Made by a program: the position numbers and the translations under genes | NCBI GenBank assembly: GCA_015489595.1 | Contig: WFZK01000002.1 | Span: 1-51,874 of the forward strand | DNA: 51,874 nucleotides | Source of the DNA: Candidatus Dojkabacteria bacterium | Lineage (GTDB): Bacteria > Patescibacteriota > Dojkabacteria > GCA-002793355 | Direction of reading: 5' to 3' | Shown: positions 1 through 51,874 of the stretch, in pieces | Layout: every line of letters starts with the position of its first letter | Position numbering within the stretch: position 1 is the first letter of the stretch | The notes under the pieces: generated by a model | The model's database searches: none | Seen by the model: only the letters and a program-made list of their open reading frames with translations | Told to the model about the DNA's origin: nothing

Positions 1-318
1 CCAGATGAGATAGCTACTCAAGAGATTCTAAAGCACGATGTAATGCAACTTTTAAAGGAGCTTCCAGATCGCGAAAGAAGAGTGTTAGAGCTTAGATTCG
101 GGCTGGTTGACGGGGTTGTTAGGACTTTAGAAGAGGTTGGGAGAGAATTTGGTGTGACTCGCGAAAGGATAAGGCAGATAGAGGCAAAAGCTTTGGCCAG
201 ACTTAGACAGATAGCACTTAAGAAGAAAAAGAAGGAGAAAAAAGAAGCGGAGCAAAAACAAGAAGAGGCCGTAAAGCAAGCTAGGGAAGAACTAAAAGCT
301 AAGACAATCAAAGTGTAG
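1..318 (+). CDS. rpoD: Primary RNA polymerase sigma factor (RpoD/SigA), C-terminal end
   Basis: The frame is open from the first base, so only the last 105 residues are present and the start lies outside the window. They are region 4 of a group 1 sigma-70 factor: '[15 protein letters not shown]' followed by '[19 protein letters not shown]' and '[10 protein letters not shown]', the helix-turn-helix that reads the -35 element. A Lys/Glu-rich tail of about 35 residues follows the canonical end and is probably lineage-specific. The TAG stop abuts the ATG of the deformylase gene with no gap, so the two are co-transcribed. Family assignment is secure; group 1 rather than group 2 is inferred from the near-consensus region 4.2. 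Confidence 0.93.
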
Positions 319-837
319 ATGAAAGCTCTAAAGATAATCACGGTTCCTGATTTTGAGAAGGAGTTAAGGAGAAAAAGTAAGCCGGTAGATCTGAACAAGT
401 TAGATGATCCTGAGCTGCAAGATTTTTTTGACGATTTACTTTTTACCATGCTTAATGCGGAAGATCAGGTGGGAGTAAATGGGGTGGGTATTTCGGCTGT
501 ACAGGTTAACCGCCATATAAGGGTTTTTTGGGCTCTGGATGTTAAAAAAGATAAGCCCAGATTGTATATAAATCCCGAGATTGAGGTCTTAGATAGTACC
601 ATTGTTGTTGGGAAAGAGGGCTGTTTGAGCATTCCAGAAGTTTACGGAATGGTACCAAGAGTTAGAAAGATTAGAGTGAAGTATTTTGATAGGAAAGGAC
701 ATCCGCACACAGTAGTGCTTTCTGGATTTAACGCTAGGATAGTGCAACACGAATATGATCATTTAGAAGGAATACTTTTTACGGACAAGATGGTTAAGGG
801 GCCTGCCCAAGGGTCAAAACAGGTGGATTTCGCATGA
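319..837 (+). CDS. def: Peptide deformylase
   Basis: Removes the N-terminal formyl group from nascent proteins at the ribosome; a cytosolic metalloenzyme. All three family motifs are visible: motif 1 'GVGISAVQ' (residues 55-62, a variant of GxGxAAxQ), motif 2 'EGCLS' (100-104, metal-ligand Cys102) and motif 3 'HEYDH' (144-148, two metal His and the catalytic Glu145). The length of 172 residues is normal. The start codon follows the rpoD stop directly with no separate promoter, so translation is probably coupled to the sigma factor gene. It ends 14 bp before the convergent YjbQ gene. The substitution of the usual AAPQ by SAVQ in motif 1 is a mild variant. Confidence 0.95.
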   Translation: MKALKIITVPDFEKELRRKSKPVDLNKLDDPELQDFFDDLLFTMLNAEDQVGVNGVGISAVQVNRHIRVFWALDVKKDKPRLYINPEIEVLDSTIVVGKEGCLSIPEVYGMVPRVRKIRVKYFDRKGHPHTVVLSGFNARIVQHEYDHLEGILFTDKMVKGPAQGSKQVDFA

Positions 838-851
838 GCCCCTAGCGTTGG

Positions 852-1277
852 CTATTCTCCGATTACCGTTACAATAATTTCTCGTCTCCTTGGTCTGTTG
901 TCAAAATCGACAAGAACGATCTGCTGCCATGTGCCCAGTTTTAGCTGGCCGTCTACAAACGGAACGGTTAGGCTAGGCTTGATGAAGCTGGCACGTATGT
1001 GTGCATGGCCGTTTCCTGTGTCAGAACCTCGATTGTGTGCATATTCAAGAGTAGAGGGGAATAGTCTTTCTAGAGCCTGATTTAAGTCTTCTATAAGTCC
1101 TGGCTCGTATTCAATAGTAGTAACTCCAGCAGTGGAGCCCGTTACAAAGATGTTTACGATACCTTGGGTTTTTTGGCTTTTCTTGAGGATTTCCAATACT
1201 GGATCTGTGATATCTATGATGTCGTTGAAACCTTGGGTCTGGATAGCGATGCTTTCCGCGTAGGTAATAGGATTCAT
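852..1277 (-). CDS. YjbQ/UPF0047 family protein
   Basis: A 141-residue protein of the YjbQ (UPF0047) family, a small trimeric beta fold; members have been linked to weak thiamine-phosphate synthase activity, but the physiological role is unsettled. Family marks are the central 'GSTAGVTTIEYEPG', the His/Asn-rich 'NGHAHIRAS' and 'LGTWQQIVLVDFD' with 'RPRRREIIVTV' at the C-terminus. It is the last gene of a four-gene minus-strand operon behind PilN/PilO-like genes, and its ATG overlaps the stop of the preceding gene (ATGA). It converges on def. Family is sure; the connection to the pilus genes is only positional. Confidence 0.88.
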   Translation of the reverse strand: MNPITYAESIAIQTQGFNDIIDITDPVLEILKKSQKTQGIVNIFVTGSTAGVTTIEYEPGLIEDLNQALERLFPSTLEYAHNRGSDTGNGHAHIRASFIKPSLTVPFVDGQLKLGTWQQIVLVDFDNRPRRREIIVTVIGE

Positions 1278-1537
1278 CGAGTATTAGATGGGGTTGGAGT
1301 TATCTCTTCTTTTTCGAATTCTTCTACTTTTATTTGTAAATACTTTTCCCTGTGGGATGTTTCGTCTAAAACTTGATGGTCAAATCCGCTGGGGAGGGGA
1401 CGTAAATACGGTTTTACATCTTCGAGAGGATTTTTCTTACTGCCGATAGCAAGAAGTATTTTTACGATTACAGTAAATACCCCAAGTGCAATTGCTAGGC
1501 TTAACAAAAGTCGTAAATTTGGACTTTTCCTATTCAT
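1274..1537 (-). CDS. Small single-TM protein of the pilus-like operon
   Basis: An 87-residue protein not recognised as a family. It has a short basic N-terminus (MNRKSPNLR), one membrane segment at about residues 10-31, and a polar C-terminal part of about 55 residues with an acidic cluster (VEEFEKEEI). It lies in the position a PilP-like protein would take after PilN and PilO, but no PilP lipobox or domain is visible. Its start overlaps the PilO-like gene by 8 bp and its stop overlaps the YjbQ start, so translation is coupled in both directions. Function inferred only from context: accessory subunit of the PilN/PilO inner-membrane complex. Confidence 0.7.
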   Translation of the reverse strand: MNRKSPNLRLLLSLAIALGVFTVIVKILLAIGSKKNPLEDVKPYLRPLPSGFDHQVLDETSHREKYLQIKVEEFEKEEITPTPSNTR

Positions 1538-2117
1538 TTAGGTTGTATTTGAATTTATACACTACGAAAACAATTGAATAGTCTAGGGTCAAAGAGTTTT
1601 TGGGAGTATAGCTTAAAGTGATGATTTTAGGGTGAAACGGTGTGTTTTCCCAATGTCGCATGAATTGGGAAAGAGTAGTGCTAGGCCCTTTGATATTGCA
1701 GCTAAAAGTAGTGGGGAGCAAATAATCATAGTTTTTAGCCATTTCAGCTGCGATTTTTTTGTTTATCTTTTCTGAAAATTTGACACTAGATAGCCTGAAA
1801 TTATAACTGTTTAAAACTCTATGTAGGTTATCGACCAGGAAGGAATAATCGCTGTTATATGGGAAATAGTAGGAGAATTTTTTAAGCGTAGGTCTAAGGT
1901 TTTCATACTGTTGCGAGAGTTCAGTTAGTCGTTCGTTTTTCTCTTGAAGCTCTTTAAGAGTAGTTTTATAGGTTTTGATAGTTTGTTTGGTTTTCAGTAT
2001 AGTATCAATCGTTGGTTTTATAGCGCCCCAGAATACGATATTTAACATAAGGAGTGTAAGTATGGCTGTAGAAAATGCTTTTTGTTGGCTAGTAGCGGCC
2101 ATTCCGTTTAAATTCAA
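1530..2117 (-). CDS. PilO-like type IV pilus assembly protein
   Basis: 195 residues in the bitopic PilO architecture: a short cytoplasmic end, one TM at about residues 18-35, a coiled-coil stretch (about 40-75, 'TLKELQEKNERLTELSQQYE'), then a small alpha/beta periplasmic-type domain. In known systems PilO pairs with PilN in the inner-membrane alignment complex of type IV pili. An internal ATG at 2102 (MAATSQQ) is an equally good start and would shorten the overlap with the upstream PilN-like gene from 29 to 14 bp. Sequence similarity to PilO is architectural rather than motif-based, so the call rests on the pairing with the neighbouring PilN-like gene. Confidence 0.72.
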   Translation of the reverse strand: MNLNGMAATSQQKAFSTAILTLLMLNIVFWGAIKPTIDTILKTKQTIKTYKTTLKELQEKNERLTELSQQYENLRPTLKKFSYYFPYNSDYSFLVDNLHRVLNSYNFRLSSVKFSEKINKKIAAEMAKNYDYLLPTTFSCNIKGPSTTLSQFMRHWENTPFHPKIITLSYTPKNSLTLDYSIVFVVYKFKYNLNE

Positions 2118-2640
2118 AATTTATAGCAAACAGTATAGATCCCCCTTGTCGCTGATTTGTTGAGGTTACAATGGTGTCTTTGCCAATTGCAGAAGAGTTG
2201 TTAAGATTATCAAGGAAAGTTTTAAGGGCATCATAGCTTCCTGCTTCGCCGTTAAGGCTTACGGATTTGTATGTGATATGGACACTTTTAAGTTTGATGC
2301 CTTCGGGGATAAGTTTTAGGAGATATTCGTATGATTTAGCCATGGATTGCTTGTCTTCGTAGAGATTTTGTAGCTCCTCTAGTGTTTTAGCTAGGATAGT
2401 AACCCTTTTTTCTTCGTTGCGTCGGTTTTTAAGAAGAGCCACCTGAGCCTTGATCTGATCTTGCATTTTATCTAGCTTATGATCATAAATAAGGTGCACG
2501 ACAAAGGTTATAAGAAGAGCAAGTTGAGCTAAAATTAAGAGGTACTTGGCAACATCGGTTATCCACAGATAGATTTTATCCCACCGATCCAATGGGATAA
2601 GGTTATCGTATAGCAGATTTACACTGGATTTTTTAGCCAT
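2089..2640 (-). CDS. PilN-like type IV pilus assembly protein
   Basis: 183 residues with PilN layout: the N-terminal 'VNLLYDNLIPLD' segment (PilN proteins carry a conserved IN/VNLLP-type strand that binds PilM), one TM at about 32-52, a coiled coil (about 55-95) and a C-terminal ferredoxin-like domain containing 'EGIKLKSVHITYKSVSLNG'. First gene of a four-gene overlapping operon (PilN, PilO, small TM protein, YjbQ). No pilM precedes it; instead there is a palindrome and a promoter 6 nt before the ATG. If the system is complete, PilM and the ATPases must be encoded elsewhere. Confidence 0.78.
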   Translation of the reverse strand: MAKKSSVNLLYDNLIPLDRWDKIYLWITDVAKYLLILAQLALLITFVVHLIYDHKLDKMQDQIKAQVALLKNRRNEEKRVTILAKTLEELQNLYEDKQSMAKSYEYLLKLIPEGIKLKSVHITYKSVSLNGEAGSYDALKTFLDNLNNSSAIGKDTIVTSTNQRQGGSILFAINFEFKRNGRY

Positions 2641-2646
2641 TAAAAT

Positions 2647-2652
2647 AGTATA
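2647..2652 (-). promoter_or_regulatory. Extended -10 box of the pilN operon
   Basis: On the minus strand TGC-TATACT ends 6 nt before the PilN-like ATG, so transcription should begin at or beside the start codon. No -35 match is apparent at the right distance. Confidence 0.6.
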
Positions 2653-2662
2653 GCACAGTTAA

Positions 2663-2716
2663 AAGGGGGGCTGGGGAGAAAATCCAAGGAGGTCGATTTT
2701 CTCCCCAGCCCCCCTT
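2663..2716. repeat. Long palindrome P1 of the intergenic palindrome family
   Basis: Perfect 22-bp arms (2663-2684 and 2695-2716) around a 10-nt centre. The right arm reads GATTTTCTCCCC followed by AGCCCCCC. The centre (caaggaggtc) happens to contain a Shine-Dalgarno-like AAGGAGGT on the plus strand, with no start codon after it. It lies just upstream of the pilN promoter and about 145 bp past the stop of the next gene on the same strand. Confidence 0.9.
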
Positions 2717-2861
2717 AATTACCATTTGTCTGCTGTTCTAGATTACCCTGCTGGCAGGCAACTTCCCAGTACCATGGAAAAGTAGGCTACTTTAGGGCGC
2801 GTAGAAAGATCTAGTATCTGTGCGCTTCTCCTAGCATCCATATGTCTTGCCTGTTTTTTTC

Positions 2862-3242
2862 TTAGAGAGGCGTAAGTACCATCTTAGCGAATATGACCAT
2901 CAGCCCTATGATCCAAACAGACCACCACATCATCGGGATTAGCTCGAATTTAAAGGCAGGTTTAAACTTAATAGCCAAGTGGATGAGATTTAGTAAAGTA
3001 AGGATCGTAGCTGACAGGCCTGCTGCTATTTCTGAGATGATGAGGCTCATGATACCTATCCTCCTGTAGAATTTCAGATGAGTTTCAGGATCGTATGGAA
3101 TAAAATGTGGGTTATTAATCAGCCCGATAAAGGTCTGAAAAAAGATAATAGTGAGGATTAAAATAAAACCAATGAAGCTTGCGGTCTGAGAGGATAGATG
3201 TATTCTAAGTTTGAGCCTAAGTCGGGAGAGGTACTTTTGCAT
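2862..3242 (-). CDS. Small three-TM membrane protein behind tRNA-His
   Basis: 126 residues, family not recognised. A basic N-terminus (MQKYLSRLRLKLR) is followed by three hydrophobic segments at about 24-44, 66-90 and 104-123. The frame stays open upstream through the tRNA, but those codons are the tRNA itself; the first ATG outside the tRNA (3240-3242) is taken as the start. Only 11 nt separate it from the tRNA-His 3' end and there is no Shine-Dalgarno, so tRNA 3' processing would leave an mRNA with an 11-nt leader. No function is proposed. Confidence 0.7.
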   Translation of the reverse strand: MQKYLSRLRLKLRIHLSSQTASFIGFILILTIIFFQTFIGLINNPHFIPYDPETHLKFYRRIGIMSLIISEIAAGLSATILTLLNLIHLAIKFKPAFKFELIPMMWWSVWIIGLMVIFAKMVLTPL

Positions 3243-3253
3243 GATAGTAGCTG

Positions 3254-3326
3254 GGTGACCAGCGGGATTCGAACCCGCGACCACCTGTTCCACAGACAGG
3301 CGCTCTACCACTGAGCTATGGTCACC
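3254..3326 (-). tRNA. tRNA-His (anticodon GTG)
   Basis: Full cloverleaf on the minus strand. The anticodon stem CCTGT/ACAGG encloses loop CTGTGGA, giving anticodon GTG. The T arm GCGGGTTCGAATCCCGC is perfect. The acceptor includes an extra encoded G at position -1 opposite C73, the identity element of bacterial tRNA-His. The 3' CCA is not encoded (C73 is followed by CAG), so a CCA-adding enzyme is needed. A TGT-TATAAT box at 3342-3337 lies 10 nt upstream. Confidence 0.96.
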
Positions 3327-3331
3327 AGTGT

Positions 3332-3360
3332 TTGTAATTATAACACGGCTTTGCTACACT
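3332..3360 (+). promoter_or_regulatory. Promoter of the first paralogue, overlapping the tRNA-His promoter
   Basis: TTGTAA (3332-3337), a 17-nt spacer, then TACACT (3355-3360) preceded by TGC. The same arrangement recurs before the second paralogue at 4604-4632. The minus-strand -10 box of tRNA-His (3337-3342, TATAAT) abuts or overlaps this -35, so the two divergent promoters compete for the same DNA. Confidence 0.7.
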
Positions 3361-3386
3361 AGAATAATTAATATGGAAGGTTCTAT

Positions 3387-4520
3387 GTGGGAAGTTTGAA
3401 GATTTTTCTGCGTACCATCAATGGTAGACTTGTAGTCTTTCTTTTGTTCTTTAGTGTAGCTTTAATGAGCTTAGCAATTGCCTTCCCTGGACCTTTTAAC
3501 AAGGCTACTGGCGGTGTATGTGCAGGCATCATACCGGGAGGGAAGATCAGTACCGAAGATGTCATCTTAGGGTTTTTTAATTTAGAGGAGGCCGAGATTG
3601 AATACATCCCGCCGGTTGCGGCCGAACGTCTTCAGTCAAGAGTCGTGGTCGAAGGTGACGCTTTAGAAATTTCCATAAAACTGAAAGACGTAAATTTCTA
3701 CGGCTATCAGGGAGATATCGGATTCAGAGAAATAATTTATTCGGGGAAGGATTACATTAAGCCGGAAGGCTCTGACCCCAAGCGGATGAGGGAAGTTCTA
3801 ACAAGACTTTTCTTCAAGAGGGTGAACCCTAAAATGATGGCGTTTTTGAAGACAAATCTGCCATATTCTTATATCTTTGAGGTTCTTGAGGGTAAAAGAT
3901 GGCTTAGGATGAATGTGCCTAAAGATCAGGCACAGTATGTTAAATTTACTGATCAGGATACGAGGCGGCTGGCTAGAATTCTTTCTCAAGCCGTCGAAAT
4001 AAAACGCGAGACTCGAATGAAATGTTGCGTGAACCTAGAGCTGAGTCTTAGCAAAAGTGGTCTTCTTAAAGCCTTGCAGGATTTTAAGGATGATCCGTTA
4101 TCTGAGAAGTTTGCAAAAAAGTTTAAACGTACTCCGACCGAGTTTAAGAGCTCCCTTGGAGCTGCGATAGAGATGGTTAAACGTGAGCCTAAAGAGAGCA
4201 TAGAAGCCTTCAGAGTTGTTGCTAAGATAAGAAGGGTCTGGGGTAAGGTCGTACCTGTGAGTCTTAGGGGTTATATGGTGATAAACCAACAGATCGCCAC
4301 CTCGATGCGGAAGGAGCTAGCTTCTACGCAGATAGAAGAGTTAGAGAAACAGCTAGGAAAGGAGTTGGCTTCTGAGATTATCATCTACTTTAATGACGCG
4401 GTATCCCAGGGTAAGCTGGATTTCGGAGAGCTGCGGATAAAAGTTTCTCGCGATCTCCCCTCTATTACTCCTCCGACTCCGTATGTAGACTTGGAGGAAA
4501 TAATAGGCAGTCTCCCTTAA
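3387..4520 (+). CDS. Anchored extracytoplasmic protein, first of a tandem paralogous pair
   Basis: 377 residues, family not recognised. An N-terminal signal anchor (about 14-33) is followed by a soluble, probably extracytoplasmic region. It shares with the next gene, in order: 'FPGPFNKATGGV' after the TM, 'AEIEYIPPVA', 'GYQGDIGF', 'PYSYIFEVLEGKRW', a Cys-Cys pair ('MKCCVNLEL') and 'LEKQLGKELASEI'. The start is GTG at 3387, 6 nt after GGAAGG; the ATG two bases upstream is in another frame and stops after four codons. A duplicated promoter precedes each copy, so the duplication included regulatory DNA. The vicinal Cys pair could bind metal or form a disulfide; this is inference. Confidence 0.85.
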   Translation: MGSLKIFLRTINGRLVVFLLFFSVALMSLAIAFPGPFNKATGGVCAGIIPGGKISTEDVILGFFNLEEAEIEYIPPVAAERLQSRVVVEGDALEISIKLKDVNFYGYQGDIGFREIIYSGKDYIKPEGSDPKRMREVLTRLFFKRVNPKMMAFLKTNLPYSYIFEVLEGKRWLRMNVPKDQAQYVKFTDQDTRRLARILSQAVEIKRETRMKCCVNLELSLSKSGLLKALQDFKDDPLSEKFAKKFKRTPTEFKSSLGAAIEMVKREPKESIEAFRVVAKIRRVWGKVVPVSLRGYMVINQQIATSMRKELASTQIEELEKQLGKELASEIIIYFNDAVSQGKLDFGELRIKVSRDLPSITPPTPYVDLEEIIGSLP

Positions 4521-4603
4521 TTTAGGTGAGGTTGGTTCTTGCGCGGTCAGGTCACGGTGCGAGTGGGGGCAGATACAATTTTTGCTTCACGCCCGCACTG
4601 TAT

Positions 4604-4632
4604 TTGTAAATAGCTTGTGGCTTTGCTATACT
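4604..4632 (+). promoter_or_regulatory. Promoter of the second paralogue
   Basis: TTGTAA (4604-4609), a 17-nt spacer, then TGC-TATACT (4627-4632). The stretch 'ggctttgcta.act' around the -10 is shared with the promoter at 3332-3360, so the two are copies of one promoter. Confidence 0.75.
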
Positions 4633-4666
4633 AGATTATCTAAGAACTAAATTAAGAGTCAGTTTT

Positions 4667-5833
4667 ATGGAAAAAGTAAAAGCTTTTCTGAATACCACGC
4701 TGGGTAAGCTCGTTGTGATAGCTGTAGTTTTTGTTGCAGCTTTGGGTGGTCTAGCTTTTGCCTTCCCAGAGCAGTTTGACCAGGCTACAGGAGGTGTCCT
4801 CTCGAATGTGTTACCAGGCGGACAGGCCAAGATAGAGAGGGTCCTAGAAGATATTGCAGAAGTTAAAAGAGTAGAGATTGAGTATGTACCTCCGGTTGCT
4901 TCTAAGTATGTCGAGTTTAAAGTCGTTAGTAATAATTCCGAGGTTGGGTACTCCAAGTTCACTCTAAAGCTTAAAAATTTGAATATAATGGGATATAGCG
5001 GCGACATAGGTATAGAAGAGATTACAGGGCGCAAAGAAGTTTTCTTAAAGCTTAATCTGTCTAATCCACAGGTGGTTGAGCAGTTGCTTTTGCAGCAGTT
5101 GGGGGGAAGAAAAGTTGATCCCCGTGCACTTGCGTATATAAAGAACACCCCACCCTATTCATACATTTTTGAGGTTTTGGAGGGTAAAAAGTGGATAAAA
5201 ATGGACGTGGAGTCATTGGCAGGCATGGTCTCGACTGGCTCCTCAAAGTTTCCCAACAAGCCTATAAAGCTAAGCGAGGAAGAAAGCAAAAGACTTATGA
5301 AGATGTTTGCTAAGGTGTTGGTGGTCAAGCAGGTCTCGCATGAGGATTGCTGCACTAAGTATAAGTTAGGGCTAGATAGACAGAAGCTAATAGAAGCTTT
5401 AAAAGAGCTCAGAGAAGATCCTATAGCCAGCAAATTTGAGCAGAGTTATGGGAATTTTAAAAAGGCATTAAATCAGATGATTTCAGAACTGTCCAAGGCT
5501 TCTGACAGCGAGTTTGAAAACACCACTATGGTGCTAGGTGTAAGAAAGCAGGGAGGTCATTTCGTGCCAGTGATGATGCGATTTTATGTAGCTTTAAATC
5601 AAAAGGCTGTTGATAATCTACGTAAGTCTTTAGCCCCAGAAAAGGTTGCTGAGTTAGAAAAGCAGGTGGGTAAAGAACTGGCCTCAGAACTTAAGAACTA
5701 CCTTAATAGAGCAGTCTCGGAGCGCCGAATGGATTTAGGGGAGATTAGATTCAGCAAGGTGAATAACGTGCCTCAGGTTACACCGCCCAGCAACTTTGTG
5801 GATGCTAAGGATTTGATGCGAGGGTTAAAATAG
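4667..5833 (+). CDS. Anchored extracytoplasmic protein, second of the tandem pair
   Basis: 388 residues, paralogue of the preceding gene and aligned over its whole length: N-terminal TM (about 13-32), then 'FPEQFDQATGGV', 'VEIEYVPPVAS', 'GYSGDIGIEEI', 'PYSYIFEVLEGKKW', the Cys-Cys pair ('EDCCTKYKLGL') and 'LEKQVGKELASEL'. Most differences are conservative, and the most divergent stretches are around residues 85-130 and 180-210. The conserved Cys pair and the strongly conserved PYSYIFEVLEGK block are the best candidates for the functional site. No known domain is recognised. A weak purine-rich stretch precedes the ATG. Confidence 0.87.
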   Translation: MEKVKAFLNTTLGKLVVIAVVFVAALGGLAFAFPEQFDQATGGVLSNVLPGGQAKIERVLEDIAEVKRVEIEYVPPVASKYVEFKVVSNNSEVGYSKFTLKLKNLNIMGYSGDIGIEEITGRKEVFLKLNLSNPQVVEQLLLQQLGGRKVDPRALAYIKNTPPYSYIFEVLEGKKWIKMDVESLAGMVSTGSSKFPNKPIKLSEEESKRLMKMFAKVLVVKQVSHEDCCTKYKLGLDRQKLIEALKELREDPIASKFEQSYGNFKKALNQMISELSKASDSEFENTTMVLGVRKQGGHFVPVMMRFYVALNQKAVDNLRKSLAPEKVAELEKQVGKELASELKNYLNRAVSERRMDLGEIRFSKVNNVPQVTPPSNFVDAKDLMRGLK

Positions 5834-5870
5834 AGACGTGTTCGATAAATAAAAATTGAGCAGGGGGCTG

Positions 5871-6554
5871 ATGTCGTTTAAGAAAAGGTTCGCAATGTCC
5901 ACGGTCAAGAAGAGTAGAGTCGCCACTAAAAGGCGCCTCTATATTTTGGGGGATCAAGCGGAGAAGGAACTTATAAATAAAGGGGTTCTAAACAAGGTGG
6001 TTTTTAAATGGAAGGCTCCCGATAGGATAGCCATTGATAAGGATAACTTTAAGTTTGCGAGCCTTGGAGGTGTTCTTTTTTTGGTGGGGCTGTACTTTCT
6101 TTGGATAGGGAAACCCCTATTTGCGGTAGCAGTGGCGGCTGTGTTTTTTCTTTATTATGTTTTGTATACAACTCCAGCAAGGGAGGTCGAGCATTCGATA
6201 GAGCTTTTGGGAATTAGGAGTTTTGGGGTGCTTTATCCCTGGGATAATCTTATTAATTTTTGGTTTGCTGAAAAGGACGGCAACCTGGTGTTGTATGTTT
6301 CGACTACTTTGGCTTTTCCTACAAGATTGATGATGGTAGTTCCTTCGAGAGAGGAGGCTCAAAAGATTCTCCTCTCTTTGGTGAAATATCTCCCCTACCG
6401 TAGATTGATCAAGAAGCAGTCCTGGTGGGATAAGACTGTTTACGGAAGATATCTGCCTCCTGAAGAGATAGTAGATGAGGATACAGTTGCGGAATTGGTA
6501 GACGAGTATAACAAAATAAAAGCCAAGGTTAGAAAAAGAAGAAAGAGTCCGTAA
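5871..6554 (+). CDS. Two-TM membrane protein with PH-like domain layout
   Basis: About 227 residues. A basic N-terminal third (residues 1-60) contains a short beta-like stretch. Two adjacent TMs (about 65-82 and 88-105) form a hairpin, followed by a domain with 'ELLGIRSFGVLYPWDNLINFWF' and a charged C-terminal tail ending KARKRRKSP-like. The order (two TMs then a beta-rich domain with a W-x-N-I motif) resembles bacterial PH/DUF5673-type membrane proteins, but no family is certain. ATG 5871 is preferred to the TTG at 5856 because GGGGG lies just before it; ATG 5895 is also possible. It follows the paralogous pair by 37 bp. Confidence 0.75.
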   Translation: MSFKKRFAMSTVKKSRVATKRRLYILGDQAEKELINKGVLNKVVFKWKAPDRIAIDKDNFKFASLGGVLFLVGLYFLWIGKPLFAVAVAAVFFLYYVLYTTPAREVEHSIELLGIRSFGVLYPWDNLINFWFAEKDGNLVLYVSTTLAFPTRLMMVVPSREEAQKILLSLVKYLPYRRLIKKQSWWDKTVYGRYLPPEEIVDEDTVAELVDEYNKIKAKVRKRRKSP

Positions 6555-6558
6555 GTGC

Positions 6559-6564
6559 TATAAT
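6559..6564 (+). promoter_or_regulatory. -10 box giving a leaderless mRNA for the hydrolase/ECF operon
   Basis: TGC-TATAAT ends exactly 5 nt before the ATG at 6570, so the predicted +1 is the A of the start codon. No -35 match is visible. Confidence 0.75.
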
Positions 6565-6569
6565 AATAC

Positions 6570-7232
6570 ATGAACTTCACCTATCAAGGCATTCAGTTTG
6601 CACTTTACGAGCACGATACCGCCTACGTAGGGTATCAGGGGAGGCACTTTTATTTTGATCCTTTTAAAGTACCTGAGGGATTGCCCCCTGCTGATGTTAT
6701 CTTTATCACCCATGATCATTTTGACCACTTTTCACCTGAAGATATAGATAAGCTAGCCACAGAAGCTACATCTCTTGTCGTGCCTGAGAGTATAGAAACC
6801 GTTGTAAAACAGAAGGTTAATCTTCGCCTCTATTCAGTAGAGATCGGCGAGACGTATACCCTTTTTGATCTAGAGATAACCCCTATTCCGGCCTACAACG
6901 TGAACAAATTTAAGGCTCCGGGAGAGGTTTTTCATCCTAAAGCTGCGGGATACGTGGGATACTTTGTGAAGTTTGGTGAAGTAGGAGTTTACTTTGCAGG
7001 GGACACCGATGCTATCCCAGAGATGCAGCAGCTTAAGGGGAAAGTTGATGTGGCATTCTTACCAATATCTGGGACTTATGTAATGACTATGGAGGAGGCA
7101 CTAGAGGCTGCAGAGATGATTGGGCCGAAGATTATTGTTCCTATGCATTATGGAGCAATCGTAGGAGAGCCAGATATGGGCCGCAAGTTTGCTCAGATGG
7201 TTGGTGATAAGTATATTGTTTATCCTAAATAA
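6570..7232 (+). CDS. Metallo-beta-lactamase-fold hydrolase (UPF0173/UlaG-like)
   Basis: 220 residues, cytosolic, of the MBL superfamily branch that includes UlaG and UPF0173 proteins. Metal-binding motif 'THDHFDH' (residues 47-53) supplies His48, His50, Asp52 and His53; 'FAGDTDAIPEM' supplies the bridging Asp and 'VPMHYGA' the final His. The substrate cannot be read from sequence; UlaG-like members act on lactones or phosphodiesters. Its TAA stop shares its last base with the ATG of the ECF sigma factor (TAATG), so translation is coupled and a functional connection to sigma signalling is plausible. Promoter and start are fixed by the -10 box 5 nt upstream. Confidence 0.88.
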   Translation: MNFTYQGIQFALYEHDTAYVGYQGRHFYFDPFKVPEGLPPADVIFITHDHFDHFSPEDIDKLATEATSLVVPESIETVVKQKVNLRLYSVEIGETYTLFDLEITPIPAYNVNKFKAPGEVFHPKAAGYVGYFVKFGEVGVYFAGDTDAIPEMQQLKGKVDVAFLPISGTYVMTMEEALEAAEMIGPKIIVPMHYGAIVGEPDMGRKFAQMVGDKYIVYPK

Positions 7233-7744
7233 TGCAGAAGTTTATCCGCCAGGCTTATCAGAAGCACAAGCGCGATCTGTATACATATGTTTTTTACCGT
7301 GTGAAAAATCAAGAATTAGCAAGAGATATCGTGGCAGAGGTTTTTCTAAGGCTTACCAAAAACATCCACAAGCCAGGCGTAAAAAAATATCTAAGGGCTT
7401 GGCTTTTTAGAGTGGCTAGAAATTTAGTTGTTGACTATTATCGAGATGCTTATTACTCCAAGAGCCGCTCTTTGAAACAGGGTTTAGTAGAAGACGATGC
7501 CTACGCCAAGATAGAGAGCAAGATAGATAGTGATAAACAGCTTAAAATGTTATCTAAGTGCTTTAAGTTGCTAAGCCCAGCCTATCGGGAGATTATTGAG
7601 TTCAGAGTTTTTATGGGGTTACCCTACAGGGAGATCTCCGTTGTACTTAATATAAGTGAAAGCTCAGCCAAAATGAGGTACAAGCGAGCAATCGATAAAC
7701 TAAAACAGTTGTGCAGTGATGAAAAGATTAAGTCAGCTGCTTGA
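7232..7744 (+). CDS. ECF-type sigma-70 factor
   Basis: 170 residues with region 2 (about 10-80; 'DIVAEVFLRLTKNI' and 'WLFRVARNLVVDYYRD', the core-binding and -10 recognition helices) and region 4 (about 110-165; 'LSPAYREIIEFRVFMGLPYREI' region and 'SESSAKMRYKRAIDKL', the -35 helix-turn-helix). Regions 1 and 3 are absent, which defines an ECF factor. It is sandwiched between the hydrolase (TAATG coupling) and the giant membrane protein (26-29 bp overlap). In ECF systems the overlapping downstream membrane gene is usually the anti-sigma factor, which suggests regulated release of this sigma. Confidence 0.93.
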   Translation: MQKFIRQAYQKHKRDLYTYVFYRVKNQELARDIVAEVFLRLTKNIHKPGVKKYLRAWLFRVARNLVVDYYRDAYYSKSRSLKQGLVEDDAYAKIESKIDSDKQLKMLSKCFKLLSPAYREIIEFRVFMGLPYREISVVLNISESSAKMRYKRAIDKLKQLCSDEKIKSAA

Positions 7745-10700
7745 GAGATTTTTTAAAGAGTTTAAAGATGAGGTTCAGCAAAGCTTAGACGGAGAGGCCT
7801 TAGATGCGGTAGTGGAGCGCAAACTGGGTTTTAAGCTCTACCCTAAACCTAACTATTTTAAGTATGTGGGTTTTTTGTTCGGGATGCTGATAGGGTTTGT
7901 TTTTTTAGTTTGGTACATCCCTCAACTAAGATCCTATGTGTTGGTTTCTACAGGCGTATATAGATATGCTACTGTACACGAGCTTAAGACAGCAGCTAAA
8001 GTAAATCCGAAAGATTCTGTAGGTACGGTTACAATAGATCTAGGGAAGACTCCGGTTTCTGATAGTATTAGGAGTTTCGTAGAAGTAGTAGCCTATGAGA
8101 AGAATAAGAGAATCCCTGTAAAATTTGATGTTTCGAGTAATGGTCCACGTGTAAAGCTTACGATTCGTGACCCTGCTTATGACTTTGTTGTTGTTCGTAT
8201 TAAGAGGGGACTGATGTTTACTGATAATACAGTGTTAAAAAATGATCTGTCTCGTTTGATCTTTTTAAGGCATCGGCCGTGGTTTAATCTGGTAGACTCC
8301 GGATTTGTGCCGGCCTCTTTTCGCGTGATTGAATTCTGGTATGATCATGATTTTTCACGGAGTCAAGATAAGGCACGTTCCCTTAACGCTAGAGGCGATT
8401 TTAAGCTTAAGACTGGGCAGAAACATTTTGCAGAATACGATGCAAGCAGACTTTTCTCGGTCGCAAGGCCAGCTTCGCTTAATATAGATGGGATTGCTTT
8501 TAAGGTCTATCCGGTTCCGGCAGGAAAGTATGTAAAACCCAGGTTTACCTATGTCTCAGATGGGGAGTTTCGTTTTGGTATGCGGGGAGGTGACTTTGGG
8601 CCTTTTCAATTTAAGCTGTACAAGGCAGATTTAAATCAGCTTGAACCTTATTGGTCTTCTTTTGCGCAAAAAGATATTAAGCTTAACACAGGGCCTCCTT
8701 TTAAGGCCTATAGCAGTGCGCAGCAAGAGGTAAAAGTTCCGTACGGGTTGTATATTTTAGAGATTAGCTCAGAGAGCTTTAGCGAGAAAGTCCCAGTGGT
8801 TTCTACGCCCCTTAAGGTATGGAGCTTTTATGATTCTAGCTCTCGAGTTTTGTATTTTGCAGGTTTAGAAAAGAAAGAGCCGCTTACTCAGTATTCAGCT
8901 AGGGTTTATGTAAGATACCTTGATGGCTCTACTGAGGCTAGAGATCTCAGGGTCTCCAACACATTAGGTTCTTTAGAATTCTCGAAACCTTTGGCAGATT
9001 ACGCAGTGCTGGTTTTCTATAAAAATCGCTATGGTTTTACTTCCAATGTGGCTGAAGACAACTATCAAAAAGCTCTGTCTTCTCTAAAACCGGTATCTGA
9101 TTCTGTTATTTGGTTGGCAGGTGGTCGTGTAGCTCAACTCCTCAGGCGTGACGGTAGTTTTGAGCTTTACGGAAAGCAGGTAACAAGCGTAGGTTACTGT
9201 GTGTTGCCTCCTGGTAGGGTAAGAGGGCTAAAAAAACCATATCTTGAACTCTTTAGACAGAAGCTACGTGTAGACAATTTGTTCGGAGTTGTCTTCGTTC
9301 CGGCAGATAAGCTTTCAGAAGCCTACCAGTCGTGCGATGGAGCTGTTTATGTAGGTGTGTATGATGGGGACAAGCTGGTTGGCATACATAAATATTCAGA
9401 ACCTGCAGAAAGGCGTGATCTGCCGGCGCTGTTTATTGATCCTAGCTTAAAAGTAGTTAAAAAAGATCAAAAGGTTAGGGTGGCAATTGTTAGGGTACCT
9501 TATGCAGAAAACAAGCTAGATTCGCTTGTGCTGTCGTTTTACAGGTTAGATATCAGGCGAGGGCAGATCTTTAAGGGTGAGTTTATTTCTAAGAAGACTT
9601 TTAAGCTAGGAGAAGATCAGCAGAGCTTTGTTTTTGAACCTGCCAATATGATTGGAATTCCAGCCTATGTTGAGGTAACAGGTCTAAGAGATGGGCAGGT
9701 TGTGGACACAGAGGTTGTATACTATCTCCCCGAACCAGTGTTGTCAGTGGATCTGTCTAAAGGTGGATTTATAAAGAGTGTAGTTGACCCCGTGAGCGTA
9801 AGATTTAGTTCTTACAGTGGCGAGCTTATAGGAGCAATAGAGATTATAAACCACAAAGGTGAGATAGTAAAGCCCTTAGAGGGGGTTCATAAAGATTATA
9901 AGCTAGATTTTGTTTCTCTTCCTGAAGGAGAATATTATGCTAGGGTATACAAGAATAAACGGCTGTTGCAGGTTCTTTACTTAGGGAAAGTCATAGGCAG
10001 CGCTCAGAAATCCCAGATCCATGTTTCTGAAGATAAAAATCGTGTGGATTTTGGGATTCCTCAGACCGGCACTACAGAGTTTCTTGCGCTAATAAGAGAC
10101 GGGGTTTTGGCTAGTTGGACCAGGCTTGATCTGACCAATCCTTACATTGGCAAATTAGATTTTAAGAGGGATTACACGATTTGTCTGGGGAACTCCTGTG
10201 TAAAGAATGTCAGAACCGTTCGGGATTTTGCGTGTGAATATAGAACGAAGGCAAATGATTTGGTGATTGAAAATCTACCGGTAAATGCTGGTATGGCAAT
10301 CGTTAAAATAGGCGATCTTGTGCATTCTTATAAGATAAAGCAGGGAGTTTTAGAGATTAGCGGTCGAGGGGTTCAGTTGCCTCCTGGCCTGTATAATGCA
10401 GAAGTTTACCTTCTAGGTAAAGGGATAGGGGTATACAGATGTAGAGTAAAGATCCCTGTAAAAGCAGGAGTATACTTTAAGGTAGAGGGCCAGAAGGTTT
10501 TGATCTTTAACAACACGGCTAGCTCATTTGGAGATACACTTGTTTTTAGACAGAAGAATCATTTTGTGCCTTTGAAGATCGCGCCATTTAGTACTGCGAT
10601 GGTTAAATTGCCTTTTACTCCAGAGAAGCTTGAGTTTAAGAAGACTAAAGATGCAAAGCTACTGCCTGAATATAAGTTAGCCCAAGTCCTGCGCAAGGAT

Positions 10701-10871
10701 ACCTTATCGACCCTTTATAAAGATGTAGATTGGCTTGTTGCCCAGATAGTTGAATCCCTGTATGCTCGTGATAAGGAGCGGTTGGATAAACTTCTTCAGC
10801 AGCTTAAGCCTTTAAGCTATGAGCACTGGCTGAGGTTTAAATATTATGAGCAGAAGGTATTGGGAGAGTAA
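7719..10871 (+). CDS. Giant membrane-anchored protein, candidate anti-sigma factor or sensor
   Basis: 1050 residues (ATG 7719; the GTG just before it is an alternative). The first about 45 residues are charged and cytoplasmic, one TM follows at about 49-70 ('GFLFGMLIGFVFLVWYI'), and roughly 970 residues lie outside the membrane. The outer part is beta-rich with few Cys and looks like repeated immunoglobulin-type modules ('FEPANMIGIPAYVEVTGL', 'LPEGEYYARVYK', 'LPPGLYNAEVYL', where 'PPG/PEG-xY' strands recur). It overlaps the ECF sigma gene. Inference: the cytoplasmic N-terminus may hold the sigma and the ectodomain sense the surface. No zinc anti-sigma motif (HxxxCxxC) is present, so the role is unproven; a surface adhesin is the alternative. 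Confidence 0.85.
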   Translation: MKRLSQLLERFFKEFKDEVQQSLDGEALDAVVERKLGFKLYPKPNYFKYVGFLFGMLIGFVFLVWYIPQLRSYVLVSTGVYRYATVHELKTAAKVNPKDSVGTVTIDLGKTPVSDSIRSFVEVVAYEKNKRIPVKFDVSSNGPRVKLTIRDPAYDFVVVRIKRGLMFTDNTVLKNDLSRLIFLRHRPWFNLVDSGFVPASFRVIEFWYDHDFSRSQDKARSLNARGDFKLKTGQKHFAEYDASRLFSVARPASLNIDGIAFKVYPVPAGKYVKPRFTYVSDGEFRFGMRGGDFGPFQFKLYKADLNQLEPYWSSFAQKDIKLNTGPPFKAYSSAQQEVKVPYGLYILEISSESFSEKVPVVSTPLKVWSFYDSSSRVLYFAGLEKKEPLTQYSARVYVRYLDGSTEARDLRVSNTLGSLEFSKPLADYAVLVFYKNRYGFTSNVAEDNYQKALSSLKPVSDSVIWLAGGRVAQLLRRDGSFELYGKQVTSVGYCVLPPGRVRGLKKPYLELFRQKLRVDNLFGVVFVPADKLSEAYQSCDGAVYVGVYDGDKLVGIHKYSEPAERRDLPALFIDPSLKVVKKDQKVRVAIVRVPYAENKLDSLVLSFYRLDIRRGQIFKGEFISKKTFKLGEDQQSFVFEPANMIGIPAYVEVTGLRDGQVVDTEVVYYLPEPVLSVDLSKGGFIKSVVDPVSVRFSSYSGELIGAIEIINHKGEIVKPLEGVHKDYKLDFVSLPEGEYYARVYKNKRLLQVLYLGKVIGSAQKSQIHVSEDKNRVDFGIPQTGTTEFLALIRDGVLASWTRLDLTNPYIGKLDFKRDYTICLGNSCVKNVRTVRDFACEYRTKANDLVIENLPVNAGMAIVKIGDLVHSYKIKQGVLEISGRGVQLPPGLYNAEVYLLGKGIGVYRCRVKIPVKAGVYFKVEGQKVLIFNNTASSFGDTLVFRQKNHFVPLKIAPFSTAMVKLPFTPEKLEFKKTKDAKLLPEYKLAQVLRKDTLSTLYKDVDWLVAQIVESLYARDKERLDKLLQQLKPLSYEHWLRFKYYEQKVLGE

Positions 10872-10923
10872 TTTAGGGGCTGGGGCCCCAAAGGAAGTTA
10901 GCGATAACGGACTGTCCTGTATG

Positions 10924-10953
10924 TTGACTTTATAGGGTTTAATGGTATATAAT
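10924..10953 (+). promoter_or_regulatory. Strong consensus promoter of the 29-residue peptide gene
   Basis: TTGACT (10924-10929), an 18-nt spacer and TATAAT (10948-10953). It is the only promoter in the window with near-consensus boxes at both positions. The predicted 5' leader is about 75 nt. Confidence 0.8.
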
Positions 10954-10979
10954 ATCTTGTACTTTGAAAAGGGGAGGGG

Positions 10980-11012
10980 AAAGGAGTTAGTAGGATGTCC
11001 TATTTCTCCTTT
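10980..11012 (+). promoter_or_regulatory. Leader hairpin before the small membrane peptide
   Basis: AAAGGAG pairs with CTCCTTT, and inside it AGTAGGA pairs with TCCTATT (one G-U) around a small loop. The structure lies between the promoter and the true Shine-Dalgarno (11024-11033), 11 nt upstream of it. It may protect the mRNA 5' end or tune translation. Confidence 0.5.
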
Positions 11013-11036
11013 TGGAAGAAAATAAGGAGGTGAACC

Positions 11037-11126
11037 ATGATACTGCTTGTTTTCCTGATATTGATAATAGTTGGAATAGCCATATTTGTAGGATACATGC
11101 GCTGGATCAGCCAATTCTTCGAATAG
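11037..11126 (+). CDS. 29-residue hydrophobic membrane peptide
   Basis: An unannotated-size gene: 29 codons, ATG to TAG. The product is one TM helix (residues 2-20, 'ILLVFLILIIVGIAIFVG') followed by an amphipathic tail (YMRWISQFFE). Evidence for reality is the expression signal: the perfect Shine-Dalgarno AAGGAGGTGA at 11024-11033, spaced 3 nt from its end to the ATG, and a near-consensus promoter upstream. Most genes here have no Shine-Dalgarno at all. An 11-nt G-rich tract (10969-10979) is exactly complementary to 11156-11166, so the two ends of the transcript could pair around the gene. Resembles small membrane regulators or type I toxin-like peptides in layout only. Confidence 0.72.
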   Translation: MILLVFLILIIVGIAIFVGYMRWISQFFE

Positions 11127-11215
11127 GTCATTTAGCCCTGTATGAATAATTTAACCCCCTCCCCTTATTCTCTCTCTGGAGTCTCTAATACTTATTGAGC
11201 GTTTGAACCTTTAGG

Positions 11216-12538
11216 TTAGCCTCTTTTTACTGCCAAAAAGTAAGTAATGTTATCTTTCATGTCTTCTAGGTTCGATTCAACTACTGTAAGGTTGTACAGC
11301 TGGCTTAGGGCTATAGGGCCTAAAATGGCTGTGGTTTTTGGGAGTTTTCCTTTAACTAGGGCGTGGGCCGCCTTTGCAGTGTCAATGAGCTCTCCTTTCC
11401 CTGTAATCTGTTTAAGATGTGGATACTTTTGTTTTAGACTGTTTTTGCATTGCTTAAAGACTTGGGGATGGGCCATAATGGCTTTAAGTTCTGAAGTTTT
11501 CACGTCTTTGAGCTTCATAAGATGATGATGAATCGGGATTCCGAATTGGTCTATTATCTTTGCCTTAAATCTTGATAAGGCTTCAACCGACTCCCAGACC
11601 ATCCCTCCGTGAGAATTAAAAGCTGCGAATATTCCAATGTCTATATCACCGTAGTTTAGGGCTTTAAGCACATTGGCTGTGGTGTACAGGTACTTTATTT
11701 TGGGTTTGTTTATCTTTTTAGCTTTGATAAATTTTGTCGCTGCGATCTCGTTAAAACTTCCGGGTCCTCCTTGGATTCCAATGGTTGTGTATGGGGGATT
11801 GGCTTTGGTGGACAGGACTTTATTGTGAATTTTTTCAATCGCTTGCATTAGTTTTATGCGCATAGCCTTGGTGTAAGGGTTGTATCTTTGTAGGTCTAGG
11901 AAGAGTTCCATGGTATCATTGGTGGTCTGAACTGTGAGCTCGTACAGTTTTTTAGCGCCCATGGTATCAATCGGTGTGGGTTTAAGTCCGAATTTGGCAA
12001 GGGATCTACCTAAGAAATGTACGACTCCTTGCGAGAAGGCAGCCATCTTGTCGTGCTGTTTTGGGGTAAGTTCAATTACTTTAAGTCCTAGGCTTTCGAG
12101 GGTACGCTTCCAGAATTTAAATTCGTCTGAAGGGGCCGATAAGTTATGGATAACCCAAGGCAGTTCATCAAAACCGTGTCTGCTAGAGTCAGGTCCAAAC
12201 ATTGGATGGTTTAAAATTACTTTTCTAGGATACTTTTTGATGGCTTGCCTTAGCACTTCATAAGGGTGCATCTTGACAGAGAGAACATCAAAGATCGTGG
12301 TATCTTCAGGTACATATGGTAGGTGTTTTAGTAACACGCGTTTGAATTTTCCGATAGGTACAGCGAAAAACACTGCTTTAGGATTGTGGCTATAGAGGCT
12401 TTTAATTGAAGTAACAATGGTTACATTTTTTACCCTTTTTACGTCAGGATCAATACCAATAAGTTTGAATTCTGGTGACAGGAGTCTTGCCAGTGTTTTT
12501 CCGAAGCGGCCGAGGCCGACTATGGCGATTGTGTCCAT
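11216..12538 (-). CDS. Prephenate dehydrogenase-prephenate dehydratase fusion (TyrA-PheA type)
   Basis: 440 residues with two domains. Residues 1 to about 245 are a prephenate dehydrogenase: Rossmann 'GLGRFGKTLARLL', 'ILNHPMFGPDS' with the active-site His, and 'QHDKMAAFSQGVVHFLGR'. Residues about 252-440 are a prephenate dehydratase lobe pair: 'IGIQGGPGSFNEIAA' and the C-terminal catalytic motif region 'DNITYFLAVKRG'. The family motif there is TRF; here it is T432-Y433-F434. There is no chorismate mutase between the domains and no ACT domain after the second. No other aromatic pathway gene is in the window. Start fixed by TACAAT 5 nt upstream. Confidence 0.85.
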   Translation of the reverse strand: MDTIAIVGLGRFGKTLARLLSPEFKLIGIDPDVKRVKNVTIVTSIKSLYSHNPKAVFFAVPIGKFKRVLLKHLPYVPEDTTIFDVLSVKMHPYEVLRQAIKKYPRKVILNHPMFGPDSSRHGFDELPWVIHNLSAPSDEFKFWKRTLESLGLKVIELTPKQHDKMAAFSQGVVHFLGRSLAKFGLKPTPIDTMGAKKLYELTVQTTNDTMELFLDLQRYNPYTKAMRIKLMQAIEKIHNKVLSTKANPPYTTIGIQGGPGSFNEIAATKFIKAKKINKPKIKYLYTTANVLKALNYGDIDIGIFAAFNSHGGMVWESVEALSRFKAKIIDQFGIPIHHHLMKLKDVKTSELKAIMAHPQVFKQCKNSLKQKYPHLKQITGKGELIDTAKAAHALVKGKLPKTTAILGPIALSQLYNLTVVESNLEDMKDNITYFLAVKRG

Positions 12539-12543
12539 TAGGT

Positions 12544-12572
12544 ATTGTAGTGCAATTTAGGGCGTGGGGCAA
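12544..12572 (-). promoter_or_regulatory. Promoter of the TyrA-PheA gene, -35 inside palindrome P2
   Basis: Minus strand: TTGCCC (12572-12567), a 17-nt spacer, TACAAT (12549-12544), then 5 nt to the ATG. The -35 hexamer is part of the left arm of palindrome P2. Confidence 0.6.
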
Positions 12573-12607
12573 AATGCGGGAGTAGCGCATTTTGCCCCAC
12601 GCCCTAA
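12557..12607. repeat. Long palindrome P2
   Basis: Perfect 22-bp arms (12557-12578, 12586-12607), 7-nt centre. Right arm GCGCATTTTGCCCCACGCCC plus TAA. It overlaps the promoter of the TyrA-PheA gene. Confidence 0.92.
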
Positions 12608-12683
12608 GGTGGGCTCGTCTTTCATGGTGGAGGAGAGTCGCTATACGTAGGGTTATTCAAAAAAACTTGGGAGGGAAGCAATT

Positions 12684-12735
12684 TTAGGGGGCTTACGCAA
12701 AATCGGCTTTTTTCGATTTTGCGTAAGCCCCCTAA
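12684..12735. repeat. Long palindrome P3, overlapping the polymerase gene stop codon
   Basis: Perfect 22-bp arms (12684-12705, 12714-12735), 8-nt T-rich centre. Right arm CGATTTTGCGTAAGCCCCCT then AA. The stop codon of the O-antigen polymerase-like gene (12732-12734, minus) lies inside the right arm. Between P2 and P3 (12608-12683) nothing recognisable is seen. Confidence 0.92.
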
Positions 12736-14105
12736 TTTCGTCTTTTGTCCCGATGTATTCCCCACCACCAGGTAAGAGGGTCCCAGAATCCGAAGTAGAA
12801 AATGGTTGATACGGATAAGAAAGGTAGGGCTAGAGAAAGCGCGGTTGTAAATGCGCTGTCAGCGGAGGGTTTGTCTAAGGTAATCTTTATTTGTCTTATG
12901 TAAAGAACCCACAGATATATAAGTATAGCCACATAAACCACAAAGCCGGGTAGGCCTTGTTCCATAATAAGGGTGGCATAAAGTGAGTGGGCAGATGCTC
13001 CAAATTTAGCTTTAGGATCGATCTTCTCAATGTACACCATGGGAAAACTCCCTAAGCCCCATGGGATAAGTTTGTGAGACAATGCAAGCTTTACAGCTAT
13101 TGAGCTTAGACGCACATGGGTTCTTGCTGAGGCATCTCGGGTTACAGAGAATACGGATTTTACATATCTTGTGGTTGTTTTAATTACTTGAGATCTTACG
13201 GGTGTCATAAGGATAAGGCCTACTATAAAAAGTGTGGTAAGAATTGTCCTTACTGCAACCAATTTAATCACCGATAGCGCTATTGAATGTTTCTTTACAA
13301 TTCCGTAAGCTACCAGTGGGGCCATCACGGCGATAAAGCCCAGCAGTGCACTTCTTGAGAATGTAAAGATGTAATTGCCTATTGTCAGTATTTGAATCTT
13401 TGTGAGCCAGTCGCTGTAATTTTGTTCAAGCTTAGGAGAAAGATAAAGTACAACAGAGATCGCAAGTACGATAAGTAGAAACATCGCATAAACGTTTGTG
13501 TCGCCTAAAAGACCAGGGGGACGAAGAATATAATGCTTGTAGCTTAGATATTGGGCAAGGGGCTTGTCTATAAAGTAGCCGTTGAATAGGAACTTTCTAA
13601 ATAGCAGTGGAAGTTTTTTGTATCCTGATCTGAATCTGTATATAGTGTAGACCTGTAGGATACTTAGAAGAAAGCCGTAGGCCACGATAAAAAACATCGC
13701 CTTTATCCAGAGTCCAATAATCTTAAGTTTTAGCCTGGATTTTATAAGCCATCTAGCCCAGATTGATGTGGCAAATCCCAGGAGATAGCTTATATGAAGA
13801 TAGGCGAGCATACTTATGCTCAAAGAGAGGTATTTACTAAACACTAAGCTTATGAAATTTACTAAGCTAAGAGAACCGAAGATTATCACTTGAATTTTGT
13901 ATGTTTGTAAAAATTGTTTTAGCCCAAGATCAGCGATTTCTAACAATACTATCACTGCAGCGATCGCACTTAAGAGTAGGAGCCCTGGATTTATATGTTT
14001 GTTTAAGGAGCTAATAGATATGGTAACCGTAAAGGCTCTAAATAAAAGTAGTATCGGAGAAAAAGCCCACAATATAAGCATCGTGCGCTTTAGGGATTTT
14101 TTCAT
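12732..14105 (-). CDS. O-antigen ligase/polymerase-like membrane protein
   Basis: 457 residues, very hydrophobic, about 11-12 TMs. It has the Wzy_C/O-antigen ligase layout: N-terminal TM bundle, a large extracytoplasmic loop with 'LLGDTNVYAMFLLIVLA' before it, 'FTFSRSALLGFIAV' (the conserved SR-S segment), a second loop with 'GASAHSLYATLIMEQGLPG' (family H-N/S-x-Y/L motif) and the C-terminal TMs. It would polymerise or transfer lipid-linked polysaccharide repeats at the outer face of the membrane. ATG 14105 (MKKSLKRT) is chosen because TGC-TAGAAT ends 5 nt before it; the in-frame ATG at 14120 lies upstream of that box. First of the polysaccharide locus; its 3' end is in palindrome P3. Confidence 0.85.
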   Translation of the reverse strand: MKKSLKRTMLILWAFSPILLLFRAFTVTISISSLNKHINPGLLLLSAIAAVIVLLEIADLGLKQFLQTYKIQVIIFGSLSLVNFISLVFSKYLSLSISMLAYLHISYLLGFATSIWARWLIKSRLKLKIIGLWIKAMFFIVAYGFLLSILQVYTIYRFRSGYKKLPLLFRKFLFNGYFIDKPLAQYLSYKHYILRPPGLLGDTNVYAMFLLIVLAISVVLYLSPKLEQNYSDWLTKIQILTIGNYIFTFSRSALLGFIAVMAPLVAYGIVKKHSIALSVIKLVAVRTILTTLFIVGLILMTPVRSQVIKTTTRYVKSVFSVTRDASARTHVRLSSIAVKLALSHKLIPWGLGSFPMVYIEKIDPKAKFGASAHSLYATLIMEQGLPGFVVYVAILIYLWVLYIRQIKITLDKPSADSAFTTALSLALPFLSVSTIFYFGFWDPLTWWWGIHRDKRRN

Positions 14106-14110
14106 TTTAA

Positions 14111-14116
14111 ATTCTA
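14111..14116 (-). promoter_or_regulatory. -10 box for the polymerase-like gene (leaderless)
   Basis: TGC-TAGAAT on the minus strand ends 5 nt before ATG 14105, which decides between the two candidate starts. Confidence 0.65.
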
Positions 14117-14292
14117 GCATAGAGAGTGGAGTTGGTGGGGATGCAGGGGGCTGGGGTCTCCAATGGTAAATGACGATTCTATCTTCTGCGCCTTTAATTG
14201 TTTTATCGTTCTAGGAGGCGATTTTCTCAGGGTGCCAAATAAAACATATTTTGACGTGCAGGGTTTACCCTATTTGCCCGCGCCTGCAACCG

Positions 14293-15000
14293 TTAAGCCT
14301 CCGGTGGCTCTTCGGGGGGCGGTGGGACTGGTAGAGTGGATTTCATTCTGTATGCTACGTAAGCTACCTGAATGGCCTGAGTCTTATCTCCAGGTGGAGG
14401 TGGAGCAAGTTCCTCTTTACCTTCTTGTTCTGCTTTTAGTATTTTCGCGAGGTAATCTAGAGCGGCGAGAAGAAGGGGCGAAGTCTGCTCTTGGTCAGCC
14501 CAAGGTGGTGTTTTAGTTACTATCTCTCTTATCTGTAAAATTGTGGAGGGGTCTGGCGGAATCCGCCCTATGAAGTCTATATAGGGCATTCGCCTCTCCA
14601 TGAGTTCTCTTACGATTTTTGCCGCTTCTTGAATTTGCTGGTTGGGGGCCTTTGATAACCTTTCCCTTACTTCAGTAGGAGATAGGTGAGATTGGAATAA
14701 GGGATCTTGTAGCAGGCTCAGGAGGAGCTCTCCGAGAGTGGTTGCATACAGCATTATTTTAGATAACCTCTCTGAAAGATCGATTACCTCTTCAGGCGCT
14801 GTCTCTATACAGGCGACTAAGGTGTCCCATTGTCCGATAGCCTGGCGTATATCTGAGATGTCTTTTTCCGTTAGTTCAGGGAAATGCTCTGAAAGAAAGT
14901 TGGGAGCAGCTCTTTGTGTAGCTAGTTCAATTATTTTCGCTAGCTCTGTGGGGGTAAGAGTTGGTTGAGTGGTTTCTAGTTCTGTTTTGGATGGAGACAT
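14293..15000 (-). CDS. Unrecognised soluble protein with proline-rich tail
   Basis: 235 residues with no recognised family, TM or signal peptide. The N-terminal 15 residues are Ser/Thr-rich, residues about 18-195 are predicted mostly helical ('LAKIIELATQRAAPNF', 'VREERLSK'-type segments), and the tail contains two Pro runs ('APPPPGDK' and 'VPPPPEEPPEA'). The proline runs resemble linkers to a partner or wall. Its style (Pro-rich, Glu-rich, higher GC) matches the 901-residue and 215-residue proteins at 42.9-49.3 kb, so they may belong to one lineage-specific set. It is divergent from the GT4 gene at 15274. About 170 bp downstream of its stop contain only a half-palindrome (14145-14156). Confidence 0.75.
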   Translation of the reverse strand: MSPSKTELETTQPTLTPTELAKIIELATQRAAPNFLSEHFPELTEKDISDIRQAIGQWDTLVACIETAPEEVIDLSERLSKIMLYATTLGELLLSLLQDPLFQSHLSPTEVRERLSKAPNQQIQEAAKIVRELMERRMPYIDFIGRIPPDPSTILQIREIVTKTPPWADQEQTSPLLLAALDYLAKILKAEQEGKEELAPPPPGDKTQAIQVAYVAYRMKSTLPVPPPPEEPPEA

Positions 15001-15273
15001 AGTCTTGGCTTATAATTTTATTATATAGGTCTTTTCTATTATAACACAACTTTTAGATTTGAAAGCATCTAGGTAAGGTAAAGAGCGTTTAACGATTCGA
15101 AGATTTATGTTTTGCAGGGACCTTTTATATGTGGTGTCAGTGGGTAGCAGAATTTTTATCTACTACGCCTTGAATTGGTTCCCTGAAAACCTCGACTAAG
15201 GTTATTAGGATGCGAAGAATATTTCCTGATCTTTTATTTTGCCTACTTTTAAAGCTGATGCTTTAATACCAAA
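15001..15273. other. Divergent intergenic region
   Basis: The longest gene-free stretch. It is AT-rich near 15010-15050 (overlapping TATAAT-like hexamers on both strands) and carries a possible stem, CAGGGA-CC at 15116-15123 against GGTTCCCTG at 15177-15185, enclosing about 53 nt with a minor GTAG/CTAC stem. No known RNA motif was recognised. Confidence 0.4.
15262..15267 (+). promoter_or_regulatory. -10 box for the GT4 gene
   Basis: TGC-TTTAAT ends 6 nt before the GTG start at 15274, matching the leaderless pattern seen elsewhere and supporting the GTG start. Confidence 0.5.
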
Positions 15274-16551
15274 GTGAGGGTCGCCATAGTACATGATAAA
15301 CTTTGTGAGCCCGGAGGGGCAGAGTTTATTCTTAAGATACTTATGAAAATTTTCCCTAGCGCCGACATTTACACATTATTTTATGACCGGACGCAGTATC
15401 CTTTTCTTAAGGAGAGGCGTGTGATTACTTCTTTCCTTGACGTGATATGCAAGGTGCCCCTTCTAAAATCAAGATACAGGTTGCTGTTTCCTTTTGTATA
15501 CTGGGCTTTTTCGAGTTTTGATTTAAGCGCCTATGATGCGGTAATTAACATCAGTTTTATAGGTGGACACACTGCTGGGGAGAAGGCTTTAAGTTCAGAT
15601 GTAGCAAAGCAGAGTAACATGCGGCGAGTTTTAGGTTCTGTAGACGGGTTTGCCGTTGGCAAAAAATCTGATGCCGGTTTACAGATTCATACTAACGGCG
15701 GTATTCCTAACAGAAAGCCTTTAAAAATTGTATATTTCCAAACTCCTCCTAGACATCTGTGGATAGAGCAAGACAGATATTTGTCGTCTGTTCCGGGAAT
15801 TTTTCTCCCCATTGCAAAGAAGGTTTGGAATTATCTAAAAGCGAAAGACTTAAATGTGGCCCCGTCGCTGTGGTATGTTTTAGCTAATTCTACAGAGGTA
15901 AAAAAAAGGGTTGAGAAGGTCTACGGCATAGACAACGTGCAGGTGCTTTATCCACCAGTTGAGGTAAGAAAAATAATTAAGGCGAGGCAGGTGCGCCGGG
16001 TTAAAAAAGGCGATTTCTATCTTATTCTTTCAAGGCTTATGGAGTATAAGCGTTTTGATATAGCAGTTTCTGCGTTTGCGTCTCTAAGGGTAAAAAGATT
16101 GATTGTGGCAGGGACAGGGCCAGAACTCGCTAAACTCAAGCGTATAGCTTCCGGGGCGAAAAATATAGAATTTTTAGGCCGTGTCGACGAAGCTACTAAG
16201 CTAGATCTGTTGGCAAGGGCAAAGGCATTGATTTTGCCTGGAAGGGAAGACTTTGGGATTGTGATGGCAGAGGCTTTGGCTGCAGGGACCCCAGTGATTG
16301 GGTACTACAAAGGAGGGGCTGCCGAGATACTTACGGGTAGGCAAGCAAATGTTGCCGAACCTGGCCTTCAGCCTGGTGGCGTTTTGATTGAAGACCAAAC
16401 TGTTAAAGGAATTGTTTCAGCTATTAAGCTAATAGAGAAGCAGCGCTGGCCTGTTAGAAAGCTTCAGGCTTTAGTTGAAAAATATGATGTCTCAAACTTT
16501 GTGGAGAAGTTTAAGGACGAGGTCTTTAAGGGGCTTGCGCCGGAATCGTAG
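15274..16551 (+). CDS. GT4-family glycosyltransferase
   Basis: 425 residues with the two-Rossmann GT-B fold. N-terminal 'RVAIVHDKLCEPGGAEFIL' is the acceptor-side start typical of GT4; 'YFQTPPRHLW' matches the WbaZ/mannosyltransferase subgroup; the donor site is 'GTGPELAKLK', 'EFLGRVDEATKLDLLARAKALILPG' and 'EDFGIVMAEALAAGTPVIGY' (the E-x7-E element that holds the nucleotide sugar). It adds a sugar to lipid-linked oligosaccharide at the cytoplasmic face. Acceptor and sugar cannot be told. GTG start follows a TGC-TTTAAT box by 6 nt. Its TAG stop forms the outer edge of palindrome P4. Confidence 0.92.
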   Translation: MRVAIVHDKLCEPGGAEFILKILMKIFPSADIYTLFYDRTQYPFLKERRVITSFLDVICKVPLLKSRYRLLFPFVYWAFSSFDLSAYDAVINISFIGGHTAGEKALSSDVAKQSNMRRVLGSVDGFAVGKKSDAGLQIHTNGGIPNRKPLKIVYFQTPPRHLWIEQDRYLSSVPGIFLPIAKKVWNYLKAKDLNVAPSLWYVLANSTEVKKRVEKVYGIDNVQVLYPPVEVRKIIKARQVRRVKKGDFYLILSRLMEYKRFDIAVSAFASLRVKRLIVAGTGPELAKLKRIASGAKNIEFLGRVDEATKLDLLARAKALILPGREDFGIVMAEALAAGTPVIGYYKGGAAEILTGRQANVAEPGLQPGGVLIEDQTVKGIVSAIKLIEKQRWPVRKLQALVEKYDVSNFVEKFKDEVFKGLAPES

Positions 16552-16599
16552 GGTTGGGGGCAAAAATCGACTTTTCTCGATTTTTGCCCCCAACCCCTA
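16549..16599. repeat. Long palindrome P4 between convergent genes
   Basis: 20-bp perfect core arms (16551-16570, 16577-16596) with two more pairs past a single bulged C, 6-nt centre. Right arm TCGATTTTTGCCCCCAACCC. The left edge coincides with the stop codon of the GT4 gene. Confidence 0.92.
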
Positions 16600-16757
16600 A
16601 CATGTCTCTAAGCTGGTTCGAATTAGCCTGCTGGAGGAGTAGCCATGCGTTTGGCTGGGAGGATGTGTTTGTTTGGATCTGTTTTTGGCCGCTTGGATAA
16701 GAGCTGCTAGAACCAGGGGAAAGTTGTATTCATTACCTAGAAGACTAGTTCTGGAGT

Positions 16758-18047
16758 TTAAATGTTGTATCTAAGCTCAATAAGTGAAAGATAATAAACG
16801 GAGGAGATAAGGGCTACTAAAATATCTGTATAGACTATCCCTGCTACGCCGAATTTGGGGATAAACAGTATGGCGAGCAAAAGGGTGAGTGGAGTTCTAA
16901 CGGCCGTAGTAAAAATTATAAGAGCCTTTTGTTTCTTTGCCATCTCTAGGGTGGTGACAAAAACATTTTGAAATACATTGATAATACCGTTAATTATCTG
17001 AAGATCCACTATATAAGCAAATTTAACGTATAGTGGGCCTATTTTAGAAAGCAGAGGACCTTTGATAATAATCAGGCCAGCGGCCAGTGGGACCATCATT
17101 CCTAAGCTGAGTAAAATTGATTTGTATCGTAACTTTCTTAACCTGGCTCTGTCTTGGGTTTCAAGGGATTCAACTAAATGCGGAATAGTGGTATTAACCA
17201 CAGCATTCGCAGGTATTCCTAAGACCCCTAAAATTCTCTGAAGGCTTACAAGAACTCCAAGCTCTACTATCCCTGCTAGTCTTGCTTTGATCGAACTGTA
17301 GAGAAAATTCGAGATGTTAGAGACTATGCGGAGCAGGTATATTCCGCCTCCAAAGCTTAAAAGATCATCTGGTCTGTATCTAGGATTTAGACTAGGTTTA
17401 AACTTTAAGGAGGCTTTGTGTTGGAAATAAGCTCCTGCGATTATCGTAGTAAGCCACGCGGAGATTACAGAGATAAGATTGTAGACATAGGACGGTTTAG
17501 GGAGGTGCAAAAGCTCAAGGAATATAAGTGAAATTAAGCTGAATGTTGGAATAACTGCGGAATCAAATGTGGTGGAGGCTACTATTAATCCTTTGCCCCT
17601 TAACCCTCGGATAAAGAATGTTAGGAATATCCAGGGCGTGACACCCACCATTATGATCCTAAGCGGGGTAGCAAGCGTTGGTTTGTGTAAAATCTCTGAG
17701 GCTACGAATGGGGCAGAAAGTTCGAATATAAACGTGATGATTACACCGCTTGTAAGAAGCAGCCCTGTGACGTATGAGTAAAGTTTTTGGAGCCTTTGTT
17801 TGGGTGGATTTGTAGAGATGTGGCGCATTATATATACGTCCATTCCTAGGGTGCTGAAACTAAACACAGAGTCTAGTATCTCCTTTGAGATGGAGTAGAC
17901 TCCAATAATAAAGTCGCCTAAGATCTTGATAGCTACTATTCTTAAGATCAGGCTAATAAATTTTCCTGTGGTTCGAACTGTTGCCGCAGCTACGCTTCGC
18001 CTGAAGATACTGGAGCGTAGGGATTTTTTTATTAATCTTTTTATCAT
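16758..18047 (-). CDS. Wzx-type polysaccharide flippase (MOP superfamily)
   Basis: 429 residues with about 12 TMs, the size and layout of MOP-family oligosaccharide flippases that move lipid-linked repeat units across the membrane. The N-terminus 'RSSIFRRSVAAATVRTTGKFISLILRIVAIKILGD' region is the usual amphipathic entry to TM1, with 'VYSISKEILDSVFSFSTLGMDVYIMR' after TM2 and 'FGVAGIVYTDILVAL' near the C-terminus. Its ATG overlaps the stop of the upstream GT4 gene (ATGA), so the transferase and flippase are translationally coupled. No divergent residues of note. Confidence 0.87.
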   Translation of the reverse strand: MIKRLIKKSLRSSIFRRSVAAATVRTTGKFISLILRIVAIKILGDFIIGVYSISKEILDSVFSFSTLGMDVYIMRHISTNPPKQRLQKLYSYVTGLLLTSGVIITFIFELSAPFVASEILHKPTLATPLRIIMVGVTPWIFLTFFIRGLRGKGLIVASTTFDSAVIPTFSLISLIFLELLHLPKPSYVYNLISVISAWLTTIIAGAYFQHKASLKFKPSLNPRYRPDDLLSFGGGIYLLRIVSNISNFLYSSIKARLAGIVELGVLVSLQRILGVLGIPANAVVNTTIPHLVESLETQDRARLRKLRYKSILLSLGMMVPLAAGLIIIKGPLLSKIGPLYVKFAYIVDLQIINGIINVFQNVFVTTLEMAKKQKALIIFTTAVRTPLTLLLAILFIPKFGVAGIVYTDILVALISSVYYLSLIELRYNI

Positions 18048-19267
18048 GTCTTAAGAAGCTGGGTGATGTAATCTTCTAGTTGTCGCACATCGGCGTATTT
18101 GAGATAGGCCTGTATCTGTTTTTCTCTTAGCAGCTTTGCTTCTTTGTTTGATAAGAGATATTTTAAAATAAGTAAAGCGAGCCTTTCGGGATCGTCGGTG
18201 TTTGGGATTGTTTTCGTAAGCCCTGCCGGAAGGCCTTCTAGACCTTTCGTGGTAGATATCGTAGGGATTCCCATCTGTAGGTTTCTTAAGATTTTGATCT
18301 TTATGCCTGATCCCATCCAGATTGGGGCTATTGCCAAAGTGGCTGACCTGAAAAATTCCTTTACTTTATCTTCAGGAATAAACCCTGCCAGGCTGACCCC
18401 AGGGGCACTAGACACCGCCTTTTTTAAAACCTCAGGAGCATTTTTACCTGCGATTACGAATTGAGCATTCGGTGCCTTGGCGTAAATTATGGGCCAAGTT
18501 TTTTTAAGGAACCTTAGTATTCCTTCTAAGTTAGGATACCACTTAAGGTTAGAGAGGATCTTAATCGTTGGAGTTTTTCCTGGACTATATGTTACAAAGT
18601 CTGGTTTGAAGAATCCCGGCGGGTACGTCTCCACATTTTTTATCCCCCAGCTTTTAAATGTCTGAGCATCTTTTTGGCTGATAGATGTGACCAAATCGAA
18701 CTGTTGCAGGAAATATTTCTCATTTTTTTGAGCTAAGAAAAGTTCAAGATATAAAGGCAGCGTTGTTAGTTTTTTGATTCCAGAGGCATAAACAATGTAG
18801 TCCTTAATCAGGTTAGATTCTACGTTGTGAGAAAAGAATATGAATTTTGGTCTAGGCGAACTTCTGTTGATGACTTTTCGAATGTGAGGAGCGAAAACCA
18901 GGGGGACAGCTTTATCTATAATAACGTGGGTAAATCTTTGAGATTTGATAAGTTCGACAACTGTGCTTAGAAAGCGCTCGGAATAGTCGCGATAGAAGTA
19001 GTATGATTTGCCGTGAGTCCAGAAGCTAAGCATGCGTGATCTTGGGGCCCTTGTCCATTTGACCAGATATATCGGCAAATCTTTAAACTCCTGAAGGTGG
19101 GCTTCTTGAGGTTTAAAGACGTCTTCCTGAATATACGTAACTACTGTTGGATTCGTGGTCTTTTTTATAGCGCGAAGAATGCTGGCCGTTACGTTTCTGC
19201 CTCCGTCTGTCTCTGGAAATGGCCAGAAGCTTGTTATAAACAAAACTTTGGGTGCTTTAGAAGGCAT
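18044..19267 (-). CDS. GT4-family glycosyltransferase
   Basis: 407 residues, GT-B fold. N-terminal 'KVLFITSFWPFPETDGGRN' is the typical first strand and glycine loop, 'FIFFSHNVESNLIKDY' the mid-domain signature, and the donor half has 'PTIKILSNLKWYPNLEGILRFL', 'FVIAGKNAPE', 'AGFIPEDKVKEFFRSATLAIAPI' and 'GSGIKIKILRNLQMGIPTIS' in place of the usual E-x7-E (here G-I-K-I-K before N-L-Q-M-G-I-P). This matches the GT4 subgroup with a GxGxKxKxxE/N loop. Operon with the flippase. Its promoter shares an AT palindrome with the divergent polymerase gene. Confidence 0.9.
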   Translation of the reverse strand: MPSKAPKVLFITSFWPFPETDGGRNVTASILRAIKKTTNPTVVTYIQEDVFKPQEAHLQEFKDLPIYLVKWTRAPRSRMLSFWTHGKSYYFYRDYSERFLSTVVELIKSQRFTHVIIDKAVPLVFAPHIRKVINRSSPRPKFIFFSHNVESNLIKDYIVYASGIKKLTTLPLYLELFLAQKNEKYFLQQFDLVTSISQKDAQTFKSWGIKNVETYPPGFFKPDFVTYSPGKTPTIKILSNLKWYPNLEGILRFLKKTWPIIYAKAPNAQFVIAGKNAPEVLKKAVSSAPGVSLAGFIPEDKVKEFFRSATLAIAPIWMGSGIKIKILRNLQMGIPTISTTKGLEGLPAGLTKTIPNTDDPERLALLILKYLLSNKEAKLLREKQIQAYLKYADVRQLEDYITQLLKT

Positions 19268-19272
19268 GATGC

Positions 19273-19282
19273 TATAATTATA
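19273..19282. promoter_or_regulatory. Overlapping divergent -10 boxes
   Basis: The sequence TATAATTATA is read as TATAAT on both strands: plus 19273-19278 (preceded by TGC) for the 19289 gene, minus 19282-19277 (preceded by TGG) for the 19267 gene. Start codons lie 10 and 9 nt away, so both leaders would be only a few nt. Only one polymerase can occupy the site at a time. Confidence 0.65.
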
Positions 19283-19288
19283 CCAGCA

Positions 19289-20662
19289 ATGACGAGAATT
19301 TATCAGGCCATGCGAGATTTAATTGGTGGGATTAGCCCGCGAAGGTTTTTCAGATCACTAAAAGGCGCAAATAGAGTTGCGGATCATAGCCTCTGGCTTG
19401 CCTTATTTAAGGCAGGCCTGTTCTGGTATCTTTTAACGTTTGCTTTAATGAATCTGATATTTTACGTTTTAAGCCCCTGGCTTACTCCCACCACAGCAAA
19501 GTTTCTAGTTTTAGCAAGAGATGCCTTAGCTTGGATTATGCTAGTGGGGTTTGGCATTTTGTATGTTTATAAAAATGGTTTAAGATTCCCTACTTTGTTA
19601 TGGGTAATTTTTGGGCTATGGATCTATCTTACTGGATCGCTTTTTTTCTCAGATAGAAGTTTTAGTGCCCTTTTTTATTTCAGGGCTTTTGTGCAGCCGT
19701 GGGCGCTTTTTGTTTTAGGTTATGTTCTTAGCAAGCTTTATGACTTTAATTTGGAACGTTGGCTAATGCTTACTTTTTGGATTATTGTTATCTATGGCTT
19801 GGGTTCTTGGTTGGTATTTGCATTCCCGCATGTTTTTCTAAGCCGTACCCTTTTGGAGCTTTATGGAAAGATTGCAATGAGGCGCTATGATTTAACCTTT
19901 CAAGTGTTTGGAAACGCTATCTCATATGAGCTGCTCGGCTTGGTAGGTTTACCCGTGGTGCGTCTTTATGGTTTGATGTTTGATCCACCTATTAGTGGGG
20001 TTTTTTTAGGCTTGGCTTCTGTTTATCTGTTTTCTAAGCGAAAGATCACAGCGATTCTTTTAGTGCCAGCAATAGTGGCGGGAATATTAACACTCTCAAA
20101 AGGGTTTTTGTTCCTTTACATAGGTACAGTGGCGGGGATGATTGTTTTATGGGGCCTTAACCTGGTACTTAAACCTTCTGTTTTTTATAAAACGGTTTGG
20201 TTAGGAATTTTCGGGGTACTATTGGCAATGGTTTTTATAAGCCTTGCAGCCACCGTTTTAGGGCCGAGTTGGATTACTACGTCAGTTTACAACCATTCAC
20301 TGGGTCTGGTAAATATATGGAAGGTGATTTTGCACAATCCTTTAGGGACTGGATTAGGGACCCAGGGGAACTTTGGTCCTAGGGAGGCTTCTATCAAAGA
20401 GAGTTTTTGGGGAGCTTTTATTGGTCAGTTTGGTTTTATAGGTCTTTTTGGGGTTGGATTTTTACTCTATGGCTTAGTGAAGATTTTCTTGGCTACCTTA
20501 AGAAGATTTGGATTTTCTGCCTTTAGCGCTTTTGCTCTATACATACTGCTAGTGTTTCTATCGGCTTTTTTGAGCGAGTCCTCTCTAGCAATTCGTGGAG
20601 TGGCTCTGTCTTTTTTCATGTATGGAATTCTCTATGCTAAAATCGTAAATAAATTAAGGTAG
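19289..20662 (+). CDS. O-antigen ligase/polymerase-like membrane protein (second copy)
   Basis: 457 residues with about 11 TMs and the Wzy-like order. The 'VRLYGLMFDPPISGVFLGLASVYL' segment parallels 'LLGDTNVYAMFLL' of the first copy at 12732, 'ILTLSKGFLFLYIGTVAG' parallels the FSRSALLG segment, and 'NPLGTGLGTQGNFG' with 'KESFWGAFIGQFGFIGL' forms the second loop (the family motif is H/E-N/S-x-[FY/W]). ATG 19289 (MTRIYQ) is chosen over the far upstream ATG because it follows the divergent promoter. Two such proteins in one locus suggest a polymerase plus a ligase. It is followed by the Wzz-like gene 6 bp downstream. Confidence 0.82.
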   Translation: MTRIYQAMRDLIGGISPRRFFRSLKGANRVADHSLWLALFKAGLFWYLLTFALMNLIFYVLSPWLTPTTAKFLVLARDALAWIMLVGFGILYVYKNGLRFPTLLWVIFGLWIYLTGSLFFSDRSFSALFYFRAFVQPWALFVLGYVLSKLYDFNLERWLMLTFWIIVIYGLGSWLVFAFPHVFLSRTLLELYGKIAMRRYDLTFQVFGNAISYELLGLVGLPVVRLYGLMFDPPISGVFLGLASVYLFSKRKITAILLVPAIVAGILTLSKGFLFLYIGTVAGMIVLWGLNLVLKPSVFYKTVWLGIFGVLLAMVFISLAATVLGPSWITTSVYNHSLGLVNIWKVILHNPLGTGLGTQGNFGPREASIKESFWGAFIGQFGFIGLFGVGFLLYGLVKIFLATLRRFGFSAFSAFALYILLVFLSAFLSESSLAIRGVALSFFMYGILYAKIVNKLR

Positions 20663-20668
20663 AGGAGT

Positions 20669-21436
20669 ATGTTAAGAAAGCAGAATTTATTAAAACGTGC
20701 TCTTGGCAGTTGGTTATTATTTGTTGCGATTGTAGGGATCTTCGCAATAATAGGTGCAGGATTTGGAGCTGTAGCCTTTAAGCTGCAACGTCCTAGGTCT
20801 ACGGTTACAGCAGTATTTGCTTATTTTCCACCGATTAATTACGGAGCTGATTCCCCGGACTTTAAGGCTCTAGGTTCTCCCTATGTTTCAGCAGCAGTGC
20901 GTGCACTCATACGGGACAGAATAAGCAGCACTCTGTCTGAGGCTGACCCAGATGTTAGGGTTGTTTTTGAAAATTTAGGTTTAAAAGACGACTTCCCTTT
21001 TAGGGTAAAGATTGTCACTGCTGCTCCTGATAAGGCTAAAGAAGAATTAGTAAAAACCGCCGCTGAGTTAGAGAAGGGTAATAGCTATATGGGGGCTCTA
21101 TCATCTTCGTATAAGAATGTTTTAGATAAGTGGCTCACCACTTATAAGAGTTATAGGGAGAAAGTTAACAAGAATTTTGGGGCAAAGAGTGTAGACTCTT
21201 TGCGCCTGTCTTTGTATCTTAACGAAAAGATATCTGCAATTGAGACTTTAAGAAGACTGCCTGTGGGGGTAAAGATGATAACTGGACCTAAGGTTTCTAA
21301 ACCCGTGTTGCCGGTTCTGCCTCTTTATTTGCTAATTGGTGCTGTAGTTGGAGCGAGTATAGGGGTAGGTTTTACATTCGTAGCATTCGCTTTAAGCCCT
21401 AAGGGAGCGGTCCGAGCCCGTGGGAAGTTAATTTAG
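20669..21436 (+). CDS. Wzz-like polysaccharide chain-length determinant
   Basis: 255 residues with the PCP (polysaccharide co-polymerase) architecture: TM1 at about 13-36, a mostly helical extracytoplasmic region of about 170 residues, a Pro-rich approach 'KVSKPVLPVLPLYLLIGAV' and TM2 at about 222-245, with a short basic tail. Proteins of this kind set chain length together with the Wzy polymerase, the product of the gene just upstream (6-bp gap). 'aggag' precedes the ATG by 1 nt only. The stop codon lies in the left edge of palindrome P5. No tyrosine-kinase domain is attached. Confidence 0.8.
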   Translation: MLRKQNLLKRALGSWLLFVAIVGIFAIIGAGFGAVAFKLQRPRSTVTAVFAYFPPINYGADSPDFKALGSPYVSAAVRALIRDRISSTLSEADPDVRVVFENLGLKDDFPFRVKIVTAAPDKAKEELVKTAAELEKGNSYMGALSSSYKNVLDKWLTTYKSYREKVNKNFGAKSVDSLRLSLYLNEKISAIETLRRLPVGVKMITGPKVSKPVLPVLPLYLLIGAVVGASIGVGFTFVAFALSPKGAVRARGKLI

Positions 21437-21490
21437 GGGGCTTAGGGGGGCAAAAATCTACCTTTCTCGATTTTTGCCCCCTAAGCCCTT
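21434..21490. repeat. Long palindrome P5 spanning two convergent stop codons
   Basis: Arms 21436-21458 and 21469-21490 with one bulged G and two terminal G-U pairs. Right arm CGATTTTTGCCCCCTAAGCCC. The stop of the Wzz-like gene (21434-21436, plus) and that of the PssE-like gene (21481-21483, minus) both lie in it, so the element fills the whole gap between the convergent genes. Confidence 0.9.
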
Positions 21491-21960
21491 ACCCAGGAGT
21501 CAAGGTATTTTATAAGCTTTGCTTTAGAATTCGACGGCTTTATGGGCTTAGGGCGCCTGCGTATAAGTTCTACCAGATCTTTGAACGTATAAGCCACCGG
21601 AAAATAAGGATTGTCGTTTTTAAGCGCGGACACTAACTCTAGTTGTTGATCATCTAGGTGCTCTTTTAGTTTCGCTTTCCTGGGAACTACTATAAGCGGT
21701 TTGTTTAGAGTGACCACGTCTAGTATGGTACCTACTCCTGCGTGAGCTATTATTAGGGAAGCTTTTTTTATTGTGTTTTTATAATCGCTGTAGCTTAGAT
21801 AGTCTACTGATTGAATTTTTGAGCTTTTAAATTTATATGATGTAGAGCCGGTCTGAACCAAAACTGCCTGCGCTGTGATTTTTAGCTTAATAAGCTTATC
21901 TATATATCGACACAACCTGTAGAAGGGGAATTTTTCAGTGCCTAAGGTTACAAATATCAT
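21481..21960 (-). CDS. PssE/Alg13-like glycosyltransferase catalytic subunit
   Basis: 159 residues: the C-terminal GT28 half of a glycosyltransferase. 'MIFVTLGTEKFPFYRL' is the classic Alg13/PssE start, and 'SLIIAHAGVGTILDVVTLNKPLIVVPR' the UDP-sugar binding helix and loop, with 'EHLDDQQLELVSAL' the H-x-x-x-Q motif. In known systems it works as a complex with the membrane subunit PssD/Alg14, which is encoded directly upstream with an ATGA overlap. It adds a sugar, typically GlcNAc or Glc/GlcA, to a lipid-linked acceptor. The stop codon lies in P5. Confidence 0.9.
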   Translation of the reverse strand: MIFVTLGTEKFPFYRLCRYIDKLIKLKITAQAVLVQTGSTSYKFKSSKIQSVDYLSYSDYKNTIKKASLIIAHAGVGTILDVVTLNKPLIVVPRKAKLKEHLDDQQLELVSALKNDNPYFPVAYTFKDLVELIRRRPKPIKPSNSKAKLIKYLDSWVRA

Positions 21961-22466
21961 AAGACTTTTCCAATGTATTTAGCTCTTTTGTATCGTTTAG
22001 CAAGACTTGGCCATTGGACTAGGAATTTGTCTGCAACATAGTAATTTAGCCAGCCACTGAAGGAGAGATTCTTGCTTCGTGTTAGAGACTCTATAAATAT
22101 GCTCCTTATTCTGCCTAGATACAATATTTTGGCCGTCCATATGGCACTTACTCCAGGAGCAGCGCCTGTTGAGATAACGTGGGTGAAGTTAAATTTAAGC
22201 ATAGAGTACCACAGGATTGGGACGTTTATAAAACTGTTGATGGCATTTTTCATATCTTTTATAGATCTAACATTTGTTGGGTGCTTAAGCCAAACTACTT
22301 TTTCGTTTTTTAAAAGGTCTAGAGTCTGGGGGGTTTTATACGTTGCCCATATGCGGGGGTATTTCGACCAAAATTTTTTAAGAGCAAACAGTTCAATAAT
22401 ATGTCCACCTGAGGAAGCAGCAAGAAGAAGCCGAGGGGTTTTAGATGTGTGCTTTTTAGTAAGCAT
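21957..22466 (-). CDS. PssD/Alg14-like glycosyltransferase membrane subunit
   Basis: 169 residues. 'RLLLAASSGGHIIELFAL' is the Alg14/PssD glycine motif, 'VISTGAAPGVSAIWTAKIL' the central segment and 'SIFIESLTRSKNLSFSG' the subunit interface region. It recruits the PssE catalytic partner (next gene, ATGA overlap) to the membrane. Start fixed by TGC-TAAAAT ending 6 nt before the ATG. The 93 bp between it and the peroxiredoxin gene hold only a half-palindrome (22509-22518). Confidence 0.9.
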   Translation of the reverse strand: MLTKKHTSKTPRLLLAASSGGHIIELFALKKFWSKYPRIWATYKTPQTLDLLKNEKVVWLKHPTNVRSIKDMKNAINSFINVPILWYSMLKFNFTHVISTGAAPGVSAIWTAKILYLGRIRSIFIESLTRSKNLSFSGWLNYYVADKFLVQWPSLAKRYKRAKYIGKVL

Positions 22467-22472
22467 TTGGAG

Positions 22473-22478
22473 ATTTTA
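22473..22478 (-). promoter_or_regulatory. -10 box for the PssD/PssE pair
   Basis: TGC-TAAAAT on the minus strand ends 6 nt before the ATG; predicted leaderless. Confidence 0.55.
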
Positions 22479-22559
22479 GCAAGAGGAGAACAGCGAGGCA
22501 AAAATGGTGGGGGCTGGGAACCTTAGGATCTGTCTTCTATCGCTGTTGTGGTAAGGCTT

Positions 22560-23252
22560 TTATTTCTTTAGCACGCCTTTTAGGTACTTTTTGAGCTTCT
22601 TTTTTGCCTGATCCGAGTGGGGTTTTCCTATAAATACTGAGGTTGCATCTTTGCCACAGTGGGGAACAATGGCATCTTTACCTCCGGAGTGGCTACTGAG
22701 GAGTTCGGTCACGTCATAGACTTTATTCTCTATGATTATCCAGCAGTCTCTTTCGCTATTATGGGTTGCTACCTCATCCCTTGTATATTCTGGAAGCTCC
22801 TTGTGATTGTTTAAGGTTTTTACATATTCAAGTACTTCGGCTGCATGCCCTTGGGGCTTTACACTATGCCAGGATTTAATCATATCAAGCTCAGGGAGCT
22901 TTAGGAGAAAACTGCTTCGGTCTACTGTAAGGTAGGTTCTGCCCCCTACTGTCTTCTTTTTTAGTACATTGAAGGCTTTCAGGAGTTTAGCCTCAGGGTC
23001 GGACAGTAAGTGTATTGTAAGATTATGTTTCTCTATGAATTTTTTGTGTGATTCTTCAGAATTCTTCGAGACCCCTATGAGAAGTGTATCTAGTTTTTCA
23101 AATTGTTCCTTAAGCTGTGAAAATTCTTTAGCTTCAGTTGTGCACCCTGGAGTGTTGTCGCGAGGGTAAAAGTAAACCAGGATGTATTTATACCCTTTAG
23201 TATTTATGTTGCTTTGCCTGAGAAATTCTTTTAGGAGTTCGGTGTGAGACAT
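22560..23252 (-). CDS. Bcp/AhpC-type peroxiredoxin fused to a cytochrome b5 domain
   Basis: 230 residues, two domains. Residues 1 to about 148 are a PrxQ/Bcp-type peroxiredoxin: 'FYPRDNTPGCTTEAKEF' with peroxidatic Cys37, 'VSKNSEESHKKF' and 'LLSDPEAKLLKAFNV'. No Cys follows at +5, so no Bcp-type resolving Cys is present there. The usual N-terminal strand ('GxxAPDFxL') is missing. Residues about 155-228 are a cytochrome b5-like domain: 'CWIIIENKVYDVTELL', 'HSGG' at 188-191, 'GKDATSVF' and 'PHSDQA' with His212. The two His are 24 residues apart, as in classical b5, so heme binding is expected. Start fixed by TATAAT 6 nt upstream. No signal peptide. Confidence 0.9.
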   Translation of the reverse strand: MSHTELLKEFLRQSNINTKGYKYILVYFYPRDNTPGCTTEAKEFSQLKEQFEKLDTLLIGVSKNSEESHKKFIEKHNLTIHLLSDPEAKLLKAFNVLKKKTVGGRTYLTVDRSSFLLKLPELDMIKSWHSVKPQGHAAEVLEYVKTLNNHKELPEYTRDEVATHNSERDCWIIIENKVYDVTELLSSHSGGKDAIVPHCGKDATSVFIGKPHSDQAKKKLKKYLKGVLKK

Positions 23253-23258
23253 GTAAAG

Positions 23259-23264
23259 ATTATA
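23259..23264 (-). promoter_or_regulatory. -10 box for the peroxiredoxin-b5 gene
   Basis: TATAAT on the minus strand ends 6 nt before the ATG, supporting the short N-terminus of the protein. Confidence 0.65.
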
Positions 23265-23392
23265 CAGGGACGGTTGAGATTTTCCAATCCTAAATGGATG
23301 GTTTTTGTAGGGGGGGTATTCAATGGGATAAGGGAGGCGCAGTTTAAATAGGGCGTGGGCAGCTTTCTGTATAGATGGAGATATCTATGTAA

Positions 23393-23440
23393 GGGGTGCG
23401 GGGGAGAATTTGTTAAGTTTCAAATTCTCCCCCGCACCCC
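23393..23440. repeat. Long palindrome P6 before the dsbA-rpoB operon promoter
   Basis: Perfect 20-bp arms (23393-23412, 23421-23440), 8-nt centre. Outer arm GGGGTGCGGGGGAG; the inner core (AATTTG/CAAATT) differs from the other copies. It ends 4 bp before the -35 box at 23445. A half-element (tagggcgtggg, 23349-23359) lies just upstream. Confidence 0.88.
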
Positions 23441-23444
23441 CTAT

Positions 23445-23473
23445 TTGCATTTAAGAATTTCTTCTGATATACT
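23445..23473 (+). promoter_or_regulatory. Promoter of the dsbA-rpoBC-ribosomal protein operon
   Basis: TTGCAT (23445-23450), a 17-nt spacer, then TGA-TATACT (23468-23473). Leader of about 20 nt to the ATG at 23499. No other promoter is evident until 34898, so it may drive about 11 kb. Confidence 0.7.
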
Positions 23474-23498
23474 ACCTAAGCTTTTAAGAATTTGGCTC

Positions 23499-24368
23499 AT
23501 GAGTAGATCCAAAAATTCACAAACCCAGGCTGATTACATCGAAATAACAATTAGTCCGTGGGTAGCTTTTTCGGTAGTGGCTATTGTTGCCATTATTGTT
23601 TTTGGGGCGGTTTATATCTTTACTCATAAAGGTGGTAGCCAAAACCAGAATGGTGGATCTCAGGCCCAGGCTCAGCAAGCACAGAATAAAATAGTATTTC
23701 CTGCTAAGGTTGAGAATTCCCCTGTCTTGGGTAAGGATTCTGCACCTATTACGATTTTTGAGTTCAGTGATCTGGAGTGTCCATTTTGTAGAGCTTTCTA
23801 TTATGGAATGCCAAGCCGAGGAATAAAAGGAGCGTGGTCAGAGATAGAGAAGCTCATCAAAGAGGGTAAGGTTCGATATGTTCACAAGAATTTTGTTGCT
23901 GTGCCTAGCCATAATCCAGCTGCTAAGCTAGAAGCAAAGGCCACTTATTGTGTTTATAAACTTGGAGGGACTGATAGGTATTATGAGTATATTCATAAGG
24001 TGTTTGAAAAAGCTGGCAGGGTCGGAGCTGGGTACAATGGAGCGTATCAGTCAGGTGGAGAAGGGAAGCTTAAAGAGGAGTTGGCTAAATTGGCATCAAG
24101 TATGAAGATTGATAAGGATAAATTCTTAGCATGTATTAATTCTGCCGAGTCTGAAAAACTCTACAAGCAGGATGAGAAGTACATACAAAATGTCATTGGT
24201 CCCAAGGCCTCGCAGTATATGCAACAGGGCAAACTTGATGGTTTGGGCACTCCAATGTTTATAATCTGCAAGACTCCAAAAGATAATAATACCGAATGTC
24301 AGGGGGAGGTCTTGATGGGGGCTTATCCTTTTAGCTACTTTGAGAGAATTATCAATAAATTAAAATAA
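23499..24368 (+). CDS. Membrane-anchored DsbA-like thiol oxidoreductase
   Basis: 289 residues from ATG 23499; the frame is open further upstream but runs through palindrome P6 and the promoter. A polar N-terminus is followed by a TM (about 20-43), a Gln/Asn/Gly-rich linker (about 46-65), then a thioredoxin-fold domain of the DsbA_4/BdbD type: 'APITIFEFSDLECPFCRAF' with the CPFC active site, a helical insert, and 'LDGLGTPMFIIC' with the cis-Pro. The domain faces outward and would form or shuffle disulfides in secreted proteins. Two further Cys near the C-terminus (IICKTPKDNNTEC) may pair. It stands only 11 bp before rpoB on the same strand. Confidence 0.9.
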   Translation: MSRSKNSQTQADYIEITISPWVAFSVVAIVAIIVFGAVYIFTHKGGSQNQNGGSQAQAQQAQNKIVFPAKVENSPVLGKDSAPITIFEFSDLECPFCRAFYYGMPSRGIKGAWSEIEKLIKEGKVRYVHKNFVAVPSHNPAAKLEAKATYCVYKLGGTDRYYEYIHKVFEKAGRVGAGYNGAYQSGGEGKLKEELAKLASSMKIDKDKFLACINSAESEKLYKQDEKYIQNVIGPKASQYMQQGKLDGLGTPMFIICKTPKDNNTECQGEVLMGAYPFSYFERIINKLK

Positions 24369-24379
24369 GCAAATTTATT

Positions 24380-27300
24380 ATGGCGAAAGTAAGGCAGAGG
24401 ATTGACCTGTCTTTGAACAAGTTCATGTTAGATTTTCCGGGATTTTATGAGGCGCATTTTAGATCTTATGATCGCTTCCTAAAAGAGGGAATTCGAAACG
24501 CCCTAGAGAGTGTAAACCCTATCACAGACACTTTAGAGAAGATGTGGAAGTTGGAGTTTATAGATTACTATTTTAAAGATCCTCCTTATACGCTTGAGGA
24601 GTGCATGGATTACGATCTAACCTATGCTCGGCCAATGTTTGTTAAGGTTAAGCTTACTAGTTTGAAAACAGGTAAAACTCAAACTCAAGATGTTTACTTT
24701 GCGGATATCCCTATCCTTACCGAAGGAGGGTATTTCATAATAAATGGTGTGGTCAGGATGGTAAGGCTTCAGATTATAAGGTCTGAGGGTGTAATCTTTG
24801 AGGAAGCAAAAAATGTTAGCCCCAACGCAATAAATAGGTATGTAGCCAGGCTTATCCCCCAAAGAGGGGGATGGTATATGTTTGATATAAGTAAGAAGGG
24901 GGTAATTACCGTGGCTTTAATCAGGCAAAGAGTTAAGGTTTTGTTTACCACTCTACTTAAAGCTCTAAAGGGCTATACGGATTCAGAGATTTTGGCAATG
25001 TTTAAAGATGTTGATAAGAAGCATGGTTATATCAAAGCGACTCTAGAGCACGATAAAACCAGGAGTAAAGAGGAGGCTATTATGGCTATTTATTCTAAAC
25101 TTAGGCCAAATGAGCAGGTTACGCTGGATAGGGCCAATAGGTACATTCGCGGCTTCTTCTTTAATAGTAGGAGGTTTTTTCTTGGTGAAGTGGGTAGGTA
25201 TCAGATAAATCAAAAGCTCGGGCTATCATTTAAGGATCCTAAGATTCATGTAAAGGATCTGGTTGAGATCGTAAGGTATCTGATACGTGTGAATAATAGA
25301 GAAGCAACTCCAGATGATATAGACAGTTTAATGAATCGACGTGTTCGTACTGTGGGAGAGATTCTGGAGGAAGTTATGGAAGAGGCTATGCTTAGATTTG
25401 AAAGACATGTTAAAGATAGAATGAGTAGACTTGGGGCAGATGTTGATGTAAAACCTGCGGTTTTCGTACATACTAAAGTTGTATCTGCTCACTTGGCATC
25501 ATTTTTAGGGTTAAGTCCGCTCTCTAAGTTTATGGAGCAGCAGAATATCTTTGGTCATATTGAAGAGCTAAGAAGGATCACAGCGAAGGGTCCTGGTGGG
25601 CTCACTGGTAAGAATGCTACTATCAGTGTAAGAGACCTTCATGTGTCTCACTATTCAAGGCTTTGTCCTGTCACTACTCCAGAGGGATTAAACGCAGGCC
25701 TTATTAATCACCTGGCTATCTTTGCTCGTGTCAATAAGTATGGGTTTATTGAAGCCCCCTATCGAAGGGTTAAAAATACAGTAAAGAACAAGGCTAAAGA
25801 TCTAGAAAATAGGATCCTTAGGGAGGATCTGAAGGTAGGGGGTAGAACAATCAAAAAGGGGACATTTATCGATAAGAGTTTGGCTTCTAAGATCGCAAAG
25901 GAGATAAAGAAGGAAGAGATCAAGGTTTATCCGTATTTGACCGATAAGATCGACTACCTGAGTTATCATCAGGAAAGGCAGCACTATATTGGTCTATCTA
26001 CCTATGCGCATGATGAATACGGGAACTTTTTGCCAGGTGTAGTTTATTTAAGACATGACGGTGACTTCGTGTTTACACCTATAGATAATATGGACTACGT
26101 TGATGTAAGAGGTTGGCAGATAGGTAGTCTAGGGCTTACGCTTATTCCGTTTGCAGATAGAACTTATGCTTACCGCGCTATGATGGCTTCAAACATGCAG
26201 AGGCAAGCTGTGCCTTTGGTGTTTCCTAAGGCCCGCCGTGTAGGTACAGGTATAGAAAAGCTCGTAGCAGAGCATAGCGGTAAGATGGTTTATGCAGAGG
26301 CAGATGGCGTGGTTGAGTACGCAGATGCAAATTATGTGATTGTTAAGTATAAAAATGGCAAGCGCAAAGAGTACAAGGTAGAGAACTTTGTAAGAACCAA
26401 TGACAACACAGTAAGCACCCAGATAGTAAGGGTTATGCCAGGAGATAAGGTTAAGAAGGGGGACGTACTTATCGATGGTCCAAGTATGGATCATGGTGAG
26501 CTAGCTTTAGGTAAAGACGTGCTTGTGGCTGTGATGCCTTATGAAGGTCTAAACTATGAAGATGGTTTGGTTATTTCCGAGAGACTTCTAAAGGAAGATA
26601 CTTTTACCAGTTTACATATTAAGCTATATACCCAAGACTTAAGGGAGACTCAAACAGGCCCTGAGTTGTTAACTCCTGATATCCCGAATGTAAACTATAA
26701 GCTTTTGCGAAATCTTACCGAAGAAGGCGTAGTCAGAGTAGGTAGCATTGTAGAGGGCGGAGATATTCTTGCTGGTATTGTCTCTCAGAAGGCTGAGAAA
26801 CAGCTATCCCCAGAGGAAGTACTCTTAAGAGCTGTATTCGGAGAAGCAGCAAAAGAGGTTAAGAATAACTCACTTAGAATGCCACATGGTTCCCGTGGAG
26901 TTGTGATTAAGACTCAGGTTTTGTCTCGTGAGGATGGGGTATCTTTGCCTGCTGGAGTTTTAAAGAGGGTGAAGGTGTGGGTGGCTGAGCTAAAGAGAGT
27001 GTCCTACGGTGACAAGTTTTCAGGGTATTATGGAGACAAGGGTACAGTCTCAAGAATTTTGCCAGAAGAAGACATGCCCTTTTTGCCAGATGGAACTCCA
27101 GTGGATATGATAGTTACACCTCTTATTGCTAAGCGAATGAACCTGGGTATTCTCTACGAGATTATGCATGCTACTTTAGCTAAAGAATTAGATGTCTATC
27201 TTAGTATTCCTAATTTCGAGCCGTACGATCAAAAGTGGATAGAAGATAATATGAAGAAGGTAGGGATTGGAAAGTTTAAGAAGCAGGTGCTTTATGATGG

Positions 27301-27688
27301 TAAGACGGGACGCAAGTTAGATAATGTAGTTACCGTAGGATGGAAGAACTTTATGAGGCTTAAGCACATAGCTTCCGATAAGATGCATGCAAGGTCGACA
27401 GGTCCGTACTCTGTTGTTACTCAACAACCAGTAGGTGGTAAATCTCATATGGGTGGTCAGAGATTCGGTGAGATGGAAGTGTGGGTACTTGAAGCTCACG
27501 CAGCTGCTTATACGTTGCAAGAGATGCTTACAATTAAATCTGACGATGTGAGGGGCAGAACTGCTGCTTATAAGGCTATCTTGCAAGGTGAGAAGATTAA
27601 GATGGAGAACGTTCCTGAAACATTTAATGTTCTGCTCAGAGAGCTTAACTCGTTAGGCGTTAAAGTAGAAGTTGAATTAAAGAAATAA
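24380..27688 (+). CDS. rpoB: RNA polymerase beta subunit
   Basis: 1102 residues, compact compared with the about 1340 of E. coli because lineage inserts are missing. Diagnostic stretches are 'GPGGLTGKNATISVRDLHVSHYSRLCPVTTPEGLNAGLINHL', split here only for orientation, 'YEDGLVISERLLKEDTFTS', 'SRGVVIKTQVLSREDG', 'GDKFSGYYGDKGTVSRILPEEDMPFLPDGTPVD' and the C-terminal 'GGQRFGEMEVWVLEAHAA'. The rifampicin pocket is altered: residues matching E. coli Q513, D516, H526 and S531 are K383, E386, E396 and T401. It follows a DsbA-like gene instead of the usual rplJ-rplL. No Shine-Dalgarno is seen before the ATG. Confidence 0.98.
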   Translation: MAKVRQRIDLSLNKFMLDFPGFYEAHFRSYDRFLKEGIRNALESVNPITDTLEKMWKLEFIDYYFKDPPYTLEECMDYDLTYARPMFVKVKLTSLKTGKTQTQDVYFADIPILTEGGYFIINGVVRMVRLQIIRSEGVIFEEAKNVSPNAINRYVARLIPQRGGWYMFDISKKGVITVALIRQRVKVLFTTLLKALKGYTDSEILAMFKDVDKKHGYIKATLEHDKTRSKEEAIMAIYSKLRPNEQVTLDRANRYIRGFFFNSRRFFLGEVGRYQINQKLGLSFKDPKIHVKDLVEIVRYLIRVNNREATPDDIDSLMNRRVRTVGEILEEVMEEAMLRFERHVKDRMSRLGADVDVKPAVFVHTKVVSAHLASFLGLSPLSKFMEQQNIFGHIEELRRITAKGPGGLTGKNATISVRDLHVSHYSRLCPVTTPEGLNAGLINHLAIFARVNKYGFIEAPYRRVKNTVKNKAKDLENRILREDLKVGGRTIKKGTFIDKSLASKIAKEIKKEEIKVYPYLTDKIDYLSYHQERQHYIGLSTYAHDEYGNFLPGVVYLRHDGDFVFTPIDNMDYVDVRGWQIGSLGLTLIPFADRTYAYRAMMASNMQRQAVPLVFPKARRVGTGIEKLVAEHSGKMVYAEADGVVEYADANYVIVKYKNGKRKEYKVENFVRTNDNTVSTQIVRVMPGDKVKKGDVLIDGPSMDHGELALGKDVLVAVMPYEGLNYEDGLVISERLLKEDTFTSLHIKLYTQDLRETQTGPELLTPDIPNVNYKLLRNLTEEGVVRVGSIVEGGDILAGIVSQKAEKQLSPEEVLLRAVFGEAAKEVKNNSLRMPHGSRGVVIKTQVLSREDGVSLPAGVLKRVKVWVAELKRVSYGDKFSGYYGDKGTVSRILPEEDMPFLPDGTPVDMIVTPLIAKRMNLGILYEIMHATLAKELDVYLSIPNFEPYDQKWIEDNMKKVGIGKFKKQVLYDGKTGRKLDNVVTVGWKNFMRLKHIASDKMHARSTGPYSVVTQQPVGGKSHMGGQRFGEMEVWVLEAHAAAYTLQEMLTIKSDDVRGRTAAYKAILQGEKIKMENVPETFNVLLRELNSLGVKVEVELKK

Positions 27689-27708
27689 GATTATAAGGTT
27701 AAGAACCT

Positions 27709-30700
27709 ATGGAAGATATTAAATCCTTAAAGTTTTTGCTAGCGTCGCCAGAGGATATTTTGGCCTGGTCTTATGGTGAGGTAGAGTTACCAGAGACGAT
27801 TAATTACCGTACTTTAAAGCCAGAACCTCGCGGATTAATGTGCGAGAGGATTTTTGGTCCTACGAAAGATTATGAATGTTACTGTGGTAAATACAAAAAG
27901 ATCAAGTACAAGGGAATCGTTTGTGATAAGTGTGGTGTAGAGGTAACTACCAGCAAGGTTAGACGTGAAAGAATGGGGCATATTAAATTAGCAGTCCCTG
28001 TAGTTCATATCTGGTATGCATATGGAGTACCTAATAAGCTCTCTATTTTGTTAGATATTCCTATCAAAAAGTTGGTCTCTGTGATTTACTACATTCAGTA
28101 TGTGGTTATAGGGGTAGATGAACAGAAGCGTCAAGAAGTCCTTAAAAAGATAGAGGAGATTAGAAACACAGAACTTAGCGCCATTGAGGATTCATATGCA
28201 GAAGATTTAAAGGCTGCAGAAGAAGAGTACTCAAAGCTTAAAGAGAAATTAGAGAGTGGCAAGCTTAAGGAGAGTGAGATGTTTAAGCTCGAGCGTGAAC
28301 TCGAGAAGGCTGCTGCACGACTCGCCTCTGTAAGGAGAAAGATAGCAGAAGATAAGGCGGAAGCAGAAGAGAGATTCAAGAAGCTTTTAGAGCTTACAAA
28401 TACGATCAAATATAAAGAGGTTTTAAGCGAGGACGATGTTAGGCTCTTTGATGAGTATGGGCTTCGGTTTTTTGACGTTGACATGGGAGCTCCTGCTATA
28501 AAGAAGCTACTTTCTGATCTAGATCTAGAGAAAATGCGCGATGAGCTGAGAAAACAATATAATTTGGCTCGAGGCGCAGCTGAGAGGAGAAATATTGAGA
28601 GGAAACTTAAGTACGTAGAGGGCTTTTTGAAAAACGGCACGCGTCCAGAATGGATGGTCCTTGAGGTATTGCCTGTGCTTCCTGCAGACTTAAGGCCGAT
28701 TATTGCGCTTCCGGGAGGTAGATTTGCCACTCATGATCTTAACGACCTTTACAGGAGGGTCATCAATAGGAACAACAGGTTAAAGGAGCTAATGGAAATT
28801 GGTGCTCCAGATATTATTCTCCGTAATGAGATGCGAATGCTTCAAGAGGCTGTTGATGCTTTAATAGACAATGAGCACAGATTTAATAGGCCAATTGTTG
28901 GGCGTACGGGAGTGCCGTACAAGTCCCTAACCCAGATGTTGCGTGGTAAAAAGGGTAGGTTTAGAAGAAACCTTTTGGGTAAAAGGGTAGATTATTCTGG
29001 CCGTGCTGTTATTGTACCTGATACGAGTCTTAAGCTATATCAATGCGGTTTGCCTAAAGATCTGGCTTTAGAGATCTTTAAACCATTCGTGATTCATAAG
29101 CTAATCGATAAGGGCCACGCTGTTACAATCAAAGATGCTCAGGAGCTAATTGAGCTAAAAGAAGATATTGTTTGGGATATTTTAGAAGAGATATTAAAAA
29201 CCAGGACAGTGCTTCTTAACCGCCCGCCTTCACTTCACAAGTACAGTATTCTTGCTTTTTATCCAGTCTTGGTAGAAGGTAGTGCCATTCGTATCAATCA
29301 GTTGGTAACACCAGGGTACAATGCAGACTTTGATGGTGACCAAATGGGAGTCTTCGCAGTGCTTACGGATGAAGCATTGGAGGAGACTAAAACTCGAATG
29401 CTTGCGCGTTATAACCTTATCAAGGTTGCGGATGGTTCCCCTATAGTATCGTTCGGTAGAGATTTAGTTATTGGGATTTATCATCTTACCTATATGCCTG
29501 ATAAGTACGATGAGAAGAAGCTTAAAGCGTTTGCTACTCCAGAAGAGGCTATCGCTGCGTACCATTTGGATAGGATTTCGCTTCAGCAGCCGATAGCTAC
29601 CATAGTCGATGGCAAGCGCGTCGTTACAACTGCAGGTAGGCTGATGTTAAACTCTTTATTGCCAGATGATTTTAGGTTTGTTAATGAGACTCTAGATAAG
29701 AAAAAGGCTAATGCTCTTTTAAGGGAGATCGTGTTAAATTACGATCCGATTACAGCTGAGAGGTTCCTAGATAATGTTAAGCTGTTAGCTTTCAATTATG
29801 CCACACTTTCGGGCTTTTCTGTGAGTGTCGATGATTTTATCGAATACACGAAGAAAGAAAAATATATAGAAGAGGGGAAGAAGAAAGCGTATGAGATCGA
29901 GCAGCAGTACCAGATGGGATTGATGACAAAGCAAGAAAGAGATGCCGCGATTATTAAGCTTTGGAGAGAGATTAAAGAGAAGATGTTCGAAGAAGTTTGG
30001 AATAAATTGCCGGATGATAATCCTCTAAAGCTTCAAGTGGTAAGCGGTGCTAACGGTAGTGAGGCTCAAGCTGGGCAGATCGTGGCGATGTTGGGTATTG
30101 TGCAGGATGTAAGGGGTAGGCCTGTGAAAGTACCGATTTTGCACAGCTATTCTGAGGGGCTTAACCCATTTGAGTACTTCTTGTCCAGCTATGGAGCTCG
30201 AAAGGGGATGTTGGACACAGCTCTTAATACAGCAAACAGCGGTTATTTCGCACGTAAGCTTGTGGATGTAGCCCAAGACGTAATAGTGCGAATAGAGGAT
30301 TGTGGTTATGATGGTCCAGGTATTAAGATTAGCAGGGACCAGAAGAGAAGTTTAGGGTTTGTAGAAAGAATTACAGGTCGATATGTCACAGCGGATGTTA
30401 AGGATCCTAAGACGGGTGAAGTGTTGGTCAAAAAAGGAGAGCTAATTGACGAGAAAAAGGCCGCAGAGCTTGACAAACGTGGAGTAGAAGAGGTTTGGGT
30501 ACGAACCCCAATGTATTGTAAGTCTCCTCTAGGGGTTTGCCAGAAGTGTTATGGTTATGACTTTGGAAAGTATCAGGTTGTTGGATTAGGTGAGCCGGTT
30601 GGTATATTGGCTGCGCAGTCTTTGTCGGAGCCAACCACCCAGATGACACTTCGAACCTTCCACGCTGGAGGTGTAAGTGCGGACATTACCTCAGGCCTTC

Positions 30701-31572
30701 CTATGTTGCTAGAGTATTTTGAGATGAGGACTCCTAAGAGACCTGCTATCTTGTCGCCTCTCACGGGGCAGGTCTTTGTAAAGGGTAGAAAGGTAAGGAT
30801 CGTAGGTACTAGAGAGGCAACTAGGACTTATGTGCTTGAGGATTCCTATACTGTGAAGGTAAAAAATGGTGATAAGGTCAAAAAAGGTGATGTACTATTT
30901 GAGATGCAAGAAGGTCAGGTAGTTAAGGCTCCTGCGGATGGGACTATTGAGCTTATGGGTAGGGTATTGAGATTAAAGGCAAAGGTGAAAGAAACAGTAA
31001 GTTTTGATATCCCTGATTACGCTGAGATTGTGGTAAAAGATGGCCAGAAAGTTTCTCCAGGAGATAGGATCACAGACGGAAGAATTGATCCTAAAGAATA
31101 TAATGAATACTTTGGTACTGAGGCGACTCAGCAGTTTTTGTTAGATCAGATTCAGGCCTTGTACCATGACTACGGAGTTGACGTACACGATGTGCACATT
31201 GAGGTTATTCTAAGACAGATGAGTAAGCTTGCTAAGATAATTGATCCTGGAGATACAGGCCTTATCAGAGGTACGTTCCTTAACAGGTTTTTGGCAGACG
31301 TTAGGAATCAACTTCTCGTCAAGGAAGGTAAGAAACCAATTGTGTATGTAAGTAGAATGCTTGGTATTACAGTAACAGCGATAAATGCCGAGAGTCCGCT
31401 TGCAGCTATGTCATTCCAGGAAGAGGTGCGAGTTTTATCTGAGGCAGCTATCTTAGGTCGGAAAGATTACTTGCGAGGCATTAAAGAGAACGTAATTGTG
31501 GGGCATTTGATACCAGTAGGTGAACGTGCTATAATCAGTGACGTTACTAAGCTAGACGAAATGCACGAATAA
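27709..31572 (+). CDS. rpoC: RNA polymerase beta' subunit
   Basis: 1287 residues. The N-terminal zinc site is 'CYCGKYKK...CDKCGVEV', the catalytic loop '[12 protein letters not shown]' has all three Asp that bind Mg, '[13 protein letters not shown]' with an upstream Cys (CGYDG) is the second zinc site, and '[24 protein letters not shown]' is the trigger-loop region. A long charged coiled-coil insertion occupies about residues 140-235 ('[20 protein letters not shown]' and following). The canonical loop has AVH after DGDQM; here it is GVF. The stop TAA shares a base with the rpsL ATG. Confidence 0.98.
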
Positions 31573-31988
31573 TGCCGACTATATCGCAGTTAATTCGAAA
31601 GGGGAGAAAACCCAAGAGAGAAAGAAAGCCAAGGCGTCCAGCGTTGGCTTTTGCATTTAATAAGCTTAAAAATAAGCCTACTTATTACTACTCACCGTTT
31701 AAGAAGGGCGTTTGTACTAAGGTCTACATAATGACCCCTAAGAAACCGAACTCTGCGCAGAGAAAAGTTGCAAAGGTTAGGCTCTCAAATGGTGCACATA
31801 TTATTGCATATATTCCAGGTGAGCAGCATAACTTGCAGGAGCACTCAGTGGTGTTAGTTCGTGGTGGTAGGAGAAGAGACCTGCCGGGTGTGAAGTATAC
31901 AATTGTAAGGGGTGTTTACGACGCCGCTGGTGTTCCTGGAAGAAAGAGAGCTAGATCTAAGTATGGTGTTAAGAAAGAAGAGGAATAA
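31572..31988 (+). CDS. rpsL: Ribosomal protein uS12
   Basis: 138 residues, slightly longer than the usual 124 because of extra residues at about 14-45 and a Glu-rich end. Landmarks are '[13 protein letters not shown]', '[21 protein letters not shown]', '[20 protein letters not shown]' and '[19 protein letters not shown]'. The residue matching E. coli Lys43 is conserved (K57), but the one matching Lys88 is Arg (R102, in GGRRRDLPG). Lys88Arg is a known streptomycin-resistance substitution in other bacteria. TAATG junction with rpoC gives coupled translation. Confidence 0.97.
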
Positions 31989-32005
31989 TATAGAGATTTA
32001 AAGTC

Positions 32006-32476
32006 ATGAGAGGTAAGCGAGCACCTGTAAGGAAATTGCCGCCTGATCCTGTTTATAATTCGCCTATTGTTACGAAGCTTATTAATTTCGTAATGAAAGA
32101 TGGTAAAAAATCTATTGCTCAAAAGCTTGTTTACAGCGCATTAGAAAAGGCTGCAAAATTGGTTAATAATAAAGATGCCTTAGAAGTGCTAACTACGGCT
32201 CTAGAGAATATAAGGCCTCAAGTGGAGGTAAGACCTCGGAGAGTTGGTGGGGCAAATTATCAGGTGCCGGTTCCGGTAGATGAGCGCAGAGGGTTGACTT
32301 TGGCTGTAAGATGGCTCGTTGCTGTTTGTCGTGAAAAGCAAGGAAAGCCTTTTGATGAGTTTTTAGCAGAAGAGATTGCAGCGGCCTATAAAGGTGAGGG
32401 GGATGCGGTCAAGAAGAAAGAGATGGTTGAGCGGATGGCTGAAGCTAATAAGGCTTTTGCTCAGTTTAGATTCTAG
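32006..32476 (+). CDS. rpsG: Ribosomal protein uS7
   Basis: 156 residues, normal length. 'MRGKRAPVRKLPPDPVYNSPIV', 'KLINFVMKDGKKSIAQKLVY', 'VEVRPRRVGGANYQVPVPV' and 'RRGLTLAVRWLVA' are characteristic of S7, which nucleates assembly of the 30S head. It keeps the usual S12-S7 order, but fusA and tuf do not follow; instead bL25 and thiI do. 17 bp after rpsL; no Shine-Dalgarno is seen. Confidence 0.97.
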   Translation: MRGKRAPVRKLPPDPVYNSPIVTKLINFVMKDGKKSIAQKLVYSALEKAAKLVNNKDALEVLTTALENIRPQVEVRPRRVGGANYQVPVPVDERRGLTLAVRWLVAVCREKQGKPFDEFLAEEIAAAYKGEGDAVKKKEMVERMAEANKAFAQFRF

Positions 32477-32479
32477 TTT

Positions 32480-33193
32480 ATGGTTAAGCTTAAGGTAAGT
32501 AAACGCACACTTTTAGGCAAAAAGACTAAAAGGCTGCGTCGGCAAGGGATTGTTCCTGGTGCTATTGCGCGTTATAAAAAAACTACGATCCCTGTACAGA
32601 TCGAAGAGAAAGAGCTGTTGCCCTTGGTTAGACTTAATCAGGTAGAGAAGATTCAGGTAGAAGTTGAGGGTGAAAAAGAGCCTATAGAAGCAGTTGTTAC
32701 GGAGATTGTTGTAAATCCATTGAATAACAAGATAGAAAGTTTTTTGCTTACAGAAGTAACGCCGAAGTCTCATGTTATAGTACATGTGCCGATTAGAACA
32801 AAAGGGGAATCCCCAGCAGTAAAGAACAATATCGGTGTGTTGGTTTTCAGCTCACATTACGTAAGGCTGGTGGTAAACAGCGAGAATATAGTGCCCTATA
32901 TTGAGGTTGATATCTCTGGTTTAGATCAAGTAGGCCAAAGGATCCTAATAGGCGATCTCGAGTTGCCAGAAGGAGTAAAACTGGCCAGTGCTAAGGATGC
33001 TCAACTTACGGTGCTTACTATAAGACCTCCTCAGAAGACACTTGCTGAAGAGAAGGCTGAAGAAGAGGAAGCAGCTGCTGAGGCTGAGGAGGTTGAGGAA
33101 GGTGAGGCTGCTGAGACCACTGTCGAAGGTGAGACAGCCGAGGGCGTAGAGAAGACTGAGGAAGGCGCTGAAGATTCTGCTCAAGAGGGTTAG
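32480..33193 (+). CDS. rplY: Ribosomal protein bL25, CTC form
   Basis: 237 residues: N-terminal L25 domain ('RTLLGKKTKRLRRQGIVPGAIARYKKTTIPVQIE', split for orientation) that binds 5S rRNA, then the C-terminal TL5/CTC beta domain ('VPIRTKGESPAVKNNIGVLVF', 'LDQVGQRILIGDLELPEGV') and an acidic Glu/Ala tail from about residue 188 to the end. The long form and the acidic tail are typical of the CTC group. It starts 3 bp after the rpsG stop, in an unusual place for this gene, which is normally apart from the rpo/str cluster. Confidence 0.93.
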   Translation: MVKLKVSKRTLLGKKTKRLRRQGIVPGAIARYKKTTIPVQIEEKELLPLVRLNQVEKIQVEVEGEKEPIEAVVTEIVVNPLNNKIESFLLTEVTPKSHVIVHVPIRTKGESPAVKNNIGVLVFSSHYVRLVVNSENIVPYIEVDISGLDQVGQRILIGDLELPEGVKLASAKDAQLTVLTIRPPQKTLAEEKAEEEEAAAEAEEVEEGEAAETTVEGETAEGVEKTEEGAEDSAQEG

Positions 33194-33196
33194 GCT

Positions 33197-34324
33197 ATGC
33201 TCTATTATATCCGCTATTCTGAGGTTGGTTTAAAGGGTAAGCAGGTAAAAAGGTTTGAGAATATTCTTCGGGAGAATTTGTTGACCCAGTTGCCAAAAGA
33301 GATATCTCCCAGGATAGAGTTTAAACAGAAGCGGGGATTTCTTTATGTTGACGCTGATAATTTTAAGGCGGTAGAAGAGGTTTTATCCCGTACCTTTGGG
33401 GTGGCTTGGTATGGTCCAGTAGAGGAGTTTAAATTTAAGAACGTCGACGATATTTTAAAGCACATTGAGCCTTTTAGAAGTTTCTCTGTAGATATTAAGC
33501 GCTATGATAAATCTTTACCTTTTACTTCTCTAGATCTTTTTCATAGGATCTCTGCCAAATTTGCGGGGAGGGTTAGTAAAGAGGCAGAGATCAAGATTAA
33601 GATCTTTTTATATTCTGCGAATGTAGCTCATATTGTAGTTTACAAACCCGGTCCTGGAGGTTTACCGGTTGGCAGCAGCGGTCGGGGTATTGTTTTATTT
33701 TCAGGTGGCATAGACAGTCCGGTGGCCGCTTATCTTTTGGCCAAGAGAGGAATAAGATTGGATTTGCTACATTTTCATAAGCCCGGAGTTGACATTGACA
33801 AGATTAAAAGATTGGCTAAGATTTTGTCAGGGTATATACCTGGTTTGCGGTTGTTTTCGGCAAGTACAAGATATTTTAGAGAGGCAGTAATAGAGAAAGA
33901 GTTTGCATATAAGTTACAGGTTTTCAGAAGATTTATGATACTCGTGGCTTCTAAGCTAGGATGGCGAAAGTTTAGAAAGTCATTTGTGATCGGCACAGGT
34001 GATAGTTTAGGGCAGGTTGCATCTCAGACACTCTCTAATCTGGTTGGAGTCACATCGGTTTTGTGTGATTATGGCATCAATAATGTGTTTATCGCTAGGC
34101 CCTTAGTTGGCTTGGATAAAGTGGAGATTATAGATCTAGCTAAGAAAATAGGAACGTATAGGATAAGTCTTGAACAATACCCAGACTGCTGTGCTAATGT
34201 AGCTGCTTTTGGCGTAAAAACGGTGAGCAATACTCAAAAGATTAGGGAATTTGAAGCACAGATTGATCTAGAGCAGCTTGCAAACTCTACCGTCGAGGAG
34301 ATAAAGCAGGTACAATATACGTAA
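33197..34324 (+). CDS. thiI: tRNA 4-thiouridine synthetase ThiI
   Basis: 375 residues, the short form without rhodanese domain. N-terminal ferredoxin-like part ('YSEVGLKGKQVKRFENIL', residues 7-24), THUMP domain (about 60-165), then the PP-loop AANH domain with 'VLFSGGIDSPVAAYLL' and 'IGTGDSLGQVASQTLSNL'. The Cys pair 'YPDCCANVAAF' near the C-terminus matches the ThiI-family 'EDCCTxF' segment. It adenylates U8 of tRNA and inserts sulfur; without rhodanese, sulfur may come directly from a desulfurase, as in some Firmicutes. Both tRNAs in this window have U8. TAATG junction with the next gene. Confidence 0.92.
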   Translation: MLYYIRYSEVGLKGKQVKRFENILRENLLTQLPKEISPRIEFKQKRGFLYVDADNFKAVEEVLSRTFGVAWYGPVEEFKFKNVDDILKHIEPFRSFSVDIKRYDKSLPFTSLDLFHRISAKFAGRVSKEAEIKIKIFLYSANVAHIVVYKPGPGGLPVGSSGRGIVLFSGGIDSPVAAYLLAKRGIRLDLLHFHKPGVDIDKIKRLAKILSGYIPGLRLFSASTRYFREAVIEKEFAYKLQVFRRFMILVASKLGWRKFRKSFVIGTGDSLGQVASQTLSNLVGVTSVLCDYGINNVFIARPLVGLDKVEIIDLAKKIGTYRISLEQYPDCCANVAAFGVKTVSNTQKIREFEAQIDLEQLANSTVEEIKQVQYT

Positions 34325-34719
34325 TGTTTTGGAAGAGAAAGAAAGCTCACGATTTTGGTAGATTTTATAAGCAGATTTTGCAGCTTAAGATTAAGCTAAA
34401 AAGAGGTGAAAAGAGCTTAGACTTTTATTCTCTGCGGGAGTTGTTTATTTCTATCGACGGTTTGATGTTTCATATCTTTACGGCTTTAGGTGTAAGCGCT
34501 GAATCTGTTTCGGCCCAAATAAAAGCGGCTGTTGAGAAGGGAATTTTATCGCGGCATGCATATGCTGTGCTTGATAAATTTCATCAAGTACGTAATAAGG
34601 TCGCTTACGAGGACTATGTGCCAGATAAAGGAGAGATCGATTTAGGGTTTAGGGCCTTAGATGCTTTAGCTGAGCTAATTCAGCCTAGGGTACATAAAGG
34701 GTTGGTGAAGGGCAAGTAG
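34324..34719 (+). CDS. Small HEPN-like helical protein
   Basis: 131 residues, all-helical, basic N-terminus (MFWKRKKAHDFGRFY). The segment 'LDKFHQVRNKVAYEDY' is like the RNxxxH/'RNKVAH' signature of HEPN domains, but His is replaced by Tyr, so the RNase activity of toxin-type HEPN proteins is doubtful. It shares a base with the thiI stop (TAATG), ending the operon. No antitoxin-like nucleotidyltransferase is adjacent. Family assignment is tentative; a structural or regulatory RNA-binding role near ThiI is one possibility. Confidence 0.7.
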   Translation: MFWKRKKAHDFGRFYKQILQLKIKLKRGEKSLDFYSLRELFISIDGLMFHIFTALGVSAESVSAQIKAAVEKGILSRHAYAVLDKFHQVRNKVAYEDYVPDKGEIDLGFRALDALAELIQPRVHKGLVKGK

Positions 34720-34746
34720 AGTGGGCTATGACTCTTTCAGGGGGTT

Positions 34747-34784
34747 CACCTTAGGAAATGGCTGAGTTTCCCTGAAGGTGCTTT
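34747..34784 (+). terminator. Possible hairpin at the end of the rpo operon
   Basis: TCACCTTAGGAAA pairs with TTTCCCTGAAGGTG with one or two bulges, about 30 bp after the last stop codon. No U-tract follows, so it is not a canonical intrinsic terminator. Confidence 0.35.
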
Positions 34785-34875
34785 GGGATTGTGGTCTGTC
34801 TCTACTTCTATTTATGCAGTGCTGGTAGGCTTTTAAGGGAGTGGATGGAAACGATTCTTCTTTTCCTCTGATATT

Positions 34876-34903
34876 TTGCTGGCCGTTTTTTATGAAGTAT
34901 AAT
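34876..34903 (+). promoter_or_regulatory. Promoter for the DUF2207 protein (leaderless)
   Basis: TTGCTG (34876-34881), a 16-nt spacer, TATAAT (34898-34903), then 5 nt to the GTG start at 34909. Confidence 0.65.
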
Positions 34904-34908
34904 AAACT

Positions 34909-36837
34909 GTGAAGGTCACCAAAGTTTTAATCTTTATTCTGCTGTGGATAGGATTACTCTTTTTTAGCCCTTCAATAAAGGCTGGTATAGAAGATGACGT
35001 AAAAGATGCGGTATCCCAGGCTCAACTTAAGCTGGCTTCTGAGCCTTCCCGTGTTTCCCTCCAAAAACCTGTCTATCATGCTTTCGTAGGTAGACTTTCA
35101 GCACAAGAGAACGCAATGCATGTTACAGAGATAATAGCGGTAGTGAATACCTCGAGAAATCACGGCGTGTTTATAGCCTTGCCGCTTAGTGCCTATCTCT
35201 CAGATAAAAAAACATTCCATGTTGTTGATGTAAAAGTAGATAAAGCTTTAAAGTATGATGGTCAGAGGCCAGTAGAAGCTCCGTTTTTTACACAGATTGA
35301 GCCTGTTGGTAGGTATGGTGAGAAGGCGTTTTTTATCTTTGTGGGGGATAAAAACAAAACCGATCCTGGCAAGCATACCTATGTAATTTCATATACTGTT
35401 TATAATGTATCTGAGACTGTAGGTAACGTAGATGTGGTGGCATATGACTTGGCTCGGGTTAGAAAGGGTAGCTTTATTTATCCTTCAGAGTTTTATGTTG
35501 TGTATGTTCCTAAGAGTTTGAGAGAATTTCATATATATCTTGATGAGTTCGAATATAATGAGCATGTGGTCAAACAAGATGTCGGGACAGAGGTTAGGAT
35601 AGACTTCCCAATAAAAGGCGGAACTTACGATGTACTTACATTTTCAGGGAAATTCCCTGCCGGCACCTTTGCTGTCACGGATAAGATCAAAAAGCTACGG
35701 AGCCAAGGAGATACTATGATTCGGAATATTAAGCTAGGGAAGGCTTTGAGAAAATTGGTATTGTGGGGCTCGCTGGCCTATGCAGCCTGGCTTATCTTTT
35801 CTATCTATAGCTTTTATCAGAAATATGGCAAAGAGCGCTTCACAAAGGCTTTCCCTCCTGTTTATGTGCTTAGTAAAAAGTTGAGATCTATAAGTCCAGC
35901 CTTGGCGTCCTTTATTTTTTATTATGAAAATAATCTTAAACTTCAGCGTGTTTTAACTTCTCAAATCTTAGAATGGGCTGTCTCTAAGGTTTTAGTTATT
36001 AATAAAGAGCCAAAGCAACCTACCCAACTTACGCTTCTTAAAAGGCTTGAGAGCTTTAGAGATAAAGCAGAGGAGCTTGTGTTTAATCTGTTTTTCAAAG
36101 ATAAGGATACCTTTACGGTGGCTCCTTCTTCTTTTACCAGGGGAGAACTCCTGTCGATGATTGGAGGGATTCGTCGGGAGTTTAAAGAGCGTTTCTTGGA
36201 GCATTCAGGAGATAGTGAAAGGAAAAAACTCACAGTTACTGTTTTTCTGATAGCTTTTGTTGGTCTTGTGGGGCTGTTTTTCGCCTATCCTGTCTTTGAG
36301 TTAGCCGGAGGAGTTTTAGCCCAGGTGGCAAATGGCAATGAGCTGTTTTTAGCGAGTCTTACTCTGATGGTCCCTGGGGTAGTTTGGCTTATTTTCTCTA
36401 GATACATGGGTAGACTAAATCAGGAGGGAATTGATCTGTACAGAGAGCTTCATGGTCTCTATCGATATATTAAGGCTGCAGAGGTTAAGCGGATAAAGTT
36501 TTTTAATGATCCTGACAAGTTGGTAAAACATTTTGAAGAGCTTTTACCCTATGCTGCGATGTTTGGGTTGTTTGATAAATGGGTAAAAGTATTTAAAGAT
36601 ATCTTTAAGCTAAAGAATATTGATTATCAGGCATACTGGTTAAGGGGTCAGACCTTAGGCAGTGTAGAAGCAGCGACTGATGCTATAGATTCTGTGTATG
36701 AAAGCGTAGATTCTGCGATCTCTAAAACCGTGGAGTCAATGGTAAAAGAAAGCGGAAGCTTCTCTTCAGGAGGCGTCTCAAGTTCTGGCGGCTCAGGAGG
36801 AGGTTTCAGCGGTGGCAGCAGCAGCGGCGGGTGGTAG
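34909..36837 (+). CDS. DUF2207-type membrane protein
   Basis: 642 residues. N-terminal signal sequence (about 1-24, ending IKAG), an extracytoplasmic beta-rich DUF2207 region of about 240 residues ('VISYTVYNVSETVGNVDVVAYDLA', 'YPSEFYVVYVP'), then TMs at about 283-303, 438-458 and 468-488 and a cytoplasmic-looking region. The tail is a Gly/Ser run (SGGSGGGFSGG, ending GGW), the typical terminus of DUF2207 proteins. Function is unknown for the family; envelope roles are suspected. GTG start is supported by TATAAT 5 nt upstream. Confidence 0.85.
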   Translation: MKVTKVLIFILLWIGLLFFSPSIKAGIEDDVKDAVSQAQLKLASEPSRVSLQKPVYHAFVGRLSAQENAMHVTEIIAVVNTSRNHGVFIALPLSAYLSDKKTFHVVDVKVDKALKYDGQRPVEAPFFTQIEPVGRYGEKAFFIFVGDKNKTDPGKHTYVISYTVYNVSETVGNVDVVAYDLARVRKGSFIYPSEFYVVYVPKSLREFHIYLDEFEYNEHVVKQDVGTEVRIDFPIKGGTYDVLTFSGKFPAGTFAVTDKIKKLRSQGDTMIRNIKLGKALRKLVLWGSLAYAAWLIFSIYSFYQKYGKERFTKAFPPVYVLSKKLRSISPALASFIFYYENNLKLQRVLTSQILEWAVSKVLVINKEPKQPTQLTLLKRLESFRDKAEELVFNLFFKDKDTFTVAPSSFTRGELLSMIGGIRREFKERFLEHSGDSERKKLTVTVFLIAFVGLVGLFFAYPVFELAGGVLAQVANGNELFLASLTLMVPGVVWLIFSRYMGRLNQEGIDLYRELHGLYRYIKAAEVKRIKFFNDPDKLVKHFEELLPYAAMFGLFDKWVKVFKDIFKLKNIDYQAYWLRGQTLGSVEAATDAIDSVYESVDSAISKTVESMVKESGSFSSGGVSSSGGSGGGFSGGSSSGGW

Positions 36838-36843
36838 TATAAT
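36838..36843 (+). promoter_or_regulatory. -10 box for the HAD gene
   Basis: TATAAT begins right after the DUF2207 stop codon and ends 4 nt before ATG 36848, supporting the internal start. Confidence 0.55.
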
Positions 36844-36847
36844 AAAT

Positions 36848-37372
36848 ATGCAAGAGATAAGGGATCTTTTAGAGCTTCCTTCACCCATTTTCCATATTAT
36901 TTTTGATCTTAGTAAGGTCATAGTTCCAGTTAAGTTGAAGCAACAGATGCTAGAAGCTGAGACTGGGGGGAGTACAGGTTTTAAACCACCGCCCTGGTAT
37001 CTTAACTTAATCTCTTCACTTAAAACTAGATTTACCTTTGGGATTTTGTCTAATACTTCAGTTCCAGATCTTTATCTTAAATATCTTAAACTAGATAAAT
37101 ATTTCAGTCCTAGGATCTTTACCCTCTGGGAAGCCCCACCTAAGCCACATCCGGATGCATTCAGAAAATATCTAGAGAAGGTAAAGATGCCAGTCGAAAA
37201 TATTGCCATGATTGACGATAAACCACACAACCTGGTTGTGGCTAAAAGTTTTGGAATCTATACAGTTTGGGCAAGACTCCCAGAACAAAAGGATCCTGAT
37301 ATTGTTCATCAACCACTCCTTGATGCCTGGATTGAGTGGCATGCTTATTTGGACAGGCTAACAGAGAGGTAG
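36848..37372 (+). CDS. HAD-superfamily hydrolase-like protein
   Basis: 174 residues from ATG 36848; an in-frame ATG at 36812 exists but lies inside the preceding gene. HAD core motifs: motif I 'IIFDLSKVI', motif II 'FGILSNTS', motif III Lys in 'APPKPHPDAF' and motif IV 'IAMIDDKPHNLVVA'. The nucleophile Asp is present, but the acid/base residue two positions later is Ser rather than Asp (D-L-S). That occurs in some non-phosphatase HADs, so the chemistry may not be an ordinary phosphatase. The cap is minimal ('KQQMLEAETGGSTGFKPPPW'). Confidence 0.82.
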   Translation: MQEIRDLLELPSPIFHIIFDLSKVIVPVKLKQQMLEAETGGSTGFKPPPWYLNLISSLKTRFTFGILSNTSVPDLYLKYLKLDKYFSPRIFTLWEAPPKPHPDAFRKYLEKVKMPVENIAMIDDKPHNLVVAKSFGIYTVWARLPEQKDPDIVHQPLLDAWIEWHAYLDRLTER

Positions 37373-37405
37373 AGAACGGCTAAATTCTGTTCGCGGGGAA
37401 TGCCT

Positions 37406-38128
37406 CTAAGTAAAGTTCGTTTTGGTTAACTCTATTAGGGCATTTATGTCTCCTTTGTTTTTAAAAATTAGGTTACCAACTTTTTGTAAGAATGGGCGAA
37501 GTTGTGGATAAAAATTCGCATCTGAGTATGAGATTTTATTTTCTGGCCAGAGTCTCGTCACCACTATTCGGTCTATATAAGAAAGATTGAATGCAATTGC
37601 TTCAGTTAAGGCCCATCGCTGTTGATCACTTAGCTTAGCTTTAAGCTTGTTTAGATACGCATGAATATAAGATTCTATAAATTCGATCGCGAAAATAGGT
37701 AACCCTTTTGGTTTAGCATGCTTGTACCAAACGGAAAACACGCACCCTTCCCATGCGCTTGTAGAGAAAAATCCGCTAATGACGCATACAAAAGGAAACG
37801 GATTGAAGGAGTAATGGATGGCAAGTAGGGTGTTAACCCTGGAGACTAGAAATTTTAAACGTTCGGGAGTGTAGAATATTTTGAAAAACTTAAGGGCAGA
37901 AGAAAGTTCTCTTCTGTGAGCCTTGTGGAATTTTTCTACAAAACTATAAATTAAATCCCATTTCTCTTCGTTTGACTTGATGGATCTAAATTTGCGAATA
38001 AGAGAGTAGGGTATATTGCGGCCCTTTAGCCTTTTTTCTTCATCGGCCGGGTCATGAGGAAGTTGCTCTATAATATTCCACAATATGTTAGCATCGCTTG
38101 TGCAGGAGGTTGTAAAACGTACCAGCAT
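37406..38128 (-). CDS. Unrecognised 240-residue soluble protein
   Basis: No family recognised. Largely helical; contains five Cys ('TTSCTSD', 'FVCVISGFF', 'WEGCVFSVW' among them) and aromatic-rich middle ('YSFNPFPFVCVISGFFSTSA'). No TM is convincing, though residues about 108-130 are hydrophobic. It stands alone, converging on the HAD gene (33 bp between stops). Upstream on its strand TACTAT ends 6 nt before the ATG, in line with the leaderless pattern. Confidence 0.7.
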   Translation of the reverse strand: MLVRFTTSCTSDANILWNIIEQLPHDPADEEKRLKGRNIPYSLIRKFRSIKSNEEKWDLIYSFVEKFHKAHRRELSSALKFFKIFYTPERLKFLVSRVNTLLAIHYSFNPFPFVCVISGFFSTSAWEGCVFSVWYKHAKPKGLPIFAIEFIESYIHAYLNKLKAKLSDQQRWALTEAIAFNLSYIDRIVVTRLWPENKISYSDANFYPQLRPFLQKVGNLIFKNKGDINALIELTKTNFT

Positions 38129-38260
38129 ACTGCTATAGTATTCTATACGATTTTTAAGGTTTTGTGGTTTAAGGAGTGGTGGTATAAGTTTAGGGTGGGG
38201 GATCGCTGTTTGTTAGATAGGGGGAGAAGGCAGGAGTCTGTTTGAGAGCTTGGTGAGATT

Positions 38261-39541
38261 ATGAAAAAGCTTGGAAGGATTTTCCTGACAATAATCATAA
38301 TCTTTACTTTCCTGGTAAATATTTTACAGAGTTTTGTGGCGGTAGAAATAGTTAGGTGGCATCTAAAGAAGCAGGGTTATGTAGGTAAAAAGAGTATGCC
38401 TTCGTCCCCTGTAGGTGTTGTTGGAGCTGCAGGAGTAGTGAGGCTTTATACTCATTCATGTGTTAGGTTTAAAGTGCCTGCCTTTGACGTGACTGAAAGG
38501 TTAAGCTTGGCTGGGAAAGCGTATACAGTATGTTCAGAAGGGGAGGGTACTGGATTTGCAGTCACTAAAGATTATATAGCAAGTGCGGGGCACGTTTTGA
38601 TGCCGTCGAGTAAGGGTATCTTTTATGGATATGCAGCCTATCTTTTGGCCTTTTTATCTAAAGGGAGAGCACTCCCCGGATATTTAGATAATGGTTTTTC
38701 CAGTGATCTTTTAGCTGCAGGTAGAAGGTTGGGATACTCCAGACCTGGTTCCACATTTTACAAGAAGGTTCTTAAACAGATTGCAGATAGGTTAAGCGAG
38801 GATAGCTTTACTTTGGCTAAGCATAAAGTTTGGGCAACTCTTGGAGCTTCTGTAACTTGTACGCCTACCGGGCGGTGTAATTCGTTTTATCATAAAGTGG
38901 TTCAAGTAATTCCTGTAGATGGATATGTTCCCAAGGCGAATTTTAACTGGAAGATCGGGGCGCCCACGACGGGGGGAGTCTTGCCTGATTTGGCAGTTGG
39001 TAAGCTTACGGAGCGACTTGGTGTGACTCCCTTGCAGCTAGGGGATTCACGATACATTGATGTTTCCGAAAGATTAATCCTCGTTGGTTTTTCTCCTCTC
39101 GTAGATTCTTCTCTCCCCGATGGAGTAATCTTACCTCACGTACAGGAGGGGACGTTATACACCTCTGAATACTCCCCTTACTTTATGTTTTCTGATTTTT
39201 TAATAGTAAAAATGCCAGGGTTTCCAGGTGAAAGCGGTAGTCCGGTCCTTAATTCCAAGGGAAAGGTCGTGGGTATATGCGCCTTGGGGGAGGTAGAGGG
39301 GATACTATCATCTGAAGATGAGGTGATGATGGCTGTAAAGGTTTCGCTTTTAAAAGAGCTTTTGGACAAACACGGCATAAAGTACAACCATTCTTCTTCG
39401 TCTGAGGTGTTATTAAGAAGTCTTCAGACCTCTAGTAAACATTCGAGGAATAAGCTTGAACAGTTTATAAGATTCGAGCCAGCGTATTATTCTGAGCTTT
39501 TAGGGCATTACTTTTCCGTTAGGGAAGACAGGCCTAGGTGA
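38261..39541 (+). CDS. Membrane-anchored trypsin-like serine protease
   Basis: 426 residues. N-terminal signal anchor (about 7-30), then an S1-type protease domain on the outside. Triad candidates: His111 ('IASAGHVL'), Asp243 ('LPDLAVGKL') and Ser325 in 'FPGESGSPVLNSKGKVVGIC'. There is an insert of about 100 residues between the His and Asp strands (about 115-215), with Cys200 and Cys206 close together. No PDZ domain follows, unlike HtrA/DegP; the last 70 residues are a basic and polar tail. Likely role: processing or quality control of surface proteins, by inference. GGTGAG precedes the ATG. Confidence 0.88.
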   Translation: MKKLGRIFLTIIIIFTFLVNILQSFVAVEIVRWHLKKQGYVGKKSMPSSPVGVVGAAGVVRLYTHSCVRFKVPAFDVTERLSLAGKAYTVCSEGEGTGFAVTKDYIASAGHVLMPSSKGIFYGYAAYLLAFLSKGRALPGYLDNGFSSDLLAAGRRLGYSRPGSTFYKKVLKQIADRLSEDSFTLAKHKVWATLGASVTCTPTGRCNSFYHKVVQVIPVDGYVPKANFNWKIGAPTTGGVLPDLAVGKLTERLGVTPLQLGDSRYIDVSERLILVGFSPLVDSSLPDGVILPHVQEGTLYTSEYSPYFMFSDFLIVKMPGFPGESGSPVLNSKGKVVGICALGEVEGILSSEDEVMMAVKVSLLKELLDKHGIKYNHSSSSEVLLRSLQTSSKHSRNKLEQFIRFEPAYYSELLGHYFSVREDRPR

Positions 39542-39643
39542 CAAGAGTTTGGATTTTACCTTACACTCGAGAGTACACCTATTTTTTTATGATAAGCGCT
39601 ACTTGGCTGCAAGATAATTCTAAGCGGCAAAGGGGAAAAGGTG

Positions 39644-39699
39644 GTAGGGGGGCTGGTGGCAAAATCGTAGAGACTCGATTTTGCCACCAGCCCCCCTAC
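39644..39699. repeat. Long palindrome P7
   Basis: The longest member: perfect 24-bp arms (39644-39667, 39676-39699), 8-nt centre. Right arm CGATTTTGCCACCAGCCCCC plus CTAC. It lies between the protease and DUF167 genes on the same strand. Confidence 0.93.
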
Positions 39700-39738
39700 G
39701 TTGCCTTTTATCTTCTGAGCCTGATACTATTAAAGTGT

Positions 39739-39999
39739 ATGGGCTCTATGCTTATCTTAGTGCAAGTCAAGCCGAAATCAAGGATGTATAAAGTAGAAAG
39801 ACTTCCAGACAATGCTGTGGTGCCGTTACCGGGGTTTTCAGGAAAGGTCTCTGCTATGTATAGGGTTTTCCTAAAGGAGCCTCCTGTTGACGGGAAGGCA
39901 AACACAGCGTTGGTCAAGTTGCTTTCAGATTACTTTGGCAAGCCTGTACGGATTTTAAGGGGGAAAGGTTCAAGGATTAAACTGATGCAGGTGGGGTAA
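39739..39999 (+). CDS. DUF167/UPF0235 (YggU-like) protein
   Basis: 86 residues from ATG 39739 (MGSMLILVQVKP); the longer frame upstream would cross palindrome P7 and is not credible. The family block is clear: 'LVQVKPKSR', 'VSAMYRVFLKEPPVDGKANTALVKLLSDYF' (split for orientation) and 'VRILRGKGSRIK'. Small cytosolic protein of unknown function. The stop TAA is followed directly by palindrome P8. A TGA-TACTAT box lies 8 nt before the ATG. Confidence 0.88.
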   Translation: MGSMLILVQVKPKSRMYKVERLPDNAVVPLPGFSGKVSAMYRVFLKEPPVDGKANTALVKLLSDYFGKPVRILRGKGSRIKLMQVG

Positions 40000-40045
40000 G
40001 GGGCTGGGGCGAAAATCGACTTTCTTCGATTTTTGCCCCAGCCCC
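40000..40045. repeat. Long palindrome P8
   Basis: 20-bp arms (40000-40019, 40026-40045) with one G-U pair, 6-nt centre. Right arm TCGATTTTTGCCCCAGCCCC. It begins on the base after the DUF167 stop codon. Confidence 0.92.
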
Positions 40046-40077
40046 GCCCATGTGTAGAGCAGTTCTTGCGAAAGGTG

Positions 40078-40083
40078 TATAAT
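40078..40083 (+). promoter_or_regulatory. -10 box for the MFS transporter gene
   Basis: TATAAT with TG two bases upstream; leader of about 24 nt to ATG 40114, preceded by GGAG. Confidence 0.55.
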
Positions 40084-40113
40084 CAGTGAGCTTAATTTGT
40101 AAATTGCCTGGAG

Positions 40114-41631
40114 ATGTTAGGGCTTTTGTCAGTTTTGTTTGCTATCTTGATCTTAGTCTTGGATGGTACCCTCATGAATGTCGCTATGGTTAATGTAGCG
40201 GCTGATTTGAAGATTTCGCTATCTGATCTTCAGACTCTTATTACCTTTTATTCCCTTGTAATGGGGGCCCTCATGTTGCTTGGAGGGAAACTGGCAGATG
40301 TTCTTGGTAGAAAGAAGATTTTTATGCTAGGAGTTGCACTGTTTGGGATAGGCAGTCTAATTTCAGCCTTGTCGTCAAAATCATGGCAGCTTTTATTGGG
40401 TTGGAGTATTATAGAGGGTATTGGAGCAGCTTTAATGATGCCTGCCTCAACCTCATTGATAGTGGACTCATTTAAAGGTAAGAAGCGGGCTTTGGCATTT
40501 GGCTTATGGGGTGGGATAGCTGCCGCAGGGGCTGCTCTAGGCCCAGTGGTTGGAGGCTATATAACAACGTATTACTCATGGCGCTATGCTTTTTTGATGC
40601 AGGTGGTTGTCGCAGTTTTTGTGCTACTCGGAGCATTTAAATTGCGAGAGAGTGCTCCACTTAAAGGAACCAAGATAGATTTCATCGGCGCATTGCTGGC
40701 TGGATTAGGGGTAACATCAATAATCTATGCTTCTCTTAAGGCTTGGGAGTATGGTTGGTTTAAAGCTAAAAAGTCCGTCGAGATAGCCGGAATAAATTTG
40801 GCTTTTTTTAATATCTCTTTGACTTTTTGGCTAATGGTAGCAGGGGTCATCCTTTTACTTTTGTTTGTTGTGTGGCAGAGAAGGTGTAAATATCCTTTGC
40901 TGAATCTGGAGATCTTTAAAAATTGGGACTTTACTAGCGCCATTGTATTCGTGACCGTGCTGAATTTAGCCCAGGCTGGTTTGTTTTTCGTTTTACCTAT
41001 CTATTTCCAAGTCCTTTTCAATCTAACACCTCTTAAGGTAGGTCTCTATTTGCTCCCTATCACAGTTGGCGTTTTGCTTACCTCTGCTATAGGTTCACGC
41101 TGGTCTAGGAGTTCTAAGTTCACCATAGTTCTAGGTTTAATTCTCTCTTTAATAGCTGGAGTAATACTATTTAATATAATTGATACCAAACTTGAATACG
41201 TTAAATTTGTTCCAGTGTTTATTCTCCTCGGGGCTGGATTGGGTTTCGTAATGTCGCAGATAACTAATGTAATTATGTCTGCCGTCCCTGCCAAATATGC
41301 TGGGGAAGCGTCTGGCGTTAATAGTACTCTGCGTAGGATCGGCAGCTCTCTCGGCACAGCACTAGTAGGGACGGTCTTTTTCTCTTACACAGAGGATAAG
41401 CTAAGACCGCTTGCAAATACTCTCCATCTTCCGAGTCTTGATGTGAGAATTGTCGCCGAAGTTATAAGGCATCTGCCTGCGGCGGTGAGTGCTAGACTGT
41501 TTGATAGTTTTGCGGTCGTGGTAGTTGATGGGATCAAGCGGGTTTCTATCTTTACGATTGTAATACTTTTTGTAGTGGTGGTCTGGGCTTTGTTTGTGCC
41601 CTTGAGGGTGGAGAATAATGATAAGAGTTAG
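40114..41631 (+). CDS. DHA2-family MFS multidrug exporter
   Basis: 505 residues, about 14 TMs, the EmrB/QacA layout of proton-driven drug exporters. 'LDGTLMNVAMVNVAADLKIS' matches motif D1 in TM1 ('LDxTIVNVALP'), 'GGKLADVLGRKKIFMLG' is motif A, 'MMPASTSLI' and 'LGPVVGGYITTYYSWRYAF' is motif C, the antiporter signature. 'SGVNSTLRRIGSSLGTAL' is the usual C-terminal-half motif. Substrate unknown. No regulator or membrane-fusion partner is adjacent. Confidence 0.92.
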   Translation: MLGLLSVLFAILILVLDGTLMNVAMVNVAADLKISLSDLQTLITFYSLVMGALMLLGGKLADVLGRKKIFMLGVALFGIGSLISALSSKSWQLLLGWSIIEGIGAALMMPASTSLIVDSFKGKKRALAFGLWGGIAAAGAALGPVVGGYITTYYSWRYAFLMQVVVAVFVLLGAFKLRESAPLKGTKIDFIGALLAGLGVTSIIYASLKAWEYGWFKAKKSVEIAGINLAFFNISLTFWLMVAGVILLLLFVVWQRRCKYPLLNLEIFKNWDFTSAIVFVTVLNLAQAGLFFVLPIYFQVLFNLTPLKVGLYLLPITVGVLLTSAIGSRWSRSSKFTIVLGLILSLIAGVILFNIIDTKLEYVKFVPVFILLGAGLGFVMSQITNVIMSAVPAKYAGEASGVNSTLRRIGSSLGTALVGTVFFSYTEDKLRPLANTLHLPSLDVRIVAEVIRHLPAAVSARLFDSFAVVVVDGIKRVSIFTIVILFVVVVWALFVPLRVENNDKS

Positions 41632-41666
41632 GGGGATGTCCGGCTTTAGTCTAGCTGCGGGGTGTG

Positions 41667-42698
41667 CTATTTTACTCCGGTTCGATGTAAAGCGTCCAAA
41701 GCTTTCTTGGCTGCATCAAGTGCGGTAGAAGCTTTAAGTTTTGCAGCCGAAGCATTTTTGTGTCCTCCCCCTCCCAAGGCCATCGCTGCTTTGCTTACAT
41801 CTACAGTCGGAATTGATCTAAACGATATGGAATAAAGATTTTTATCTTTTAGCTTAGGATAAACAAAAAAGAAAGCATGGATCGCAGGGATAGATTCGAG
41901 GATTTTGTGCAGTGTAAAGAGTTTAATAGCTTGAAGCCGAGAGGGATTTTTAACCTCGTCAGTGTCGATAAATGTGTACGCGATCTTGCCGACTATTTTG
42001 ATGTGCTCTAGGATGGTTTTTATTTCGTCAATAGTCTCAGGGAACAGTTTCTCTTCTGTGACGGTGTAGATATCGCGGATCGAGAAGTGATTTTCGCTGA
42101 ATTTGAGAAGTTTTTTAAACAGAAGACAAGTGGAGAACCGGTTGTTTGTGAGGTATTTAAAACCTCGAGTGTCTGCAAGAATGCCAGTAGCTAGATTAAA
42201 TGCGACTTTCCAGCTTATTTTAAGCTTAAGCTTCTCAACAAAGATCTCTGACAAGATCGTGGCCGTAGCACTGCAGATGTATCTAAATACCAGGTCGGCG
42301 GGTTTAATTTTGATCTTGATGGGAGTAGCATGGTGATCAATAAGAACAAGCTGTTTACTAAAGATCATTTTCTCAACTTCGGGGTGGTCGAAGGGAAAAG
42401 TCCTGTGCGGTTCTGCCACATCGAGGATAAACACTACATCCGCAGCGTTTAAGACTTGTTTTAGGGTGGCTGTGTTTGGTTTAACTAGAGTATTTGGGGG
42501 AGCAGGGAGCCCTTCTATTGGAGGTTCAAATAGGACAGAGGCGGTGCGTTTTTTGAAGTTTTCCGTAAGGATAAAGTTGAGCCCAAAAGAGGAGCCATTG
42601 GCATCTGAATCAAGACCTGTGTGCGTAAAAATTACAAAGTTATCGTGGTCTCTTATGAGCTTTTCAAGACTCTTAAGCTTGTATGATAAAATACGCAT
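41667..42698 (-). CDS. DHH-family phosphoesterase, NrnA-like
   Basis: 343 residues with DHH and DHHA1 domains, the layout of NrnA enzymes that degrade short oligoribonucleotides and pAp. Motif I region 'FTHTGLDSDANGSSFGL' (usual H-x-x-PDxDxxGS; Pro replaced by Leu), 'VVFILDVAE', motif III 'VLIDHHATP' and the C-terminal substrate-binding 'ALGGGGHKNASAAKL'. Metal ligands appear intact. ATG 42698 (MRILSYKL) is chosen over the ATG at 42713 because TGA-TACAAT ends 5 nt before it. It converges on the MFS gene. Confidence 0.9.
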   Translation of the reverse strand: MRILSYKLKSLEKLIRDHDNFVIFTHTGLDSDANGSSFGLNFILTENFKKRTASVLFEPPIEGLPAPPNTLVKPNTATLKQVLNAADVVFILDVAEPHRTFPFDHPEVEKMIFSKQLVLIDHHATPIKIKIKPADLVFRYICSATATILSEIFVEKLKLKISWKVAFNLATGILADTRGFKYLTNNRFSTCLLFKKLLKFSENHFSIRDIYTVTEEKLFPETIDEIKTILEHIKIVGKIAYTFIDTDEVKNPSRLQAIKLFTLHKILESIPAIHAFFFVYPKLKDKNLYSISFRSIPTVDVSKAAMALGGGGHKNASAAKLKASTALDAAKKALDALHRTGVK

Positions 42699-42703
42699 AG
42701 AGG

Positions 42704-42709
42704 ATTGTA
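42704..42709 (-). promoter_or_regulatory. -10 box for the NrnA-like gene (leaderless)
   Basis: TGA-TACAAT on the minus strand ends 5 nt before ATG 42698; decides the start. Confidence 0.65.
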
Positions 42710-42801
42710 TCACTTTGGACGGTTTGATGGGGATATTGGCTAAAGTTGGCTAAGGCGCAGCTGGTGATAGGAGTATAGAAGCAATTCGTTAAGCAGCGCA
42801 T

Positions 42802-42875
42802 GGGCCCATAGCTTAATTGGCTAGAGCGTCCGCGTCGCATGCGGAAGGTTGCGGGTTCGAGTCCCGCTGGGTCCA
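42802..42875 (+). tRNA. tRNA-Ala (anticodon CGC)
   Basis: 74 nt, full cloverleaf. The anticodon stem TCCGC/GCGGA encloses loop GTCGCAT, anticodon CGC. The acceptor GGGCCCA/TGGGTCC contains the G3-U70 wobble pair, the identity element for alanyl-tRNA synthetase. T arm GCGGGTTCGAGTCCCGC. CCA is not encoded. It decodes GCG only, so another tRNA-Ala must exist elsewhere. Confidence 0.96.
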
Positions 42876-42938
42876 GGGGAGCCTTCTAGACCTTGTGTAT
42901 TTGTCCTTCCGCAAATATTAAGTTGGGTTAGAAATCCT

Positions 42939-45644
42939 TTATGTATATCTTCGACTTCTGTATGGTCTGGCGAATGCATTAGGTCCGGTAATTGGAGGGG
43001 GCTTAAGTCGTCGTTTTGTCCATTTTGGTCTGTTTAGTGGGGGTGGACGCATTGAAGTTTGACCTTGGGGCTGATTGCTTTTTCCTTTTCTCAGCTTGTT
43101 TAGGTCTATTACATATATGTTTTTCTTCAACCCCCCGCCCCATACGTGTGCCCCTGTGATGTTGTTGTTTTGTCGTCCTGCCCACGTACTCTCGTATACG
43201 ATGCCTTTAGTTGGGTTTCTGCCTTCTAGCCATAGGATAGTGTATATGCTTTGCCCATTGTCATCTACGACTTTAACAGGGCCTAAAATTCTAAGCCTAT
43301 ACCAGTTTCTTATGAATTCTTCCGCCTCTTCTTGAGTATTAAACGCTACTAAGGCTGTGGCAGCAAAGGTGTGAATGCTTCGGTTGTTAATTGTAGCTTC
43401 TGTAAGTTGGGTTTTAAAAGAGATCGTACTGCCAGGTGGAGGCTCAATACTAGGGGCATACTGGCCGTCGTATATTGTAAGATCCATAAATGGCGGCAAA
43501 CCAGAATTCTCTAGCGGCACTGGGCCTACATAGAATCCAGCTTTACCATGTGAGGAGAGTTTAGGATCTTCTAGATATGGTTGTACGCGCTTTATCCATT
43601 GTGTCGTTGTTTCATTACTGTTGGGGATTGCTTTGATAAGCCAAGCTAAATTCCCTACCGGTGTCGTAGCGGCACAGATGCCAAAAGCATTGTGGGTAAA
43701 TTCGTTAGCTTTCGGATTTGTGGCAAAGAAGATTTTGTTTAATCTCTCGGGTTCAGTAACGTAGGTGTTGTTTAATGCATAAGAAGCTATTTCAAGATTG
43801 TGCATCTTGAAGTTTGGCCATAGTACTGTCCATTGTGCATCTGTGGTAGTAATGGGACCAACTTCTACTACATATTTACCGGCTAATGGGCCTTCTTTCA
43901 TAAACCCTGCGAATCTTACCATTTCAGTTTGATATGCGGTTTGTACCAGCTGAACAAGAGTCTTGCCTTTTTTATCTTTGGCGTTAATCGTAAAGTAGTC
44001 GGAGAACTGTTCTTGACTGTAAGAGGTGGAGGAGCTCTCTGTAGCTTCTGTAGCTAAAGGTACATAGACGGTTTGGAGCTGTTGGTCTTTAGTAAGAATT
44101 TGCATCTCTGCGAATGGAATAGTAGCTTGAATGTAGGTGTTGGGTTCGTTCGCAGGAATATATTTTGTTACCCTCACTATATTTTCCGGAGTTATATAGC
44201 CAGAAAGTAGGGTTACATTCTTTATTGGTGTTTGACTAAAAGGTGAAGAGTAGATGTTAATCTCTCCGTGGGGGTCAAGGGGCCTCACATAGATAGGCTC
44301 GCCTTCATAAGGGATTCTTTCTATTTCTTTCGCTGTAGGCTTTTCCCCTGCCGGTAGGGTGACAACTTCAAGTTTGGGTGACAAAATATCGCTTTGTGAT
44401 AGGTATTCTGGCAAGGAGAGCCGTTGCTCTTCTATTTGTATATCTATTTCCGGCCCTTTAGCTTCTAAGCTAGGAGTTTTTTGCTCTAAGGACCTTTTGG
44501 GGGTACTTGTTTCCGGGGGTTGTGGAGAAATTTCTGGTGTAGGGGTAGGGGATGAGGTCGTGTCTTGGAATACTAGTTGTGGAGTTGGCGTCACTTCTGA
44601 CGAGTGCTCGGGCTCCGGCGTCGGGGGAGGGATTACTGTAGTCGGGGTAGGACTTGGCAATGGGCTGTGTATTTGTTGTGTGGGGATAGAGGGCTCTACC
44701 GTCGTCCGTGAGATGGGAGATAAAGATTTAGCAAAAACGCTACTTAGATTATTTCGTGTGACTAGAATTAGGGTCAGGGCTAGAATGAAGGTGGCTATAT
44801 AAGTACTAAGTCTTGGGGAATATATTCGGAGTTTTTCAAGAAAACTAGGGACCTGAGCTCGTTCCTGCGGGTTGAGATTAGGTTCCCCTTCTTGATCTTG
44901 TGCGGTGGTCTCTTCTTTTTGGAAAGAGCCTTGCTGTGTGATCTTTTGGAATAGAGCAGTAAGCTGCTTTGCAGGGGATGTACCTTTTAGTTTTTGAATC
45001 TCTTGTCCACTGAAATATTTCTGCTTTGCCATTGTAACCATTTTGGCTACTTTCGCAGCACCGTGTAAACCTTCCGGTTCGGGCAGCCCCGCAGTTGTAG
45101 CAATTTTTACCCCCATAAGGTAAAGAATTGTGCCTTGAATCATTCTGCTAAATCTTAAGGCTTCCTCAACTTCTTTTGGGGTTTGAGCTTGTTCTTTACG
45201 CTTGTGATAAAAAAGTGTGGTGGCCTCATAGAGCCTCTCTAGAAACTTAAGGTCAGCTTGGGAAAGTTGTCTGGCCTCCTCTTGGTTGTATCTTAGTAGG
45301 CGGTAAGTTCCTTCCCGAAGAACCTCCTTTAGGTTTTGTTGATTTTCCTGAGCTGCAGTTAGGGCAGTCTCTGTAAGAAATTGGGCTAGTCTTCTTCTGC
45401 CTGGTGCCTTGGGCTCTGGAGCATCAGGTTTGCTTTCTCCTTCTGGGGGAGGTGAGTAATATCTGGCGAAGAGTTCCTCGAGGGGAATTACAAGCTGTTG
45501 GGGAGTGATTCCTACTTCCCCTTCGGCGAAGGGGGATTCTCGATCGGGGCCACTGTTTTGGGGTGGTGTTACTCCTTCGGTGGGATTTGGTGCGAGGGCT
45601 CCTACCTCAGGTCGAGCATCAGTTTTACTGGCCATGGCTTCCAT
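42939..45644 (-). CDS. 901-residue bitopic membrane protein with Pro/Thr-rich stalk
   Basis: No recognised family. Residues 1-270 are cytoplasmic: an acidic, Pro-rich start, then a helical domain (about 82-230, 'LAQFLTETALTAAQENQQNLKEVL' region). One TM at about 277-297 ('STYIATFILALTLILV'). Residues about 310-390 form a Pro/Thr/Ser stalk ('PTPTTVIPPPTPEPEH'), and the remaining about 500 residues are an extracytoplasmic beta-rich domain with a single Cys ('FGICAATTP'). The C-terminus is basic and Pro-rich (RPPPLNRPKWTKRRLKPPP). The start overlaps the upstream 82-residue gene by 20 bp. Likely surface-exposed; function unknown. Confidence 0.85.
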   Translation of the reverse strand: MEAMASKTDARPEVGALAPNPTEGVTPPQNSGPDRESPFAEGEVGITPQQLVIPLEELFARYYSPPPEGESKPDAPEPKAPGRRRLAQFLTETALTAAQENQQNLKEVLREGTYRLLRYNQEEARQLSQADLKFLERLYEATTLFYHKRKEQAQTPKEVEEALRFSRMIQGTILYLMGVKIATTAGLPEPEGLHGAAKVAKMVTMAKQKYFSGQEIQKLKGTSPAKQLTALFQKITQQGSFQKEETTAQDQEGEPNLNPQERAQVPSFLEKLRIYSPRLSTYIATFILALTLILVTRNNLSSVFAKSLSPISRTTVEPSIPTQQIHSPLPSPTPTTVIPPPTPEPEHSSEVTPTPQLVFQDTTSSPTPTPEISPQPPETSTPKRSLEQKTPSLEAKGPEIDIQIEEQRLSLPEYLSQSDILSPKLEVVTLPAGEKPTAKEIERIPYEGEPIYVRPLDPHGEINIYSSPFSQTPIKNVTLLSGYITPENIVRVTKYIPANEPNTYIQATIPFAEMQILTKDQQLQTVYVPLATEATESSSTSYSQEQFSDYFTINAKDKKGKTLVQLVQTAYQTEMVRFAGFMKEGPLAGKYVVEVGPITTTDAQWTVLWPNFKMHNLEIASYALNNTYVTEPERLNKIFFATNPKANEFTHNAFGICAATTPVGNLAWLIKAIPNSNETTTQWIKRVQPYLEDPKLSSHGKAGFYVGPVPLENSGLPPFMDLTIYDGQYAPSIEPPPGSTISFKTQLTEATINNRSIHTFAATALVAFNTQEEAEEFIRNWYRLRILGPVKVVDDNGQSIYTILWLEGRNPTKGIVYESTWAGRQNNNITGAHVWGGGLKKNIYVIDLNKLRKGKSNQPQGQTSMRPPPLNRPKWTKRRLKPPPITGPNAFARPYRSRRYT

Positions 45645-45873
45645 GGGAGTTTATAAGCTTAATTGTTTCTTCTTCAATAAATTTCTCTAATTTCCCTTCC
45701 AGTTGGGGTATTAATTTTTTAGCCAATTTGATAGCTTCGTCGTGCCTGCCTTGGGATACGAGAGTCCTTATGTGTTCGAGCTCCTCTGGGTGAGTCCTTT
45801 GTATTTCTTTATAAATGTAAAGCAGAATCTTTTCTCCTAAATATTGTTCTGCCGTTTCAATTATCCGATACAT
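45625..45873 (-). CDS. Small helical protein coupled to the 901-residue membrane protein
   Basis: 82 residues, all-helical and charged: 'ETAEQYLGEKILLYIYKEIQ' and 'QGRHDEAIKLAKKLIPQLEGK' suggest two or three helices of TPR-like or four-helix-bundle type. No family recognised. Its 3' end overlaps the start of the 901-residue gene by 20 bp, so translation is coupled and the products may interact with the large protein's cytoplasmic part. TAAAAT ends 5 nt before the ATG. Confidence 0.68.
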   Translation of the reverse strand: MYRIIETAEQYLGEKILLYIYKEIQRTHPEELEHIRTLVSQGRHDEAIKLAKKLIPQLEGKLEKFIEEETIKLINSHGSHGQ

Positions 45874-45878
45874 ATACT

Positions 45879-45884
45879 ATTTTA
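45879..45884 (-). promoter_or_regulatory. -10 box for the 82/901-residue gene pair
   Basis: TAAAAT on the minus strand ends 5 nt before ATG 45873; an overlapping TATAAA is the alternative. Confidence 0.45.
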
Positions 45885-45971
45885 TAGGATAGATGCATTC
45901 AGGACAAATAATAAGAAAGGTTTGGGTCAAAGTCGTATTTGCTCCAGCCCCAAAACAAATGTCTTTTCACT

Positions 45972-46763
45972 TTAGCTTTCTGAGAGATTTAGCACGTTGT
46001 TTTGAGTGCCCAGGCGCTTCGCGATTTTCTTTAACTTCCGTATTTCCATGTAAAGTCGAATCGCAGCTGGGATCGCTCTCAGCTTAAACGGCCCGCTAAT
46101 TGCAGCAATAGGATCGAAATTCAGTAACCGATGATTTTTAGGATCAAAACCTACGTTTGTAAGCAGATCAGGGAGTGGTGCCTTAAGTGGATCTTTATTG
46201 TGCCCGTGGCCTAGCCAGTCTAAGACTATTCCAGTAGAGCGAAACACTTTTTCTGTAGTATCCATAATATGTTTTATATCGTTGCTTGTTAATTGAGTAA
46301 ATAATCCTGGATCTCGGGAGAGTTCAGGGGTGTACCATACGTAAGTACTTTGATCTGGTGGATAAGCGAAAATGATTGTAGGAAGGTATCTGGCAACGTC
46401 TTCGTGTGAATATAGTGTAGTTAACGCACGTAGCACTGCTCTTGGATTGCGGCCTGTGATGGTTTTTAAAACCGCAGATTTAAGCCTAGCTGCTGCTCTT
46501 TCTCTAAATGATCGCTTCTCTGTTGTGGTCGCTTCAACCGAGGTGGTTCCCTCATTGGGTTTACAAATTCCCTGGGGGGATTTCTTTATAAACGAATCTG
46601 AATTGATCCTTTCACCCGCGGTTGAGGTTAGGGTGATGATTCGCCAACCTTGGTTTTCGAGTTCCTCGAGTTCAGCCTGGAGTTGAGCCGAATTAATTCG
46701 TTCTATGTATTGGTGTTCAATCCCAGGCTCAAGGGATACACCTCTATTTTCTAAACCTCGCAT
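45972..46763 (-). CDS. Unrecognised 263-residue protein behind alaS
   Basis: No sure family. The N-terminal 90 residues are polar; residues about 95-135 are basic and helical ('RERAAARLKSAVLKTITGRN'). Residues about 170-225 ('VFRSTGIVLDWLGHGHNKDP', then 'LPDLLTNVGFDPKNHRLLNFDPI') resemble the catalytic-loop and DFD-like end of phosphotransferase/kinase-fold proteins (N-x-x-x then F-D), but the usual HGD is not clear. A degenerate kinase fold is a guess. It overlaps the alaS 3' end by 20 bp, so its translation depends on alaS. Confidence 0.65.
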   Translation of the reverse strand: MRGLENRGVSLEPGIEHQYIERINSAQLQAELEELENQGWRIITLTSTAGERINSDSFIKKSPQGICKPNEGTTSVEATTTEKRSFRERAAARLKSAVLKTITGRNPRAVLRALTTLYSHEDVARYLPTIIFAYPPDQSTYVWYTPELSRDPGLFTQLTSNDIKHIMDTTEKVFRSTGIVLDWLGHGHNKDPLKAPLPDLLTNVGFDPKNHRLLNFDPIAAISGPFKLRAIPAAIRLYMEIRKLKKIAKRLGTQNNVLNLSES

Positions 46764-48564
46764 AAACTCTTCTTACCCCTTTCCCTACGCTTTCTTGTTT
46801 ATATATCTCAATAGGTGGTATCTCTTTTGTATTTTTTACGTGTGGGCCTCCGCAAAATTCAATGCTTACAGCTTTATCTAAAGATTCCCCGATAAAGTAT
46901 ACCTTAACCTGGGCTGGATACTTTTCACCAGGAATATATTTCGCCCCAAGCTTTTTGGCCTTCTCAAGCGGGAGCACAACAAATTGCACAGGTAAGCCCT
47001 CGTTGATCTTAGAATTTACCCAGTTCTCAAGCCACCTTATTTGTTCTTCCGTTAGAGGCTTATCATAGGGGAAATCAAATCTAAGCCTCTCATTGGTGAT
47101 ATTGCTTCCCTTCTGGTGAATCTGAGGTCCTAGTAGCTCTGTTAAGGCAGCATGTAGTAGGTGGGTGGCAGTGTGATACTTGATGATTGTATCAGTATGT
47201 GCAGCAAGGCCTCCTTTAAATTTCTTTTCTGCCCCTTTGCGAGAGATCTGCTTGTGTTTTTCAAACAGTTGTGAGTATAGGTTTTTGAACTTGTCCTCGT
47301 CGAATTTTATGTTTTTATGCTTTAAGTCTTCGATAAAGATCTCCGGTGGGTATCCATCACTTTGGTAAAGATCAAAAGCGATCTGGGCAAGTTGATTTTC
47401 ATCTAGCTTAGAAGTAGTACTTAGATATTTATCAACTTTAGGCTGAACCCTTTTTAAAGTAGCGTTAAACTTAGATTCTTCTTGATCAAAGATCTCGCTA
47501 ACATCCTTTTTCTTATCCTGCCACCAGGGATAGAGCCACTTAAGCATCTCTACTGTTGGATCAAGTAGGGTGGATGTAAGGTGAGAGTCTACTCCCAGGT
47601 GCCAGCCGAATCTTATCATTCTACGCAGAAGCCTTCTGAGCACGTATCCTTGATCTTTGTTGCTAGGAATCACCCCATCCATGGCGATAATTGTGGCAGC
47701 TCTCATATGATCGGCTATTACCCTCATGTGATAGGTATGATCTTTGTAGGCTTTGCCGGTTAGCTTCTCAAGCGCTTGAATAATAGGATAAAACATGTCT
47801 GTATAAAAGATATCGTATTTTTGCTGGACTATCATAGCTATACGTTCTAGTCCGCCGCCAAAGTCTACATTTTTTTGTTTAAGGGGCTCCCAGCCACTTT
47901 TGGTTTTAACGTATTGCATGAACACGCTGTTGCCTATCTCTAAGAATAAATCCTCATGAGTTTCTGGATTCATGCCTGGCTTCGGAGGTTTTTCTCCTAG
48001 GTAGTAAAAGATCTCGCTGTCTGGGCCTCCTAGTTCGCCGATAGCGTCACCTCTTTGCCACCAGTTGCTTTTGCGTCCGAAAGTAAATATTCGCTCTCCT
48101 TCTTTGGCTTCTATACCGTACTTGGCAAATATCTGTTTTAGAATCTCGATTGATTCTTCGTCTTTTGGAATTTTTTCGTCGCCTGCAAATACGGTAGCAT
48201 AGAGTTTTTCAGGTGGGAGTCCAAGCTCTTTGATAAAAAATTCATAGATCCACTCAAGCTGTTCTTTTTTAAAATAGTCGCCTAGGCTCCAGTTTCCGAT
48301 CATATGGAAAGCTGTTGTATGCCTTATGTCTAGCCCTACTTCTTCTATATCTTCGAATCTAATAGATCTTTGGACATTCATAAGCCTGGTGCCTAAGGGA
48401 TGAGGCTCTCCCATGAGATAGGGTACTAGTGGGAACATCCCTGAGTTTACAAAGAGTAAAGTAGAGTCCTCTTGCGGGACTACAGACACATTTGGAATCT
48501 GCTTGTGGCCTTTCGATCCTAGAAATGAGAAGTATTTGTCTAAAATCTGTTTTGAGCTTAGCAT
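46744..48564 (-). CDS. alaS: Alanyl-tRNA synthetase, short form without C-Ala domain
   Basis: 606 residues against about 870-880 for typical bacterial AlaRS. Present: the class II catalytic core ('FVNSGMFPLVPYLMGE', 'RLMNVQRSIRFEDIEEVGLD', 'FHMIGNWSLGDYFK', 'FGGGLERIAMI'), the tRNA-recognition helices, and the editing domain with both zinc motifs, 'HTATHLLHAAL' (HxxxH) and 'EFCGGPHV' (CxxxH). The protein stops just after 'KGVRRVYARF', the normal end of the editing domain, so C-Ala is absent and not frameshifted. Leaderless: TGC-TATAAT 5 nt before the ATG. tRNA-Ala(CGC) lies 4 kb away with its G3-U70. Confidence 0.95.
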   Translation of the reverse strand: MLSSKQILDKYFSFLGSKGHKQIPNVSVVPQEDSTLLFVNSGMFPLVPYLMGEPHPLGTRLMNVQRSIRFEDIEEVGLDIRHTTAFHMIGNWSLGDYFKKEQLEWIYEFFIKELGLPPEKLYATVFAGDEKIPKDEESIEILKQIFAKYGIEAKEGERIFTFGRKSNWWQRGDAIGELGGPDSEIFYYLGEKPPKPGMNPETHEDLFLEIGNSVFMQYVKTKSGWEPLKQKNVDFGGGLERIAMIVQQKYDIFYTDMFYPIIQALEKLTGKAYKDHTYHMRVIADHMRAATIIAMDGVIPSNKDQGYVLRRLLRRMIRFGWHLGVDSHLTSTLLDPTVEMLKWLYPWWQDKKKDVSEIFDQEESKFNATLKRVQPKVDKYLSTTSKLDENQLAQIAFDLYQSDGYPPEIFIEDLKHKNIKFDEDKFKNLYSQLFEKHKQISRKGAEKKFKGGLAAHTDTIIKYHTATHLLHAALTELLGPQIHQKGSNITNERLRFDFPYDKPLTEEQIRWLENWVNSKINEGLPVQFVVLPLEKAKKLGAKYIPGEKYPAQVKVYFIGESLDKAVSIEFCGGPHVKNTKEIPPIEIYKQESVGKGVRRVYARFRK

Positions 48565-48569
48565 GAGGT

Positions 48570-48575
48570 ATTATA
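48570..48575 (-). promoter_or_regulatory. -10 box for alaS (leaderless)
   Basis: TGC-TATAAT on the minus strand ends 5 nt before the alaS ATG. Confidence 0.7.
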
Positions 48576-48683
48576 GCAGAGAAGGGAGGCTGTCTTTTTA
48601 AAGGTTGGAGGTTGTTTAGCAAGGTCTAGATTGGTTTACTAGGGCGAAGCAGAGTGTGTGATTTTTACGTTTAGTCTCAATAC

Positions 48684-49331
48684 CTATCCCTCTTGGGCAA
48701 GTAAGGCAGCTAGCCTTTTAATTCGTCTTTGTCTTCTGACGAAGTATTCTTTTGGTTTTCTGAAGCGGCTAAAGAAGTTCTCCCAGCGTCTGACTTGTGG
48801 GAATAGGTTCGGATGTACGTAAAGCCCTAAACGTTCGTAGAAATAAAAGTCTTTTGGGTCTAGGAGGTATTTTTGAATTTCTTGTAATGTAAAAGTGAGG
48901 CTTACCACAGCCCAGATGGGGGGTTGAGGAGAGAAGCTTTTCACTAGCTTTCCGGTCTGGGCAAAAATATCTCCTATAGTACTTTTAGGGTGGGCGTCAA
49001 AAGGGAAAAAGACTGTGCCGTCTGGGAGTAGTTTACCACGTCTTAATGCCGTTCTCATGTTCTCCCTTGTGAGGGTACTGAAGTCTATTATGAGATATGG
49101 GGCCCTTTCCGGATCAGTAGCGTCTAGTCTATTTGCGGAAGAAGCAAGAGTTTGGATGCCGCGTTCCCACAGTAGGGTGCATGCTGGTACTAGTGGGGTC
49201 TCTACTAGAAGAGGGATCTGTGCAGGTGAGGTTATCATTATTCCTCCGCTTTCTCGTATTTGAGGTACTTCTACCAAGGGTTTTTCTTGGATTCTCTCCT
49301 CCAGACCTAGAAATAATTCCCTGCTAGCCAT
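48684..49331 (-). CDS. Unrecognised 215-residue soluble protein
   Basis: No family recognised. Alpha/beta pattern with 'MITSPAQIPLLVETPLVPAC', 'APYLIIDFSTLTRENMRTAL', 'GTVFFPFDAHPKSTIGDIFAQTG' and 'IWAVVSLTFTLQEIQKYLLD' reading as alternating strands and helices. The basic C-terminus 'FVRRQRRIKRLAALLAQEG' may bind nucleic acid or membrane. No TM. TGA-TAGAAT ends 5 nt before the ATG, so it is a separate leaderless unit upstream of alaS on the same strand (119-bp gap). Confidence 0.72.
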   Translation of the reverse strand: MASRELFLGLEERIQEKPLVEVPQIRESGGIMITSPAQIPLLVETPLVPACTLLWERGIQTLASSANRLDATDPERAPYLIIDFSTLTRENMRTALRRGKLLPDGTVFFPFDAHPKSTIGDIFAQTGKLVKSFSPQPPIWAVVSLTFTLQEIQKYLLDPKDFYFYERLGLYVHPNLFPQVRRWENFFSRFRKPKEYFVRRQRRIKRLAALLAQEG

Positions 49332-49336
49332 ATTCT

Positions 49337-49342
49337 ATTCTA
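49337..49342 (-). promoter_or_regulatory. -10 box for the 215-residue protein gene (leaderless)
   Basis: TGA-TAGAAT on the minus strand ends 5 nt before the ATG. Confidence 0.6.
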
Positions 49343-49420
49343 TCATTATCGTGGAGACGTACTTGTTAATTGTATGTACGGGTCCAAAAAGAGTTGAGAC
49401 AAAAACTGGAAGCTCTGTGC

Positions 49421-49426
49421 TATAAT
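49421..49426 (+). promoter_or_regulatory. -10 box for the 379-residue protein gene (leaderless)
   Basis: TGC-TATAAT ends 5 nt before the GTG start at 49432. A TTGAGA upstream is 21 nt away, too far for a normal -35. Confidence 0.7.
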
Positions 49427-49431
49427 GTTAC

Positions 49432-50571
49432 GTGACTACTAATCAAAATACACCTCAAAATTCAAATTCTCCTAGAGTTGGATTTTTTGGGCTACTTTTA
49501 GCGACAGTTGCAGGAGCGGCAATCGGAATCGCCGGATGTTTCCTTATTGGGATAGGTCGCCTGCAAGAGACAGTTCATAGTTTAAGACCTCAAAGATTTG
49601 AAGAAAATAGGGCAGTAGAGAAGTCAGAAAGATCGGTCTCTAACCCGCATCCTGTGATGGCCATGAAGTGGAGGGTGTATAAAGACAGAGATAACCCTTG
49701 GGTCTATATTCCGTATCCAGAAGGAGGCAAGGTGGCCGTGTCTTCTCCTTACCAAGGCCAAAAGGGTGCAGGAACCCAGGCAAAGATATGGCAGATGACT
49801 TATAAAACCTCAGATTATTCAATCGCATTTAAGCTTGAGGAATTAAGAGGTATAGGCGGGGTTTCTACAACCATGCATAAGCCTTATTGCGTAATTGCTG
49901 GGAATGATTTTACCGGTGTTTCAAGATTTGTAGAGAAAAAAGCAGAAAACGAGGTGGAGTATTCGTATGCTTATCATCGTAATGGACTTTATCACTTTGG
50001 CCCGATGATTAAGAATTTCGTTGTTAAGGCTAAAATTAAGGCAGAAAATCCAGAGGCTTTTGCAGTTGCAAAAAGGGTTCTGCAGGAGATTATGAGAAGA
50101 TTTATAGCTTTTGAGTACCCAACCCTTAAGTTTCTTGAGACGCCCAGCGCTGGTAAGTTGTTTATAGCTAAGAAAGATAAAAATAGTGTAGTGTTTTATC
50201 GCAGTAAAACTCAGCCTTGCGATCAGGCGACAAATCCTACCCAGTTTAAGCCAGACAATCTTCCTGCATCGTATCAGCCTGAATTTGCGACTATAAGTCC
50301 CTATACTCAATATGCGATGTTAGGGTATTCTTCTAAGGGGGGTGATTATAGGTTTTATTTTATTAAGCTAGAAAACGGAGAATTGATAAAGTGCGCAGGC
50401 AAGAGGTTTTTAGATTCTAAAGTGTTCCCAGCGCCTGTATGGGTAGGCCCAGCTACAGTAGCCTGGAGCGGAGGCGGCGAGACTCAGTTTTGCAATCTAA
50501 GAACCCATAAGTTCTGGGAAAGCAGCGACACTGTAAACGCCTACGATGTGTGGGGAGTTTATAGGGAGTAG
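49432..50571 (+). CDS. Single-TM extracytoplasmic protein of unknown family
   Basis: 379 residues from a GTG start. N-terminal Asn/Gln/Ser-rich 14 residues, TM at about 17-41 with a glycine-zipper look ('LLLATVAGAAIGIAGCFLIGIG'), then a beta-rich outside region ('VYKDRDNPWVYIPYPEGGK', 'YRSKTQPCDQATNP', 'VWVGPATVAWSGGGETQFC'). Five Cys lie outside the TM, so disulfides made by the DsbA-like protein are possible. No family recognised. Monocistronic. Confidence 0.8.
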   Translation: MTTNQNTPQNSNSPRVGFFGLLLATVAGAAIGIAGCFLIGIGRLQETVHSLRPQRFEENRAVEKSERSVSNPHPVMAMKWRVYKDRDNPWVYIPYPEGGKVAVSSPYQGQKGAGTQAKIWQMTYKTSDYSIAFKLEELRGIGGVSTTMHKPYCVIAGNDFTGVSRFVEKKAENEVEYSYAYHRNGLYHFGPMIKNFVVKAKIKAENPEAFAVAKRVLQEIMRRFIAFEYPTLKFLETPSAGKLFIAKKDKNSVVFYRSKTQPCDQATNPTQFKPDNLPASYQPEFATISPYTQYAMLGYSSKGGDYRFYFIKLENGELIKCAGKRFLDSKVFPAPVWVGPATVAWSGGGETQFCNLRTHKFWESSDTVNAYDVWGVYRE

Positions 50572-50673
50572 AGAAAGCATAGCGAGATCAAGTGGACTAG
50601 TTAATACATAGAACCTAACCACGAGAGAGGAACAAGTTGAGTGCATTAGGGTGTTTAGGGGCTTTTAAGTTGG

Positions 50674-50679
50674 TATAAT
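50674..50679 (+). promoter_or_regulatory. -10 box for hsdM (leaderless)
   Basis: TGG-TATAAT ends 5 nt before the ATG at 50685. Confidence 0.65.
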
Positions 50680-50684
50680 CCCTT

Positions 50685-51874
50685 ATGACCTCTGAAGGCG
50701 AGGTTCGCGCAACTTTAAAAAAACAGCTATGGTCAATCGCGAATATACTTAGGGGACGTATGAATGCGGATGAGTACAAGGTTTACATCCTAGCTTTCAT
50801 TTTTTATAAGTATCTCTCTGAGAAGTTCGAGAGGTACGCTAATCAGGTTCTTCAGCATTTCGGTGGGAAACGTCCTTATGTCGATCTTAGAGGAGAGGAG
50901 GACATCCTCGGCACGGTCAAATATCTTGTTAAGAGTGCATTAGGATTTGAGTTAGAACCGTATGAATTGTTTTCTTATATAGTGAAAAAGGGAAAAGGTG
51001 AAATCTCGGGGACAGATACTTTTATACTCGAGGATGTGAGAGCTGCCTTTAATAAAATTGAGCAATCCGCAATGGGAGGCGTGGCAGAACACGCTTACGT
51101 TGGTTTATTCGATGATGTAGATCTAAATTCCACAAAATTAGGCAAGTATCCAAAAGATCGCAATAGAATTGTTGTAGAAGTGTTAAATAAATTAGCAGAA
51201 ATAGATTTTCATATAGATGAAGCTGAGTCAGATGTACTTGGCAATGCTTATGAGTATCTTATTGGAGAATTTGCAAGTGAAGCAGGCAAAAAGGGCGGAG
51301 AGTTTTATACACCAGCTCAAGTATCTAAATTACTTGCAAAGCTAGTTACTGTAAACTTGCAACCAGATAAAGATGGCAAAAAGCGTATTCATAAGGCATA
51401 TGACCCTACTTGTGGCTCGGGCTCTTTGTTGCTAAAACTAAAACAAGAAACAGAGGTCGTTGATTTTTATGGCCAAGAACTAAACCCAACCACTTACAAC
51501 CTTGCACGTATGAATATGCTTTTGCACGACATTCCGCCAGCTAATTTTCATATTGCACAGGGCGACACATTAGAAGACGATCAATTCCCAGATTTAAAAG
51601 CAGATGTAATTGTTGCTAATCCCCCTTTTTCTGCAAAATGGCGTTCAGACGATAATCCGTTATTTAAAGATGACCCTAGATTTGCTCTGTATGGTGTTTT
51701 AGCGCCAAAATCCTATGCAGATTATGCTTTTGTAACCCATATGCTTTACCATTTGCAGGAGAATGGTTATATGGCAGTAGTTTTACCCCATGGAACACTT
51801 TTTAGAGGTGGAAGAGAATATAAGATTCGCAGATACTTAATTGAAAAAGCAAATGTAATAGATGCAATTATCGG
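50685..51874 (+). CDS. hsdM: Type I restriction-modification methylase subunit HsdM, 3' end cut off
   Basis: 396 codons are visible and the frame runs off the window. N-terminal helical HsdM_N domain ('LKKQLWSIANILRGRMNADEYK'-like region, about 8-150), then the N6-adenine methylase: 'GEFYTPAQVSKLLAKLV', motif I 'DPTCGSGSLLLKL' (SAM binding) and motif IV 'VIVANPPFSAKW' (NPPF catalytic loop). It methylates adenine with the HsdS subunit, protecting DNA from HsdR; hsdS and hsdR are expected downstream. Base composition becomes more AT-rich after about 51.1 kb than in the first 400 bp, a possible sign of mosaic transfer. Confidence 0.95.
   Translation, partial: MTSEGEVRATLKKQLWSIANILRGRMNADEYKVYILAFIFYKYLSEKFERYANQVLQHFGGKRPYVDLRGEEDILGTVKYLVKSALGFELEPYELFSYIVKKGKGEISGTDTFILEDVRAAFNKIEQSAMGGVAEHAYVGLFDDVDLNSTKLGKYPKDRNRIVVEVLNKLAEIDFHIDEAESDVLGNAYEYLIGEFASEAGKKGGEFYTPAQVSKLLAKLVTVNLQPDKDGKKRIHKAYDPTCGSGSLLLKLKQETEVVDFYGQELNPTTYNLARMNMLLHDIPPANFHIAQGDTLEDDQFPDLKADVIVANPPFSAKWRSDDNPLFKDDPRFALYGVLAPKSYADYAFVTHMLYHLQENGYMAVVLPHGTLFRGGREYKIRRYLIEKANVIDAII

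Follow-up and report, generated by a model that had tools for sequence, protein, structure and literature searches.

The window, a 51,874-nt contig of Candidatus Dojkabacteria bacterium (contig 2 of a fragmented draft genome of 825 kb in 47 contigs), carries eight long inverted repeats, and all eight lie where the original prediction had placed them (Table 1). Six of the eight are perfect. The hairpin at 40000-40045 has a single G-T mismatch, and that at 21434-21490 has G runs of unequal length and an imperfect core. A common inner core had been proposed, and CAAAATCG is present in most of the hairpins, although three of the eight lack it. The 2663 hairpin carries AGAAAATC instead, the 12557 hairpin is of a second type with the core CAAAATGCG, and the 23393 hairpin has a third type of core, AGAATTTG. 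The hairpin at 12684-12735 overlaps the stop codon of the gene at 12732-14120. The 16549-16599 hairpin lies between convergent genes and overlaps the stop codon of the gene at 15274-16551, and 21434-21490 overlaps both stop codons of the convergent genes on either side of it.

Table 1. Hairpins and spacers in the window (strand + means that A to B reads on the + strand)
Feature	Position	Strand	Remarks
Hairpin A of repeat copy	2663..2716	+	22-bp perfect arms, then spacer
Spacer of the 2663 copy	2717..2793	+	spacer profile E=1e-15
Hairpin B of full repeat copy	12557..12607	-	22-bp perfect arms; B type GGGCGTGGGGCAAAATGCG
Spacer of the 12557-12735 copy	12606..12684	-	spacer profile E=2e-8
Hairpin A of the 12557-12735 copy	12684..12735	-	22-bp perfect arms
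Hairpin A, weak spacer match to its right	16549..16599		weaker copy, 16549-16633
Imperfect hairpin A	21434..21490		89% complementary over 18 nt; no spacer detected
Third-core-type hairpin (AGAATTTG)	23393..23440		between divergent genes; no spacer detected
Hairpin A, 24-bp perfect arms	39644..39699	-	weak element match 39695-39551, E=2e-10
Hairpin A	40000..40045		directly after a stop codon; no spacer detected

There are two main hairpin types. Type A ends in CAAAAATCGA around an AAAAAGT-like loop, and type B is GGGCGTGGGGCAAAATGTG or -GCG. The two recur about 75 bp apart, and composite copies align over the full length of a repeat of about 175 bp that consists of hairpin A, a 79-bp non-coding spacer and hairpin B. 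Because the spacer is conserved and a second hairpin type is present, both of which the original prediction had missed, the palindromes are parts of a larger repeat, and most of the long ones are its ends and not independent units. Two of the eight in the window, 12557-12607 and 12684-12735, are the B and A ends of one copy (full-element match 12733-12560, E=7e-45). The 2663 copy has a full-element match at 2667-2819, with a decayed B hairpin. Rfam found only two tRNAs in the window and no match to the repeat at gathering score, with sub-threshold matches only, and a search of the spacer for a conserved RNA fold gave none clearly above shuffled columns. Hairpins with a GAATTTG-like core like that of 23393-23440 also occur at L020 28653, L106 1830 and L105 917 (L-numbers denote sampled stretches of the genome); they have no common spacer and possibly form a separate repeat family.

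The sampled stretches comprised 402 kb including the window, later extended to 482 kb (about 58% of the genome). The 402-kb set was drawn from contigs known to hold copies, and B hairpins partly guided the choice of the later stretches, so that the densities should not be taken as exact averages for the genome. An unbiased scan (stem score at least 14, loops of 3-12 nt) found 86 long hairpins in 402 kb and 117 in 482 kb, against none in a first-order Markov sequence of the same length as the 402-kb sample. A genome-wide search for the core, as the original prediction had proposed, turned up further copies, with 69 occurrences of the strict form AAAATCG-N3-10-CGATTTT and none in a reversed control. 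A profile of the spacer alone detected 48 copies in 402 kb, many with a decayed A or B end, and 66 in the 482 kb that include the stretches chosen for B hairpins. In the less biased 402-kb set, A ends were retained more often than B ends (30 against 16 of 48). A further 28 A-type hairpins have no detectable spacer, and 22 of these are perfect. Long multi-copy repeats of at least 200 bp were absent from the 402 kb. Some copies lie tail to tail with one common B hairpin, such as L032 35987-36292 of a joined stretch (the same as L033 15987-16292). Inverted pairs with one common hairpin, either A-B-A tail to tail or B-A-B head to head, were seen at L033 15987-16292, L028 13928-14228 and L105 1191-1311, an arrangement reminiscent of an inverted duplication started at a hairpin, or of the insertion of one copy into another.

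Among the genomes searched, the repeat is restricted to this one. The pattern GGGGCAAAA-N8-34-TTTTGCCCC has 57 copies here and none in 379 other genomes of the phylum, and samples of seven genomes of the same family, about 530 kb in total, contain two long hairpins. Wider pattern searches (58 relatives, 380 genomes of the phylum, and contigs from GTDB and from viruses) gave isolated matches only, as did blastn searches of plasmids. The related genomes held no copies in which loss of pairing could be compared.

Several features point to mobility. The outer A arm and the reverse complement of the outer B arm both carry GGGC-TGGGGCAAAA and so constitute terminal inverted repeats. An A precedes the G run in 31 of 41 copies, frequently as part of a TA, and the element ends are TA-rich. 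Direct repeats of 4-6 nt at the two ends are in excess over permuted pairings (mean 2.02 against 1.19, P=0.001), with end positions free to shift by up to 3 nt, and six were at least 5 nt long where 1.5 were expected (P=0.004). They are clear in no more than a handful of copies, the best being TGTAA (L028), AATTA (L017), CTTTC (L032) and AAATT, which flanks the window copy 12557-12735 on both sides. A search for an empty site in a relative found none. The repeat is short, non-coding and multi-copy, with terminal inverted repeats, as is typical of a MITE, for which about 100-400 bp is usual. REP- or MITE-like mobile palindromes were among the candidates of the original prediction; the MITE-like form is supported and the REP/RAYT form is not.

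Small bacterial mobile repeats such as Correia/NEMIS, RUP, ERIC and YPAL (reviewed in PMC2229807 and PMC10969869) are likewise shorter than 200 bp, non-coding and intergenic, and occur in many copies in one lineage. Their outer ends also resemble each other and terminate in TA, and they are flanked by short direct repeats, which in the present case are clear in few copies. They differ in having one inverted pair that spans the element, whereas here each end is self-complementary and mostly a perfect hairpin; the ends here are also GC-rich, and no complete helper IS was found. CIR, the Caulobacter/Brucella intergenic repeat (PMC2229807, table note), resembles the repeat in that each end forms its own long stem-loop, but it belongs to other bacteria, and the likeness drawn here is one of end structure.

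The original prediction had noted that where one arm differs between copies the opposite arm changes to match. This is borne out across the sample, since 2329 of 2349 arm pairs (99%) are Watson-Crick, with 11 G-T (0.5%), 6 A-C and 3 other pairs, and 98 of the 117 hairpins are perfect. The spacers diverge by 30% from their consensus. A neutral simulation left 0.25% of A ends intact at 30% divergence and 10% at half that divergence. Among the 66 observed A ends, 36 are intact (55%) and only 8 are partial, far above the neutral expectation, so pairing is actively kept.

How pairing is kept is suggested by the footprints in the hairpins themselves. Relative to the spacer, 7 of 35 classifiable A ends have an inverted loop (28:7), as do about 6 of 10 B ends whose loop is of the GTAATGA/TCATTAC family (about 4:6). 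Hybrid ends occur, such as L035 13506, with a B outer arm and an A core, and L018 20431, an A end with a B-type 5' outer arm. In some unpaired ends the two arms differ as a block, each corresponding to a different perfect arm; L032 36037 is the clearest case and L024 8033 a less close one. Taken together, the loop inversions, hybrids and block differences favour copying between arms. In RNA stems under selection, appreciably more G-U is tolerated than is seen here. The conclusion of the original prediction that the covariation shows selection on pairing goes too far, since the loop inversions, the hybrid arms and the near absence of G-U point to templated correction at the DNA level. The lack of a conserved fold in the spacer and the presence of hairpins between divergent genes are further reasons why the covariation does not show selection on an RNA. 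Arm-to-arm copying explains the covariation better than selection for an RNA shape does. Inverted loops with multi-base compensatory changes are the footprints of template switching described by Monttinen and Loytynoja (PMC8794818), and the repeat hairpins show both, along with perfect stems. Those cases were seen across species in RNA genes, whereas here the changes are across copies in one genome. The marks of template switching cannot be told apart here from the similar ones that conversion or inversion between arms would produce. Short-read assembly across perfect 20-bp arms could in principle flip or misplace loop orientation, but common sequence types in more than 100 places are not expected of an assembly artefact.

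These observations are probably best accounted for by a MITE-like repeat of about 175 bp that transposes non-autonomously and whose hairpin ends are kept perfect by arm-to-arm copying. Within one small bacterial genome the repeat now occupies many dozens of sites. It has multiplied in this lineage only, and its surviving copies are mainly intergenic. The outer sequences of A and B, being similar, may serve as terminal inverted repeats for a transposase acting in trans, for which an IS5-family enzyme, represented in the assembly by a truncated copy only, is the best candidate. After insertion, each end could fold on itself in single-stranded DNA at replication, and template switching or arm-to-arm conversion may repeatedly recopy one arm from the other, to judge from the footprints. 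Such recopying would produce near-perfect stems of drifting sequence, flipped loops and hybrid ends. It is rather improbable that the hairpin ends are self-templating, that is, rebuilt as perfect palindromes during the repeat's own transposition or replication; if they were, new copies would be born with new yet perfectly paired ends. We know of no such transposition mode described for DDE-type MITEs.

The placement of the hairpins relative to genes, called with a simple purpose-made caller, bears on whether they are bidirectional transcription barriers or terminators that separate transcription units, with the stem under RNA or DNA selection. Hairpins occupy 47 of 135 co-directional gaps (35%), 15 of 34 convergent gaps (44%) and also 14 of 45 divergent gaps (31%), a distribution unlike that of terminators; divergent gaps have fewer of the full copies (2 of 41). 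The stems are very stable (mean -39 kcal/mol), as a barrier would be, and 17 hairpins have a stop codon within -6 to +5 nt, compared with about 7 by random placement, and only one has a start codon there. The element's TTAG end can itself provide a stop codon. Outward -10-like motifs, counted with the spacer sequence excluded, are about four-fold enriched 20-39 nt beyond the hairpin edge, a spacing that puts hairpins just upstream of likely -35 regions. Insertion tolerance in tight gaps would also give both positions: where only the space from a stop codon to the following promoter can take an insertion, stop-codon adjacency and outward -10 enrichment are to be expected. In favour of the barrier reading, few gene ends carry a canonical intrinsic terminator (8 of 224, against 4 in the control); against it, Rho is present in the genome and a few GC-rich hairpins with a T run resemble real terminators. 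A ends are equally intact whether they face the 5' or the 3' end of a gene (18 against 16), and a U-tract follows the stem in only 7 of 208 strands, in agreement with its absence in the original prediction. With so many divergent gaps occupied, the same-family genomes nearly hairpin-free and G-T pairs so scarce, the proposal of a bidirectional terminator as the main role is not upheld, and the barrier reading is unlikely. These very GC-rich hairpins, for example at L020 14726-14762 and L029 16240-16278, have 3-nt loops and a T run after the stem; they have the appearance of strong terminators of the usual kind and stand apart from the A/B family.

The higher retention of A than B and the 28 A hairpins that persist without a spacer are not predicted by purely mutational correction and suggest some selection on A, so that co-option is conceivable at some sites. 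That an element of mobile origin was co-opted at many sites, for mRNA 3' end protection or promoter insulation, and is maintained by selection together with copying, is unlikely, because A-only copies favour no gene orientation (16 are co-directional, 6 divergent and 4 convergent) and A intactness is independent of facing a gene 3' end. REP or REPIN elements moved by a RAYT (Y1 HUH) transposase are also paired extragenic palindromes, often about 75 bp apart in the present case, and compensatory hairpin changes have been reported for them (PMC3116915). In REPINs, however, two REPs pair into one hairpin, whereas here each end forms its own. The RAYT-type transposase that the original prediction had proposed to look for was not found, as no RAYT/IS200 (PF01797) match was obtained at E<=0.1 in the genome, of which the assembly lacks about 6%, and the same search does match control genomes; this origin is very improbable. 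Paired DNA-uptake sequences that act as terminators, as in Neisseria, would be in keeping with the type IV pilus genes pilN and pilO in the window (the pilO match being below its cut-off), but the hairpins are intergenic, whereas many single sites within genes would be expected. In 402 kb, 35 sites of the 11-nt core GCAAAAATCGA fall within detected hairpins and 7 elsewhere, and those of the latter that were inspected are broken copies, not scattered single arms. This candidate of the original prediction is exceedingly unlikely.

On the reading as a MITE-like repeat with arm-to-arm copying, the hairpins call for caution when RNAs are sought by covariation, which is commonly taken to prove a functional RNA stem. 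Over 100 hairpins covary strongly here, with signs of DNA copying between arms, not RNA selection. As a natural data set they are useful for quantifying palindrome correction, and they document a MITE-like expansion in a small genome where few other mobile elements were detected.

Two types of transposase were detected among the families searched, one IS5-like and truncated (E=2.5e-19) and one IS481-like; no Tn3 transposase (PF01526) was found in the genome, and no complete transposase or autonomous copy of the repeat in the assembly. After the IS5-like copy comes, correctly oriented, GGGGCGTGTGCCAAAAA; its score against the end matrix of the repeat is 21.5 bits (chance about 0.008 in a stretch of that size, with genome background). 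This one similar end is a lead that tentatively suggests the IS5-like element as the source of the repeat; it may also match by chance or be a decayed copy. The IS5-like protein had no match in viral contigs and only about 31% identity to IS5-family proteins in plasmids. The IS481-like element was rejected as the source, its end resembling the repeat end weakly (11 bits). Copies of the IS481-like transposase are located at contig ends. An IS5-like fragment lies head to head with an IS481-like fragment at L109 1468-2148 (end of G000:C22) and L020 1-535 (start of C8); the junction is palindromic, and both transposases are truncated or fragmentary.

What the first reader, a model, noticed from the sequence alone, without database searches (positions are those of the whole stretch)
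22560..23252. Peroxiredoxin fused to a cytochrome b5 domain
A Bcp-type peroxiredoxin (Cys37 in TPGCTTE) is joined to a cytochrome b5 fold whose two heme His (188 in HSGG and 212 in PHS) are 24 residues apart, as in classical b5, with the GKDATxxF block between. The fusion puts a heme electron carrier next to a thiol peroxidase. The peroxiredoxin also lacks the resolving Cys at +5 and the first N-terminal strand, so it may be reduced by a route other than thioredoxin, possibly via the heme. Fusions of this kind are not known to me.
Basis: partly seen in the sequence, partly recalled or inferred. Interest (0 to 1): 0.68.

Follow-up and report, generated by a model that had tools for sequence, protein, structure and literature searches.

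The report
Peroxiredoxin–cytochrome b5 fusion, one genome
A tiny-genome bacterium carries a real but apparently unique gene in which an enzyme that destroys peroxides is joined to a small heme-binding electron carrier; the joining is new to us, but nothing found here shows that the heme part drives the enzyme.

Summary
Window 22560-23252 (-) is one open frame of 230 aa: a PrxQ/BCP peroxiredoxin (AhpC-TSA, E 1.3e-25, with P30/T34/C37/R112) followed by a cytochrome b5 domain (Cyt-b5, E 7.2e-22, with H188 and H212 24 apart). AlphaFold gives two confident domains (mean pLDDT 96) that match solved BCP (1.1 Å) and b5 (0.8 Å) structures. There is no frameshift, and the genome holds no second b5 or BCP piece, so a misassembly is unlikely. 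The fusion was found nowhere else: not in about 450 genomes of the same phylum, nor in a seed scan of 85,000 species genomes. Its nearest relative, in the same family, is an unfused peroxiredoxin that also lacks the resolving Cys and the first strand, so those features do not point to heme-driven reduction. The genome encodes thioredoxin and a TrxR-like reductase but no b5-reductase NAD domain and no ferrochelatase. Best reading: a lineage-specific fusion in which an ordinary 1-Cys peroxiredoxin is reduced by thioredoxin, with a tethered b5 whose heme would have to be scavenged. An electron relay from heme, or from the conserved b5 Cys pair, remains open but unsupported.

The parts
22560..23252 (-). 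Peroxiredoxin-cytochrome b5 fusion gene, 230 aa, ATG to stop
22809..23252 (-). PrxQ/BCP-type peroxiredoxin domain (residues 1-148)
   Evidence: Pfam AhpC-TSA 1.3e-25; Foldseek to BCP 9a4d_B, rmsd 1.1 A
23142..23144 (-). Peroxidatic Cys37 of PxxxTxxC
   Evidence: Cys in all 121 homologues that have a letter at this column
22917..22919 (-). Active-site Arg112
   Evidence: invariant in 123 rows
22791..22808 (-). Short linker, residues 149-154 (NHKELP)
   Evidence: lies between the domain limits
22563..22790 (-). Cytochrome b5 domain (residues 155-230)
   Evidence: Pfam Cyt-b5 7.2e-22; Foldseek to house fly b5 2ibj, rmsd 0.8 A
22689..22691 (-). Heme ligand His188 (HSGG)
   Evidence: invariant in 32 b5 rows
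22617..22619 (-). Heme ligand His212 (KPHSD)
   Evidence: His in 26 of 32 b5 rows; spacing of 24
22743..22745 (-). Cys170, conserved with Cys199 in the b5 relatives
   Evidence: 31 of 32 rows; the one row without it also lacks Cys199
22656..22658 (-). Cys199, conserved with Cys170 in the b5 relatives
   Evidence: 31 of 32 rows; both also in 1cxy
23259..23287 (-). Promoter-like site TTGGAA-17-TATAAT, 6 nt before the ATG (possible leaderless mRNA)
   Evidence: 10 of 12 consensus bases

Best explanation
A lineage-specific, in-frame C-terminal domain fusion. The first part is a working 1-Cys PrxQ/BCP-type thiol peroxidase. C37 attacks peroxide, is oxidised to the sulfenic acid, and is reduced again by the cell's own thioredoxin and its thioredoxin-reductase-like flavoenzyme, as documented for other 1-Cys BCPs. 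The second part is a bis-His cytochrome b5 domain tethered by a linker of about six residues. It acts as a largely independent cytosolic heme/electron-carrier module, and the peroxidase beside it may protect its heme or whatever the b5 serves. Shown: one frame, two predicted intact folds, catalytic and heme-ligand residues, presence of Trx and a TrxR-like protein, an unfused sister Prx. Inferred: heme loading (no ferrochelatase found, so scavenged heme), Trx as reductant, and functional independence of the domains.
For: Both domains are far above the family cut-offs. AlphaFold mean pLDDT is 96, with matches to solved BCP and b5. The sister Prx in G006 has the same single-Cys, short-N-terminus form without b5, so this form of the enzyme exists as a stand-alone protein. 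Trx (TIGR01068 above cut-off), a TrxR-like reductase (TIGR01292, 324 against a cut-off of 343 bits) and a Prx6-like peroxiredoxin are in the genome. There is no NAD_binding_1 hit. 1-Cys BCPs are reduced by Trx or GSH/Grx (PMC8945050). In the comparable hybrid with published biochemistry, Thermotoga Prx-nitroreductase, the two domains do not exchange electrons (PMC8395237).
Against: No biochemistry is available. A genome this reduced keeping a fused pair could mean that the two parts cooperate. A b5 reductase of another fold, or a gene in the missing ~6% of the genome, would be overlooked.
Confidence: 0.5

Rival explanations
1. The b5 heme is the reductant of the peroxiredoxin: electrons reach heme one at a time and reduce the C37 sulfenic acid, replacing thioredoxin.
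For: Both centres sit in one chain with a short linker; the Prx has no resolving Cys.
Against: The unfused sister has the same Cys pattern. No b5-reductase NAD domain in the genome and Trx is present. Two-electron reduction of a sulfenic acid by a one-electron heme has no precedent known to me. The Thermotoga hybrid shows fusion without electron exchange.
Confidence: 0.12
2. The Cys170/Cys199 pair of the b5 domain acts as an intramolecular resolving dithiol for C37, so the fusion turns a 1-Cys enzyme into a 2-Cys-like one whose disulfide thioredoxin reduces.
For: The pair is nearly invariant in the b5 relatives and absent together in the single exception. Here it sits in a cytosolic context, since P0001 has no hydrophobic segment while most relatives have a signal or anchor.
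Against: The pair is conserved in secreted, unfused b5 proteins and in 1cxy, so its first role is structural or unrelated to Prx. Reach to C37 is untested.
Confidence: 0.15
3. The fusion is a neutral or recent accident in one lineage (or an assembly artefact) with no joint function.
For: Singleton; no other fused homologue. The b5 domain groups with b5s of other families, not with those of its own family.
Against: All catalytic and ligand residues are intact. One clean frame; no leftover b5 or BCP piece elsewhere in the genome. Base composition differs little between the two parts and the neighbours.
Confidence: 0.18

Closest known systems
PrxQ/BCP peroxiredoxins (1-Cys type, e.g. Burkholderia cenocepacia BCP; fold of Xanthomonas PrxQ 5iiz)
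   Same: Fold (rmsd about 1.1-1.6 A), PxxxTxxC, Arg, single Cys as in 1-Cys members
   Different: N-terminal strands replaced by a helix; C-terminal b5 domain
Cytochrome b5 (house fly 2ibj; prokaryotic b5-like 1cxy; secreted b5 proteins of related small genomes)
   Same: Fold (rmsd 0.8 A to 2ibj), two His 24 apart, GKDAT block; Cys pair shared with 1cxy and the relatives
   Different: No signal or anchor; fused to a peroxiredoxin; HSGG in place of HPGG
Thermotoga maritima peroxiredoxin-nitroreductase hybrid (4eo3)
   Same: BCP-type Prx at the N-terminus fused to a redox-cofactor domain at the C-terminus (Prx part 38% identical)
   Different: FMN nitroreductase instead of heme b5; its domains are reported not to exchange electrons (PMC8395237)
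Haemophilus peroxiredoxin-glutaredoxin hybrid (PGdx)
   Same: Peroxiredoxin fused to another redox domain; a glutathione-dependent peroxidase (PMC1361801)
   Different: Another Prx subfamily (own knowledge: Prx5); partner is a glutaredoxin, not a heme protein

Membership tests
Peroxiredoxin (AhpC/TSA), PrxQ/BCP subfamily | Thioredoxin-like fold with PxxxTxxC and active-site Arg | tested here: met
Peroxiredoxin (AhpC/TSA), PrxQ/BCP subfamily | Closest solved relatives are BCP/PrxQ | tested here: met
   phmmer 2.5e-30 to Xylella PrxQ/BCP 3ixr; top Foldseek hits all BCP/PrxQ
2-Cys PrxQ (thioredoxin-dependent PrxQ equivalog) | Resolving Cys at Cp+5 or in helix 3; NCBIfam cut-off | tested here: not met
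   K42 and I73 at the two sites; NF053650 102.7 against 260 and NF006960 88.4 against 140 bits
1-Cys BCP | Sulfenic acid reduced directly by Trx or Grx | not testable with these tools
   Trx and a TrxR-like protein are present; activity needs the bench
Cytochrome b5 | b5 fold with two axial His about 24 residues apart | tested here: met
Cytochrome b5 | Binds heme b | not testable with these tools
   Residues are present; no ferrochelatase in the genome
Prx-redox-domain hybrids (Thermotoga Prx-NR type) | N-terminal BCP Prx plus C-terminal FMN nitroreductase domain in one chain | tested here: not met
   Same layout, but the C-terminal domain is a cytochrome b5 and not a nitroreductase: alike in design, not a member

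The most novel reading that the evidence does not exclude
A peroxiredoxin whose sulfenic acid is reduced inside one chain by a cytochrome b5 domain, through its heme or its conserved Cys pair: a new reductant class for peroxiredoxins.
Probability: 0.15. Interest if true: 0.7.

Novelty: new variant of a known kind. Interest (0 to 1): 0.36.

Why it matters
If heme or b5 thiols reduce the peroxiredoxin, it would be a thiol peroxidase coupled to a heme carrier and would add a reductant to the few known. Even if the parts work independently, it is a natural chimera in a reduced genome that seems unable to make heme, and it raises the question of what b5 proteins do in such cells. As a singleton from a draft assembly its general weight is limited.

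Tried and rejected
Frameshift or misassembly: no second b5 or BCP copy in the genome, one clean frame, no remnants; read coverage could not be checked. 'Missing resolving Cys implies a heme route': rejected because the unfused sister shares it. Apparent long matches in G357 (6-185) and G373 (19-193) turned out to be ordinary Prx genes read through a stop. A viral source: viral-contig scan empty. Plasmids: 93 Prx hits, none covering 80% of the query. Literature searches for a Prx-b5 fusion found none. The first structure job used an alignment in which MAFFT had laid the b5 rows on the Prx part; it was repeated with a corrected alignment. Naming the organism failed: no tool gave kinship to a named genome.

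Full report
Observation. The reported frame is exact: 22560-23252 on the - strand, 230 aa, ATG to stop, with no in-frame upstream start. Pfam places AhpC-TSA at 19-113 (90.2 bits) and Cyt-b5 at 157-228 (77.7 bits), both far above cut-off. The Prx part has P30, T34, C37 and R112, each conserved throughout the aligned homologues, and no other Cys. The b5 part has H188 and H212, 24 apart, aligned with the ligands of solved b5s. A promoter-like TTGGAA-17-TATAAT ends 6 nt before the ATG, which supports the start and suggests a leaderless mRNA (inference).

Structure. With an alignment of Prx and b5 relatives taken from fetched loci, AlphaFold gives mean pLDDT 96 and pTM 0.74. Foldseek matches the first domain to BCP (9a4d_B, rmsd 1.1 Å) and the second to house fly b5 (2ibj, rmsd 0.8 Å over 79 columns). 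The usual N-terminal strands are replaced by a helix at residues 3-13. No coordinates were available, so the contact between the domains was not measured.

Distribution. The genome (G000, 825 kb, 93% complete) has one b5 domain and one further peroxiredoxin of the Prx6-like AhpC type. In the class (86 genomes), a phylum sample (380 genomes) and two further class draws (8 and 49 genomes), about 450 distinct genomes in all, Prx and b5 genes are common but were never seen joined. Of 128 Prx-like and 36 b5-like frames in the loci checked, only this gene has both (two loci cover the same gene). A seed scan of 84,980 species genomes returned 75 relatives, each matching only one part. That scan needs short exact peptide matches and would miss diverged fusions. 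The organism could not be named; the small genomes of its relatives and the only b5 match of the seed scan, in a Candidatus Microgenomates genome, suggest Patescibacteria (inference).

Origin of the parts. In the Prx tree the protein is sister to the unfused Prx of G006, same family (100/95). That 154-aa protein also has a single Cys and a short N-terminus. In the b5 tree the domain falls among b5s of other families in the phylum (91/87, open fork). The b5-like proteins of its own family branch apart (95/92), though branches are long. The simplest account is a family Prx that received a b5 domain from the wider b5 pool at its C-terminus (inference). Most b5 relatives have a hydrophobic N-terminal segment and so look secreted or anchored; this protein has none (highest 19-residue hydropathy 0.5).

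Mechanism. The genome has thioredoxin (TIGR01068 above cut-off) and a TrxR-like flavoprotein (TIGR01292 324 against 343 bits, just below cut-off). No NAD_binding_1 domain of b5-reductase type was found, and no ferrochelatase (1 weak hit in 86 class genomes, none here). 1-Cys BCPs are known to be reduced by Trx or GSH/Grx (PMC8945050). The nearest design precedent, Thermotoga Prx-nitroreductase, has domains that work without exchanging electrons (PMC8395237). I therefore favour Trx-dependent peroxidase turnover with a tethered, largely independent b5 (0.5). A Cys170/Cys199 relay (0.15) and heme-driven reduction (0.12) remain open. The Cys pair is nearly invariant among the b5 relatives and is absent together in the one exception. 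It is also present in 1cxy, which points to a disulfide older than this fusion (inference).

Verdict. A real, so far unique domain combination, for which no report was found in the papers searched; the 'heme instead of thioredoxin' argument is weakened by the unfused sister. New variant of a known kind (Prx fused to another redox domain), moderate interest.

Noticed in passing
window 23387-23450: Near-perfect hairpin (stem over 20 bp, loop 8 nt, about -45 kcal/mol) between the fusion gene and the divergent DsbA-like gene; its arm occurs nowhere else in the window or the fetched loci. Role unknown.
   Followed up: partly
window 23499-24368 (+): Divergent neighbour is a probably membrane-anchored Thioredoxin_4 (DsbA-like) protein with a CPFC motif, next to rpoB/rpoC.
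   Followed up: partly
b5 relatives, e.g. L143-L160: Secreted or anchored b5 proteins are widespread in this phylum and carry a nearly invariant Cys pair (31 of 32), although the window's class lacks ferrochelatase almost entirely.
   Followed up: partly
window 21481-22466 (-): Overlapping Alg13-like (Glyco_tran_28_C) and Alg14-like genes just downstream of the fusion gene.
   Followed up: no
L152 (G311:C3:39500-43500): In another genome of the phylum, a BCP Prx, a rubrerythrin-like protein and a secreted b5 lie within 3 kb as separate genes.
   Followed up: no
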